The notes beneath the pieces were generated by a model. The model saw only the letters and a list, made by a program, of their open reading frames with translations. It did not search any database and was not told the DNA's origin. Source: Isoetes taiwanensis (Eukaryota > Streptophyta > Lycopodiopsida > Isoetales > Isoetaceae). Taken from it: 64,000 nt of DNA. Positions 1-64,000 of this stretch are shown here, in pieces (the first letter of the stretch is position 1; every line of letters starts with the position of its first letter). Both the position numbers and the translations under genes were made by a program. Location of the stretch: assembly GCA_021234155.1 (NCBI GenBank), contig JAJEKV010000011.1:7921132-7985131 (forward strand), given 5' to 3'.

Positions 1-602
1 TCAGAGTCATACACTTGAGATATCAGCAAGTCCCCATCTTGAACTGCCAATATTTTGTAAGACTCCTTGTCTTCTTGCAAAAACATTCTTACAATATAAG
101 GTGACCTCATAGATAACATTGGTGGAAGTCTTCTCCAAGTTCTAGCTATGGGATTTGAAATAAAGAAGCATCCACTCTGTGACCCTATGCCCTCTAAACA
201 CAGCAACCCTCCTGCTGATGCAAGCACAAGGAATGACTCCGGCGGCCTACATCTTAAGAAAAATGAAAATGTCATATGCCATTTATTAACCTCTAAATCA
301 TATGCTGCAACAATTCTTCTATGGAAATGATCTGCAAACATGAGAAAGAACGGTTGGCGAGCTGGAACTCTAGCACAGGCTTTAAGAAATGTAGGAGAAT
401 GTAAAACCTCATTCCACTTCTTGCAAACTGACCTCAGTCTAAAGACATCAGAAACGGGCAACCTAGCTAGAATAGGATCTATTAAATGGTCGGGAAGTTC
501 TCTCCATAAGGACTTATCCATGTCGATCTGATTCTGCCTCAGATTTACTGTCATATTCAATCTGCTTGCACTAAAGGGATTCAGAGGATATATTTTCTCC
601 AT
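1..602 (-). CDS. F-box/kelch-type protein, N-terminal part, captured in the CACTA element
   Basis: On the minus strand an uninterrupted frame runs from an ATG at 602 to the window edge, about 200 codons. Residues 35-80 form an F-box (LPDHLIDPILARLP, then RSVCKKWNEVLHSP). These motifs normally bind Skp1 in an SCF ubiquitin ligase. Downstream is the start of a plant kelch-type region: AYDLEVNKW, then a GGLLCLEG-like turn, then NPIARTWRRLPPML and ESYKILAV. The family is about 350-450 residues long, so roughly half is present. An acidic N-terminal extension lies upstream in another frame (867-571), so a frameshift or a later start is possible. The gene lies inside a transposon and is broken in copy B (18780-20735). 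Expression is unknown. Confidence 0.72.
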   Translation of the reverse strand, partial: MEKIYPLNPFSASRLNMTVNLRQNQIDMDKSLWRELPDHLIDPILARLPVSDVFRLRSVCKKWNEVLHSPTFLKACARVPARQPFFLMFADHFHRRIVAAYDLEVNKWHMTFSFFLRCRPPESFLVLASAGGLLCLEGIGSQSGCFFISNPIARTWRRLPPMLSMRSPYIVRMFLQEDKESYKILAVQDGDLLISQVYDS

Positions 603-879
603 ATTGATGCGATTCTCCAATAAATTTAGGATCGAATTCCTCCATTTCATTCTCATCCAACCTTTCCAAATTTAAATTGTTCATTTCTGCAGAGATCCCA
701 GACCCGAGAGAGAAGGGTTCATTACCATCCTCGTCTCTAACTTCCATAGTGAGAATGCTACTCAAGCAATACAAAACATTTTTAGGGTAGGCCCCTAATC
801 GGATCAATGTTGTGCAACCTACAAAGTTCAAAAAATTAGCATTTATAGACTGAGCTATCATGTTCAATGCCAGTCTTTC

Positions 880-2009
880 TAAACAAATCTACTAACCTTG
901 CTTCGGTTTGGTTCTTGTTGGTCCTCTGGCCGCCCTGCCATGCCCTTAGAAAAATGCTACGGATTTTAGAATGTAAAGGGAGAAACTAATGAACTTAAGG
1001 GAAAGAATTTGTTGCAAACACTGCGTTGATCCGAGATCCTAGTTTCAAATCTAGCTTACTTTCTAGATGACAAATGCATTGCAAGAACGAGATATCAAAT
1101 ATATTTTTACCAGATCATATTTTGGAGGTAGATAAAATCGCAGCCACAAATATCTGATATGCATGTAACAGAAAAGATGCGTCCGAAATTGTTTCCAGCA
1201 GGCAAAATCGTCCATCTTCAGTTCCGGCGCTAGGGTTCCAAAGAGCCATGCGAGCAAAACAATCGCATGTCAAGGTAGGTCGCCAGCTATCATGATTTGG
1301 TTCGTAAATCCATTGTCCATTTCGATTTTAATCCTAACATTGGCTCATATGCCTAACTATGTGCATAATGTAACCATTAGCCAGTTAGTCAACCTTCCAT
1401 CTATAGGGTCACCAAACAAATTTCCAAAGAAAGGCCAAGCAATCCACATGGCACCAAGGAATCATGTCATGATGGCAAAATATCAGTTTTATCAGCATCA
1501 CACCAATATGATGTAGCTAATAGAGGGTATTCTTACGTTAAAATAGGTAACCTTACTAGGCATATTGTATCCCATTTCATATACTAATTGTTGATCACAA
1601 CGTTGCGAATGAGGTTCATAAAATATGTATGAAATACACAATAATCAAAAGATTCAAATCCATACACATCCTTTTTTGTGAGCTTTGTAGGTAACTTAAT
1701 GATCATGTACAAAAGAATTAGCAATTATGACGTGTTGGGGTTGCAGGGATGGAACTAAAATGAAGTGAAGCAGTGTGCACATGTGCCTTCGGCAGAATCA
1801 TATTTTAAAGAAGGGCATAGAAAGGACAGAGATGGCTTTGTCATAGCAACGACATCCGAGTCTCCCTATAATATTCAACATTTGCTGCAGCATGATGTTC
1901 ATACAGGAGTTTTTAAGAAGTAAACACGCGGCCAACTTATGCCCAGCAACGTTGGGCAACATTACTAGTTTACGTCATAAGGTTATAGAAGGAAATATGG
2001 AATAGCAAC
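880..2009. other. Interior of CACTA copy A, no gene recognised
   Basis: This stretch holds only short, unrelated frames. It is conserved in copy B (20770-21407 and 22702-23220). The point where copy B carries an extra 1.29 kb corresponds to about 1513 here. I see no transposase or host-gene motif. Confidence 0.6.
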
Positions 2010-2444
2010 AACTACAATAGATATTATGCATGACGGTTGTTCTGACGAATATAGAAAAATAGTCAGCATAATAGTCAAAGAATTAGTCAGGCTAATCATT
2101 AACTTGTTCGTCATATAAATAGTCAGACATTTGGTCAGAAAGTTAGTCAGCCTATTAGTCAAACAATTAGTCAGCCAAATCGTCATGGACCATTCGTCAA
2201 ACTATAAGTCACATTATTAGTCACATTATTAGTCAACTCATTAGTCAAGGTACACGTCAGTTTGGACGTCAAAAAATTCGTCAGATGCATATTAGTCAGT
2301 GTAATAGCCAGATTTTTCGTTAGAGCCAAGCGTCAGCTTGTTAGTCAGATCAACCGTCACTTTAATCGTCAAATATACATTTGACAAATAGTTTTGGACC
2401 CTCTGACGATTTTTCTGACGTTTAGTAGTCATTCTCTTGTAGTG
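2010..2444 (+). repeat. CACTA subterminal repeat array and right terminus (copy A)
   Basis: About 430 bp contain more than 25 copies of a short motif of the form TTAGTCAG, ATAGTCAG or CGTCAG, in direct and reversed forms. They end in the terminal inverted repeat at 2415-2444. In CACTA elements such arrays are binding sites for the element's own proteins. The matching left array is 17336-17665. Confidence 0.82.
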
Positions 2445-3823
2445 TCAAGTGAAGATGATTTCATACGATTTGGAAATGGATGGGCCTGCATTAAAAGTGA
2501 GTGAAGATGATGATGAGACTGGCTTCAAGCCCATCGTGCCACTATGGAAATTAGATCGCAGCGTACTTCTGGGAAATGTGCTTCATAAACTACCACTTTA
2601 TGAGCATCAGAGAGGACCAGCCTTGGAAGGTACAAAGAAGCTATCTTCTTTTGGTTGTTCAAATGTTTAGGCCTGGAAAAGAGGTAACAGTTGATGAGAG
2701 GGTTATTCCTTCAAGGAATAATCTCAACCCTGTACAAATCTATAACCCAAAGAAACCACATAAGTTTGGAGCTCAATTATGGACGCCATGCGAATCTTTA
2801 TCCGGTTATTGCTTGCAATTCTCCATCTATGACAAGGTTGAGCAAAAAGAGGGTCTCGCATTTTATGCCGTGTCTCACCTTGTATCCAAGTTACATTCTC
2901 GTGGGCATCATGTCTTTTTTTATCGCTATTTCACTAGCAAGAAGCTTCTTGATTGGCTTTCCGCAAGGTGTCAAGGTGGCTGTGGTACAGTGAAAAGTAG
3001 CTGCTATAAGATGTTCCCATTGAAAGAGCTGAAATTATCATCAAGCAAAAGAGAGAATGTTCCAAGAGGTACGTATAATTTGCCTATTGCGAAAGATCTG
3101 GAAATTGTAGTTTGTGCATGGCAAGATAAGGATGAGATACTATTCACATCCAATTGCATTGGTGTGGAACAAACGGCAGTGAAGAGATTGGTCAAACCGG
3201 CAAAGAGAGAAGAAGTTTGTGCTCCTGAGATAGCAGCAGCATATAATAGGCATAAAGCTGGATGTGATGTTCATGATAGAATGTGTTTGGCTTCAAATTA
3301 CAGCTTAGAGAGGGAAATGGTTCAATGGAAGTGGTGACATGTCTTATTTTGGGGATTGCTAGACTCTGTTCTAACCAATGCTTACATAATATTCAAGCAT
3401 TGGAATCCAGATAATTCACATTATCAATTCCTTATATAATTGCAATGCCAACTTGTTGAGAATACTTTGAATGGAGGACCTGTGACACGCAACTCCTTTG
3501 CCTCATGTACCTGGGTTCACAATACAAATTATAAAAGTGAAGGAGAGCACAGAGTTTGTGTAGTGCATGCTGCGCGGCGTATATTAGAAAAATGCAATGG
3601 TGTAGTCCATGATTCTGCCAAGGCAGTAAGAACGCGCTTTTTTTGTGAAGATTGCAAAGTTTATGTATGCCCTGGAGCTTGTGATAGGTTTCTACATTCA
3701 GAGGGATGGTATAAGTTGGAATCAAATAAGAGAGCTTTGAAACATATGAAAGCTACAACCAGGTCTGCACATGGTATTTCTAGTGCAGCTCATTTATTTG
3801 TTGTGATGTACAGAAAAATGTAA
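2445..3823 (+). pseudogene. piggyBac-type transposase, catalytic and C-terminal part, copy A
   Basis: The frame from 2660 to 3336 carries the piggyBac DDE domain: VDERVIPSRNNLNPVQ, then NPKKPHKFGAQLWTPCES, SGYCLQFSIY, a GHHVFFYRYFTSKKLLD block, and a downstream YNRHKAGCDVHDR (the usual YN..MGGVD region). From 3440 to 3823 a C-terminal cysteine-rich segment follows (CVVHAARRILEKC, then FFCEDCKVYVCPGACDRFLH), matching the zinc-binding tail that reads transposon ends in this family. Acidic N-terminal sequence runs from 2445. Relative to copy B, copy A lacks 17 bp near 2466, which shifts the frame. Another shift near 2660 and a stop at 3335 separate the parts. The upstream AT-hook exons of the same gene are seen at 16383-17335. 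It is not functional as read. Confidence 0.85.
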
Positions 3824-4036
3824 TCTCCAACACTAGTACATGCTGATTTAGTACATGCATAATCTCCACAACCAGGTCTGCAAATTGTATCTTGTTATAA
3901 GCTATTGAATATATAACAGGTTCAAACTTATTGTGAAACATTTTGGATCGGCATCTGTATCAGAAAACATTTTGATGATGATCAGATATAAAAAGAACAG
4001 GAAGGCGGCATTGATAGATACAGGGGAAGCCGTACT

Positions 4037-4058
4037 GGGTAAAAGCACGCTGTGGTGT
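4037..4058 (+). repeat. Left terminal inverted repeat of the 10.1-kb transposon
   Basis: These 22 bases starting GGGTAAAAGCACGC are the exact reverse complement of 14111-14132. The next bases do not match, so the repeat is 22 bp. TACT at 4033-4036 is the target duplication. Confidence 0.93.
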
Positions 4059-5041
4059 TCCAATTCGGCTGTCCCCCCTGTCCCCCCAAAATGTGGCATT
4101 GCATCCACCACTTTTGTGGTATGAAAGTATAATTATGGCACCGCTCAGCTGCCGGTATTTAAGAATAGAGTCCCGCTCAGCTGTGGGGGAAGTTCTAATT
4201 TCAAAAACTAAAATTCAAATTCAAATTACTATTCTTTGGCCCCTTCCTGTTCTTTGCCTCCCTCCCTGCTGTGAGCTCCAATCCATTGTGGATATGGATG
4301 TTAATGAGGTAATCTGTACACAAACCGGCATTTCAGACAGGAGAAAACGAAGAAGAACCAAGGAACAAGAAATGTTGAAGAAAAGATGCCAGAGGAAAAG
4401 AAGAAGAGAAGAAAAATTGGAGCTTGCAGAATCGGCAGAAGGATCCGGTTCATCAAGAAGTGCAAGCAGTAAACGCCGTATTGTCCTTAGTTTGCTAACG
4501 TCTTTCCATAAACAGACCAAAAGAATGGAGGATGGCACGAAGAAAGAAATTTTACTTGATTTTTTGAGGGATAAAACATTGGAAAAATTCATAGGTGAAG
4601 AATTAAAGGATTTGGAAGCCAAGAGCATCGTTATAAGGAGCCTCACGGGACTCCATGCGATATCAAACTCTCTACCAAGCAATGATCGCCTAGCGACCAA
4701 GAATAGCTGCCTTGCAATAAACAGACCACGCCGTGATGCGATTCTGAAACAAGTGACAAAATCAGCCAGTGAGATCTTGGAAAGGTATTAGGTGTTCACC
4801 CAAGAAACCCGCAAAAAGGCAAAGAAAAAAGAGGGAAGAGATCGATTACAATGGTGGGAAATGGGTTTCTTATAAGAGGGCTAAAAGATTCGATGCAATT
4901 TCAGATGAACATATAGAAAAGATTCAAAAATTTTGGATTGAGAACACCGAGAGTGTCTCCTAACACAAAGGATGTTAGAACTAGAAGATTGGAGAGAAAT
5001 GTAAGAGAAGAACACATGCCCACTATCCGGAGGAATCACAT

Positions 5042-6845
5042 GTTAGTTTATTTACATTAATCATGTTTTCTTAGTTATGGTGCTTAGTATGGTGGTGCAT
5101 GTGGTGGTTATTGTGTTGTATGATTGATTGTTGTAATCTTGATCAAGATGTGAATTGTGTGTAGCTATAACTAACCCGATCACGAGATACAATTTTTGTT
5201 GAATAAAGACAACCTGTTGGAAAGTATGATATATTAAAAAGGATCTTACAAAATTTGGCTTTACAAAATTTGGCTTTCCATTGAAAGCTCGTACTGGAGA
5301 ACTAAATTTACATGCATGATTTCCTAAGCAAATGTGAAATGCCGGTATGATCGCTCGAGAACTGGTGCATCCAAAATTATTGTTTTACGCACTAAAGCAT
5401 CTAAGCTTTCTGCGGTCATCCCCAATTTAACAGATGAGGTTTGCGGTGCTTCCTCGCACCCCCGGTGGTAAGTATGCAATTTTGCCAATAAAATCTATTT
5501 GTTGTGAGAGTCGAGCGGACAAGTGATGAGAGCAAATATACCGGTACCCCTTGCAAACATGTAACATAAGCTCATGAACTCGCCTAAGAGCTCTCTTCCC
5601 CGTCAATCGACTCCAAGCATAGCCATTGAAGGCCCAAAGATCGGTCTGTTGTATGCCTTTAGGTTGGATTCGAAATGAAGCAAAGAAGGTGGATTTAGGC
5701 ATATCCACCTTCAGAGATTTATCATGAGCCCCTGTTTAACATGTCTTTGAATGCCCTCCTCGCTCACCCTACAATAGCCGTAGTGATCTCTCGAACATCC
5801 CTCCTACCATGTTGCGGAATGAACTTCTTCGATTTGGCGAATTGGGAATGAAACGCCAAAAAATCAAACGTAGGAACGGGATTTAGGACCCCAGATCCTT
5901 TTCTAATGATTAGAAGAGGAATGTAATTATTATCGAGGGTGTATGCAATTTCAGAAGTGTTTATAAGAGCAAAAGGCAGATGATTTTTATGTCGCAGACG
6001 AAATAGGATAAAAGTGATGTGATGTGATGTGATGTGTGTCGCGGATGGTGTGGTGTGGTGTGGTGTGGTGTGGTGTGGTGTGGTGTGGTGTGGTGTGGTG
6101 TGGTGTGGTTTGTGGTGTGGTGTGGTGTGGTGTGGTGTGGGTTGCGTTATGTCCATGGTGTCATGTGGGTGTGTGCATGTTAATGTATGATCTGGAGAAT
6201 CTCCCCCCCCTCACCCCACCACACCCCATCTATCCCACCACCATAGACTACCACCACATCTTTTTGCACCACCACATTACCACCACATGCACACACATCC
6301 CACCACATCCCCGCCACACCCCCTCCACCACCACCACCACACTCCACCACCACCACATCACACCACAATCCACAACACCACACCACACCACCACCACTAC
6401 ACCCCCCCCACCACACTCCACCACCACCACACTCCACCACACACCACCACGACCACCACACCCCACCACCACACTCCACCACACCACATCATAGCACCAC
6501 ACACCCCCACCACCACACCACACACCACTCCACCACCCCCACCACCACGCCCCACACACCACTCCACCACACTCCACCACCACCCCCCACCACCACCCCC
6601 CCACCACCACCACACACCACTCCACCACCCCCCACCACCACAATCCACCACCACTCCACACTCCACCATTTGGTGTATGGTGTGTGGTGAATGGTATGGT
6701 ATGTGGTGGGGTGAGGTGTGGTGTGTGGTAATGTACACATCACTAAGGTGCTCGTTCTGGTGAATATGATGAGTGTGGGGCATGGTATGGTGCATGGTTT
6801 GGTGTGGTATACACATCCTAACAGTTTAGTGTTCATTTCATGCAG
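5042..6845 (+). other. Probable intron of the transposase gene
   Basis: A GT at 5042 and a pyrimidine-rich ATTTCATGCAG acceptor ending at 6845 bracket sequence with no family motif, between two blocks that are contiguous in related proteins. The exact donor is uncertain because the reading phase does not match cleanly. The intron contains the simple-sequence block 6010-6830. Confidence 0.5.
6010..6830. repeat. Simple-sequence block, TGGTG then CCA-rich
   Basis: First comes a run of TGGTG units (about 6045-6150). Then follow about 480 bp of CCA/CCAC-rich sequence (6200-6670), and then again TGGTG-like sequence to 6830. All long frames here are low-complexity artefacts. A similar block on the opposite strand lies in an intron of the minus-strand gene (12553-13125). 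Confidence 0.9.
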
Positions 6846-8455
6846 ATGCTATTGTTCAAGAGGTTTCTAGACCAACATCCAGAAATTAAGATTCGTCTTC
6901 GAGCTTTTGAGAAGCTAAAACCCTGGTTTGTTGTGAAATTGAAGGACTTCAATAGTTGCTGTTGCATTCAGCACGTGAGGATGCAAATGCTAGTGGATGG
7001 ACTCAATGGGATGAGAACCAAACATCCGAAGAATTGCACTTGCACCTGCGATGTTTGTAGATCACATGAACTTGGTCAATGCAGGGCACATCAGCATAAA
7101 ATTGCAAGTACAGGAAGCTTGTGGAGATCTATATTGTGTCCAAAGAGTGAATTAGATGAGTTTCACAAGAAGGCGTGCATCCTTGGAAATTGTGAGCTGT
7201 GTGGAATCAAGAAGTTTCAGACCTGTCCCATGGAAGGAAGTGGCGTTAGGGAAAGTGAAATGGGAGTACATTGACTATGAAAAAGACAACGTCTTGAGTT
7301 CTGGTAGGAGACTGACTCATCAGTACAATGAGACAGAACCCAAGGAGCTTTTGGATAAACTGAAAGAGCGTCTAAAAATCTTTCCACTGCATAATTTCAA
7401 GGTACCAATGGCAGTAAAAGCGGTTTAAGGAGCTTACGGAGAATCTCCCAGCGGATGCATGTCTCTCGGCAAAGTGGATTTTGCGAGAGAACTATACATT
7501 CAAGGAACAAGAGGAGGGTGCGGTCGATCTTATTTGGGTCAATAACCGATTACCATTTTGGTTCAAATAACATATCGGTATGATGACTCGATTGGCGGAT
7601 GAGATTATCAAGGAAACACATTACTATGTATCGATGATAGGGAACACGATACTTTGTTCAGGCAACACCGCTTCATGAAGCACCACAAATATCCGGAGCA
7701 GTAAAGGAAGGGTTCCAAAGAGACATTATATGTTTTCGGATGGTGCAAACATCTCAATTCAAGGCTTCTAGACCATTTTACTTTGTGGCTAGGTACACAA
7801 AAGCATTAATCGATGTCTATATGATGTGGAATTTTTTGGTTCTAACCACGGAAAAGGTGAACACGATGGCAAAAGCCTCTTTGAGTTGAAGAGATGGTTA
7901 AGACAACTGCAATTAAAATACAAAGAAAGCATAAAATTGGGTAATGCTCATGAAGTGTAGAAGTTGCCGAAGAGATGTTTACTTGTGGAACATCCGAAAG
8001 TGGATGAACACATCTGAAACCAAGAAGAGGAAGAATATAAAAAGGTTCTTTTGGGAAGTCAAGGTGGAGGATATAGATAGAAAGAAAGCATGGGGTCCAG
8101 AAAGGATTTTGGACACTAGGCAGATCCATTGTGTACATGCATTCAATCCTGAATCTCCATTGCAGTTGCACACGAGGGAACTTTCATGCTTCTGCAGCTA
8201 CTGCTTGGATGGCATGTGGGACAGTTGTGTGAACAAGCACTACGTTGATGATTGGAAACTTCAAGTTATTGTACCATCCTCCAATGTGCATGCCGACATT
8301 GAGGACCGTAAATCCAGCAGGTCCTTGTTCTCCTCCAATCCCACGATGTTAGCAGAGGCACTTAGAGTTGGTGATAATTTTGCTGTTGTTGCTCCGAAAG
8401 GGAATGATGAGGGTTCTGAATTTTGGATTCTGATGTGCACAAAACCAAAATGGAT

Positions 8456-8758
8456 TTCAGGTCAAGTTAACGCTCGGAATGATGCTTATGGCTTTAAGCC
8501 TTACTGTGCTTGCATGGAAGACCTGATTTAGTGAATATGTGGATCTCTCTTTGGTGCTGGTTGGAGGAAATGATACTGCCTTTGGATTTTAAGCTTGGCT
8601 TTATATGGTAGAATTCTTCCTATCCGATCCATCTTGGGATCATTCTATTTGATTAAATACTTCCTATCTGGCCTATTGTGGAGCCTTAATAAGGTGGTTG
8701 TACCATGATTCTATTAATATATAAAATATCTTGCATTCAAAAAAAAAAAAAAAAAAAA
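8456..8758 (+). mobile_element. 303-bp LINE 3' end inserted in the transposase gene
   Basis: The insert ends in a poly(A) run at about 8738-8760. It is flanked by a 15-bp duplication, AAAACCAAAATGGAT, at 8441-8455 and 8759-8773. Removing it joins TKPKW to IVEKDF in frame and restores the transposase C-terminus. It is too short to carry LINE coding motifs; the assignment rests on the A-tail and duplication. Confidence 0.85.
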
Positions 8759-8999
8759 AAAACCAAAATGGATAGTGGAGAAAGACTTCCAACTCAATGG
8801 AACATGGTACCTCGCCGGTGATAGTGTCATAGAAGGTATGTATTACAAGAAGGGCGCAAGATCAACCGTCAGCTATGATCTTTGCAAGAAAGACGCTTTA
8901 GGCATAGTATTCACAACACGATGACCAGGCAATCGGACTTCACATGCCACCAACTAAACGCCAAAACAGGACTGTATATAGGCTGGATCCTTTAGATGA

Positions 9000-9496
9000 G
9001 GAGAAAATTTTACTGAATTTACCCAAGTTCTTTCGATGATGATGAAATGTAAAACCATTCTGTAGTTTTCAGAACTCATGTGAAGTTTTGTGCTTCAGCT
9101 GTGAAAATGAGTTTGTTTTGATTTCTTTTGAAGATTTGAATTCTTCTGAAACACTTGATTCCTTTGTTTGTGAGATGAATTGAATATGAATTTTCATTGA
9201 AATGAATCGAGGTTACAATAACAATTATGTACATAAGAAAGATATACAGTGATTTAAGTACGAGGTGACTCATGCACCTACATACTTCCCAATACATATG
9301 TTCCTCTCAGCCCAGCTTTTGTTGCTTCTAATCTTAAAACTTCAAGCATGAACACTCTAACATCAACTAGATCCTGGTCCGAAATGTCCACAAAACAAGT
9401 AGGTTAACCACACTTTGTCAATAACAGAGTTTGGTTTGTCTGCTGCATTTAAGTTGACTTACTAGATCAGGCAACAATATATTCACTCCTTTTAAG
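9000..9496. other. Interior of the 10.1-kb transposon, no gene recognised
   Basis: This is AT-rich sequence between the end of the + strand transposase and the last recognisable piece of the - strand protease. The two genes converge here, so it probably contains both 3' ends. I see no motif. Confidence 0.5.
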
Positions 9497-9930
9497 TACC
9501 CCTCACAAATTTGTGCATAAACGAACATATGGCAGGGCCACATGAATGACCATCGGTTTGAAGAGTATGCTCGAAATTTTCACAACATCCGAGGTTGTAA
9601 AGCTGAAATTATCGCGGTCCAAGCAATTCCGTGAACCCGCGACTCAAAGTTTGTTGTCATTGTGCCACAACAAAGAAAATGCAATGAGCAAGCACTAACC
9701 TCTCAATATGTTCCGCTTACGCCATGCAAGCCCGAAGCTATCAAAGTGATATATCCCCGGTTTATATCTCAGGCGAGACACGCGCGGGCTTACAATCGAG
9801 AAAACAGGTCCAAAGTGATGTCCATCACAAGCAGGCAAAAACATGTAATCGCACTTATCCGCATTCACATGTTTCCTTATTGTTTTGTAACTATTTATGT
9901 CCTTGGACAATGTCGAAAGTGAAAAAGAGG
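9497..9930 (-). pseudogene. Ulp1-type (C48) cysteine protease domain, decayed
   Basis: On the minus strand a block at 9910-9695 reads DKCDYMFLPACDGHHFG and later GIYHFDSFG. These are the positions of the catalytic histidine and aspartate in the Ulp1/SENP fold. About 130 bases further on, in another frame (9562-9497), is QTDGHSCGPAICSF, the glutamine and catalytic cysteine motif. Family members cleave ubiquitin-like proteins such as SUMO. Ulp1 domains are known passengers of several plant DNA transposons. Order and spacing fit one domain broken by frameshifts or an intron. The N-terminal boundary is unclear. Whether this and the HAD domain upstream were one gene is unknown. Confidence 0.72.
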
Positions 9931-10319
9931 GTCAAAGAAATGAAAGGGATGGCTCATTCCTTGGAGAATCAAGTAGTATTCCATGTATCTGCAAACATAT
10001 GCATATCATCTGGCACAATCCTGATGATCACAAATCAGATGAAAGTATCACCTTGAGAAGAGGAGGATCAATTGATCATTGAACCACTGTATCGCCTTTC
10101 CAAAATTTTGATGTCGGTGGAGGTAATCACGACAGTTTTTGATTCCACTCAAAGACCACTTCCAGATGTGTATTTGGCTTTAGATAGTCAGGGACTGCCG
10201 AAGCTCTATCATCTCTAGTTCTAAACACACACGAGAACATTTGCTCACAATCCATTCAAATTATCATAGAAATTCTTTTACTTATATTGACTTTCAAAGA
10301 GTTTTACAAGATTCATTTA

Positions 10320-10990
10320 TGAAAATACTTGTCGAGCATTTTCATGCGCTTGCGCCGACTCTTCGTAATCCCACATGTTCCACATTTGATGTTCCTTCAC
10401 ATAAGCTGGCACACTTTTCAAGAGCCGTAAGTCCCTCCAGCCATGGTTTGAGTTGCTCCAAAAGGAAATTAGAATCCAACCCGCCTGAGCAAAACTATTT
10501 GGACATATCATTGTGTTCTTGGTTGGCGTAACCCTTATATCTCTTTGGCCATCTATCAACAATGTGTTTGTCACCGGTATCTCCAAAATTTCTGGTACAC
10601 TTTGGACAGATCCTTAAGGAAAATTGGCTTATTAACCACTTTTAATTTTGTGTTGGTGCGGTCATCCCGATTCCAAATAAAAAGAAATCTGCCCTTATAT
10701 TCCTCAAGCAAAGAACTTTCTCGTCAACAAGTCAACATTACTCTTAGCCATCTTTGGACCACAATGCAATCTCAAATTTTGAAAAACACCATTCTAAGAA
10801 CTCCACGAAATCCGGGCCTGAAATCAAGCAAGACTTTTGATGGTTCAATTTACGGATGGTCACTTCGCGCTCTACCGATGCGGGGATCCTCTCTTTCAAG
10901 TCATAAAACTTGCCTAAAACCCCATTAAAATCCGAACAAGGAGAATTTCCAGTTAACCTCTTGGTTTTGTTGGTTGAGGTTGTATTGGAC
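10320..10990 (-). pseudogene. HAD-family phosphatase (NLI/FCP1-like), decayed
   Basis: Minus-strand pieces give the parts of an FCP1/NIF-like HAD phosphatase in order. They are DFNGVL near 10935 (motif I region), SGPDFVEFLEWCFSKFEIAL with WS near 10780, FVWNRDDRTNT then KPIFLKDLSKVYQKF at 10680-10590, and TNTLLIDGQRDIRV then NTMICPNSF at 10565-10490 (usually LLIDDSP). The second motif I aspartate is asparagine here, as in many plant relatives. Stops and frame changes separate the pieces, and some may be introns. The gene lies between the Ulp1 domain and the coiled-coil gene on the same strand, so it was either captured or is part of a composite element protein. Confidence 0.65.
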
Positions 10991-11499
10991 TCGTTGAGCG
11001 TACCGTGATCTTGTCCAGATCCGGGGTTTCTTTGTCAACTTCATCACCCGTGATCCGCATTTGGCTCATATTCAAGACCAAAACTTTTTTCTCGGTGAAG
11101 GACCCCGCATTTAATGAATCTCAAGGGAATTAATTTTCCCCCTAAATCGATGCACTAGGAATCTCTTCGTCATGGCTTCCAGTTGCAGAGCATTTATCTC
11201 GCAACATAATTGAAATGAGGAAGACCACGAAAAATACAAAAAATAAATCATGTATGTGGCATCGGTATTTACTTGATAATGATCGCATTCGATTGACTAT
11301 CCAAATTTCGTTTTTGAGTCTCCATGCCGTCGGCAAGAAACCGGGATTGACTTGGAGTATCAAATGGGATGAATTCTAGGTACAACCGGAGGTATCTTGC
11401 GCCTCATAACTGATCGAGGCGTGGATAACCGTTGGATATCCTTGGTCTCAAATTTCTGCAATTCTGCAAACACTAAGTCAAGAGACCTCGCGGACAACA

Positions 11500-13907
11500 T
11501 CAAGAAACATTAGTTAAGGCACTTGTTTGCGCCGAATCTATATTGTTTGCAAAAGAGACAAGCAAAAGAGACTAAGCGGCCGGGATGGAAGAGACTAAGC
11601 CGGGATGAAAGAGACCCGAGTACAAGCATCGAGACTTCCCAAACCTTGCTTTCACCCCTCTTTGGACTTACTTGTGTCTATTGGTTCTTGTGGTACCACT
11701 CGAACACCAAAAGCCAAAAGCCATGTCTCAGTCATAATGTGGCCACAACTGGGGCTGCAAAGCAGTTCTAGAGTGTCTGCAAAACAAATTCAAAATCAAT
11801 AGAGTCTTTAGACGAGGGTTAGAGATGATAATATTTACCTCAAATGGTGTGATAGACATGGAATGTGATATCGGGTGGATCGCAGATTCGGCCACAACTG
11901 GCAACATTTTACCCTCCCATTTCGCATAACGCCCACAAAATGGACAACCTTCATCACCCTCTTATACGCCTCGTGAAGCATTGGGAGCGGGGATCTAAAG
12001 GAGTGTCATGACCACTCACGCCGTAAAAAATCTCAAATCTTTGCATTCGAGGTAGCAGCTCCAGCAGTAAGTCTTCACATGCCTTTAGCTCAATTTCAGT
12101 TTCTGTTAATTCCTTATTTAATCGTTTCAACCCAGGCAACACTGTACCATTTAGCTCTTCATCCTTTAGTTCGCTTACAACCCGAACACCCTCTGCTGCT
12201 TTTGGATTTGCTGTCATGATTGATTGCCATCTGTGCAAATCAGCTCTAATTTCTGATGCTTTATGCTCCATCAACTCAATCTTTCTTTTTAATATCATTT
12301 TTCCTATCCTCGTTTGCTTGCAATCGTTGCTTGCATCTATCAAACCTAGCTGATGTTGCAGCCAACCATTCCTTCACAAGTCTGCCATAGTCTGCAAAAC
12401 AAAACACTGCGTATATGTCAGCCTCCTAACATAGTAAGCCACGTACTGATGGAAAACCACAATCACACACCACACAACACAAGGTAGTCTCTACACACCA
12501 CCACATACCACACACCACACAACATACGCTGCACAGTACACACCACACAACACGCTGGGGTGGTGGTGGTGGTGTCTGTGGTGGTGGTGGTGGTGGGGGG
12601 GTGGTGGTGGTGGTGGTGGTGGTGGTGGTGTGTGTGTGGTGGTGGTGTGTGTGGTGGTGGTGGTGAGGTGTGGTGGTGGTGGTGGTGGGGTGTGTGGTGG
12701 TGGTGGAGTGTGGTGTGGGACATGGTGGAGGTGGTGATGGGGTGTGGTGGTGGGGTGTGGTGGTGGTGGTGGAGGTGGGGTGGGTGGTGGTGGTGGGTGG
12801 TGTGTGGTGGTGGTGAGGTGTGGTGGTGGTGGTGGTGGGGTGTGGTGGTGGTGGTGGAGTGTGGTGGTGGTGGAGTGTGGTGTGGGACACATGGGTGGAG
12901 TGGTGGTGTGGTGGTGGTGGTGGAGGTGGTGGTGGTGGTAGAGGAGTGGTGGTGGTGGTGGTGGAGTGTGGTGGTGGTGGTGGAGTGTGTGGTGATGGTG
13001 GTGGTGTGTGTGTGGTGGTGGTGGTGGAGTGTGGTGGTGGTGTGTGGTGTGGGAGTGTGGCGGTGGGAGATGGTAGAGTGTAGTGGTGGGAGATCGTGGG
13101 GTGTGGTGTGGGACATGGTGGATGCCAACAACTCACCACCACCACACATATGTCATCCATCGTTCTGGCATCCATTGCGCATCATAGAGAGACAATACAG
13201 CCAACATGATGCAAAATGGTAGTAGACATACCTGATTCTTGAAGTGGATTTGATGTTACCTTTTCTGTGTTGATAGAAACAATCTAGATCAAGCTTGAGA
13301 TTTTTTTCTGTTGTAAGACAACTAATAATTGAACATACCTGCAATGGCATGTTTTGGTCTCAGAACATTGCTCTGCTTTTCTGTTTTGATTGTGAGTTCA
13401 GATTGAATGTGTGGTCTAGAGGAACCTGATTTGGTTATTTCCCTATCATCTTCATCATCCCTGCCACTTTTACTATTTTCCTCCTCGTCCGTTGGATTTG
13501 CCTATGCTTTCTCTTGGGTCTAGAAGAACCGGCCTCGGCTTTCTCACCGGGAGTTTTATAATAATCCAGAAGCTCTTCCACCAACAGCCTCCCCTTTATA
13601 TGCAGATAATAAGCCATCGCCTGTGTTCCAGAGCCATTCCACCCCATGTATGTGGCTTCCCCAGTAATTCTTTTGTAAATTTGCATGAACTCTTTGTATT
13701 GTTCATTGCCGGATTCTTCAACCTGCACAAGAAAACATATGCCTTAATTTTTTCGGTTTGAACAAAACATTTGGGGGAAAATACCAGAGCAAGATTTATT
13801 TGAACTCTGTCACCCCAAAGCTTCTTTAAATCTTCGTGGGGCACAATCTCTTGTTTGAGGAGAGATTTCATCGCGGTAACCAAGCATGCGTTCAATTCCG
13901 ACTCCAT
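11500..13907 (-). pseudogene. Multi-exon minus-strand gene, coiled coil and cysteine pairs, function unknown
   Basis: The first exon starts MESELNACLVTAMK at 13907 and stops at a GT donor. The intron 13722-13785 has GTATTT and TTGTGCAG borders. Exon 2 (about 13721-13339) reads VEESGNEQYKEFMQIYKR, then a basic and an acidic stretch with one frame change, and ends at AG/GTATGT. A second intron (13338-12392) contains the large GGT array and ends in TTTTGCAG. Exon 3 (12391-11954) has a heptad-like coiled coil (KRKIELMEHKASEIRADL, then LKRLNKELTETEIELKAC). Further exons seem to contain CPFCGRYAKWEG and LLCSPSCGHIM, possible zinc ligands. I do not recognise the family. Confidence 0.6.
12553..13125. 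repeat. GGT/GGTGT simple-sequence array (about 570 bp)
   Basis: Nearly pure GGT, GGTGT and GGAGTGT units. It lies in intron 2 of the minus-strand gene and reads as CCA units in that gene's sense direction, as does the main part of the transposase intron. Long frames across it are artefacts. Confidence 0.92.
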
Positions 13908-14110
13908 TAGGGTTCAATCGGCAAGAAGCGGCAAAAAACAGAGGAAGAGGTGATTCTTTCTTAATTCAAAAAGGTGGACAATGACGTGGCATAAAATTCA
14001 AAATAACCGACGCCATTAATTCGCAGACTCCGCAATCTCCGCCGTATGCAATTCCCGATTCTACCACAAAGGTGGTGCCAAAATGTGGCGTCAAAATGCA
14101 CGTTTTTGAT

Positions 14111-14132
14111 ACACCACAGCGTGCTTTTACCC
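14111..14132 (-). repeat. Right terminal inverted repeat of the 10.1-kb transposon
   Basis: These 22 bases ending GCTTTTACCC mirror 4037-4058 exactly. TACT at 14133-14136 is the second copy of the target duplication. Confidence 0.93.
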
Positions 14133-14136
14133 TACT

Positions 14137-15737
14137 GCTGGATTGAGACTGTGGCTATTGATTGTGCTTAGACAGCCTAAAGTCTTAGACCTATATCTTG
14201 AATATCGTCAGGATGATAAATCTTGAAATAAGGAAATTGTTGCACCTTTGCATAATGAGTTATATTGATGGTTCTGCTAGTCTCCTATAGTTGAAATTCA
14301 AGTGTAAGCATTGTCAAGTACATTCTTGATATATAGGTTTAACTCCAACAAATATAAGGTGTCATTCCATGCATAAAAGTGAATTTTTGTTGTGTAAAAA
14401 ATTATTTCGTCTTTGGAATGGCATTTCGGGCCCAAATAAATAGGGGACCCAATTAGGTCCCAATGACCTTCATCTTTTCATGGATTTTTATTTGAAAATG
14501 GATTTAGCCAAAGTCAAGTAAATGTTCATATTTATTTGTTTGACATTTTGTAATTCATAAAAGGTCTACAATCCACCTACACAAAGCAAACATCTAAATT
14601 TGATGATTTTTCATTCCATGATTCTCAAAATGGAATGAAAATATCAAGGAGACATTATTTTTCCATGAACATTGATGTTACATAACACATATCCTTGAAG
14701 TTATGCTTGATTTCTTCAAAAACTTCAGTAGTTAGGAATAATCAAAGTTCTGGTCATTGAGAGACCCAGTTGGGTCTCTAAGAGATTTCCGAGACATAAA
14801 CTTCTAGGAATTATTTCTCTATAATTACACCATAGTTTTTTCTAAGAGTTTCTTTGTTGAATTTCTCATCTTGTGTTCCTCAAGATGTATGGATTGTAAT
14901 TTATAGGAAAAATCATACTTGTAAACTAACATAAGAAATGTTAAACATTGTCATAACAGTTTCGACCCCCTTGCACTCAACATATACATACTACTTGGTA
15001 ACAAGAGCTTTACAATTTTACACAATTTTGCCTTGTATATACAGTTCCAAACAACAACATAGCTGAAGGGTTTGGACAAATTCTTGATCTTGGAGCTATA
15101 ATAGAATTTCAAAAGAAGTATACTTAAAGACCTGTTCGGGTTCATCAACCTACAACTCTAGTGTTAATGAGATTGCAGTTAAGTGTTGAAGAACATGGAC
15201 TACAAGTAGGAGATATTAAAAGGAAAAATAGACAAAATTGGCATGCTGTCCAAAGAATTGCAGCTGGAGAAGTTCAAGTCTATTTAAGGAAATTGAGAAG
15301 TGACACAGATGCTCCACAAATTCAAACCTTAGGAACTTAAACATATCTCCACATAGTATCACTACACATTGATATATTCTTGTCACCCCACATGAAGTTA
15401 AGGTTATGGATCAGGACAGCTTTGATTGTGTCTTTCTTTTTCAGGTCTGATATCAATTTCATGGAGATATTATTTTTGCTTTTGCTTGTTGGCAAATATA
15501 TTATTTTGCTCGTGTTGTTATGCCCTAGGCTTTGGAGATTGTGGATTGTTAATCATGGTACCTACTCTCTTGGGAAGACTTTAATAAGCCGTGAAACATT
15601 CATGGATATTAAATTATGTCATTTTGTTGTCCTATTGTTTAAATTCGGTTTTTTCGGGGTTCCAAAAACTTTTTGGATTTTTTTCTAAGATATTTTCCCT
15701 AAGGTTTGAAGGGTTTTGGCAGCCGGAAGACATTCCC
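14137..15737. other. Downstream part of duplicated segment (copy A), no gene recognised
   Basis: It is nearly identical to 25245-26867. It is AT-rich with only short unrelated frames. The most open stretch is 15380-15688, a hydrophobic frame of about 100 codons that is also present in copy B (26520-26879) but with a different C-terminus, so I do not trust it as a gene. Confidence 0.6.
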
Positions 15738-16382
15738 GATAAAGATAAGTAACCAATTTGCCGGCTTTTGCAAATTGTGCATGACGGTTTAGACACAACT
15801 TGCATATACAAGTATGGCGGCACTACCCTAGTATACAGACCAGGGTGCTTCATATCGAGCAACGAAGGTGCTTCCGAATCCGATCATAAAAATGGACAGT
15901 AGATGCTGTTAATTATCATTTCACAACAATCCTTGGCATCAATAAAGTCAGTATGATGTGAATTTTTGGGTTGCCCCTACAGGGGCAAATCCTCGCCCAT
16001 GTGGGTTTCTAGCATATTCTAAACATATCTTGGAATATGCTTAAGATATGCCAAAAACTGCTCCAAACCTAGTGTTGCTTGTAAACTGGCGGTCACCAGT
16101 GTTGCTGAACGGCCGATGTGGAAACTGGCCAACCGGCTCCATATCGATGCATTCGATAGTAAGTTGACATCTCTTTACTTCGTTACCCCGTATTTATACA
16201 TTTTGTTCTCTTGCTTTTGGTTGCTCGTCATCATTTTATTGAGGCTTATGCTCATTATTATTTCAGATCTTCCTGCACGAAAGAATCTAGCTCGCATCTT
16301 AACATCTCATACAAGTATCCCATCGATCTCTTTTCATCAATGAAATGTATGTGGTGCTTTACTAATAAGGACCAAAACAGAG
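15738..16382. other. Spacer between the duplicated copies, no gene recognised
   Basis: The sequence leaves homology with copy B at 15737. It is probably the upstream region of the copy B piggyBac gene, whose counterpart in copy A would lie before the window. A short inverted pair of CAGTGTTGC-type words near 16075-16110 is the only structure seen. Confidence 0.4.
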
Positions 16383-17335
16383 GTATCTATGAATCAAGTA
16401 TCTGATATACAACATGTTTCTACATCTATGGACGACGGAATTACTCTACAAGCAACTCCATCTGATGTGGCAACCTCCAATAGCAATTCTCCTGGTTATT
16501 TCTTAATTCCAAATTTTTTATTGTTTTCTTTGTTCAAGAAACTAATTGCTTGCATTTATTTAGATAAATGCAACCCAAAGGTGACAATGCGTCATAAATT
16601 TGAGTAAGTCTGAGCAGGCTCTCACCAAGAAAACAGATCTAGATCTCATATCTATGCATGGTAAATAGCATCTCCTATATTTGTCTTTTCAGATTCCATC
16701 TATGTTTCTCTTGATTCTTGGTGCTTTTTACAGAGGTATTTATGAATCAAATGTCCAATGCACATAATGATTCTCCTGGTCATTTTCCACACCTTCTTTC
16801 TTTTAAAATCTTTTTTCTATGATTAGTGTACCTGAAACTAATGGCTTGCATTTGCTATGCAGATAAATGCATCCCACAAGTAAGAAAACATAGCCGAAAT
16901 TTGGTGCATCTTAGTAAGGAGCCTAGTCCTAAAAAGCTAGCACGTGAAGAATGCAAGAAGACGAAAGCATATAAGGTGGCATCAATAGAATTTGGAGTTT
17001 CATGTGCTCTTTCAAGCAAAAAAGAATATTGATTTCTCATTGCTACCAAATGACGATTGCGATGAAGGTGATATGATAGCCAATTCAATGAGCTTAGATG
17101 GGCATGTGATATTAATAAAAATAACAATTCGTTGCCTCTTGTCTCTAAGCCTCGTAGGGGTAGACCTCCAAAGAAAAGGAAGTTTGTTCCACGTGAGAGA
17201 AGCATCAAACCACCAGGAAGGCCTCGCAAGAAAAAACATTGTAAGGCGTCTTTGAGAAAAGCATCTCTTGATGTTGCTGATAATGCTTCACATGATTTCG
17301 ATATTAGTGAGGAGTTATTACATGTCTATTCTTCA
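16383..17335 (+). pseudogene. N-terminal exons with AT-hooks of the split piggyBac transposase gene (copy B)
   Basis: Several short exon-like blocks precede a last exon with two AT-hooks, KPRRGRPPKKRK and KPPGRPRKKK (17145-17235), followed by an acidic stretch ending HVYSS at 17335. A CACTA element is inserted exactly there. Deleting it with one copy of TCA continues in frame as SSEDDFINAKEDD at 23632 and leads into the piggyBac catalytic domain. The gene was therefore an AT-hook/piggyBac fusion. Upstream, a block with MNQVSD...NSPG then DKCNPKV (16390-16600) is repeated as MNQMSN...DSPG then DKCIPQV (16740-16900), a tandem exon duplication. At least one frameshift lies near 17100. Confidence 0.72.
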
Positions 17336-17665
17336 CACTACAACAGAATGATGGTTAAACGTCAGAATAATCGTCAGACAACCTTCATAAAATAGACAAT
17401 CGCCTGGACTTTACTCCCCGATTTAATGTCTCGACGAGTTTTATCTGACGATAAATCGTCAGAATAATCGCCAAGTAATTAGTCAGACTTAGTCAGATGA
17501 TTAGTCAGATAAATAGTCAGAAGCTTAGTGAGATAAAACGTCAGAATCATCGTCAGCTAATTAGTCAAATTTAGTCAGGTAAATAGTTATATGAATAGTC
17601 AGATGAATAGTCAAAAGCTTAGTCAGTTTATTAGTCAATAAACTGACTAAGCTTAGTCAGATAAG
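17336..17665 (+). repeat. CACTA left terminus and subterminal repeat array
   Basis: The terminal repeat (about 17336-17386) is followed by clustered TTAGTCAG, ATAGTCAG and CGTCAG words, including the self-complementary pair around 17625-17660. It mirrors 23200-23631. Confidence 0.82.
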
Positions 17666-18770
17666 TCGTCATCTTATTAGTTAGATAATTCTGCAATTTT
17701 TTAGTACAATAGTTAGAATATTGGTCATCATATTTATGATATTTATATACCAAACAGGGATTTGAACCCTGATATTCCATCTTGTAATAAGACTCTAAAC
17801 TTTAATGCAGCTCAAAAGTCTACCATAGTATTCCTTCATTTAGTGTCGAGCTTATTGAGTTCATGCTCAAGTTGTTGTAAATCACAATACTCTGCTATTT
17901 ACACCAGCTCGTATATTTTGATTGGAAGTTCCCGAATTACACAAGATATTGAAATCTGTTTGCCTGTCATATCTGTTTGCCTGTCATAATGAGCAGCGTA
18001 GTAGACCTAGCAATTACCATAAGAAAAATCATTATAAATCGGGATCGAGAAAAAACTTGGTGTGATTAAATGAAAGGCAAGACAAAGGTGTTATTGTATT
18101 TTAAGATGTAAAAAATAGAATAAATAGTTTAAAGCCACTATCCAGCCTATAATTTAAATTTTACAAGGAACAAAAAAATTCTACTTTTTATATCAAAAAA
18201 GAAAATCAACACAAGAACTAAGTATATGCAAAGCTCCAAACAACAGAGGACTGCGTTAGCATGTCTATTCTAACAGTAATTAGTTGGTGAAACAATGCCC
18301 CATACATTTAGTAAGCAGAGTGATATACTGGGCAACTAACATGGCCTTCAAGATTTCTGAGTAATAGAGCAAATCGAAAGTGATTATTGGAATGAAATAA
18401 TGGAACTTCTAAAATCAACAACATGTTATAGTTCAGAAAAGCATAGTTCCATGTGTCAATTGTCTACCATGGGAGATATTGAAATAGCAAGAACTCGGAT
18501 TAGTCAACGCCATCATCATCTGTAAAAATTTCATCCTTTTCATTGATGAAGAGCTCCACCACCTCAATATTCAATATTATTTTGTGGCTAATATTTGCCC
18601 TTGGGACATATCACAAGGCTGCAATTCATAGACATAAATCTCTTTGATGTTCTCGTTCACATTCACAAGATCTATATTCACAATAACAAGCAAGAGTAGC
18701 ACACTCAACATATGATTTAAGCAAATAAATGTAAGAATATTCAATGAAGTTAAGAAATGTGATACACATA
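17666..18770. other. CACTA interior, no gene recognised
   Basis: AT-rich with short frames only. It probably includes 3' flanking DNA brought along with the captured F-box gene. Confidence 0.45.
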
Positions 18771-18779
18771 ATCAATTGA

Positions 18780-20735
18780 GGGATACTTCAACTTGCGGTT
18801 CAAATGCCACACCCAAAACCGCCCCGGCTTCGATGTTTTCATCAAGTGGGCATATAGGTAACCAATGCCATGAGATTTCATTCACATTACACATAAGCAC
18901 ATCAAGATAATAGTACTCATGCATGCACATAGTCTCCATGGCTTACACACATGAAATGCCTAGAGGATGACTTGAACAATTGCTTGAAGTACTCATCCGC
19001 ACATGGACAATTTCAAACCACCGTGGTTTGTTCCTGATTCAACCGCCAAACATGGACACTTTTCAAAGTACCCAATTCTTCCGCACCACCAATGAGAAGC
19101 AGCCTACCACGTTATGGATTACGATAGATGAGAAGATGTTAAGAATGAAGGCAAGGAAAGTTTGACGTCAATCCAGATTCCTTTGTTTAAATCGAACGCG
19201 AGCAATCCATTTAGGGCAAAGAATAGAATAGAATAGTTTTTTTAACGTCCACGGAGACCAATAGGTCATGGGACCCATACAATGGGCACAATATACCGCA
19301 CCATTATGATATGATGCACCTCCAATCGTGAGCCTGTTTCTTCTAGGAAGGGTGTCTCATCATTTCCCATAAATTTTTCTTAATAGTCCACGTTATTTCT
19401 CAAGAGAATCAATCCTCTCACACAAATGGACGAATGAATGAGGGCAAAAGGCTTTAGAACCAACCATAGGCCTGTCATAAAAAGGAAAATCCTTCATGTT
19501 CGAAGCGCATATATGTTGCGGATGTCACATCATCAAACACAACCCATGCTTGTCCTCTTAGCTTCTACGTTTTCGCACACAACTATATCAAGAATCCTCC
19601 CATATCGAAAAACAGAGCATATAACGACTTCTTCAATTCGACACAACAAAAAATGTATCATCGTCGAGCCCTAAAAGAACATTGCTGCTCCTTCTTATTA
19701 AAAAGTTTAGATCGAATTCTTATAGTTTTTAATTTCATCTAGTAAACGGGTTGTGTTCTTAACCACATGCAACCTAATGCTCTTCGAGAGCTAACAAAGA
19801 TTATCATATCCATCCACTAATACGCCAAAAGCCATTCATTCGCTACTAATCAATATACTTCAACATGTATAGGTACTTTTTTTTTTATTCGTTCGTGGAG
19901 ATTCAGAGTCATACACTTGAGATATCGCCAAGTCCCCATCTTGAACTCCGCCAATATTTTGTAAGACTCCTTGTCTTCTTGCAAAAACATTCTTACAATA
20001 TAAGGTGACCTCATAGATAACATTGGTGGAAGTCTTCTCCAAGTTCTAGCTATGGGATTTGAAATAAAGAAGCATCCACTCTGCGGACCCTATGCCCTCT
20101 AAACACAAAGAACCCTCCCCGCTGATGCAAGCACAAGGAATGACTCCGTGGCCTACATCTTAAGAAAAATGAAAATGTCATATGCCATTTATTAACCTCT
20201 AAATCATATGTCGCAACAATTCTTCTATGGAAATGATCCGCAAACATGAGAAAGAACGGCATGAGCTGGAACTCTAGCATGTGCTTTAAGAAATGTAGGA
20301 GAATGTAAAACCTCATTCCACTTCTTGCAAACTGACCTCGAGTCTAAAGACATCGTAAACGGCAACCTAGCTAGAATAGGATCTATTAAATGGTCCGGGA
20401 AGTTCTCCATAAGGACTTATCCATGTCGATATCTGATTCGCCTCGATTTACTATCATATTCAATCACGCTTGCACTAAAGGGATTCAGAGGATATATTTT
20501 CTCCATATTGATGCGATTCTCCAATAAATTTAGGATCGAATTCCTCCATTTCATTCTCATCCAACCTTTCCAAATTTAAATTGTTCATTTCTGCAGAGAT
20601 CCCGGACCCGAGAGAGAAGGGTTCATTACCATCCTCGTCTCTAACCTCCATAGTGAGAATGCTACTCAAGCAATACAAAACATTTTTAGGGTAGGCCCCT
20701 AATCGGATCAATGTTGTGCAGCCTACAAAGTTCAA
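18780..20735 (-). pseudogene. Captured F-box/kelch gene in the CACTA element, copy B, frameshifted
   Basis: The minus strand from 20735 has an acidic N-terminus (ERLDENEMEEFDP). The F-box follows at 20410-20280 (FPDHLIDPILARLP, SVCKKWNEVLHSP), then kelch-type sequence to 19905 (TYDLEVNKW). Beyond the point where copy A leaves the window, later kelch elements appear, such as LLLIGGAEELGTLKSVHVW near 19080 and a WHWLPICPLDENIE-like end near 18830. Several small indels relative to copy A break the frame; copy A is open over the shared part. Another transposon end may lie between the two halves (19215-19300). Probably not expressed as a full protein. Confidence 0.68.
19213..19265 (-). mobile_element. 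LINE 3'-end remnant with AGAAT-type tail
   Basis: A short run of GAATA units is followed by AACGTCCACGGAGACC and ATAGGTCATGGGAC. This reverse-complements to the 3'-terminal motif seen in the LINEs at 42960-43033 and 61797-61860. Only the last 40-50 bp are recognisable. Confidence 0.55.
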
Positions 20736-21407
20736 AAATTAGCATTTATAGATCGAGCTATCATGTTCAATGCCGTCTTTCTAAACAAATCTACTAACCT
20801 TGCTTCGGGTTTGGTTCTTGTTGGTCCTCTCGTCACTCGCCATGCCCTTAGAAAAATGCTACGGATTTTAGAATGTAAAGGGAGAAACTAATGAACTTAG
20901 GGTAAAGAATTTGTTGCAAACACTGCATTGATCCGAGATCCTAGTTTCAAATCTAGCTTACTTTCTAGATGACAAATGCATTGCAAGAACGAGATATCAA
21001 ATATATTTTTACCAGATCATATTTTGGAGGTAGATAAAATCGCAGCCACAAATATCCGATATGCATGTAACGTAAAAAGATGCGTCCAAATTGTTTCCAA
21101 AGAGCAAAATCGCCCATCTTCGCCCGCTAGGGTTCCAAAGAGCCATGCGAGCAAAACAATCGTATGTCAAGGTAGGTCGCCAGCTATCATGATTTGGTTC
21201 GTAAATCCATTGTCCATTTCGATTTTAATCCTAACATTGGCTCATATGCCTAACTATGTGCATAATGTAACCATTAGCCAGTTAGTCAACCTTCCATCTA
21301 TAGGGTCACCAAACAAATTTCCAAAGAAAGGCCAAGCAATCCACATGGCACCAAGGAATCATGTCATGATGGCAAAATATCAGTTTTATCAGCATCACAC
21401 CAATATG

Positions 21408-22701
21408 TAGCATAATAACAGGGGGTTTTCTTTGTGTTTTTGTACGCTTTTCACTAAGGTTTCCTATGATTTCGTGATGTATTCAAACGGATGTACTAAT
21501 GCGTACATCTAGAGTGCACCATTTCCAAGCCATTGATTTTAGCTTTTTTTTTTCAATGGTCAATAACCAATGGCTCACAACAAAAGCCCCTTTTTTGTGC
21601 GTGTGGTGCATAATGGTCAACAACCAATGGCTCACAACAAAAGCCCTCTTTTGTGTGTGTGGTGCATAATGGGCACATGAAGGGGTTGAAAACCAATGGC
21701 TCACAACAAAAGCCCTTTCTTTGTGCGTGTGGTGCATAATGGTCAACAACCAATGGCTCACAACAAAAGCTCTCTTTTTGTGTGTGTGGTGCATAATGGG
21801 CACATGAAGGGCTTGAAGGGCGCATGTAGTGCAGTTTCACCACTGGCAACGCATTTCTTATCATAACTTTTGATCCAGAGCTCTGTTTGAGATGATTTTT
21901 ATTGCGTTAGAAAGCTCTCTCCGAGATCTTTTTGATAGTATATGATATTGATATGTTTTGGTTAAGTTATCAATGCTAAAACAGCAATTTTTCGGCCGGG
22001 TTTGGTAGGCTTTCACATCCTACCGGTGATTAATCACAGATTGCGCTTATTGGATATTGTTTTATGGCTCATTAGAATGAAGCTTGCAAAAAAAATTACC
22101 ATGCATTTTTAGATTTTGAGGCAGTTATTAAGCAAATTCTAAGGCTTCTAGATCCTTGTGCTAACAAGCAGAAAAGTTTCCCACTTTGGTTTCTCACCAC
22201 AAGAATCCATGGAGGCCAAAGGCTGCTGTTAAATTCCAGTTGAAAAATGTTTGTGTATGGGTGTTGCAAACTTTATGACTTTCTTTAATAATGGGATCAA
22301 TATGCTCTATCTTTATGGTAACTTTTACTTATGTTCTATTTGTTTTATTGTGATGAAATTCAAAAGCTACAGGTGATGAAAGCCTCAAATGAATTCTAGT
22401 TTTTTTCTGGTTTGAATTCTAAATTTTTTATCACACCGGGGGGGGGGGGGTGACGTTCCTAAGGCCCCGAAGGGGCCAAAATTTTTTTTTTGCAACACAA
22501 ACCATTAACATCCAACATATAAATATTAAACCCCCCAACACATAACAACCAACACATAACAACCATTGACATTAACAACCAACACATAACTACCGTTGAT
22601 ATTAATTAACACAACCATTGGGTCCAACACATTTAAATTAAAATCCCCCTTAAACCCCCTTTGGTTTTGGTGCATATTCACACGGGGGGTTTTGGTTTTG
22701 G
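21408..22701. other. 1.29-kb segment present only in copy B of the CACTA
   Basis: Copy A goes directly from AATATG to TAGCTAATAG near 1510-1520. In copy B the segment sits between two TAGC words, which could be a 4-bp duplication or chance. It contains the tandem repeat 21543-21818, an imperfect GC-rich palindrome near 22458-22480 and AACACATAACAACC-type short repeats at 22500-22600. No terminal inverted repeats or genes are seen. It is either an insertion in B or a deletion in A. Confidence 0.6.
21543..21818. repeat. Tandem repeat, four units of about 57-77 bp
   Basis: Four copies of a unit with CCAATGGCTCACAACAAAAG and GTGTGGTGCATAATGG. Every second unit carries an extra GGGCACATGAAGGG-type segment of about 20 bp, so the array is a two-fold higher-order repeat. 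Confidence 0.85.
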
Positions 22702-23199
22702 TAGCTAATAGAGGGTATTCTTACGTTAAAATAGGTAACCTTACTAGGCATATTGTATCCCATTTCATATACTAATTGTTGATCACAACATTGCGAATGA
22801 GGTTCATAAAATATGTATGAAATACACAATAATCAAAAGATTCAAATCCATACACATCCTTTTTTGTGAGCTTTGTAGGTAACTTAATGATCATGTACAA
22901 AAGAATTAGCAATTATGACGTGTTCGGGTTGCAGGGATGGAACTAAAATGAAGTGAAGCAGTGTGCACATGTGCCTTCGGCAGAATCATATTTTAAAGAA
23001 GGGCATAGAAAGGACAGAGATGGCTTTGTCATAGCAACGATTAACAATCTCCCTATAATATTCAACATTTGCTGCAGCATGATGTTCATACAGGAGTTTT
23101 TAAGAAGTAAACACGCGGCCAACTTATGCCCAGCAACGTTGGGCAACATTACTAGTTTACGTCATAAGGTTATAGAAGGAAATATGGAATAGCAACAAC

Positions 23200-23631
23200 T
23201 ACAATAGATATTATGCATGACGGTTGTTCTGACGAATATAGAAAAATAGTCAGCATAATAGTCAAAGAATTAGTCAGGCTAATCATTAACATGTTCGTCA
23301 TATAAATAGTCAGACATTTGGTCAGAAAGTTAGTCAGCCTATTAGTCAAACAATTAGTCAGCCAAATCGTCATGGACCATTCGTCAAACTATAAGTCACA
23401 TTATTAGTCACATTATTAGTCAACTCATTAGTCAAGGTACACGTCAGTTTGGACGTCAAAAAATTCGTCAGATGCATATTAGTCAGTGTAATAGCCAGAT
23501 TTTTCGTTAGAGCCAAGCGTCAGCTTGTTAGTCAGATCAACCGTCACTTTAATCGTCAAATATACATTTGACAAATAGTTTTGGACCCTCTGACGATTTT
23601 TCTGACGTTTAGTAGTCATTCTCTTGTAGTG
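23200..23631 (+). repeat. CACTA subterminal array and right terminus (copy B)
   Basis: Same array of GTCAG/CGTCA words as 2010-2444, nearly base for base, ending in the terminal inverted repeat. Confidence 0.82.
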
Positions 23632-25031
23632 TCAAGTGAAGATGATTTCATAAATGCAAAGGAAGATGACGATTTGGAAATGGATGGGCCTGCATTAAAA
23701 GTGAGTGAAGATGATGATGAGACTGGCTTCAAGCCCATCGTGCCACTATGGAAATTAGATCGCAGCGTACTTCTGGGAAATGTGCTTCATAAACTACCAC
23801 TTTATGAGCATCAGAGAGGACCAGCCTTGGAAGGTACAAAGAAGCTATCTTCTTTTGGTTGTTCAAATGTTTAGGCCTGGAAAAGAGGTAACAGTTGATG
23901 AGAGGGTTATTCCTTCAAGGAATAATCTCAACCCTGTACAAATCTATAACCCAAAGAAACCACATAAGTTTGGAGCTCAATTATGGACGCCATGCGAATC
24001 TTTATCCAGGTTATTGCTTGCAATTCTCCATCTATGACAAGGTTGAGCAAAAAGAGGGGTCGTGATTTTATGCCGCGGTCTCAAATTGTATCCAAGTTAC
24101 ATTCTCGTGGGCATCATGTTTTTTATCGCTATTTCACTAGCAAGAAGCTTCTTGATTGGCTTTCCTCCGAAGGTGTCAAGGTGGTCGTGGGGGTACGGTG
24201 AAAAGTAGCTGCTATAAGATGTTCCCATTGAAAGAGCTGAAATTATCATCAAGCAAAAGAGAGAATGTTCCAAGAGGTGCATTATAATTTGCCTATTTGC
24301 GAAAGATCCTGGAAATTGTAGTTTGTGCATGGCAAGATAAGGATGAGATACTATTCACATCCAATTGCATTGGTGTGGAACAAACGCAGTTGAAGAGATT
24401 GGTCAAACCGCAAAGAGAGAAGAAGTTTGTGCTCCCGAGATAGCAAAGAAGATATAATAGGCATAAAATTTGGATGTGATGTTCATGATAGAATGTGTTT
24501 GGCTTCAAATTACAGCTTAGAGAGGGAAATGGTTCAATGGAAGTGGTGACATGTCTTATTTTGGGGATTGCTAGACTCTGTTCTAACCAATGCTTACATA
24601 ATATTCAAGCATTGGAATCAGATAATTCACATTATCAATTCCTTATATAATTGCAATGCCAACTTGTTGAGAATACTTTGAATGGAGGACTGCGGACACG
24701 CAACTCCTTTGCCTCATGTACCCGGGTTCACAATACAAATTATAAAAGTGAAGGAGAGCCTGAGAGTTTGTGTAGTGCATGCTTTGCAGTATATTAGAAA
24801 AATGCAATGGTGTAGTCCATGATTCTCGCCAAGGCAAGAAGAAACGCTTTTTGTGAAGATTGCAAAGTTTATGTATGCCCTGGAGCTTGTGATAGGTTTC
24901 TACATTCAGAGGGATGGTATAAGTTGGAATCAAATAAGAGAGCTTTGAAACATATGAAAGCTACAACCAGGTCTGCACATGGTATTTCTAGTGCAGCTCA
25001 TTTATTTGTTGTGATGTACAGAAAAATGTAA
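23632..25031 (+). pseudogene. piggyBac-type transposase, catalytic and C-terminal part, copy B
   Basis: Acidic sequence continues from the AT-hook exon (SSEDDFINAKEDDDLEMD), then KPIVPLWKLDRS. The DDE region follows (VDERVIPS, KPHKFGAQLWTP, GHHVFYRYFTSKKLLDWL) and then the cysteine-rich tail (FCEDCKVYVCPGACDRFLH) ending at 25031. The frame breaks at about 23865, 24030, 24180, 24290, 24450 and 24780, mostly by 1-3 base indels different from those in copy A. Not functional as read. Confidence 0.85.
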
Positions 25032-25244
25032 TCTCCAACACTAGTACATGCTGATTTAGTACATGCATAATCTCCACAACCAGGTTTGCAAATTGTATCT
25101 TGTTATAAGCTATTGAATATATAACAGGTTCAAACTTATTGTGAAACATTTTGGATCGGCATCTGTATCAGAAAACATTTTGATGATGATCAGATTTAAA
25201 AAGAACAGGAAGGCGGCATTGATAGATACAGGGGAAGCCGTACT

Positions 25245-26867
25245 GCCGGATTGAGACTGTGGCTATTGATTGTGCTTAGACAGCCTAAAGTCTTAGACCT
25301 ATATCTTGAATATTGTCGGGATGATAAATCTTGAAATAAGGAAATTGTTGCACCTTTGCATAATGAGTTATATTGATGGTTCTGCTAGTCTCCTATAGTT
25401 GAAATTCAAGTGTAAGCATTGTCAAGTACATTCTTGATATATAGGTTTAACTCCAACAAATATAAGGTGTCATTCCATGCATAAAAGGGAATTTTTGTTG
25501 TGTAAAAAATTGGCTCGAGAATATTTCGTCTTTGGAATGGCATTTCGGGCCCAAATAAATAGGGGACCCAATTAGGTCCCAATGACCTTCATCTTTTCAT
25601 GGATTTTTATTTGAAAATAATTTTCACTTTGTGGATTTGGGATTTAGCCAAAGTCAAGTAAATGTTCATATTTATTTGTTTGACATTTTGTAATTCATAA
25701 AAGGTCTACAATCCACCTACACAAAGCAAACATCTAAATTTGATGATTTTTCATTCCATGATTCTCAAAATGGAATGAAAATATCAAGGAGACATTATTT
25801 TTCCATGAACATTGATGTTACATAACACATATCCTTGAAGTTATGCTTGATTTCTTCAAAAACTTCAGTAGTTAGGAATAATCAAAGTTCTGGTCATTGA
25901 GAGACCCAGTTGGGTCTCTAAGAGATTTCCGGGACATAAACTTCTAGGAATTATTTCTCTATAATTACACCATAGTTTTTTCTAAGAGTTTCTTTGTTGA
26001 ATTTCTCATCTTGTGTTCCACAAGATGTATGGATTGTAATTTATAGGAAAAATCATACTTGTAAACTAACATAAGAAATGTTAAACATTGTCATAACAGT
26101 TTCGACCCCCTTGCACTCAACATATACATACTACTTGGTAACAAGAGCTTTACAATTTTACACAATTTTGCCTTGTATATACAGTTCCAAACAACAACAT
26201 AGCTGAAGGGTTTGGACAAATTCTTGATCTTGGAGCTATAATAGAATTTCAAAAGAACTATACTTAAAGACCTGTTCGGGTTCATCAACCTACAACTCTA
26301 GTGTTAATGAGATTGCAGTTAAGTGTTGAAGAACATGGACTACAAGTAGGAGATATTAAAAGGAAAAATAGACAAAATTGGCATGCTGTCCAAAGAATTG
26401 CAGCTGGAGAAGTTCAAGTCTATTTAAGGAAATTGAGAAGTGACACAGATGCTCCACAAATTCAAACCTTAGGAACTTAAACATATCTCCACATAGTATC
26501 ACTACACATTGATATATTCTTGTCACCCCACATGAAGTTAAGGTTATGGATCAGGACAGCTTTGACTGTGTCTTTCTTTTTCAGGTCTGATATCAATTTC
26601 ATGGAGATATTATTTTTGCTTTTGCTTGTTGGCAAATATATTATTTTGCTCGTGTTGTTATGCCCTAGGCTTTGGAGATTGTGGATTGTTAATCATGGTA
26701 CCTACTCTCTTGGGATGAAACATTCATGGATATTAAATTATGTCATTTTGTTGTCCTATTGTTTAAATTCGTTTTTTTCGGGGTTCCAAAAACTTTTTGG
26801 ATTTTTTTCTAAGATATTTTCCCTAAGGTTTGAAGGGTTTTGGCAGCCGGAAGACATTCTCGATATT
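25245..26867. other. Downstream part of duplicated segment (copy B), no gene recognised
   Basis: Matches 14137-15737. Position 25241 is the empty target site of the 10.1-kb transposon. Confidence 0.6.
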
Positions 26868-28012
26868 CCAAAAATTTAGAAAGCATTTTCTACGGTTTTA
26901 ATGGCTTCGATTTTGGCCGAATATAGGGTTTTTTTTAGCTTTCATCTATGCTCTGTCCTGGAAGCCACTGTCACTAAGGTTAGGGTTCGTGATATTATGT
27001 TCCTGATTTTTATCTAGAGCAATAGCCTGCGGCATGGATGCATTCAAGCTAATAATCTAGAGGTAGAAGTATAGTTTTATTATGGTGAATATGCATGGAT
27101 TGTAGATCAGTTTTCTTGCAGTGCTGACTCTGGCATGGGAGCTTCTGCGCTCTTCCACAACCACGGCCACCGTGATCACATACTCCTTTTAGCCCTCTTG
27201 GAAAGGATCTCAGGCTGCTGTGCGGTGCTGGATATGGAGCAGTATCGAAATTTGGACATATGAAGGGCCTGGCAACTTCCTAGCCAGCCAAAGAGGTAAA
27301 TAAATAAGACATTTTCTTTTGCTTTTTTCTAGCAGTAGTGTCTAATTTAAAGTAATGCTTTAAGGATGCACATGTAACAAATTTGTAGGATCATTTCTCT
27401 ACTATGCTTTTCTTCATTATGCTGTTAAATTGGTAAACAGAGATATGTGTAGCCAGCGATGAGCACAAAGGTCTCTGCTCGGGCTCTTTAACACAATATT
27501 TATTATACAAGCCCTTTTGATTATGGTGGCAATGGAAATGGAATAACTGCTTGACCTTTTTAATACATCTCTAAATGGATGCAAGGGAAGTTCTATATAC
27601 ATGTGAATGCATCTAATGCTTGAGTTGATGTTGTGGATAATGCTCCGGACAATATAGATCTCTTTATTTTAAACCTATTTGTATGTTCTACAATATATTA
27701 ATTGCACAAGTGAATCCATGCAGATCTTATTGAAGGAATAAAGCATATCAACGGGTTCCAGCCCTGATTTTTATAATTTACCAATATTATTATTTATATG
27801 AAGGATCTATATGCAAGCTCTCTCCGATCAGATAAATTCCATGTTTGCAACAAAAATTGGACAGTGGTATGTGGCAAGGAGCTATGTTGAGATATTCTTG
27901 CTGTTTAGTTTTTTCAAACATCATCAACTATTTGATAATGTAAATAACATCTTTGTTGATTCACATGCATTGCCATGGCAGGAAGGAAGGAAGGAATGCT
28001 CCAAATTGTGAA
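26868..28012. other. Unique AT-rich sequence, no gene recognised
   Basis: No coding motif or repeat was found apart from the start of a GGAA microsatellite at the right edge. Confidence 0.4.
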
Positions 28013-28071
28013 GGAAGGCAGGAAGGAAGGAAGGAAGGAAGGAAGGAAGGAAGGAAGGAAGGAAGGAAGGA
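28013..28071 (+). repeat. GGAA microsatellite
   Basis: About 13 GGAA units, preceded by interrupted GGAAGG at 27981-28012. It replaces the left terminal sequence of the adjacent two-module element. Confidence 0.9.
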
Positions 28072-28251
28072 AACGACAAAAACCTCCCGATAGATAGGCT
28101 TCTCATTCATCTCAGCAGATTTTCTACAATGGTGGATAGTGGGTAGCCGCGCACATGCGAACTACCCATGAAAAAAATAAAGGGAACGTCCAATTATACA
28201 ACTTGGACCCCATGAAATACAATGCTAATAGATGTTTGTTTGTGTACCTGC

Positions 28252-28327
28252 CGAAAGCTTATCACCGGGATTAAAAAACCCCGTCCTTTCGGATTTTCGA
28301 GGAAAAACCCTAGTGATAAGCCTTCGA
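28252..28327 (-). promoter_or_regulatory. ENE-like stem-loop, copy 1
   Basis: In minus-strand RNA sense: an outer stem GCUUAUCAC/GUGAUAAGC, then GGG, U5, CCUCG, an apical UCC-GAAA-GGA hairpin, CGGGG, U6, AAUCCC. Two U-tracts face each other between GC-rich helices. This is the arrangement of ENE elements that clamp poly(A) in a triple helix. ENEs are known from viral and cellular nuclear RNAs and from plant and fungal transposon RNAs. Confidence 0.75.
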
Positions 28328-28628
28328 TAAGGGGCTTGGACAAATGTAAGGATGAGAATTCGCTCCCAAAATACCCACGAATGGAGAAGTCGAAGCTGCC
28401 GCCGCTTGCCAACCTGTACCTGCACAACACCAACACAAGAACAAATGTGACAAAACAAACCTCCCAAAGTGGAGGGGCTGATCACGCATGCCACGCGACA
28501 ACAAAATAAAAACCTCTTCAAATAGAGGGGCTGGTCACGCGCGCCAGGCGACAAATACATTAAACAATTAAGGGGAGGAGGGTGAGTTTCAAAGAAAAGA
28601 GAATAGGGTACTGTTGAGAGAGAAGAGA

Positions 28629-28705
28629 GAGCGCCGATGAGACGTTGATGAAGAACCCCGCTATATTGAGCGCCGATGAGACGTTGATGAAGAACCCCGC
28701 CTAAT
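28629..28705. repeat. 39-bp direct duplication inside module A
   Basis: GCGCCGATGAGACGTTGATG and the following AAGAACCCCGC-type sequence occur twice with a 39-bp period (28631 and 28670). Other copies of the element have it once. Confidence 0.85.
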
Positions 28706-28755
28706 ATAGCGATCTCCCAGAGAAGGCATGCATGCATGCAAGACATGCATGCTCG

Positions 28756-28808
28756 CTCCTTCTAGAATGTCGATCCGAGGGCTCGGATCGATGGCATTCT
28801 AGAAGGAG
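28756..28808. other. Compound hairpin at the module junction, copy 1
   Basis: A 14-bp perfect stem, CTCCTTCTAGAATG with CATTCTAGAAGGAG, encloses a second stem, CGATCCGAG/CTCGGATCG, with ATGG on its 3' side. The module boundary falls after ATGGC (28794). The inner stem recurs at the right end of module B (29136-29155). Confidence 0.85.
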
Positions 28809-28959
28809 CTCGCATGAAAACGACAAAAACCTCCCGAATAGAAGAGAACTTCCATATCAAAACGAGATCGAGGACGAAGGTCAAAAGATTATGGCTAAAG
28901 AAGAGGCAAGGCCGAGAAAGGACATGCCACAGCATGAAAGAAACGCCAAACTGGTCAAT

Positions 28960-28990
28960 CCAAGCAAGGAGAAGACCCTCCCTTGCATGG
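28960..28990. other. Module B hairpin, copy 1
   Basis: CCAAGCAAGG and CCTTGCATGG pair around the conserved loop AGAAGACCCT. The same loop with different stems is at 34546-34576 and 45975-46007. Confidence 0.7.
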
Positions 28991-29390
28991 TTTCAAAGAA
29001 AAGAGAATAGGGTACTGCTGAGAGAGAAGAGAAAGCGCCGATGAGACGTTGATGAAGAACCCCGCCTAATATAGCGATCTCCCAGAGAAGGCATGCATGC
29101 ATGCAAGACATGCATGCTCGCTCCTTCTAGAATGTCGATCCGAGGGCTCGGATCGATGGCATACATCTCTGTGCATTCCATTCCTTCACCTATTGCCATT
29201 CAAATAGAGGAAACTCAATTTGCTCACAATCATCATAACCTACTTAATCAAAATAAACTCATGAGTAATGCTAATTACCACTTCTACCCTCGAAATCAGA
29301 CATTACTTATAGTTGATGCAATCCAAATTACAACTATTGTTGCTTCCACATTACATATAAATTTATATAGAAGAGGCCAAGGAAGATGCA

Positions 29391-30342
29391 GAATCCAAGG
29401 GTACCCAAAGAAAGGGCGATGAGGCTACCATACACCTGCTAGGGTCCAATGAAAAGAGAACCTTGACCACCTTCCAGGCCTTGAGGAGACCTTTAAGAAA
29501 AGGCGAAGCGTGAGGGAATGGCCGCAAATCCTCAAACAGAGCCCACGGCAACTGAGCCAGAATTGCTGGCTTCCTAAACACAATAGAGTGGCGTAGCGAC
29601 TGTGCCAACAGAGCCAATCCTGGGGATTGTTGCTCCTGCAACAACTGCCAGATGAATTTCGACACCAGAACCTTCGTGTGCAAGGACACATCAAGCATAC
29701 CTAAGCCCCCCGCCTCTCTGGGACGCACACACTTCCACCATGCCAGTAGCCCCCTCCTCATTTCCTCCCCAAACAAAATTGCGAATGGTGTCATCCAACT
29801 CCTTAACCACACTTTCTGGCGCAAGTATGCAGGAGGCTGCGTAAACATGAGTGCTACAGAGCACTGACTTGGCTATCAGAATCCTACCAGCCATGATGAG
29901 TTTACTCCCCCTCCACCAGTTTAGATGCTGCTTAAGATTCTGTAATGTCTCCGCCCAAATTGCCCTAGCATTAATGTCAAAGCCAAATGGTATGCCTAAC
30001 AGTTTGGCAGCTGTGTGTGGCGGTGTAAGAGCCCAGGGAAAGTAACTCAACCACGCAGGAGGAGGTTCCTCAAGTACCCACATGGCCGAGCACTTCGACC
30101 AGTTAAGCAAGCACCCTGAAGCTAAAAAAAAGGCATCCAAAATATTCTTGGCTGCCTGGAGATTGGACTCATCTGCATGAAGAAAGAGGAATGTATCATC
30201 CGCAAATTGATTGCAAACCTGTTGCGACCCATCATCCATGTGGAGACCTTGCACCACATTGTCAGCAACTGCCACCTGAAAAAGCTGCGAGAGAGCTTCT
30301 GCCACTATAGTGAACAGGAAGGGGGCTGAACAGGAAGGGGGC
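29391..30342 (-). pseudogene. LINE reverse transcriptase, inverted fragment
   Basis: The minus strand reads APFLFTIVAEALSQLF, then NQFADDTFLFL (the FADD form of the catalytic YxDD box), then LGIPFGFDI, LNWWRGSKLIMAGR, FVWGG, WWKCVRPREAGGLG and FPHASPFLKGLL. These belong to reverse-transcriptase motifs 4 to 7 and the thumb/linker of an L1-like plant LINE. One frame change near 29770 splits it. Its upstream part is absent (5' truncated). Confidence 0.88.
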
Positions 30343-31186
30343 CTCTTCCCTACACCCAGGTACTCAGCGCCGATGGATTGCTGCAGGGATAACATCCATC
30401 CGTGACTGGTATTGGGAGGGTCATATGGCGCTGTGGGAGTTTTTTAGGGATCGATTTGGCCTTCGGTGCTGGGACATTCAGACTTGGGCCAGAATTGCGA
30501 ATGCTATTCCATTGCAGTTGTCTTCTCAAGTCAATCGCGTTTGGAAGTCGCATAGTGGACTTGATGCATCTCAGTTTGTAGCATCGGCTTATGGGCTTCT
30601 AGCGCTTCAGGACACATTGCCACCTTCGGATAAGTGGTCACTTAAGCTTCCAGGGAGTAAGTGGCCCGCCATGTGGAAGTGGGCGTGGAATACATTGCCT
30701 CCTCCTAAAATCCGTACCCTTCTATGGCAAATCTTGCACCGTAGCCTCAGTGTGAATGTCCGAGTACACAGGTTCAAGCCTCAGGTAGCGGAAACATGCC
30801 CTCTATGTGGGAGGCGCCGAGAGACCATTGAGCACTGCTTTGTCCTATGCACAGAGGTAGGGGCAGCTTGGTCCTGGGTGAGAGCCCTCTTTGGGTCTTC
30901 ACTATGCAGTCAAAAGCTTCTCATGGGAGTCTTTCCTAACAGTTTGGTCGATGTGGCCACAAAGAAGCGTTCCATTTATGCAGAGCTTGGCTTCTGTGGT
31001 TGATTTGGAAAAGACGGAGAGCGAAGGTCTTCCAGAATGCAGTGCTTAGCCCTTTTCGGTTGGTTCCGATCTTGAGGCATAAGTTGTGGCAGGCTTACCA
31101 AGTCTCAAGCTTGTCTGGCACAGTTAAGCGGGAAATTTGGTCGACATTCCTACAGATTGTGAATCATGATGGGCACTTCATTTCTT
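30343..31186 (+). pseudogene. LINE ORF2 C-terminal end with zinc-binding RVT region
   Basis: The frame reads DWYWEGHMALWEFF, then KWAWNTLPPPKIRTLLWQIL, then CPLCGRRRETIEHCFVLC, the zinc-finger-like segment that follows the reverse transcriptase in plant LINEs. Then comes LWLIWKRRRAKVFQNA near the end, with one frameshift at about 31000. A poly(A) run follows at 31250. Confidence 0.88.
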
Positions 31187-31279
31187 AGCACCACACTTAT
31201 AATTGTACTTGGTCACATTCTAGTGGTTTAATATATTCCTATATTCTTCAAAAAAAAAAAAACATATAAATTTCTATAG

Positions 31280-31990
31280 GTTGCTAAAGCCTACCAATGC
31301 TTCACAATAAAATCATTTCGATAGAACTATCTCATTTCTACAGTTCATTATTTGAGACCAAATCCATAACTTTTTGCACAATGGTTCTTTATCCTTATCA
31401 ACGAATCTTAAAAGCTTTCTCTATACCATCCTTGCCCCCTCCAAGGCACATTGTTTACTCTAACCAACAAATAAAGCAACCATCTCTTCAAATTGTTGTT
31501 AAAGCACCATAACTAGTGAGAACCACTGTAGCAATGCTTATGAGAATTTTTTTCTTTAATATTGGAGGAGAAGTAAGGAATGGGAGATCTGGTGCAAATC
31601 TGATCGAGATTGCAAGTGCTCTAAACAAAGTGGTACAATTTCAAGATTTGTTATTTCCTAAAGCTCATGCAAAATAGGAAAATATCTGGCAAGACAAACG
31701 CAAATTAGCGGAAGATGGGAAGGACATAACACATGACTTATCTGATTACAGTGAAGTGAGCACAAATGCAAAAGTGATAATTGCATTATAGGAGTTATAC
31801 AAGCAGGTAGATCTAGTGAGCAAGGAAACGTGGTGGAACACACCATGGTTGTTGGAGGACTATTTTCATTCAAACTATTACAAACACCTAGATTGTTGTC
31901 AAATAGAGGATGATTAGATCTTTTAGAAGATAATGACGATCATATTCCAGATCACAAAAGGTCTTGTGACAACGAGCAACTTGATGAGGA
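31280..31990. other. AT-rich sequence, no gene recognised
   Basis: Only short frames. A decayed upstream part of the next frame may lie at 31560-31910 (fragments such as EELYKQVDLVSKETWWN on the + strand). Confidence 0.4.
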
Positions 31991-31994
31991 GTTT

Positions 31995-32381
31995 GTGGCA
32001 GAGTTGAAGATGAGGCATGTCTTTGATGAGATGCTAGATAAGGAGGAATCAGAAAGAGATATGCAAGTTGAAAGAACAATGCAGATTGATGACAAGAAGG
32101 TATACAAGGCAACCTTAGTCAGTCACCTTAACGGAAATCCTTGCCTTTCAAAGGACATGTTGAATAGATTAAGGAGTTATCTATGCTTTAATGAACAAGA
32201 CAGATATATCAATGCCGCAACATCACTTGGAATTGGCTCTAATTGTGCAGTGTACTTTGAAGTAGAAAAAGACAAAGACAAGGTTCTAAAATGTAAACAT
32301 GGAACTTATAATGGGAAGAAAACATTTCTTTGGTACTTGGGCAGAGTCTTAAGCATTAGAAGAAAGGATGGTAAAGGTTAA
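31995..32381 (+). CDS. Unidentified ORF fragment, 128 codons
   Basis: The frame encodes a hydrophilic N-terminus (MRHVFDEMLDKEESERDM), then VDDKKVYKATLVSHLNGNP-like sequence with LSKDMLNRLRSYL, and a GSNCAVYFEVEK segment near the end. The composition and an upstream broken continuation suggest a decayed transposon-encoded protein. I cannot name the family. There is no start context of note and no polyadenylation signal. Confidence 0.4.
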   Translation: MAELKMRHVFDEMLDKEESERDMQVERTMQIDDKKVYKATLVSHLNGNPCLSKDMLNRLRSYLCFNEQDRYINAATSLGIGSNCAVYFEVEKDKDKVLKCKHGTYNGKKTFLWYLGRVLSIRRKDGKG

Positions 32382-33744
32382 AAGGAAAGTAGGGAGTCTA
32401 TTGACTTGGCGAATCGTCCATTTTATCCTGTGTAGGTGAATTTAGCCTCGTATAATGAACACACGGAAGTCAGATCTTCAACTAATATCTTTGGACTCAA
32501 TTATTTCACTTGCATGCCTTAGAATATAAGTCTGGAATACAAAAGTATTATCAACATGACAATGATAGATCCCAATTTGATGATTTTGTCAAAGGGCAAC
32601 GAAAAAGATTAGTATTTTATAATTGGTTATGTTTTAGTATACTAGATTTTGATTCCTTGCTTTAGTTTATATGGAAAAGAAAGGAAAACAGAAGATTACT
32701 TGACCTTCATATCAAATTTGATGTATGGTAATTGGGTTGCCCTTGCAATGGCAGTTTCATGCCTAATAGTGATGGACTTCCTTAACAATTTTCAGCCTTA
32801 TTGCTGGCATGCAAATACAAAAGTCTTGAACTGAACAAAGGAAAGTGTTGCAAAACTGAACATTTACTAAGTTGCTGAAACTTCTTTGTGAAAGTGCGGT
32901 TGACTCTTTGGTTCAAGAGTTCTTTTGTATCCAAGTTACAAGATATTTATTGCATAACTTGTCTGGTCTATCTATAACTTTGTTTAAACTTTACCTATTT
33001 TCATTTTCGTTGTCATGTAATTGCAGATACAGTAGGTCGAGCTACATCTGGTGATGGAGCACATTAAGCTGCTAAATAGGTTGGCGTTTGCTTGATTCTA
33101 TTTGCTCTATTTATAGGTCGAAATATTTACAAGATTATAAGGCTTTGTTGTTCATAGATTTAAAGCATTACTTATCTATAGAATCATAGGTAGAAGGTCA
33201 TGCCGGATAACAGATGCTTTCGATTTTGTTAGACATTGCGATGCTAATGACATCACATATGCCTAGGACATGTGATTTTCTTGTGCATAAATTTTAAGGA
33301 CGCGGCCATAGCGAAAGGCCATTTCATCTTCAGAATACATTAGTCTTAAAGTTAATGGTATTTACTAGGTCCCATGATATTTCTGATTTGAATCAACACA
33401 TGATCAAATCATTTCAACTCTAATTAACCAGACATCTTAAGAAAGCAACTTGTCGGTCGAAGCCGTTGATTTAAGCTGATAAAGCTGTGAACTATAATGT
33501 GAGCAGGTGTGTGCAGATGAATGCGATGCATTCCGGAATGGTCTAGCAATGCTAGTATGTTTGGTTTAGTCCCAATGCTATAATGAATTGCTCTGTGCCT
33601 TAGCTACAGTAACATTTGATGCTAACCATTGAATATCATATCATTGACGGAAAAGTGTGAACATGTGATCTAATAGAAATTTATATTTTAATGCCAATTA
33701 CAATTATTTTTTTATGGCCATTGCCATTGAACAAATTTGTCTAG
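32382..33744. other. AT-rich sequence, no gene recognised
   Basis: No coding motif, repeat or RNA gene was seen. Confidence 0.4.
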
Positions 33745-33940
33745 ATTCTAGAATGGGACTCGCATGAAACCAACAAACCGCCCGATAGATAGGCTTCTCA
33801 TTCATCTCAGCAGATTTCCTACAATGGTGGATAGTGGGTAGCCGCACATATGCAAACTACCCACGAAAATAAAGGGAAAATCCAATTATATCATTTGGAC
33901 CCCAAAAATACAATGCTAACATATGTTCGGCTGGTGTACC

Positions 33941-34020
33941 TGCCGAAAGCTTATCACCGGGATTAAAAAACCCCGCCTTTTCAGGTTTTCGAGGAAAACC
34001 CTAGTGATAAACCTTCGGCA
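33941..34020 (-). promoter_or_regulatory. ENE-like stem-loop, copy 2
   Basis: In minus-strand sense: a basal stem UGCCGAA/UUCGGCA, then UUAUCAC/GUGAUAA, GGG, U4, CCUCG, an apical CCU-GAAA-AGG, CGGGG, U6, AAUCCC. The basal and apical stems are base-paired although their sequences differ from copies 1 and 3. Confidence 0.75.
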
Positions 34021-34359
34021 AGGGGCTTAGACAAACGCAAGGCAGAGAAATCGCTCCCAAAACCCACGAATGGAGAAGTCGAAACAAATGCCGCTCGCCA
34101 ACCTGTACCTGCACATCACCAACACCACAAAAACAAAACAAAACAAACCTCCCAGAGTGGAGGGGCTGATTACGCGCGTGCCACGCGACAAATATAATAA
34201 ACAAAGAAGGGGGGGAGGGTGGGTTCAAAGAGAAAGAGGTACTGCTGAGAGAGAAGAGGAAGCGCCGATGAGGAGTCGATGTAGAAACGCGTCTAAAATA
34301 GCGAACTCCCAACCAGAATGGGCATGCGCCGCCCGCATGCATGCAAAACATGCATGCTC

Positions 34360-34416
34360 GTCCCATTCTAGAATGGCGATCCGATGTCTCGGATCGATGG
34401 GATTCTAGAATGGGAC
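34360..34416. other. Compound hairpin at the module junction, copy 2
   Basis: A 15-bp perfect outer stem GTCCCATTCTAGAAT/ATTCTAGAATGGGAC encloses CGATCCGA-TGTC-TCGGATCG followed by ATGGG. The module boundary is after 34401. Confidence 0.85.
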
Positions 34417-34545
34417 TCGCATGAAACCAACAAACCGCCCGAATACCAAAGGACTTCCTTACAAACTAGGATCGAGGACGAAGGTCACAGGACGAAGGCT
34501 AAAGGTCGAAAAGGACAGCATGAAAGAAACGCCAAATTGGTCAAA

Positions 34546-34576
34546 CCAGGCAGGGAGAAGCCCCTCCCCTGCCTGG
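34546..34576. other. Module B hairpin, copy 2
   Basis: CCAGGCAGGG pairs with CCCTGCCTGG around a loop beginning AGAAGCCCCT. Confidence 0.75.
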
Positions 34577-34760
34577 AAACAATTCAAAGAGAAAGAGGTA
34601 CTGCTGAGAGAGAAGAGGAAGCGCCGATGAGGAGTCGATGTAGAAACGCGTCTAAAATAGCGAACTCCCAACCAGAATGGGCATGCGCCGCCCGCATGCA
34701 TGCAAAACATGCATGCTCGTCCCATTCTAGAATGGCGATCCGATGTCTCGGATCGATGGG

Positions 34761-35962
34761 ATAGTTTGCCAAGACAAGAAATTGAGATAATAAGTTAAAC
34801 CATTGAATGGTAAAGGAAATACAAGATGAAACATCAAATTAATAAGTTAAAGTATTGAATGTTAAACGAAATACAAGTGGAGAAATCAAATTACTAGGTT
34901 AAACATTACTAATGGGAAGTTACAAGCGCATAAAGGTATCCATTACATTAATTTAATGCATTCATATATTTATTGATCACATGACATAAGGAACTAAGAA
35001 TAGAATAGAATAGAATAGATTTTTTTATCGTCCACGGAGATCATTGGTCTATGGGACTCAAACGAAAAGATAATAGGTCTCTTAGAAAAAAGATAATAGG
35101 TCTTTTAGCAAATGTAAACAAATGTTTGTTAGAGTGTCATTGTTAGGAATGTGGTTTTGGTTTCAATTATACACTAGGAAGTGCTCACATTATGCACAGA
35201 AGACATGTATAAATACGGTCGGAGGTGCAGTTATTGCACAGAGACAAGGCCATATGGGAGAAGGTTTTCACAGTAAACAGCTGTATACAAGGGCCTTTTG
35301 GTGATTCCAAGCACGCAGATGGCATATCCCCCTTATATATGAGTGCCCCCGCACAAAATACAAAATTTTCAATAAGGAGCCAAATACCAAATCTTTCAGC
35401 CAAAATAATAGCTCGAAATTCAATACAAAGTTTACTGACAAGAGCAGACGGATTAAGATTTAATTTATATGGTATAGATGCATCATATGGCAATTCTTTC
35501 TAATTGTTACATGTAAAGTGCAGAATCCTCTCCAACAATGGATAGAGAAGAACAAAGAAACTGATTGACGACATTGATGTGAAGAGGCATTACGCTATTG
35601 GTGCATTATTTGTTTGTATCATGAAAAGCCGCAAAATATTGATACCATCAAATAGCTCTGGAAAGCATTGAGCAATTTGATCGAATGTTTAAAGCAACAA
35701 TTTCTCATTGTTTGTCAATGTTTGAAGCGCACATCTACTTTGGTTTCTCATATGTCCATATTGTAATGTGTAATTTGCTGAAATATTTGGTTTAGGTGGC
35801 ACGTCCATGTAAAAAGAAGTGGCACATTTTCAAGATGTTGGCCTCAAATTTTAGGTAGAGTAGCTGCCAATCTTTAGCATATCAAACTAGGGGTTAACTG
35901 CAATTTTGATATGTGTCACTTCTATTGTCATCCCATATTTTGTACATGGGTAAAAATGTTTT
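34761..35962. other. Intergenic, includes a LINE 3' remnant
   Basis: At 34996-35060 a GAATA microsatellite is followed by TCGTCCACGGAGATC and GGTCTATGGGAC, the minus-strand 3' terminus of a LINE related to that at 19213. The rest shows nothing recognisable. Confidence 0.5.
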
Positions 35963-38900
35963 GGCACCCAGCTTGTGCAGGGATTTGAGAGGGACCAGTG
36001 GTCTCGTTTGTTGCAGGATTTGGCCTTGGTTGAGGTCCCTGGGGACTTGTCTTTCACCTATTGTAATAGGCAGATTGGTGCGGGCCGGGCGTATGCTAGG
36101 CATGACCGGTGCTATGCTTCCCCATGCGCATTGGATGGTGTGCCCTCTTTGCGCCGGAGTAACATTCTGTCTACCTCCATTTCTCGATCATTACCCTCGT
36201 GTTTTGTCCGGGGGTGCGGTTGCCTCTCGGCCTTCTCTCGACGGTGTTCCGTTTGAACACCGACTTCTCGGCCGATGCGGATTTCGGCCCAAAGGCCGTG
36301 AGTTGTGGCTTGATACCTTTTCATCTCGGAAGGGTATGTCCGGTATGGTGACCGCATTGGCCGGGGTGGTGAAGCGTTTTGCTAAGGTCTTTGGTAGGCG
36401 TGTGTGTGCGGCAGAGGCGGCGGGGAGTTGCATAGTCTTTATCGAGGAGTTGAGAAGATTCGGGCAAAATTCTACCGATGGCATTAGGGAGAATGCGTTG
36501 TTGCAGCGTATTGTTGCTTTGGAGCAGGTTAAAGTGCATGAGGCTGCGTGTGAAGGCAGCCCTTACCCGGTTGAAGGAGGGGGATACAAGTTCGCCGGTG
36601 TTCTTTCAGTGAAGCTAGGCTAAAATGGCGATAAAAAAGATCTATGGCGCCCCTTGCTTTGCGATGGCGGACATTGGAGGATCCCGCTGAGTTGCGAGAG
36701 GTATGTGCATGCTCATTTTCGGGGTTTTTTGCGTGGCGCACTCTTCCCTATGAGCGTGAGATGCGGGAGCTTGTTTTGGGGGGTCGTTAAGCCATCTATT
36801 TTGCCTCACCAACGTGAGAGCTTGGGCGAGAGCTCTCCGAGAGGATTTAGCGGAGGCATGTATGTGCATGGCCAAGGATAAATGTCCCGGGCTGGATGGC
36901 ATCCCCTGTGGGAGTTCTTTCGGCACTTATTGGGAGTGGGCTGGTGAGTGCATTGTACCGTGTGTATCTTGAGTTCTTTGCGGTCTTCTCACATGGATAG
37001 GATCTTGAATACCGCATGCATTTCCTTGATTCCTAAGGTTAAGCAGCCTTCTACTATTAATGATTGGAGGCCTATATCCTTGTTGTCCTCTGTGTACAAG
37101 ATTATTGCGAAAGCCCTGGCCGAGAAGTTGAAGCCGGTGTTGACTTCTTCCATTAGTAAGGTGCAGTCTGGGTTTGTTCCTGGGAGGAACATTTTGACTA
37201 ATGTTGCCGCAGCTTATGAGGGCCTTTATTGGGCCAGGAGAACAAGTCAAGGCATTGCCTATCTTAAGCTTGACTTTGCCAAAGCTTATGATAGTGTCGT
37301 TTGGGAGTTCTTGTTCCGCCATGATGTTAGCGTTGGGCTGTGGTCCACGCTTTACAGAGACAGTCATGAAGCTGCATAGGTCAGCACGGGCTACGGTGGT
37401 GTGCCAGGGTGAACCCTCCGCCTTTTTCTCCTTAGGCAGAGGGGTGCGTCAGGGGTGCCCTTTGGCACCATTTTTGTTTACGATTGTGGCGGAGGCACTG
37501 TCTCAGTTGTTTTTGGCTGCAGTGGAGGAGGGGGTGGTGGATGGGCTTCGGATGCAGGATGGTAGTCAGCAGATTATTAACCAGTTCGCCGATGACACTT
37601 TTCTCTTCTTGGTGGCAGAAGAGAGGAATTTGCGGAATGTGAAGGGTTTGCTGGATACTTTCTCCTTGGCCTCAGGCATTCTTCTGAATTGGGGCAAATG
37701 CTCCGCATTATGGGCCCAGTTGACTCCGCCTCCCCCTTGTTTGGCTCTATTCCCTTGGAAGGTGCTTCCAGGTAATGTGTGTACTAAGCTGTTGGGTATT
37801 CCCTTTGGAGGGGATGTTTCCATGGGGAGGGTGTGGGATGAGATTTTGCAGGGGTTGCAGAAACACCTCAATTGGTGGAAGGGTAGCAAGTTGTCCATGG
37901 CAGGTAGGATCACTATTGCCAAGTCAGTACTTTGTAGCACTCATGTGTATACAGCATCTGCGATGTTAGCTCCTGAGGGTAAGATACAGGCTTTGGATAA
38001 GATTGTTCGAAATTTTGTGTGGGGCGGGGATGATGAAGGGGCGGTTGTTAAAGTGGCTTGGTGGAAGTGTCTCCGCCCCCGGGAGGATGGGGGCTTGGCC
38101 ATTCTGGATTTGGCACTGCATAGTAAGGTGTTGGTCTCTAAGTTTATTTGGAGCATTCTGCAGGATGGAGCATCTTCTCCTAGTGCGGCACTATTGTGGC
38201 AATCTCTTCGCCATTGTGTGGCATTTGGAAAGTCATCATTGCATGTAGAGTTGCCCCAGGCCTTTGTTGTATGGTCTCGGCCTTTCCCACATGCATCCCC
38301 TTTTCTCGGGGGTGTTGCGGGCTTTTGGGATCACGCGGCGTGTGCTCTTCCAGCTAGATTATGCCTCGGTTTATCACCACTCTTCTCCTTTCTTGTGGGT
38401 TCCTCTACCCCTGCGCGTACTTGCCCTTGGCGCCACTTGTGCATGCTCGGGACGCAGTCCCGTTGGAGGCGAGCTGCTGTGTTCACCTTGGAGGATTGGT
38501 ATTGGGATGGTCGACTAGCTTCGTGGGAGTTCTTTTCGAGCTCGCCGCCCTGAAGGACATGGACAGGGCTATCCGGGAACAAGTGGCGGGGAGTATTCCG
38601 CTACACATACCTATAGTCCCTCGAGGGGGTGGTGATGTGGTGGTGCGGGTTTGGAAGGTTCATCCGGATGTTGTATCTTCTTGTTTTGTGCGGTCTTGTT
38701 ACCGGGTGTTGGCTATTCATGACACTCCCCCCGCCGGGCAAGTGGTCTCTGCAGCTTCCGGGTTCTCGATGGCTTCGGTTTGGGCGTGGACATGGAGCTC
38801 ACTTCCCCACAGAAGGTTCAAGTGTATACGTGGCCGGTGGTGCACCGTATCGGTGAATGTCCTTGTGAGTCGGGTTTAGGCGGTGTGAGCCCTCTTTGCC

Positions 38901-39410
38901 CTTGTTGTGGCCTTCATTGAGGCGTGGAGCATTGTGCGGTTTTATGCCCTCACTTGCGGGTTGCCCGGGATTGGGTCGGGGGCTCTGTTTGTGTGAGATT
39001 GAATAGCCAACAATTGCCGCTTCATGTATATCACGGTGCTTGGCCAAATGCGGCAGCAAGCCTTGCATCTGTCGCGTGGCTTGGTTGGTGTGGTTGATTT
39101 GGAAGCGGCGGTTGTGGATCTTTCGAGGGGGATTCAGCAGACTGCGACCCTCTCGATTCCTCGACTTCGGTACAAGCTATTTCAAAGCTTTTTGGTGTTC
39201 CCGGGATTAGTAGAGCGGAAGTTTTCCATTTGGCGGGACTTCTTGGGTGTGGTAGATGGTGATGGCCAGTTTGTACAGCAGTAGAGTTGCAGTTGTTGTG
39301 GAGTGTCGAGGTATCACTGTCTCTTTGGGGCAGTTCTCCTTCCTCCTCACTTGCTTTGTAACATTACCATTCTTTTAATATATTGCTGACACAGTTCTTC
39401 AAAAAAAAAA
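35963..39410 (+). mobile_element. L1-like LINE, 5' truncated, poly(A) tail
   Basis: It ends in a run of about 15 A at 39401-39415. AAAAATGTTTT at 35952-35962 is repeated at 39411-39421, a likely target duplication partly merged with the tail. Coding starts within the endonuclease domain and runs through the reverse transcriptase to the zinc region. It is the same family as the twin-primed copy at 29371. Confidence 0.88.
35975..38900 (+). pseudogene. LINE ORF2: endonuclease end, reverse transcriptase, zinc region
   Basis: The remnant starts with the last part of an apurinic-type endonuclease (GDLSFTYCNRQIGAGRAYAR, then HDRCYAS). Frame changes follow up to 36900. The reverse transcriptase begins with SLIPKVKQPSTINDWRPISL and LDFAKAYDSVVWEFL (37000-37340). 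After a frameshift it continues with GVRQGCPLAPFLFTIVAEAL, NQFADDTFLFLVA and LNWWKGSKLSMAGR, then FVWGGDDEGA and WWKCLRPREDGGLA (to about 38170). The C-terminal part is more damaged. The catalytic FADD box is present. Non-functional because of at least four frameshifts. Confidence 0.9.
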
Positions 39411-39421
39411 AAAAATGTTTT

Positions 39422-39894
39422 CTTTTCTTCTCCAACACTCGTAGAGATAAACCTTGTTTGTCATGGTTTTTGTCACTCAAAATACACTATTATTATCGTC
39501 ATAAATGACTTTGCGCAACTAAAAAGTAGCAGTTAGTATGCGACACAAAAAAGTATGATATAAGACTATAAACCATTACAAAAGACCAAAAGACTTGCAA
39601 AAACAGCCTCAAATCATGATTGGCCATGGCTACCAAACCGATGATTCACTGGCTTTCGTTTTGATTCTAGAACTATAGACGTAAAAAATCATAAAAGAGT
39701 GAATAAAATAATGCAAGCTAAATAAAGCAAATTTACGTTGCTCGAATTCAAATGATTCAAGCAATTCCGCAGCAACTGTTTGATCCAAACCCCTGTGTCT
39801 CATTTTATTCAAAAGCCCTGCTCACATATCAATGTCACCTGGTCATTCATCATCTAATTGTAATCGCATGTGGCCCAATGAATATGGAAGTTCT
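39422..39894. other. Intergenic, nothing recognised
   Basis: AT-rich host sequence between two LINE insertions. Confidence 0.4.
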
Positions 39895-39919
39895 AACTCT
39901 CACTGGCCAATGAGCGCCA

Positions 39920-42830
39920 TGGCAAGCGAGGGCATGGAGGGGTTGCGTGCTACTTCAAAGATGCTATAGCATCCACAGTCTCGCTCCACAAGGCTGATAG
40001 ACTCAACCGCTACCTGTGCATACGAGTGCTGCAACCTCACCATCGCCCACTGTTTATCGCAGGATGTTATATGCCCCATGAAACTTCTAAGTTCTACAGG
40101 GTGCATCAGGCAGACACAGATGTGCATATGCCCTATAGGGAATTGTATGATGACATAGAGCAGTATCGCCAGGAGGGTCATGTGTTTTTATTGGGAGATT
40201 TCAATGCATGTACGGCATAGTGCCAGTCGGTCACCTTTCAGGGAAATGCTGACTCCAACCCACTTTGGTTAGAAACGGAGGCATCCCAGCATGCAAGACG
40301 CTCCCAGGATATAGTCTCCGGAGCCTTTGGAAGAGAGTTGGTCCAGCTATGTCAGATCTTTGACATGGCGATCTGCAATGGTATGCTCAGGTGGCCGCGA
40401 TCAGGGGGCTTCACTTGCAGAAGTGACGGGGGTGATGGTGGAGCCAGTGTGGTGGACTATCTCCTAGCTCCAGTGCCAGAACTTGATATCATTCGTGATT
40501 TCAACGGCTGTGCACAGAACAAGAGATGAAGAGACTTTGTCGGACCACTATCCACTTTATGTCATTTTGGATTGAGGCACTCAGCATGCGGGGGCCACAG
40601 GGACGAGCACCCCGGGGTTTGGGATACAACCCGAACTATAGGAAGCAAGCAGGATATGAGGTGGAGCTTGAACGTGAGCTACAGGGGATCAAAATCAGCA
40701 ACGCATGTTTGATCTACTGATGACTGAGCCAAAAGCCTTTTGGCGTAGAGTATTGTATAAGAGGCATCAACCACCTGGAAATGTTACCGCAGACCGTGGA
40801 GACAGCGGTTGGAGGAGTTGTATGACCCCCCAGGAGCAATTGCTGATGTGCCAGATCAACTAGGAGAAACACTACAGCTCTCAGAGGCGGACATCCACCA
40901 GGGTCTTAGGCATCTTGCTAATGGTAAAGCAAAGGACTTGCAGGAACTTCAGGCCGAGCTGTTGAAATGGGGTGGGCCAGCTTTGCTCGCACCTTTGATA
41001 GGGATAATCAATCAGGCCATCAGAGAGGGCCTCCCGCAGGAATGGATGGTTAGCAAGGTCACCCCTATTCATAAGACGGGAAGCAGGGATGACTCCACCA
41101 ACTACCGTATGATCATGGTGAGCCCATTACTCGCAAAACTTCTAGCAGGGGTGCTGGAGAAGAAGTTAACGCAATGGGCGGAGGAAACTAGAGTGCGTGC
41201 AGTTGGCCAGGCAGGTTTCCCACCGCCCACTCCACGAAAGTGATCATATTTTTACCTCGTAATCCTTATGGAAGCTAGCCGTAATGCAACGGCGTGACTG
41301 TATTGCTGTTTCATGGATTTTAAGAGGCGACGATATGATCACGGTCCCTCGGGACCTGTTGTGGCAACGCTTGCAGGAGCTACATGTCCCACAGGATTTG
41401 CAGAATGCCATCTACCGGCTGTATGACGGAATATATGCCACTTTGCCTGCGTCAGGCCACCGGGTGAACAACACCATAGGTGTTAAACAGGGGTGCCCGT
41501 TATCTCCAACGCTTTTTGGACTCTATATTGACAAGTTGGAGACCTGGATGCAAGAACATGGAGGTGGTGGCCAGCATTAGTTGTGAGGCATATCTGAAAA
41601 ACAGCTTGCTCTATGCTGAGGCGATCTGGACTTATTATCCCATACAAAAGGAGTATGTAGGAACATTTGGATGCTCTCAGTCAATTCTGTGATATAGCAG
41701 GAATGACAGTCAACCGGCCACAGAAAAACTAAGTCGCCAATCCCGTCGCCAAGCATGATATCCCAGACTTCTATTACAGAGGACAAAGGATGGAAGTTGT
41801 TAAGTTGTAAGGACCTTTAAGTATCCGGGAATCGATTTCTCTGCTAACATGCTATGGGATGACCGGTAGAAAGAAGGGTCAGCGGGATGGAAAGCCCCCA
41901 GATGCAATGCGAGAATAGTTGTCCTAGAATAGATCTCTGCGATTAGCACGCATAAAGCACACTTGTTCCGAAAGCACTCGTGGAACCGATCTTCTTTGAT
42001 GGGGTAGAGGTCCGAGGGCCAGCCGATTAGCAAGGGTACTTGGGATAAGCTAGAGAGAGGGTGCGGCTTTTTCGACATACTGACCTAAGCGTCAAGGACA
42101 CGGTGCCTTATCCAATTTTGTCTGTATGAGACGGCTTTTGGCCCTCGCGGAAGATACGCTATCTTGCGCAGCACCTTGGCGATTTCCATAAGGTTGATTT
42201 TAAATGGATGCACAACGCCTTCCTCCCGGGCTCTGTTATTATTGGCACAAGGGCCGCGAACGTCTCAAGAGAGTATGGCAAGAGCATTGTAGGGATGGTT
42301 CGCGACGATGGTCCATAGAATATCAACACATTGTGGATATGCCGGATATTGCGAGCGGGAGCTGCATTTGAATGCGCCGCTTTGTTTGCCTCTCGTGGGA
42401 TGCGCCCACTCTTGCAAAGCCCAAAAGCGAGCACTACCACACACACAGTCACCAAGCTTGAACACGGCCCCCACCAGATCGAAGGCACACATTTCTACCA
42501 AGAAAGCGAAGAGCTATAGCTGCAATAAGGACAGGGTCCCACCATCTCGAATTGAGACAGGGCCCGGGGTACGGATGGAGGGCGGGGAATCCCCAAAGCA
42601 TGAGAGATTATGCCAGTCTTTGTCACATGCGAGATAGTAGAAGATGAACACCATGCTCTCATGGGAATGCCCAAAGATATGCACACATTTGAGCAGCTCA
42701 TGCCGATCTTAGATGCTCTGAGATAGCAATTCACCAACTGCTGGCTTCGCCAATGGTGGCACGTCTTGCGTCCTACATTCTGCAAGTCTCCACCGTCAGA
42801 GAGTCCCTCACAGCACAGGGAATTTGAGGG
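39920..42830 (+). pseudogene. LINE ORF2: endonuclease, reverse transcriptase, C-terminal zinc region
   Basis: The endonuclease shows RGHGGVACYFKDA, GCYMPHETSKFYR, GHVFLLGDFNACTA and, after a frame change, TLSDHYPLYVIL. The reverse transcriptase shows DIHQGLRHLANGKAKD, then SKVTPIHKTGSRDDSTNYR, then GVKQGCPLSPTLFGLYIDKL. The catalytic box is altered from YADD to YAEA at about 41616. A KYLGIDFSA-like stretch follows near 41820. The C-terminal part (42150-42820) resembles the better preserved GSHYLELRQSFGG...CRCCE...DEHHAL region of the copy at 61797-62460. Many frameshifts and the catalytic change make it dead. Confidence 0.85.
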
Positions 42831-42852
42831 CCCAAATAGGGCCTCTCAACGC

Positions 42853-42904
42853 CTACTACAAGGGTTTTTCCTCCCACACGGGGGTTTTTTCATCCCAGTG
42901 GTAG
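42853..42904 (+). promoter_or_regulatory. ENE-like stem-loop in LINE 3' UTR
   Basis: In sense RNA: CUACUAC, AAGGG, U5, CCUCCC, a short ACAC loop, GGGGG, U6, CAUCCC, then GUGGUAG. The outer arms pair, with one G-U. GGG pairs with CCC, CCUCC with GGGGG, and the two U-tracts form the internal loop. It starts about 25 bases after the ORF stop. Confidence 0.78.
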
Positions 42905-42954
42905 AGACACATTGTACAGGGTTTCTGTGGTTTTATTTTGTGTTTGGAAATTTT

Positions 42955-43033
42955 CCGCTATATTGTAAAACCGTCTCATAGGCCAGTTGGCCTCCGTGGA
43001 CATTAAAATATACTTCCTTCCTTCCTTCCTTCT
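42955..43033 (+). other. LINE 3'-terminal motif and TTCC tail
   Basis: GTCTCATAGGCC, a GGCC partner and CCTCCGTGGACATTAAAA precede the TTCC repeats. The same motif occurs at the other LINE ends at 19213, 35020, 47054 and 61797 with different microsatellite tails. Confidence 0.75.
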
Positions 43034-45089
43034 ATATGTTTTGATGTCTCATATCTTACCTACAAAAGAAATAACAGAATAATCTTTGCACTCTCGATTT
43101 AATCATCTTCTTTATTAAAATGAGATGGCCTTGAGAAACGTGCCTAGAACGCTGCTGTGCAGACGCATGCGGCGTTCCTTTCCCATTTGTGGTGCCACTT
43201 GCGGGACGCTGCTTTGCGGGACACTGGTTGCCTATGCTTTCAATGCCAGTGTCCGCTTTCAATGCCAGCGTCGCTGTCTTCAATGCCAATTTGAACTGGT
43301 GGAGGTAATTCGATTGCATCTAAGATTTTTTTGCCTTCCTTTCTCCTACGAATTTCTTACTCACTGTTCATTTGATTCTTTAGCTGGAGGATCCTCATAT
43401 GGTGAGTAAGGTCCAGATTGTGTAACACATTAAGTATTATGGCATTTCGTTTGTGGAGTTCCACCAAAGCTAAGAAGAGGCTAACGATACGGTAAACATT
43501 AGTGTTCCACCATAGCCAATTTGAGGCTAACGATTCCTAGAATGGCAGGTAAGAATGGTAACTTTGGGCAGTACACTAAATCTTTCTACCGATCTTCTGT
43601 AGCCTCCTCTATTCTGGCAAGTTTTTCCTGCTTTGAAAAGGGTTTTTTTCTTCTGGGGTCGATAAGCATCCAGTATCATAGTGGCTGCGCCACCATATGG
43701 GTAAACTATGTTGTTCCTAAATTTTTTTCATGTGACAGATGGTTTGCTTTTTCATGGATGAAGCCACATTTTCTTTAGAAGAATTTAAGTATTGCTTCTG
43801 GAGTTTTTGACATTTGGGCAACTTTCAGTATTTACAAGCTTCATTCCGAGCAAGAGTTGGGGCATATGTTTCTGAGTACATTTCAGCAGATCTTAAGCTA
43901 AGATTAGACATGTCTTAGACAAAATCCAACAATCCCTATTTTTTCTATTTTCTTAGCTCTACTTTGATCTGATGTAGAACATGCAGAGAGAATCACTGAT
44001 GAGAGTTCCAGTTGCCGTTGGAGCAAGCGTGTAATGTAAGATTTTGGGTGAACAATATGAGTTTTTTATATTTCTATGTGATAAGGGTCTACTAGATTAA
44101 TCTGCAGGGCCGAATGAATTTCTTAATGGCGTAACAATTGTAGCTACAGCGATATCAGAAGGCAATGGAAAACTAAACAATCTTCTTTCGTAAGTTTTTT
44201 TAGTGGTTTGGTTCTGATATAACACGCTGCGAGGGCAATTCAGAATGCAGATGCAAGAAATTCAAGAAATTCTTTTGTACGAATTAGATAGCATTCTGGA
44301 CAGTGTTGTAGTTGAGTACAGTCAAGCATGAAAATAATGTAATTGTAGCAATAGCAACTGCAAAAATCCATGCAGAGTCTTCTAGATGGATTGCAGCTAA
44401 ACTGGATATTTGATTGGATGCATCTAAACTGGTTTTTTTTTTTTTCCTTTTGTTTTTAGTTTTATAGCTTGCTAAGCATGGCTCTAAACACATGCATCTA
44501 AACTGGAACTTTATAGTTTTATATCTTCGTTGCTTCTTATGTTTGTGATGTCAAAGCGAGATTGATAGTGAACCGTTATTTGCAGAACTACTTTATGGAT
44601 CAACATTCATGTACCATTTGAAAGGTTTGTTTATTCCTATCTTTTGATGTTTTCTTTTTTAAAAGACAACATTAAATATTTGATGCTGCATGTAGGTTTC
44701 ATGGCCAACATAGCATTATGACTTTCTTTTAGAATCTTCTTTTGAAGTTTCTATTTCTTTCGTGCTTTTGCAGATTAGGAGGTGTCTAAGCGACATTATA
44801 GAACTTCCTACTGCCTTTCTTAAACGGGTAAATAGGATGGTGGAAAATCTTTCTATATGAGTTGTTGCAGATATATTAGAAGATTCATGACTTTGTGAAT
44901 CTCAAACCGTTGCTGCATATGTAACAAACATGTTCTTGCCTTTGTTTCTCCAAAAATTGTTGGAGGTGTCATTTAAAAAGGTTAGCTGCTGAATTTGTAA
45001 CTTCTTTTACATGAACATGCATTCCATTTTTATAACTAGGTTTTGGTATCTCAAATATGTTTTCATATTCTCACTGTCATACCCTCATG
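43034..45089. other. AT-rich sequence, no gene recognised
   Basis: A local repeat of CAATGCCAGTGTC/CAATGCCAGCGTC words lies at 43235-43290 and a poly-T run at 44431-44448. No coding motif was identified. Confidence 0.4.
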
Positions 45090-45276
45090 TTCTTGCACTG
45101 CGACTCGCATGAAACCAACAACGTTCCGATAGGCTTTTCATTCATCTCAGCAGTTTTTCTACAATGGTATAGGGTGGGTAGCTGCACATCGCAAAAATGA
45201 AAAACATAGGGAATATCCAGTTATAGCACCTGGACCCCAAATAAAATTGTGTGCTACAGATGTTGGCTAGTGTACC

Positions 45277-45357
45277 TGCCGAGAGCTTATCGCCGGGATT
45301 AAAAAACCCCGCCCTTTCGGGTTTTCGAGGAAAAACCCTAGCGATAAAATCTCGGCA
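45277..45357 (-). promoter_or_regulatory. ENE-like stem-loop, copy 3
   Basis: In minus-strand sense: a basal stem UGCCGAGA/UCUCGGCA, then UUAUCGC/GCGAUAA, GGG, U5, CCUCG, an apical CCC-GAAA-GGG, CGGGG, U6, AAUCCC. Compared with copies 1 and 2 the pair A-U has become G-C in the middle stem, with both sides changed. Confidence 0.78.
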
Positions 45358-45781
45358 AGGGGCTTGGACAACGCAGGGCTGCTAAACGTTCCCACAAAAA
45401 AACCCACGCTCCACAGAGAATACCGAAGTCGCGCATCACCCCTGGACCTGCACATCACTAACAGAAAAACCAATAGAGAAAAAACCTCGAAAAGCGAGGG
45501 TCGGGTCCGCAGCGTGCGCCACGCGACAAAAACATTTACACCCTCAAAAGCGGAGGGCTGGTCCGCAGCGTGCCACGCGACAATTATAACAATTATGAAC
45601 ATACAAATAACAATTTTAAGGGGGAAGGGTGGAAGCCATGGATATTGCTGAGAGATGAGAAAGCGCCGATGAAACGTCGATGAAGAACTCTGCAATAAGT
45701 AGCGATCCCCAACCTAATGAACGGCCTAAAAATGCATGCGATGCATGCATGCGACGCATGCAATGCATGCATGCTCGTCTC

Positions 45782-45827
45782 GTGCAAGAATCCTGATTCG
45801 CTACGCGAATCGATGACATTCTTGCAC
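45782..45827. other. Compound hairpin at the module junction, copy 3
   Basis: GTGCAAGAAT/ATTCTTGCAC (10 bp) encloses GATTCGC-TAC-GCGAATC followed by GATGAC. Confidence 0.82.
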
Positions 45828-45974
45828 TGCGACTCGCATGAGACCAACAACATCCCGATACCAGAGAACTTCAAGTACTAGATCCGAGGAGAAAGGTTGA
45901 AGATTGTCCTATGCCAGACAAAAGGGCAAAGATAGAAGAGGTTAGAAAGGATAGGAATGGCCAAGAAAGAGTAG

Positions 45975-46007
45975 CTCATGCAAGAAGAAGCCCCTCCTCC
46001 GCATGAG
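45975..46007. other. Module B hairpin, copy 3
   Basis: CTCATGC pairs with GCATGAG around a loop containing AGAAGCCCCTCC, the same loop as in copies 1 and 2. Confidence 0.7.
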
Positions 46008-46204
46008 ATCAAATAATAGAAGCCATGGATACTGCTGAGAGATGAGAAAGTGCCGATGAAACGTCGATGAAGAACTCTGCAATAAGTAGCGATCCCCAAC
46101 CTAATGAACGGCCTAAAAATGCATGCGATGCATGCATGCGACGCATGCAATGCATGCATGCTCGTCTCGTGCAAGAATCCCGATTCGCTACACGAATCGA
46201 TGAC

Positions 46205-46683
46205 ATAAGATAGAGTATTTTAAGGCAAGTTGTGAAGATACATTTTTTCAAGGGTTCCAATGACCATGCCATTTGAGAAAGCTTGGAATCCATATGGTGT
46301 TTTGGATTGTTTGATTGTTAGTCTGCAGTTAATTTGCAAACTAATTGTTGGTTTGTTTACAATTAGTTTGCAAAATATGATATTTTGGTAATGCAAGTGT
46401 CTTGAGCCCCTTTCTTTTAGGCACCTTTTTATAAGCACATAAGAAGATTAGATTGAAATATATAAAAACCACTGCGTTAGCGCATATATTTATAGGGTTA
46501 GGGTCCCTACGATTTAGGATTTAAGGTCTATTAAGATTTATCAAAATTCAATAATACATGGCAATGTGCCTTAGAATTTTTAGAGCTTATTAGGTCTATT
46601 AAAATCACAAATACATGGCACTGGTTTAGGGTTTGGGTAGATTCAAATACAATTAGCAGTAGGTCAAGTATAGAAAAAAAATT
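46205..46683. other. Intergenic, nothing recognised
   Basis: AT-rich sequence with repeated TTAGGGT/GATTTA words, no gene. Confidence 0.4.
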
Positions 46684-47053
46684 GAAGGAAGGAAGGAAGG
46701 AAGGAAGGAAGGAAGGAAGGAAGGAAGGAAGGAAGGAAGGAAGGAAGGAAGGAAGGAAGGAAGGAAGGAAGGAAGAAGGAAGGAAGGAAGGAAGGAAGGA
46801 AGGAAGGAAGGAAGGAAGGAAGGAAGGAAGGAAGGAAGGAAGGAAGGAAGGAAGGAAGGAAGGAAGGAAGGAAGGAAGGAAGGAAGGAAGGAAGGAAGGA
46901 AGGAAGGAAGGAAGGAAGGAAGGAAGGAAGGAAGGAAGGAAGGAAGGAAGGAAGGAAGGAAGGAAGGAAGGAAGGAAGGAAGGAAGGAAGGAAGGAAGGA
47001 AGGAAGGAAGGAAGGAAGGAAGGAAGGAAGGAAGGAAGGAAGGAAGGAAGGAA
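46684..47053 (+). repeat. GGAA microsatellite, about 370 bp
   Basis: About 92 GGAA units with a single interruption (GGAAGAAGG near 46773). It abuts the 3' end of a minus-strand LINE fragment, so it is that LINE's TTCC tail, greatly expanded. The long frames across it (GRKE and FLPS repeats) are artefacts. Confidence 0.95.
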
Positions 47054-47280
47054 TCATGAGGCCAAACTTGACCTATGAGACGGTACATGCAGTACACAAA
47101 GCAGATAAAACCATACCAAAAAGACAAATGCTACTATACAATGTGTCCCTACTACTGGGATGAAAAAACCCCTATATGGGAGGAAAAACCCTGGTAGTAG
47201 GCTAAAAAGATGTTCTTTTGTGGAGTGGAGTGAAGTGCCATATGTTGAATGATATTGACCTACTTTACCATAAGAACTTG
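47054..47280 (-). mobile_element. LINE 3' end, TTCC-tailed clade
   Basis: Adjacent to the microsatellite is GAGGCCAAACTTGACCTATG then AGACGG, matching the LINE 3'-terminal motif, and then the ENE-like hairpin (47148-47201). The left end of the fragment is not clear; homology to the LINE at 39895 fades by about 47220. Confidence 0.72.
47148..47201 (-). promoter_or_regulatory. ENE-like stem-loop in a truncated LINE
   Basis: In minus-strand sense: CCUACUAC/GUAGUAGG outer stem (8 bp, fully paired), GGG, U5, CCUCCC, loop, GGGG, U6, CAUCCC. Confidence 0.78.
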
Positions 47281-49380
47281 CCATATTTACTTTGACAAAT
47301 GCGAGAGCTTTCGCTTCATATCCATGTATGCTTTATTTCAAATTTAGCATTGTAAAGGGAGCTTTGATAGATTGATGTTCCTTAAAGATGTTTTGTATGT
47401 TTCTCTATACTTATAGAGTTTTTGAGCATAAAATTTTGTGTTCATGAGCAAATTTTGTACGTTTGGCAATTTGCGGACTGCCAAAGATTTTCATCATAGA
47501 CGAAATATATTCTAAACATGTCCATCATCACGTAGCCAAGATTTTTGGCATTATAAGCATTACATTTGACAACAAATTTGATGTATTCTTTTCTTGCAAA
47601 CCTTTAAAGCTAGAAAGCCTATGTTGATGAGTTTTAACGATACTCCAGTTAGCAACAATGGTACGTTTACAACAAAGCAATGCATCTAGCTTCAAGTTCA
47701 TACGCGCCATTGACTGCGAAATTTTAAATTCCATGCCACGATTACTTTATCTTTACAATATGGTATTTGGGTCACTATTGTTTGCCTTGGGTTAATTTCG
47801 TACTGCCACGTGGCAGACAATTCCGTTGCAGAATGGTAGTTGAGTCTACCATTCCGCATCTCCGGTTTCTAGCCGGTTAATCCTCTGTTTCTTGCCATCA
47901 TCTGTTTCTTGCCAGTCAACAATCCTCTGTTACTGGCAGAGCCAAGCCTGAATCGACCCTAGAGCAAGCCTGAATCGACCCTGTTAAGACCAAGACAGGG
48001 CCAGAGCTTGAATCTGTGGCTTGAATCCATAGATCATAGATTTTTTGACCTGTAAAAATGATTGTGGCTTTTTATTTATCGTTTCGGACCAAGGCAGGCC
48101 CCTGTCGGGAGGAAGACCGCCATAGCTTGAATTATAGCTTCTTCACCTCGTAAAATGGCTAGTATTGCATGAAGTTAAGCAAGAAAAAAGGAGCCCAAGC
48201 TATTTTAATCGTCATTTCTCGCTTTGCGTCTTCAATAGATGTCTCTACCTTTTAGAAAAAGTTTTCGCCTGCCTCCATCGATTTTTGTTTGCGTGTAAGA
48301 TCCGGTGGAGTTTTGCAAGCCACGTTTAATCTCCTTCCATGAAAAGGATGCAAACGAAAAATCTTAGCTACGAGACAAAACCACGAGACAAAGCCTCAAG
48401 ATCTTTAACCGAGGGAACAGGACCAGATCTTTAACCTAGAAACCAGGTCGAAAGGGCGTAAGATGGGCGAGAGCAGGACCGCCAAAAAAACTCAAGCAAG
48501 AAGTTATGGTGCTCTGCCGTAGCTAGGATCTCGCACCAACAACACCATAGCCGCCCCAATCGCCGAAATCGCCCCCAAGGTGTTTGTTTGGAATTTGAGC
48601 ATGGCATGGCGGTGACCCGGCTTCCGGCGGTCGGCGGGACCCCACCGGTCCATGCCAGAATGTCCTCACAAACACCTTGAAGCTATACATTTATGCTATT
48701 TCCAGAAAGAAATATTTTTAGATATTTTTCAAATTACTCGATGCTAAATAAGATATCTCTTGGCTAGTTGTTAAATAAGAAAATGCAGTCTTCATGACCT
48801 GAGGCACCCACATGGCTAAGGTGGATTCGTGGAAGTGAATGATTGGGGGGGGGGGCAAATTTTATAGCAGACTTGCGTGACCTCACCTACAACATTTCTT
48901 ATCCACCTGTATAGCCAGCTAGCCTCAATTGAATGAGACCTATTGGATCTTTATTCTTCTGATCCAACGATGGCAAAAGTTAGAAATTCTTCCGAATTAG
49001 AGGTTCCGGCGACCAGAGCAGGCTGCTAAATTTCTTCCTTTATTCGAACTTCACGCTTCCCTTTTTCAGCTTCTTTCCTCACGGTTCCGTTGTACTTCTA
49101 TCAATCTGACAGTGATATCGGATGTATGAGAGGAAGGGGCGTTGCAAACTTTTAGATAGTGCCATATCTGACCTCGACTTTTCTTCTCTCGTGGCAAAGG
49201 TTGGTGTTGCTCAATGGCTTTTGTTTTCTTCTTGTTGCACACGTCAGAGAGGTACTACCATCGAATGGAATGAAAGCATGCGTGTCACAGATGGTTATGT
49301 CCACCATTTTATCGTTTGAATGTTGACATTAGTTTCAACATGACAGAATGGCAAATTCTAGCAGGCTTCTTACCAAAGAT
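47281..49380. other. Host sequence, one GC-rich hairpin, no complete gene
   Basis: A short duplication of GCCTGAATCGACCCTG lies near 47948-47981. An open frame at 49122-49319 may be the start of the receptor-kinase pseudogene but has no clear motif. The only structure is the hairpin at 48577-48678. Confidence 0.4.
48577..48678. repeat. 102-bp palindrome with GC-rich loop
   Basis: CAAGGTGTTTGT at the left pairs with ACAAACACCTTG at the right, with further partial pairing (ATGGCATGG/CCATGCC) and a GACCCGGC...CGGGACCCC loop. A similar loop with unrelated arms is at 55987-56089. Confidence 0.6.
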
Positions 49381-51160
49381 TACACTGGAGCAATACTTTT
49401 GAGTAGATCCAATTCCACAAGCACACATATGATGCTGTTACACGGAAGCTAGAATCTGGAGGCTATGTTTTATACCTTAATATTTCTGGCAAAACTGCTC
49501 ATCCCTAGTTTATGAAGAGATTAGTTTTTGCAAGAAAGTGGACCAAGCCTTAATGAGCTGCAAAGGTGTCATAACATACACAGGGCTAAACCAAGTATTA
49601 TCATCAGGTATGAGTTCAAGTTCTAGCTGTGGATCATCTCAGACATTGTAGATTGTATCTAATTCAAACAAAAGTTTACAGTTTTTGAGGTCGAATAGTG
49701 ATGGAGATCTGGTTTCATGTTATCTCCATTCAAGCTGAACATGGCAAAAAGTTTTCTCTATCCAGCACTATGAACAGCTCATGCCAGCTTCCAATAGCAT
49801 GTGCAATATATGGAATCTGCATAGGTAAAAGGTTAGGTAGTTACTTACAATCTGGCACTGTCATCACAATAGAAAATGCAAGCTTCAGATCTTTTCACAG
49901 ACTTTGCCTTAGCCTTAATGAGAGCACTGCTTATTATGAAGTAGAATAAAAAATTAGCAATCACTTTGTGAATATCTTAGGTGCAAGATATTTCTCCAAG
50001 TCACTCCCTAGCTCAAGTATTATTTTTAAGCTTGTAGATTGCCCAAATTTTTGTCTATCTGATTGCTCATGTTCTGTTGCTTTCTAAAATTCTCATGCTA
50101 ATGAACATTTCTTGCGGCGAGATGTTTTGGGTAGTTTGTCAATTGATTCAGACCGTCAGGCTTCTCAGTATCAAAAGTTTAGAAATGATAACTTATGAGA
50201 AGTTGATCTAGCCTTATTCCTCTCCTTCAAATAGCAGTCTTTGCAAGGGATTTGATTCCGGGCTTACATCATTGGATGCTGTTCTTATTGTCATGCTCCA
50301 GAGTGGTAGCCGTCAAGAAGTGTGTACAGCTTTGCATGGTGTTGCTAGATTTGATTGCTGGACGACAGAGCCTTGGGCAGTGATGAGGCCAGAAAAGAAT
50401 GCAAGATATGCTGTTCTTATTTCTTAGGTGCAAGATATTTCTCCAAGTCACTCCCTAGCTCAAGTATTATTTTTAAGCTTGTAGATTGCCCAAAATTTTG
50501 TCTATCTGATTGCTCATGTTCTGTTGCTTTCTAAAATTCTCATGCTAATGAACATTTCTTGCGGCGAGATGTTTTGGGTAGTTTGTCAATTGATTCAGAC
50601 CGTCAGGCTTCTCAGTATCAAAAGTTTAGAAATGATAACTTATGAGAAGTTGATCTAGCCTTATTCCTCTCCTTCAAATAGCAGTCTTTGCAAGGGATTT
50701 GATTCCGGGCTTACATCATTGGATGCTGTTCTTATTGTCATGCTCCAGAGTGGTAGCCGTCAAGAAGTGTGTACAGCTTTGCATGGTGTTGCTAGATTTG
50801 ATTGCTGGACGACAGAGCCTTGACATTTGAAAGACCAATAGTGGTTGTTTGAGTTGGTATTTCTAGCTTGGGCAGTGATGAGGCCAGAAAAGAATGCTAG
50901 AGCAAGTGGATCCAAAGATTAGGGCATCTGTGCATGAGAAACTGGCTAGAAGGTGCATTGAAGTTGCATTATAGTGCATTCAAAAAAAAATGCTACTATC
51001 AAGCCCTCCATGGATGAGGTTGCACAGATGTTGGGCCTAAATGAAGTTGAAGAACCCCCCATTTTCCAACATTTTTGCCTCAAAGAGAGTGTATCAATGG
51101 CACATGCTACCAAACCAAGAGCATAAAGAATCCGAAGGAAGATAACCCATGTTTCTTGAT
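49381..51160 (+). pseudogene. S-domain receptor-like kinase, fragments
   Basis: In order along the + strand are RKLESGGYVLYLNISGKTA (49446-49502), a FLRSNSDGDLV-like stretch near 49690, SSCQLPIACAIYGIC near 49776-49822 (S-locus-glycoprotein/EGF-like region), and CPNFCLSDCSCSVAF near 50040 (PAN/apple-like cysteines). Then, near 50300 and again near 50750, VVAVKK is joined directly to CMVLLDLIAGRQSLDI. In an intact kinase these are subdomain II and subdomain IX, so most of the kinase is deleted. The frame runs on to DPKIRASVHEKLARRC (50900-50970). These are plasma-membrane receptors when intact. Many stops; non-functional. Confidence 0.75.
49981..50825 (+). repeat. Tandem duplication, period 447 bp
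   Basis: 49981-50374 is repeated at 50428-50821 almost exactly. The first copy has then lost about 50 bp that the second keeps before TTGGGCAGTGATGAGG. It duplicates the PAN-like and kinase remnants. Confidence 0.88.
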
Positions 51161-52291
51161 TTTAGTTTGTTCTTTAAGCTGTGGAAAATTACATTTTTCC
51201 ATCTCAAAACAGTTCTGATCGACAATGACATAAAAATACAAGAAATGGTTTAGGCTCTGCATGGATGTTTTTGATTCCATTGAAATTCTTCAATATTCCT
51301 TCAGATTATCCATGATACAGTTCCGAGGCACCAAACAAAGATGAAATCACCAACCATTGCATCCTTCTAATCCATCCAAAAATTTAGTGGTCAAGAAACA
51401 TCTACAAGAACATTGGCTCATTTGTCAAAGAAGTTTGCAGCTCTGGTAGTTTTGACATTCTGGCACTTTAAGATACGATCTTTTTCATCTTTCTACATAA
51501 GATTCTATAATTTGTTTACATATAGTATTTCTTTCCTTCCTTCATAAGGATCAGTCATAATGTAACGAGTGGTTGTCTGACTTGGTATTTCTAGCTTGAG
51601 CAGTGATGAGGTCAGAAAAGAATGCTAGAGCTAGTGGACCCAAAGATTAGGGCATCTATGCATGAGAAACTGGCTAGAAGATGCATCGAAGTTGCATTAC
51701 AGTGCATTCAAAAAAATGCTGCTATCAGGCCCTCCATGGATGAGGTTGTGCAGATGTTAGACCTAAATGAAGTTGAAGATCCCCCATTTTCCAACATTTT
51801 TGCCTCAAAGAGTGTGTATCAATGGCATATGCTACCAAACCATGAGCATAAAGAATCCGAAGGAAGATATTCCATGTTTCTTAATTTTAGTTTGTTCTTT
51901 AAACCGTGGAAAATTACATTTTTCCATCTCAAAGCAATTCTGATCGACAATGACATAAAAATACAAGAAATAGTTTAGGCTCTGCATGGATGTTTTTGGT
52001 TCCATTGAAATTCTTCAATATCTCTCTAGATTATCCATGATCCATTTCCGAGGCACCAAACAAAGATGAAATCACCGACCATTACATCCTTCTAATCCGT
52101 CCGAAAATTTAGTAGTCAAGAAACATCTACAAGAACATTGGCTCATTTGTCAAAGAAGTTTGCAGCTCTGGTAGTTTTGGCATTCTGGCACTTGAAGATA
52201 CGATCTCTTGCATCTTTCCACGTAAGATTTTGAAATTTATTTACATATAGTATTTCTTTCCTTCCTTCATAAGGATCAGTCATAATGTAAC
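50840..52291 (+). repeat. Tandem duplication, period about 726 bp
   Basis: 50840-51563 and 51566-52291 are about 93-95% alike by eye, both covering the last kinase exon of the receptor pseudogene and its downstream sequence, and both ending ATCAGTCATAATGTAAC. Confidence 0.88.
51622..51978 (+). pseudogene. Receptor-like kinase C-terminal exon, second copy
   Basis: The frame encodes LELVDPKIRASMHEKLARRC, then QCIQKNAAIRPSMDEVVQML, the end of a plant receptor-kinase domain (subdomains X-XI with the RPSM motif), followed by an unconserved tail. It is open for 118 codons, while the upstream copy at 50895 has stops. Without the rest of the kinase it cannot be active. A frame ending just upstream in two stops indicates a pseudogene. 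Confidence 0.75.
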
Positions 52292-54080
52292 ATAAATTGA
52301 TCGCCGTTTGTTTGCCACAGATCACTAGGGACACATTAAGGACACATATCAATTCGTGCATGTTGAACAAATCTCACTCCTGCCTCTCAACCAATGGCTA
52401 GCTATGGCTTCTATTCTGAACTCAAAGCAAATAAAGGTTTACAAGGTGGACTATAGAAATGCTCTATGTGATTGTTGTCACCAACAATTATATGCATCTG
52501 TACTTGCAGATGCTGCAAATCACATAAGCATCTGCCAAAGAAAACTTTGCATTAAGCTGTATCAAAATAAATCTTTGCTTTGAGTTGAGGTGATAGAACA
52601 TTTTATAATCATTGCAAGAGATTGAACTCGGTTCTGCAATACTTCCATCCTTAAATCAGCTTTGCAAGATTTCCTAATGCTAATGGATTGAATGGATGAG
52701 AATGGACCAATAACATCCAACCAAATGATCTGCAGGTATTCAGAAAAAATAGAACTTTTAGTGCAGTGCATGTGTAAATTCTGTGTGTCCTTTTTGAGAT
52801 TCTCCATTGAGTTTTAGATGTTCTCAATGTTTCAATAATTTTGTTGCAGGAAAATGCTCTCTTTAATGTTTTATTGCTTTCAATTGTTCTTTCATGGTAT
52901 TTTATTTTATGGTTTTAACTATAACCAATGGAACATATCATTAGACAACATATACGATATATGGCTGACCACTTAGAACATTCACCACTAAGAAATTGTG
53001 TGCCATTGTGTGATGTGTTGTTTGTCTTTATGATATGATTTAGCTAGAATTTTAAGTCTACCATAGCATGTGATGTTGAATGGTGGAATATTTTTACCAT
53101 GAGGATAGTCTCACGTTGGGTTAAAATTCTAGGAGAAAAAACGCCTATTCTTGTTTCAGTACATAAATTCATAATTCATTTGCACTACCTATGCAGATTC
53201 ATAAATTGAAACAGAATACAATTAATTGTCACATTAACTCAACATGTCTAGAATCATAACAACCTCAATTCATAATTCATTTGCACTACCTATCTATAGA
53301 TTCATAAATTCAAACAGAATACAATTAATTGTCACATTAACTCAACATGTCTAGAATCATAACAACCTCAGGACAATAAGATTTTTGAAAAACAATTATA
53401 CATTGCCATTTCAATACATAACTTTTTGTGCCATTTATAAATTTATAAATTCAAACAAAATACAGTTAATTTTCACATTATGGCAACTCAATATATCTAG
53501 CATCACCATTCTTGCTACCTTGAATTATAAATATATCTACAACTTCATGGTTCCCTGGGATGCAAGTATACTTATGCCTCGCATGTAAAACAAAAACTTC
53601 TACTACATATTTGAGCCTCAAGAAATAATATAGTAGTGCTATAACTTTTGTGCATATAGAGCGGAAGGTGTATTTTGGTTGTTATTGAGTACATGTATTC
53701 AACCAGAAAATATTGGACAATGCATGACTATATAACATATTATAATCATGCAGCCACACCTTTTGCCCCAAGCCTGCCTAATGCTAGTTAATTTTTTTGT
53801 TGGGGCACAATTCCCAATAAATGGATTTTTGAGGTCAAAACAAGATCAAATTTCAAAAATTTAAAGGCCCAAACAGAATCTTTTTTTTATGCTCTATCTA
53901 ATGGGAACTAATTTTGAAAAAGCTAGTCAAAAACTTTTCTGACATGGTGATGAGATGGATGACACTTGGATGGTGAGGTGGATGACTTTTGTTTGGTATC
54001 ACCTCGGCCAATTTTTGCTTTTCAAGATGTATAATAACAGATTTGCACTTTCTCTCTCTACTTTTGTTGTTAAAGAGAGA
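52292..54080. other. AT-rich sequence, no gene recognised
   Basis: Apart from the tandem repeat at 53168-53510, nothing is recognised. Confidence 0.4.
53168..53510 (+). repeat. Tandem repeat, period about 101 bp, two good units and one decayed
   Basis: TTCATAATTCATTTGCACTA begins at 53168 and 53269; the two units differ at few positions. A third, diverged unit follows to about 53510. Confidence 0.85.
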
Positions 54081-55129
54081 ATATGGTCTTAGACCTTAGG
54101 AATGGCCAAATTTGATAAATTTTCCGCATTTTCTCATGAATGGTGAATGAATGATGGGTGTATGACATGTAGTGGAATCAAGATAGTAAAGCCTAAAGAA
54201 GTGTGAATTATGCCTTGGGAAGTAAAATATCATGCCAAAAATCTTGCATTTAACAACATACCCATGTAGCTCGAGGGGTCTTCCAAATTTTGACAAAGGG
54301 GTCTTCAAGCTTTAACTCCTAGCCTTCATATATGCTCTAGTTGATTCAAATCTCTTCTTGCAATGCCCATATGATGTCCAATCAATGTCCTCTCCCGGTT
54401 CTCCATCGCAAAAGCTTTCTACAAGTCTTCAAAGATAGATGTCAAAAGAATCATGGTCCATTAGCTCATATATATATCAAGTCAAGTATTAATAAATTGT
54501 ATGATGTAGGCTATGCACATGGCTCTTCTATGCTGCGAAAATGTGGCAACATTGACAAGAGCAGGAAACAATCAATAATAATCAATGGCTGGAGGAGGCC
54601 ATCACGTCATTCTGGAGGAGGTCAACACGTCGAATGGAAGTGAACGACGTCTTGATCTTCTTGCTGATGCTGGTGAGACACATGCCCTTTCTCAGCCTCA
54701 TAGAAAGCTTTGGTTAGGGGAGGGTGCCCATAAAGTGCCCAAAAAATTAAATTATGATGGGTTTAATTCGTTTTAATCACCTATTTTAAATAAAATTTCA
54801 AAGTTTAGCTTTCAATTGGTACTAAGTATGAGTTGTTTCGACAAATCGAAAGCTCGCTATGAAGATTTTAAGTTCTATTCTTATTTTGATCTCAATAGAC
54901 CACCAAATGCCCTTCAATGGACCACTAAAAGACCTTCAATAGACCACCAAATGCTCACACTTGACTTTCATTGGCCCACAATTGCCTATTAATAGACCAT
55001 ACATTTAGCTCAATTTTTAATGCATTTTAAGATGGGCTATCGTAAGGTGGGCTATTTATGGGTAAAAAGTGGGCCATTAAAGGGCAAAAAGTGTGCCATT
55101 GAAGGGGGAGTGGGTGGAAGAGGGGCACC
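54081..55129. other. Sequence upstream of the copia remnant, no gene recognised
   Basis: A run of degenerate AGACCACCAAATGC/TGGACCACTAAA words lies at 54898-55015. The 5' LTR expected here was not recognised. Confidence 0.4.
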
Positions 55130-57970
55130 TTCCCCCATATAAATCCTTGCCAAGTCCAAGTCCTGGGGACCTAGCATGGATATGCTGATGACCACTCAAA
55201 AGATTGCTACTTTTGAGGAAATTATTGGGGATATTATTGAAATATCTCTGATGCACAGGCAACGTGCTGAGAAAGCTCGCACAAAGTAGGCTTACTTGGC
55301 CAATCGCCGAGATAAAAGCTGTTCTGAAGGTGGTCGCAAATCTAAGGGTATGCCGGAATCCTCTCAATTTCCTCGAGCTCAACATGGCCAATGCAAGATC
55401 TATCTTCAATTTGGTCACTGTGGGCTGATTGCCCACATGCCTTAAATCCCAAGCCGCCTAAGCCAACTACTGCCTCCAATTCTGAATCTGCAGGCAAACA
55501 AGCAGCACAGTTAGTTAAAGGTCTCATTCTCAAAGAGGAAAATTGTTTGGTGGAAGGTTATTTTGATTCTGATATCCAGATCATTCTTCATCTAACCTTG
55601 TTGAAGAAACCTTTTTACTTGAGGTTGCTCTTCATAACTTACTCAAGAATCATCTCATTCTCTCACAGTGGATTCTGGCTGGGTGAAGTAGTTATGGTCA
55701 AAGATTCTAATCTTCTCTCTGATTCCATTCCAGGCCGTGGTGGTGTCCAACTTGGATCTACCACAGAGGTTTCTATCCAAGTAACTGGGACTTTCCAGTT
55801 ACCCATGAATCATGGTATCTTTGCTTGTATTACTAAGGCTTTGTTTGTTCCGCAGCTTCGAGAAACATATTATCAGTTGCAAAGGCAGCGGGGCAGAATA
55901 TGAAAATCCTTTTTGACCAGCATGCTGTTTACTTTTATCAATCTGATATTGTGGTCACTAGAGTTCTTGCACGGGGATAAGAAGTATGGCGGCATGGAAT
56001 GTGGGAAGCAGATTCCAGGGACCCCGCGACCGGCGGGAGCCGGGAGCGGGTCTGGAATCTGCGACCACATTCCATGCCGCCACAACATGGCAACTGGGAG
56101 TTTTCATTGATTTTTACCTGCAGGTGACCGCTGTGCCACTTTCTATTCCGGAGGTGGAATCGTCGACCCAGTTGCTATGTTGTATATAGGGAACTTGTAT
56201 GAACTGCCACTTTCTTTGACTGCAGATTCCTGTTTATTGACTGGCTCCAGTCCTTCAACTCCAGAACTTTGGCACAGACGATTAGCTCATGTCCATTTCC
56301 GAGCTATTCTCCAGATGATTTAGAAAGTCCTTGGCTTACCTCCATTTCATGCCATTGAATTTTCCTTATGTCGAGCTTGTGTTTTGGGAAAACATCTTAG
56401 GCGTTCTTTTGTTGCCACAGGAGATCGAGCGGATCATCTTCTCGAACTTATCCATTCAGATCTCTGCGGGCCAATGGAGCTTCTGAGCCGTCAAGGAAAT
56501 AAGTATTTCATTTCCTTCATTGATGACCATAGTCGCCGAACTTCTTTGTTTTTTCTCCGAAAAAAGAGCCATGCATTGAGGCTTTTGTCATTTACAAGAG
56601 CTCAGCTGAAAATCAGTATCACGATTCCATTCAAATCCTTCGAACTGATGATGGTAGAGAATACTTGAGTGATCACTTTTATCAGATTTGTGATGAAGCA
56701 GGGATTCATCGGCAACTCATGACACACTACATTCCCCAGCAGAATGGCATTGCGGAGAAAGAACCATATCTTGTGTGAAGCTGCCAAAACTCTCTTGGTC
56801 CAAGGTCACCTTCCATCCTCCCTTTGGGGAGAAGCTTTGTCAACAGCATTACACGTTCAAAATCTGTTACCAACAGTCAAGTTCCTGGTGCCACTCCATA
56901 TGAGGTATGGAGGAGCTCCAAACCTGATATTTCACATCTCTGTTCATTTGGTTGCCAAGTTTTTGTTCATGTACCTACTGAGCTTCGTCATAAGTGGGAT
57001 GATAAGAGGCTTGAATGCCGCTTTGTGGGCTATTTTAGCTGCAGGAAAGCATATAACTGTTGGGATCCTTCCACTAACCATATTCTTGAATCTTCTGATG
57101 TTATATTCAATGAGACGTTCTTTCGTGGACACAACTCTAAAATTCATTTCATTGATGAGGGGTGACTTTGGAAGCTCACCAACTAGCCCATCCTTCTTTG
57201 GCACATGCACCCCTTGACCTGCCCTTGCTCCTCCAGATTGCCAACTTCCTTTCCATTCCTTGATTGGGAGCCTGATGTATGTCATGATCGATACACGCCC
57301 TGACATTTGCTATCCTGTAATCACCCTGACATTTGATCTGTACACTCCTGATCATTGGCACTTCGCGAAAAAGAATTTTGCAATACCTGAAAGGTACTTC
57401 CACTTCCGACATTCTTTACTCCATGGGTAACCATTCCACTCTGGTTGCATTTGTTGATACTAGCCATGGCACAAATGCTCGCAGTCATTCTACCAACAAG
57501 TTGCTGTTTTATGTTTTATGGTGGCATTGTTGGTTGGATCTCTCACAAGCAGGCCACTGTTGCCATATCCTCAACTGAAGCTGAATACCTGGCTCTATCT
57601 CATGGAGCTAGGTTGCTCATCAAGTTCTCCAATCTGCTTGCAGTCCTTCTTGGTGAATCCTTGACACCCAACACCATTTGGATGGACAACCAAAGTGCTA
57701 TCAGGATGGCAGTACACCCAGCTTATCGATCATGCACACATCACATTCCAATTCTTTACCATTATGTCAGACAACAGATCGAAGAAGGGTGCATTTGTCT
57801 TTCTTATTTACATATCCAAGATCTTCCGACAGATCTGTTTACTAAGGCACTTGGCAGAGTCAAATTTGAGCAATTTGTTGCAGCTCTTGGTATCTGTCCT
57901 CTTTCAAGGGGGAATGTTTATAAGTATAGTGTCTCTCAGATAGACACGTGTAAGGTATTTCCTTTGGTTT
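55130..57970 (+). mobile_element. Ty1/copia retrotransposon, heavily decayed
   Basis: Gag-like sequence, a degenerate zinc knuckle, protease-region sequence, the pre-integrase and integrase domains and RNase H occur in the copia order, with the reverse transcriptase mostly deleted. A polypurine tract AAGGGGGAA at 57907-57914 is followed by TG at 57915, the expected start of a 3' LTR. The LTR end and the 5' LTR could not be found. Confidence 0.82.
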
Positions 57971-57972
57971 AG
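55180..57972 (+). pseudogene. copia polyprotein remnants
   Basis: A gag-type stretch ends in a degraded zinc knuckle (CKIYLQFGHCGLIAHMP) near 55390. A pre-integrase segment (ELWHRRLAHVHFRAI) is at 56265. Integrase follows: LIHSDLCGPMEL and YFISFIDDHSRRTSL at 56445-56560, then downstream RRKNHILCEAAKTLL. The reverse-transcriptase core is missing. Only its end region appears (GSLMYVMIDTRPDICYPVIT, then RILQYLKGTS) at 57270-57400. RNase H follows with STEAEYLALSHGARLL, WMDNQSAIRMAVHP and TDLFTKALGRVKFEQFV to 57880. Frameshifts and a hairpin insertion (55987) break it. Confidence 0.85.
55987..56089. repeat. 103-bp palindrome with GC-rich loop inside the copia remnant
   Basis: GGCGGCATGGAATGTGG pairs with CACATTCCATGCCGCC and, further in, CAGATTCCAG with CTGGAATCTG. 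The loop is CCGCGACCGGCGGGAGCC-like. Its inverse resembles the loop of 48577-48678. Confidence 0.7.
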
Positions 57973-58570
57973 CCACTGTTTATGCCAAAATCATTTGCTT
58001 TGATAATGTGTCCGAAATTGGAATGGGTATTTTTATAACTTAAGGTTTCTGAAGGTTTTATGGGGGTATTTGTATGTCAAACCGTATAATGATGACGGTG
58101 GCAACTGGGATTTTCAACCCTAGAATCTTGGGCGGGCATTTTGGAGGTTTTTTTTTCTATTTTTGGTTGTTACGTTTTGGGTAGGAAGGCGACACGAGGT
58201 CCCTGTGGAGGGCGGCGTGCTTTTTAGGAAGTCGTAGCTTCAGTTGCATGTTTTTCTTTCTGTAGTTTTTTTCCAGAAGCCATAGCTTCAATTGCATAGT
58301 CATAGACGAAAACCCTGCTAGGGCTCTTCCAAGTCTGGATCCTGGTTGCACCTTCGGATACGGGTTCTACCTCCAGCAGTTGCGCATCTCTTTGACGTAG
58401 GTTAAACAGGGGCTCATGAAAGGGATCGCCTTTTGGGTTTGCCGATCTCGTATTTAGTCGGCCGGAAATGCTCGCATCCGCCTTGAGGGTTTTAGATAGT
58501 CCGTGTTTTTGCAAGGCTTGGAGCGATTGCACGGATCCTTGGCATAGCCACAAAGAAAAACTTGTTGAAG
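57915..58570 (+). other. Probable 3' LTR and flank of the copia element
   Basis: The start is set by the polypurine tract and TG. GTAGCTTCAGTTGCAT and ATAGCTTCAATTGCAT near 58228 and 58281 are a short internal repeat. No LTR end can be set without its partner. Confidence 0.35.
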
Positions 58571-58576
58571 ATTGTC

Positions 58577-58652
58577 GAGGTTGGTTCATCGGGTAAGCCA
58601 AGGGCATAGGATTCTTGTTGGGGTTCGATTCCCAGGCCCCGACCGTTGCAAG
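58577..58652 (+). repeat. tRNA-like sequence (possible SINE head)
   Basis: TGGTTCATCGGG fits the A box and GGTTCGATTCC fits the B box of a pol III promoter, at tRNA-like spacing. GTCGAGG at the start and CCCCGAC at the end pair at six of seven positions. The D-arm and T-arm are partial and no anticodon stem forms, so it is not a functional tRNA gene. A tRNA-derived SINE or old pseudogene fits. Confidence 0.45.
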
Positions 58653-58689
58653 TCGGAGTCAGATCGGGGATCCAAAATTACTTACATAA

Positions 58690-58995
58690 GAAATCATTGG
58701 TTTTGTTTTTTAGGTGCCTCCTTAGAAATCGGCCCCTCTGTGATGAATCTGAGAAGTCTGTACTCTTTGGAAATGGCAGGTTGCTCTTGTAGGCCAGAGC
58801 TATGGCGGACTTCTTTATGCATGTTGGTAAAATAAACGCATAGTGAATGAGCTATTTGCTGGAAAAGCAGAGAAAAGCTTGTTGCAGAACTTTGAAAGCC
58901 CTGGTTTGTTGCAAGTGTGAGCTGTATCAGGGATCCGGAATCAGTGATCAGAACTATTGGTTTTATTTTTTAGGTGCCTCCTTAGAAATCGGGTC
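58690..58995 (+). repeat. Short direct repeat pair, 258 bp apart
   Basis: ATTGGTTTTGTTTTTTAGGT plus GCCTCCTTAGAAATCGG at 58693 recurs at 58951 with one change. They may be ends of two copies of the unit starting at the tRNA-like sequence. Confidence 0.6.
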
Positions 58996-59501
58996 AAATA
59001 GAGGCTATTTGACCCCATCTTGACTTGCACTTGAGGGCTAGAATTGCGCCCCATGGCATATGCTGTGAAATATGCCAGCATCGGATGGTCAGAAAAAATT
59101 AATAGACACCCGAAACGATAATGCACCCGAAACGATATAAATGGTGCAAGCACTCTCATGATTATCTCTATATATTATATTACACAATAATACCAAGATA
59201 TCATTTCATCGTCTCTTGTTTGCCTCAATCCGCCTCCATTGTCGCAAACGTTCACAAATCTGACATGTGACCGTAAGATATATTAAGTAGAAAACTTGCA
59301 GATACTAAACAATGTCCCTTTTTGCCTTCTGGATTGGTTTTTGCATCTTAGTAATATACTTTAGTGAGGTGATTTTATAAGCATTGTGACACACTTGCAT
59401 GCACCCTCTTGTGTGCTGACATCTCTCACACAAACCAACACCGGAAATCTATCAGTCACGAACTACCTTTTGACTGCCAGTCCTTTAATATTGTTAACAG
59501 A
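58996..59501. other. Intergenic, nothing recognised
   Basis: A small direct repeat ACCCGAAACGAT/CACCCGAAACGAT lies at 59109-59135. No gene. Confidence 0.4.
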
Positions 59502-60575
59502 CCTTCCTAGGATGGGTTCTATGATACACCAGTGAAGTGGTGTTCTCATTGAGCTTTGTAAAATCATTGAGTACAAATTGATTCCCCTACTAGGGGTAGA
59601 AAAAATTTGAAAAAACTTAAAAAATTAAATGCCCCGAAAAGACAATCATCGAGAGCACTTCAAAACTAAAGAATAAAAGAGAAAAGGTGGTTGATCCACT
59701 GCTTGGTCTATGCGAAGATGAGAAAAACTAGCGAATCGCTTCTCATCGGGATGAAAAACCTCGTCCTTTCGAGTTTCTTAGAAAAAACCCTAATGAGAAA
59801 CAGTCACTAATGCTCTTGAAGAATGTTGGCGGCATCCAAACTAGAATAAAGACAACCTGAAGACGTTGCGCCACGCAAATTGAAGCACGACCCCCACGTA
59901 AACTGAGAACTACAACCTTACCTACAGAGTCAAGGCTGAAAAGAAAATAACCCATCAGGAAGTTCGATGCCTCAAGCAAAAATGCACACCAATGTGCCAT
60001 ATCAAACATATGTATAGTAAGACTCAGAGGCTCCAGGCCATGCCAAGAAAAGAAACAACAGCCGACCAATCGGGAACCGTCCGCAGAAATGATCGTCGCG
60101 GGAAAGAACATCCGATTAATGCTGCCTCGGAGGCTACATTGCCACGCCGAGAGAAAATGAAAAAGAATATTGTCTCAGAGGCTACAGTACGACGCCGAGG
60201 AATAATGAAATGATAAGTATGCCATAGAGGCTACAGTGCCATGCCGCGAAAAAATAAAAAATAAAAATATATGCTGCAACCCGAGAAGTATAGAAAAATA
60301 GGCAGACATGAAGATGACTAACCAACTAATAGAAAATGAAGCAACTTTGCAAATGAGCGTAACAAAAAGAAACAAAAAATCAGACGTAGATATGACAAAC
60401 AAGCTCAGATATGATAGAGGAAGAGGGGGCGGGAAACTTGTGGAGCCAAAAAATTAGCAGAATAGAAAAGAGCTCAAGAGAACGCCGATGACTGGAAAAG
60501 AAGAAGGAGCTGATATAAATAGAAGATGCAAGGTAGGACGTCCCCATCCAAGGAATGTTGGGTCCTATGATACAC
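59502..60575. mobile_element. Possible fourth member of the structured non-coding family
   Basis: It contains the ENE-like hairpin (59740-59799) and, near the right, AACGCCGATGA like the GCGCCGATGA block of the other copies. CCTAGGATGGG at 59506 has an inverse partner CCCATCCAAGG at 60543 (one mismatch). GGGTTCTATGATACACCA after the left arm recurs as GGGTCCTATGATACACCA after the right arm, as if a second head-to-tail module began there. Overall similarity to copies 1-3 is low. Confidence 0.45.
59740..59799 (-). promoter_or_regulatory. ENE-like stem-loop, diverged copy
   Basis: In minus-strand sense: UUCUCAU/AUGAGAA outer stem, GGG, U6, a CUAAGAAACUCGAAAGGACGAG-like middle with a CUCG/CGAG option, a short U5 tract, CAUCCC. 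Sequence of the outer stem differs fully from copies 1-3 but still pairs. Confidence 0.6.
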
Positions 60576-60970
60576 CAATTGTGGCCAATAGAAGAGGAAT
60601 CTAACTCAAAAGAATGGAGCAACTAGGAGGACTAGCAAAAAATGAAACAAATGAAAGATTCGACAAGGGAGACAAGCAAAGAAGAAACGACGAAGCAAAG
60701 CTGAAGAAGGAAATGGGACAATCAGAGCAGAGAGCAAAAAACATGATATATGGACACCAAGAGGGCAAAGAGAAGCAAGGCAAATGAGCCAAGGTCAAGA
60801 TTGATAGCAAAGGATCAACAATAAACAAAGAAAAAAAGACCCATGGACTAATGGACACGATGAGAGAAAAAAAATATAACACAATGATAAGCCAAGAGAT
60901 GGAGCAAATAGTGATGGAGCAAACATGATGAACCGAGATAAGTGGAACAAAGACGAAACAGAAGAAATAT
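60576..60970. other. Purine-rich low-complexity sequence
   Basis: GAAACAAAG/AAAGAACAAAG-type sequence with no gene. Frames on the minus strand are serine/phenylalanine-rich artefacts. Confidence 0.5.
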
Positions 60971-61922
60971 AATAGGAATGAGCAGGACCAATGAATCAAA
61001 AAGAAGAAAGAACCAACGGGTGAAAAGGATCCAAGAAGAACAAAATGGAACTAAGGGAATAGATGGACTAAGGATGCAACTGAGGCAAACATGGAACAAT
61101 GCATTAAAAGAAGACAACTGAGAAAGAGGAAGAAAAAAGTGGCATTCATGCACCAGAGTAGCAAAGACGAGACCGAAGATTGAGAAGAAAGAACAGACCA
61201 AAGATATTGAAGAAAGGAGGACCTCAACAATGGCTATATGGCAAGCGACATGACAAAATCCAGGAATTAAACAAGCCTGATGAACTAAAATGATAAAAAC
61301 GAACAATCAACACGAAGTGAAGCCAAGCACATAAGGGACAAGATAATTATATCATAACGTATAGTAGGTAAGAACATGATATCATGAAGCAATACGCAAA
61401 GCAAGCTAAAAACAAGATGTATAGAACCTCGACCACAATGGCCATGGCATAGTACAAAAGTAAGAAAACGAATAGATAAGAGTTAGAGAGTAAAAAAACA
61501 AAGGGATCGAGTGGGAGAAATATGATACATGATATTTGGAGAGACAATAAAAACAAATGAAAAAGTCAGAACCCGCGAGGCAAATGAGACTAAAGAGACG
61601 AATAATTGCGAACCCGCGAGGCAACTCAGACTAAAGAGACGAACGAGTGCAAATATCAAGACTCGTTGGAGCAAACCAGACTATAGAGTAAATGGAACAG
61701 AAGGGCAAAGGAGCATATGTAATGCATGGAGCAACTGGAGGAAAGGAAAACAAAGGGAATAAGAGCACAATAAAGGAGCAAACACACGATGAATAAGGAA
61801 GGAAGGAAGGAAGGAAGTTTATTTTAACGTCCACGGAGGCCAGAGGCCTATGAGGCGACATTGCAAGGTGCAAAAAAGCCAAAACCCCAACACCAAAACA
61901 AACAATGTAATCAGACAGAGAA

Positions 61923-61974
61923 CCCTACTAGGGATGAAAAAAACCCCACTTGGGAGGAAAAACCCTACAAATAG
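61923..61974 (-). promoter_or_regulatory. ENE-like stem-loop in LINE 3' end
   Basis: In minus-strand sense: UAGGG, U5, CCUCCC, AAGU, GGGG, U7, CAUCCCUA. The outer stem is shorter than in other copies. Confidence 0.7.
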
Positions 61975-61989
61975 GCTCTCAAATACCAT

Positions 61990-62460
61990 GCCCCGTGGAA
62001 GAGCAAGTCCGGCGGCCGAAATCTGCGCAGGGATGTAAGCTCCCGGTCGCGCTACCATAGGTGATGCGAGTAAGCGATGTAGCGGTGTGTCCGAGCATCT
62101 AAGATCAGTGTGCTTTGCTCGCGGACATGGGCATATGCCGGGCACCCATTGGAGGGCATGGTGCTCATCCTCTATCACGTGCATCTCACAACACCGACAT
62201 ATCCTCTCCTCCCAGGGGATCCCGTGCCGCCATTCACCCCCAAATGACTGCCTCAATTCGAGGTAATGGGAACCCGCCCTATGGCGGCAATAGCTCTCCG
62301 TTTCTTCACAGAGATGTGTGCTTTCTGGCACCGATGGGGTCCATGCTCAAGGCTGGGATTAATCTGAGCGTGATAGTGCTCTGTCTTGGGCTTTGCAAGA
62401 GTAGAGGCATCCCACAGAGTGGCAGCATAGCCCGCATCCAATTGCCCATTCTGCGCATAG
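61990..62460 (-). pseudogene. LINE ORF2 C-terminal end
   Basis: The minus frame reads RAGSHYLELRQSFGGEWRHG, then IPWEERICRCCEMHVIEDEH and HALQ, the cysteine/histidine segment after the reverse transcriptase in several LINE clades, then LHRLLASPMVARPGAYI. It matches the decayed end of the LINE at 39895-43033 (QLLASPMVARLASYIL). The frame runs on through the hairpin to 61819 but this part is probably 3' UTR. 5' truncated. Confidence 0.8.
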
Positions 62461-63400
62461 GATAAAAGGAACAAAGACGAAAGAACAAAGATCTTAGGAG
62501 CTAACGGGAACAAAGAATGAGTAGGACCAATGAATCAAAAGGAAGAAAGAACCAACGGGTCAAAAGGATCCAAGAAGAACAAAATGGAACTAAAGGAATA
62601 GATGGAAAGGGTGCAACTGAGGCGGAACAATGCATTAAAAGAAGACAACTGAGAAAGAGGAAGAAAAAAGTGGCATTTATGCACCAGAGGAGCAAAGACG
62701 AGACTGAAGATCGAGAAGAAAGAACAGACCAAAGATATTGAAGAAAGGAGGACCTCAACAGTGGCTATATGGCAAGCGACATGACAAGATCTAGGAATTA
62801 AACAAGCCTGGCGAACTAAAATGATAAAAATGAACAATCAACATGAAGTGAAGCCAAGCACATAAGGGACAAGATAATTATATCATAGACCAAATTAGAC
62901 ATCAAGCATTATAAATACGTATAGTAGGTAAGAACATGACATCATGAAGCAATACGCAAATCAAGCTAACAACAAGATGTATAGAACCTCGACCACAATG
63001 GCCATGACATAGTACAAAAGTAAGAAAACGAATAGATAATAGTTAGAGAGTAGAAAAACAAAGGGATCAAGTGGGAGAAATATGATACATGATATTTGGA
63101 GAGACAATAAAAACAAATAGGAAAGTCAGAACCCGCGAGGCAAATGAGACTAAAGAGACAAATACGTGCGAACCCGCGAGGCAACTCAGACTAAAGAGAC
63201 GAACGAGTGCAAATATCAAGACTCATTGGAGCAAACCAGACTATAGAGTAAATGGAATAGAAGGCCAAAGGAGCATATGTAATGCACGGAGCAACTGGAG
63301 GAAACGAAAACAAAGGGAATAAGAGCACAATAAAGGAGCAAACACACGATGAATAAGGATAAAAGGAACAAAGACGAAAGAACAAAGATCTTAGGTAACA

Positions 63401-64000
63401 GGATCAAAGAATTAAAAAAAAAAGAAAAAGAAAAAACAAATTGGAACTAAAGGACTAGACGGATCAAAGGTGCAAATGAAGCCATATGGAACAAAGGATT
63501 AACGAAGAGAAAAGAGAAAGAGGTGGGAAATGAGGCCGTCATACCAAGAAATAACAAGGAATAAGCAATACTCAAAAATTGACAACAACTCAACGACTGA
63601 TAACAAGTCAGGTGAGAACCGAAGATAGAGAAGAAGGGGACAAACCAACTATATACGAGAAAACCCGCAGAGAAGTGGACCTCAACAAAGGTGATAAGAA
63701 ACTAAAGGTCTAACGGAAGTAAACGATGCCACAGAATAAACCATTGGGAATAATGAGGCAAGACCAATGAAAATGTAACCAGAAAGCATCATGGAGGTAC
63801 TGAGCCACTATAAGAATGCCATCAACTAAAAGGAACATCGTAAAGCGAAAGAACAACTGGCCCAAAGACATTAATCTTGCAATGCAATGCGAAAGACAAG
63901 CTGAGTGGAATAACTAGAGAAGTGTCATTAAAGGAGGTAAAAGGGATCCACATGAGCAACCGGCAGATGGCCATCTCATGCAAAATTACCAAAATCTACA
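63401..64000. other. Purine-rich sequence, no gene recognised
   Basis: Continuation of the AAAG/GAAC-rich sequence beyond the tandem unit. No coding or repeat structure stands out. Confidence 0.5.

Follow-up and report, generated by a model that had tools for sequence, protein, structure and literature searches.

ENEs, a type of RNA stability element, are known from LTR and DNA transposons, including transposons of plants. The 2016 survey by Tycowski et al. reportedly lists about 200 ENEs across the eukaryotes, mainly from the genomes of plants and fungi. In the Arabidopsis retrotransposon Evade (Copia93), a triplex arises between A20 and U-rich loops bordered by G-C pairs, deletion of the ENE reduces the stability and mobility of the RNA, and the ENEs of the 2016 survey are cited as strongly associated with LTR retrotransposons (PMC12501189). 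Split direct repeats of the arrangement A1...B1 A2 B2, nearly identical within a copy, characterise PAT, Ngaro and VIPER (PMC4157794, PMC6681497). Among plants, tyrosine-recombinase retroelements are described from green algae and not from land plants (2022 review).

The window, the whole 64,000-nt stretch of Isoetes taiwanensis DNA analysed here, contains seven ENE-like hairpins, four in non-coding elements (E1–E4) and three in the 3' ends of LINEs (L1–L3). The hairpins are likely to be RNA stability elements of the ENE type, situated close to the 3' end of the retroelement transcripts, where the U-rich loop would clamp the poly(A) tail. This reading is directly supported by the anatomy of the hairpins, their compensating base changes, the peak of conservation in E1–E3, and the position of the LINE hairpins near the 3' end; we infer transcription, polyadenylation, triplex formation and a benefit to mobility. 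The ENE of Evade has the same facing U-rich tracts in a hairpin, the same location in a retroelement 3' UTR and the same G-C pairs at the edges (PMC12501189), and the surveyed ENEs share the element kind and the host classes. However, Evade belongs to the LTR elements and has four U-tracts, whereas the hairpins described here have one U-rich internal loop and occur in a LINE and in a miniature split-direct-repeat element. The triple helices of MALAT1 and MENbeta differ further, since their A-tract is encoded in the genome and followed by a tRNA-like structure (PMC10855403), whereas ARAGORN identified no tRNA gene in the window.

The preliminary description placed hairpins at 28252, 33941, 45277 and 59740; all four were located, all on the minus strand, and the stem strings quoted for them are present in the sequence. 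E1 spans positions 28255–28325 (extended stem 28247–28331, core 28267–28311), E2 33944–34016 (widest extent 33939–34022), E3 45280–45353 (widest extent 45275–45359, core 45295–45339), and E4 59733–59806. The tails of the LINE copies consist of (TTCC)n and not of poly(A), which weighs against the ENE reading, and their hairpins are positioned in the 3' UTR about 95–110 nt upstream of the tail: L1 (47148–47201, minus strand) lies about 95 nt upstream of a tail starting at 47053, and L3 (42853–42904, plus strand) about 110 nt upstream of a tail starting at 43014. L2 (61918–61980, minus strand) has a degenerate outer stem and is followed by AAAATAAA at 61818–61825 and a (TTCC)n tail from 61816. 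The LINE 3' end with L3 (42364–43032, plus strand) can be aligned with positions 62445–61798, the 5'-truncated LINE 3' fragment with L2 on the minus strand. A LINE reverse transcriptase is encoded at 36948–38553 on the plus strand in two overlapping, broken frames, which may or may not belong with the 3' end at 42364–43032. For the three LINE copies, the claim that all hairpins have the same sense relative to their element is correct; in E1–E3 the place and orientation of the hairpin are constant and its sense relative to the transcript is presumed.

All seven hairpins are built in the order GGG, U-tract, inner stem, second U-tract, CCC, with the U-tracts facing each other within the internal loop (the 5' tract of E2 has only four U) and the GGG/CCC clamp adjoining them. 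The ENE-like anatomy and the sharing of U-tracts and GC helices between the non-coding and LINE copies, both put forward previously, are borne out. Six of the seven copies contain in addition a 2x1 internal loop and a complete 7-bp outer stem; the outer stem of L2 retains five of seven pairs. On the inner-stem side 89.3% of cells are paired, the exceptions being E4, where two of four pairs are broken in the register of the alignment, and one pair in L2.

A core pattern, composed after the copies had been seen, has four exact matches in the window (E1, E3, L1 and L3) and none in 100 dinucleotide shuffles. A looser descriptor gave four rows at three sites (E1–E3), against an average of 0.1 over 40 shuffles, and picked up neither E4 nor any of the three LINE copies. 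The structure model built from E1–E3 alone identified E4, L1, L3 and L2 with E-values, which are rough, of 4.9e-13, 3.1e-7, 6.5e-7 and 0.0016, respectively. Owing to the self-complementarity of the hairpin, the model also matches the antisense strand of E1–E3 (E 4e-5 to 3e-3), and these matches were left out of the count. One further match at 56959–57020 (E 0.45) lacks the U-tracts and was rejected. Against the ENE reading, no Rfam family reached its gathering score, and permissive Rfam scans around hairpins E3 and L3 and element E2 returned no ENE family; weak matches to Rfam miRNA models were put down to chance similarity with a long hairpin. The core pattern had no matches in viral contigs.

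The compensating double-sided base changes claimed for the stems were confirmed by counts and shuffles, both in E1–E3 and over the seven copies. In E1–E3, 86 of 87 cells in 29 pairs are paired, four pairs changed on both sides, and all four 3'-arm changes are compensated. Among 20,000 column placements, one reached the observed eight both-sided comparisons and none reached eight compensated ones, in a sample of only three E copies and with the structure drawn on the same sequences that were tested. Over the seven copies, six of the seven outer pairs show both-sided change, 98.6% of the cells in the outer helix and clamp are paired (37.5–65.2% in slid registers), and none of 500 shuffles reached the covariation score. 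Conservation within E1–E3 is highest in the hairpin, with 71 of 85 columns identical, whereas windows more than one length away reach at most 59 of 85. Together, the compensation, covariation score and peak conservation support the proposed selection on RNA structure, within a small sample. The E copies are mutually 66–76% alike, but their internal A repeats are 98–100% identical; therefore, most differences probably predate insertion. Since A1 and A2 are 98–100% identical within an element and 80–88% between elements, the compensating changes are likely to have originated in lineages that were replicating.

Based on this anatomy, a mechanism of poly(A) clamping can be proposed. The GGG/CCC clamp and the inner stem would hold the two U-tracts face to face, so that the RNA's own poly(A) tail could enter the U-rich loop and form about four to five U-A-U triples. 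The triplex would hide the 3' end of the RNA from deadenylases, and more template RNA might be supplied for retrotransposition. The hairpin would act in E1–E3 as a part of one miniature family, and in the LINE from within the 3' UTR.

Elements E1–E3 had been regarded as unrelated non-coding elements, which is refuted by their being three copies of one non-coding repeat family of about 1 kb. They are laid out on the minus strand as split direct repeats, A1-M-B1A2-X-B2. E2 (33744–34762) is complete, with A1 at 34762–34583, B1 at 34442–34401, A2 at 34403–34224 and B2 at 33785–33744, and its repeats are identical in the A pair (180/180) and the B pair (42/42). E3 (45090–46206) is likewise complete, with A1 at 46206–46019, B1 at 45860–45819, A2 at 45819–45632 and B2 at 45131–45090 (identity 184/188 and 39/42). 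E1 (28072–29167) contains A1 at 29162–29034, B1 at about 28842–28798 and A2 at 28797–28669, and its B2 is truncated by (TTCC)n at about 28071. The hairpin is located about 185–195 nt upstream of the end of B2 in E2 and E3, and no clear poly(A) signal was seen by eye downstream of the E hairpins. The elements share the split direct repeats with PAT, Ngaro and VIPER, but differ in their length of about 1 kb, in the lack of any recognisable encoded protein, and in the long X that separates A2 from B2. A Pfam scan of all nine frames of at least 110 aa overlapping E1–E3 found no families, and no reverse transcriptase or tyrosine recombinase. Tyrosine-recombinase retroelements are not known to make target-site duplications, and the ends of E2 and E3 have no exact direct match longer than 3 nt. 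Identity as a TRIM, a miniature LTR element, was rejected, because E2 and E3 lack terminal direct repeats; the best direct local match between their first and last 200 nt is 12 nt and 18 nt, respectively. E1–E3 are miniature non-coding elements, probably mobilised by reverse transcription, and at most non-autonomous relatives of tyrosine-recombinase retroelements.

The strict demands that an ENE places on its sequence offer the best explanation for the core common to the LINE and E hairpins. An alternative compatible with this explanation, which we consider possible but doubtful, is that recombination moved one ENE module between the LINE and the E family. The near-identical core and the 2x1 internal loop and 7-bp register common to six of the seven copies are consistent with such a transfer, as is E4, which resembles E1–E3 within the hairpin alone and has different flanks. 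However, the LINE and E hairpins have little in common beyond the core: their apical parts are unlike in both length and sequence, and the matches of the E sequence profile to the LINE copies reach no more than E 0.004, 0.036 and 0.47. The repeated capture of one module suggested by the preliminary description fits E4 in relation to E1–E3, where capture is possible, whereas for the LINE in relation to E it is indistinguishable from convergence on the ENE core. A TCATCGGCG motif in common and a 34-nt repeat near 60577 and 59531 had seemed to point to E4 as a full member of the E family. This was rejected, because its similarity beyond the hairpin is no better than that of shuffles: the observed scores were reached by 224 of 300 shuffles upstream, 202 of 300 downstream and 39–75 of 300 for the A repeat.

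The folding z-scores are -4.4 for E1, -5.1 for E2, -3.7 for E3, -3.5 for L1 and -3.0 for L3. E4 (-1.7 for 74 nt, -2.8 for 106 nt) and L2 (-2.4, or -1.7 for a piece with the 3' arm cut) fold less well than the other copies and look degenerate. Also against the ENE reading, in E1–E3 the ENE fold and a rival fold are within about 4 kcal/mol of each other; the rival is the minimum-energy fold of E2, and the free folds of E1 and E3 have partly paired U-tracts. As an addition to the ENE reading, it is conceivable, although improbable, that the hairpin of E1–E3 is a bistable switch, in which the 5' U-tract pairs to an apical AAAA and is released only under competition from poly(A). The similar energies of the two folds, the preference of E2 for the rival and the invariance of AAAA across E1–E3 would suit such a switch. 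Against it, columns 53/62 and 55/60, which carry double-sided changes, are paired in the ENE fold alone, and AAAA is absent from the LINE copies and reduced to AAA in E4.

We speculate, at rather low confidence, that a land plant harbours miniature split-direct-repeat retroelements and an unrelated LINE that both rely on an ENE poly(A) clamp passed on as a portable module, and that the clamp of the miniature family may be gated, an internal A-tract holding the 5' U-tract until poly(A) displaces it. If the ENE reading is right, poly(A)-clamping ENEs would extend to a plant LINE and a miniature split-direct-repeat element, and the clamp would have been preserved by compensating changes despite drift elsewhere in the element. 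The copies, intact and degenerate, form a natural variant set open to testing, and the miniature family may be a trace of tyrosine-recombinase-type retroelements in land plants.

It is very unlikely that the hairpin is a recognition signal for reverse transcriptase common to the LINE and non-coding parasites, as in SINE-LINE pairs. The LINE does have (TTCC)n tails downstream of its hairpin, and E1 also runs into (TTCC)n. However, no such tail follows the B2 that terminates E2 and E3, the match of the E profile to the LINE is limited to the hairpin, the plan of the E elements is that of split direct repeats and not of a SINE, and the join of E1, inspected by eye, has no target duplication. The sameness of A1 and A2 and of B1 and B2 fits template switching and not target-primed LINE insertion. 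The previously suggested SINE-LINE partnership is not supported.

Correction at the DNA level between the arms of an inverted repeat can likewise yield double changes. That the covariation reflects such palindrome correction or a cruciform function with no RNA involved is equally improbable, since, despite further inverted repeats in the E elements, for example at the B1|A2 junction, the non-Watson-Crick cells of E1–E3 comprise eleven G.U and one A.C on the U-tract strand, as in RNA. Counted by position with E4 and the LINE copies included, on a structure drawn on the U-tract strand, the difference is 9 versus 3 and not significant (p 0.15); in E1–E3 the strand bias of G.U over A.C is suggestive.

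The four hairpins claimed by the preliminary description near positions 28252, 33941, 45277 (E1-E3) and 59740 (E4) are present there on the minus strand, and one further hairpin lies in each of three LINE 3′ ends (L1 at 47148 and L2 at 61918, minus strand; L3 at 42853, plus strand). The proposed sharing between the LINE and non-coding elements holds, in that all seven hairpins have two U-tracts, separated by an inner stem, between GGG and CCC. A single register, in which the outer stem is complete at 7 bp and the internal loop is 2×1, accommodates six of the seven, the exception being L2; the E4 and L2 hairpins are degenerate. The core pattern has four exact matches in the window, against none in 100 shuffles. 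The 5′ tract of E2 contains only four U, and E2 is predicted to fold best into a rival structure, not the ENE fold; calculated energies place the two folds at most about 4 kcal/mol apart in E1-E3.

ENEs, hairpins whose U-rich loop clamps the RNA poly(A) tail, are already known in plant transposons. In the Arabidopsis retrotransposon Evade, RNA stability and mobility fell when the ENE was deleted, and in vitro the U-rich loops, bordered by G-C pairs, assembled with A20 into a triplex (PMC12501189). The hairpins described here have the same parts. Those of the LINE copies stand about 95-110 nt before the tail, and in E2 and E3 the distance from hairpin to element end is about 185-195 nt. The shared parts and the position near the 3′ end favour ENE-type poly(A) clamps, which the hairpins likely are; the triplex itself we infer. 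Since the LINE tail is (TTCC)n, directly preceded in L2 by AAAATAAA, a clamp would require poly(A) added after transcription. A text search for ENE, triple helix and non-LTR retrotransposon jointly gave no literature match, which is not a claim of absence from print.

The non-coding elements had been called unrelated, which fails for E1 (28072-29167), E2 (33744-34762) and E3 (45090-46206), all on the minus strand: BLAST (pieces 66-76% identical) and alignment identify them as copies of one element of about 1 kb. The likeness of E4 to E1-E3 is confined to the hairpin (sequence profile, E = 2.5e-10); its flanks scored no better than shuffles, 224 of 300 upstream and 202 of 300 downstream reaching the observed score. 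The LINE copies likewise match the profile over the hairpin only (E = 0.004, 0.036 and 0.47).

The hairpin has 71 of 85 columns identical in the E1-E3 alignment, whereas same-length windows more than one window length away have at most 59. Its 29 pairs comprise 21 invariant, three changed on one side, four changed on both sides and one broken in one copy. The double-sided changes noted earlier are real, as each 3′-arm change is matched by a partner change. When the 3′ columns were placed at random 20,000 times, the observed eight both-sided comparisons were reached once and eight compensated ones never (mean 0.59); of 500 sequence shuffles, five matched or exceeded the score observed. Three closely related sequences do not substitute for genome-wide covariation. 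In the seven-copy alignment, both sides changed in six of seven outer pairs, the covariation score was reached by none of 500 shuffles, and slid registers lowered the paired fraction to 37.5-65.2%. Because double changes also occur in other stretches of E1-E3, among them a window at the junction of the B1 and A2 repeats (32 pairs, six double changes, three broken) and in a hairpin of the intervening segment M (13 pairs, three double changes, one broken), element RNA may be structured beyond the ENE-like hairpin.

On the U-tract strand, non-Watson-Crick cells in the E1-E3 hairpin are 11 G·U and one A·C; by position, all copies give 9 versus 3 (p = 0.15), a strand test limited by the structure having been drawn on that same strand. 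The A1 and A2 repeats are nearly equal within elements (129/129 in E1, 180/180 in E2, 184/188 in E3) and 80-88% identical between elements. In PMC6681497, the repeats of split-direct-repeat retroelements are modelled as made equal at insertion. Provided that E belongs to this class, most hairpin differences probably arose while lineages replicated, not by decay, and would on that ground be taken as selection.

The element plan is A1-M-B1A2-X-B2 (A about 170-190 bp, B about 42 bp; X, like M, a segment between repeats), which agrees with the arrangement of split direct repeats in PAT, Ngaro and VIPER retrotransposons (PMC4157794, PMC6681497). A 2022 review omits DIRS elements for land plants, these having been found only in green algae until then (PMC9033089). 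Reversal leaves the plan unchanged, and the direction of transcription therefore cannot be read from it alone. No target duplications were found at the E2 and E3 ends. Nine frames, all those of at least 110 aa overlapping E1-E3, contained no Pfam family, so the elements would be at most non-autonomous.

In miniature E elements, an inverted repeat spans the B1|A2 junction. On the minus strand, CTTCTCTCTCAGCAG of the A repeat (E1 29015-29029; E2 34242-34256) and CTGCTGAGATGAATGAGAAG near the element end (E1 28099-28118; E2 33794-33813) are complementary around a 5-nt bulge, with changed forms in E3, and might allow end-to-end pairing or constitute a priming site. GGCAGGTACAC directly follows the hairpin in E1, E2 and E3. 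A T-rich stretch followed by TGTGCAGGTMCAGG (minus strand; E1 28413-28426, E2 34102-34115, E3 45441-45454) looks like a 3′ splice site. The shortened B2 of E1 passes directly into (TTCC)n (28000-28072), the same repeat as in the LINE tails (46684-47053).

The window is of eukaryotic origin and probably belongs to a land plant. The LINE reverse transcriptase had 22 matches, and the four with an organism name were all from the liverwort Riccia sorocarpa. At 29691-31003, a LINE reverse transcriptase on the minus strand overlaps a plus-strand frame of the LINE zinc-binding domain, apparently an inverted or composite insertion. The truncated LINE fragment bearing L2 is flanked by direct repeats, each about 850 bp long and 91% alike (60976-61808, 62515-63368). 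An F-box protein at 3-671 (minus strand) had one match, a protein with PF03478 and PF07734, which we take to be plant F-box-associated families. A transposase with domain DDE_Tnp_1_7, presumably of piggyBac type, lies at 2555-3337 (plus strand), and its segment is duplicated at 22701-25245 with 97% identity.
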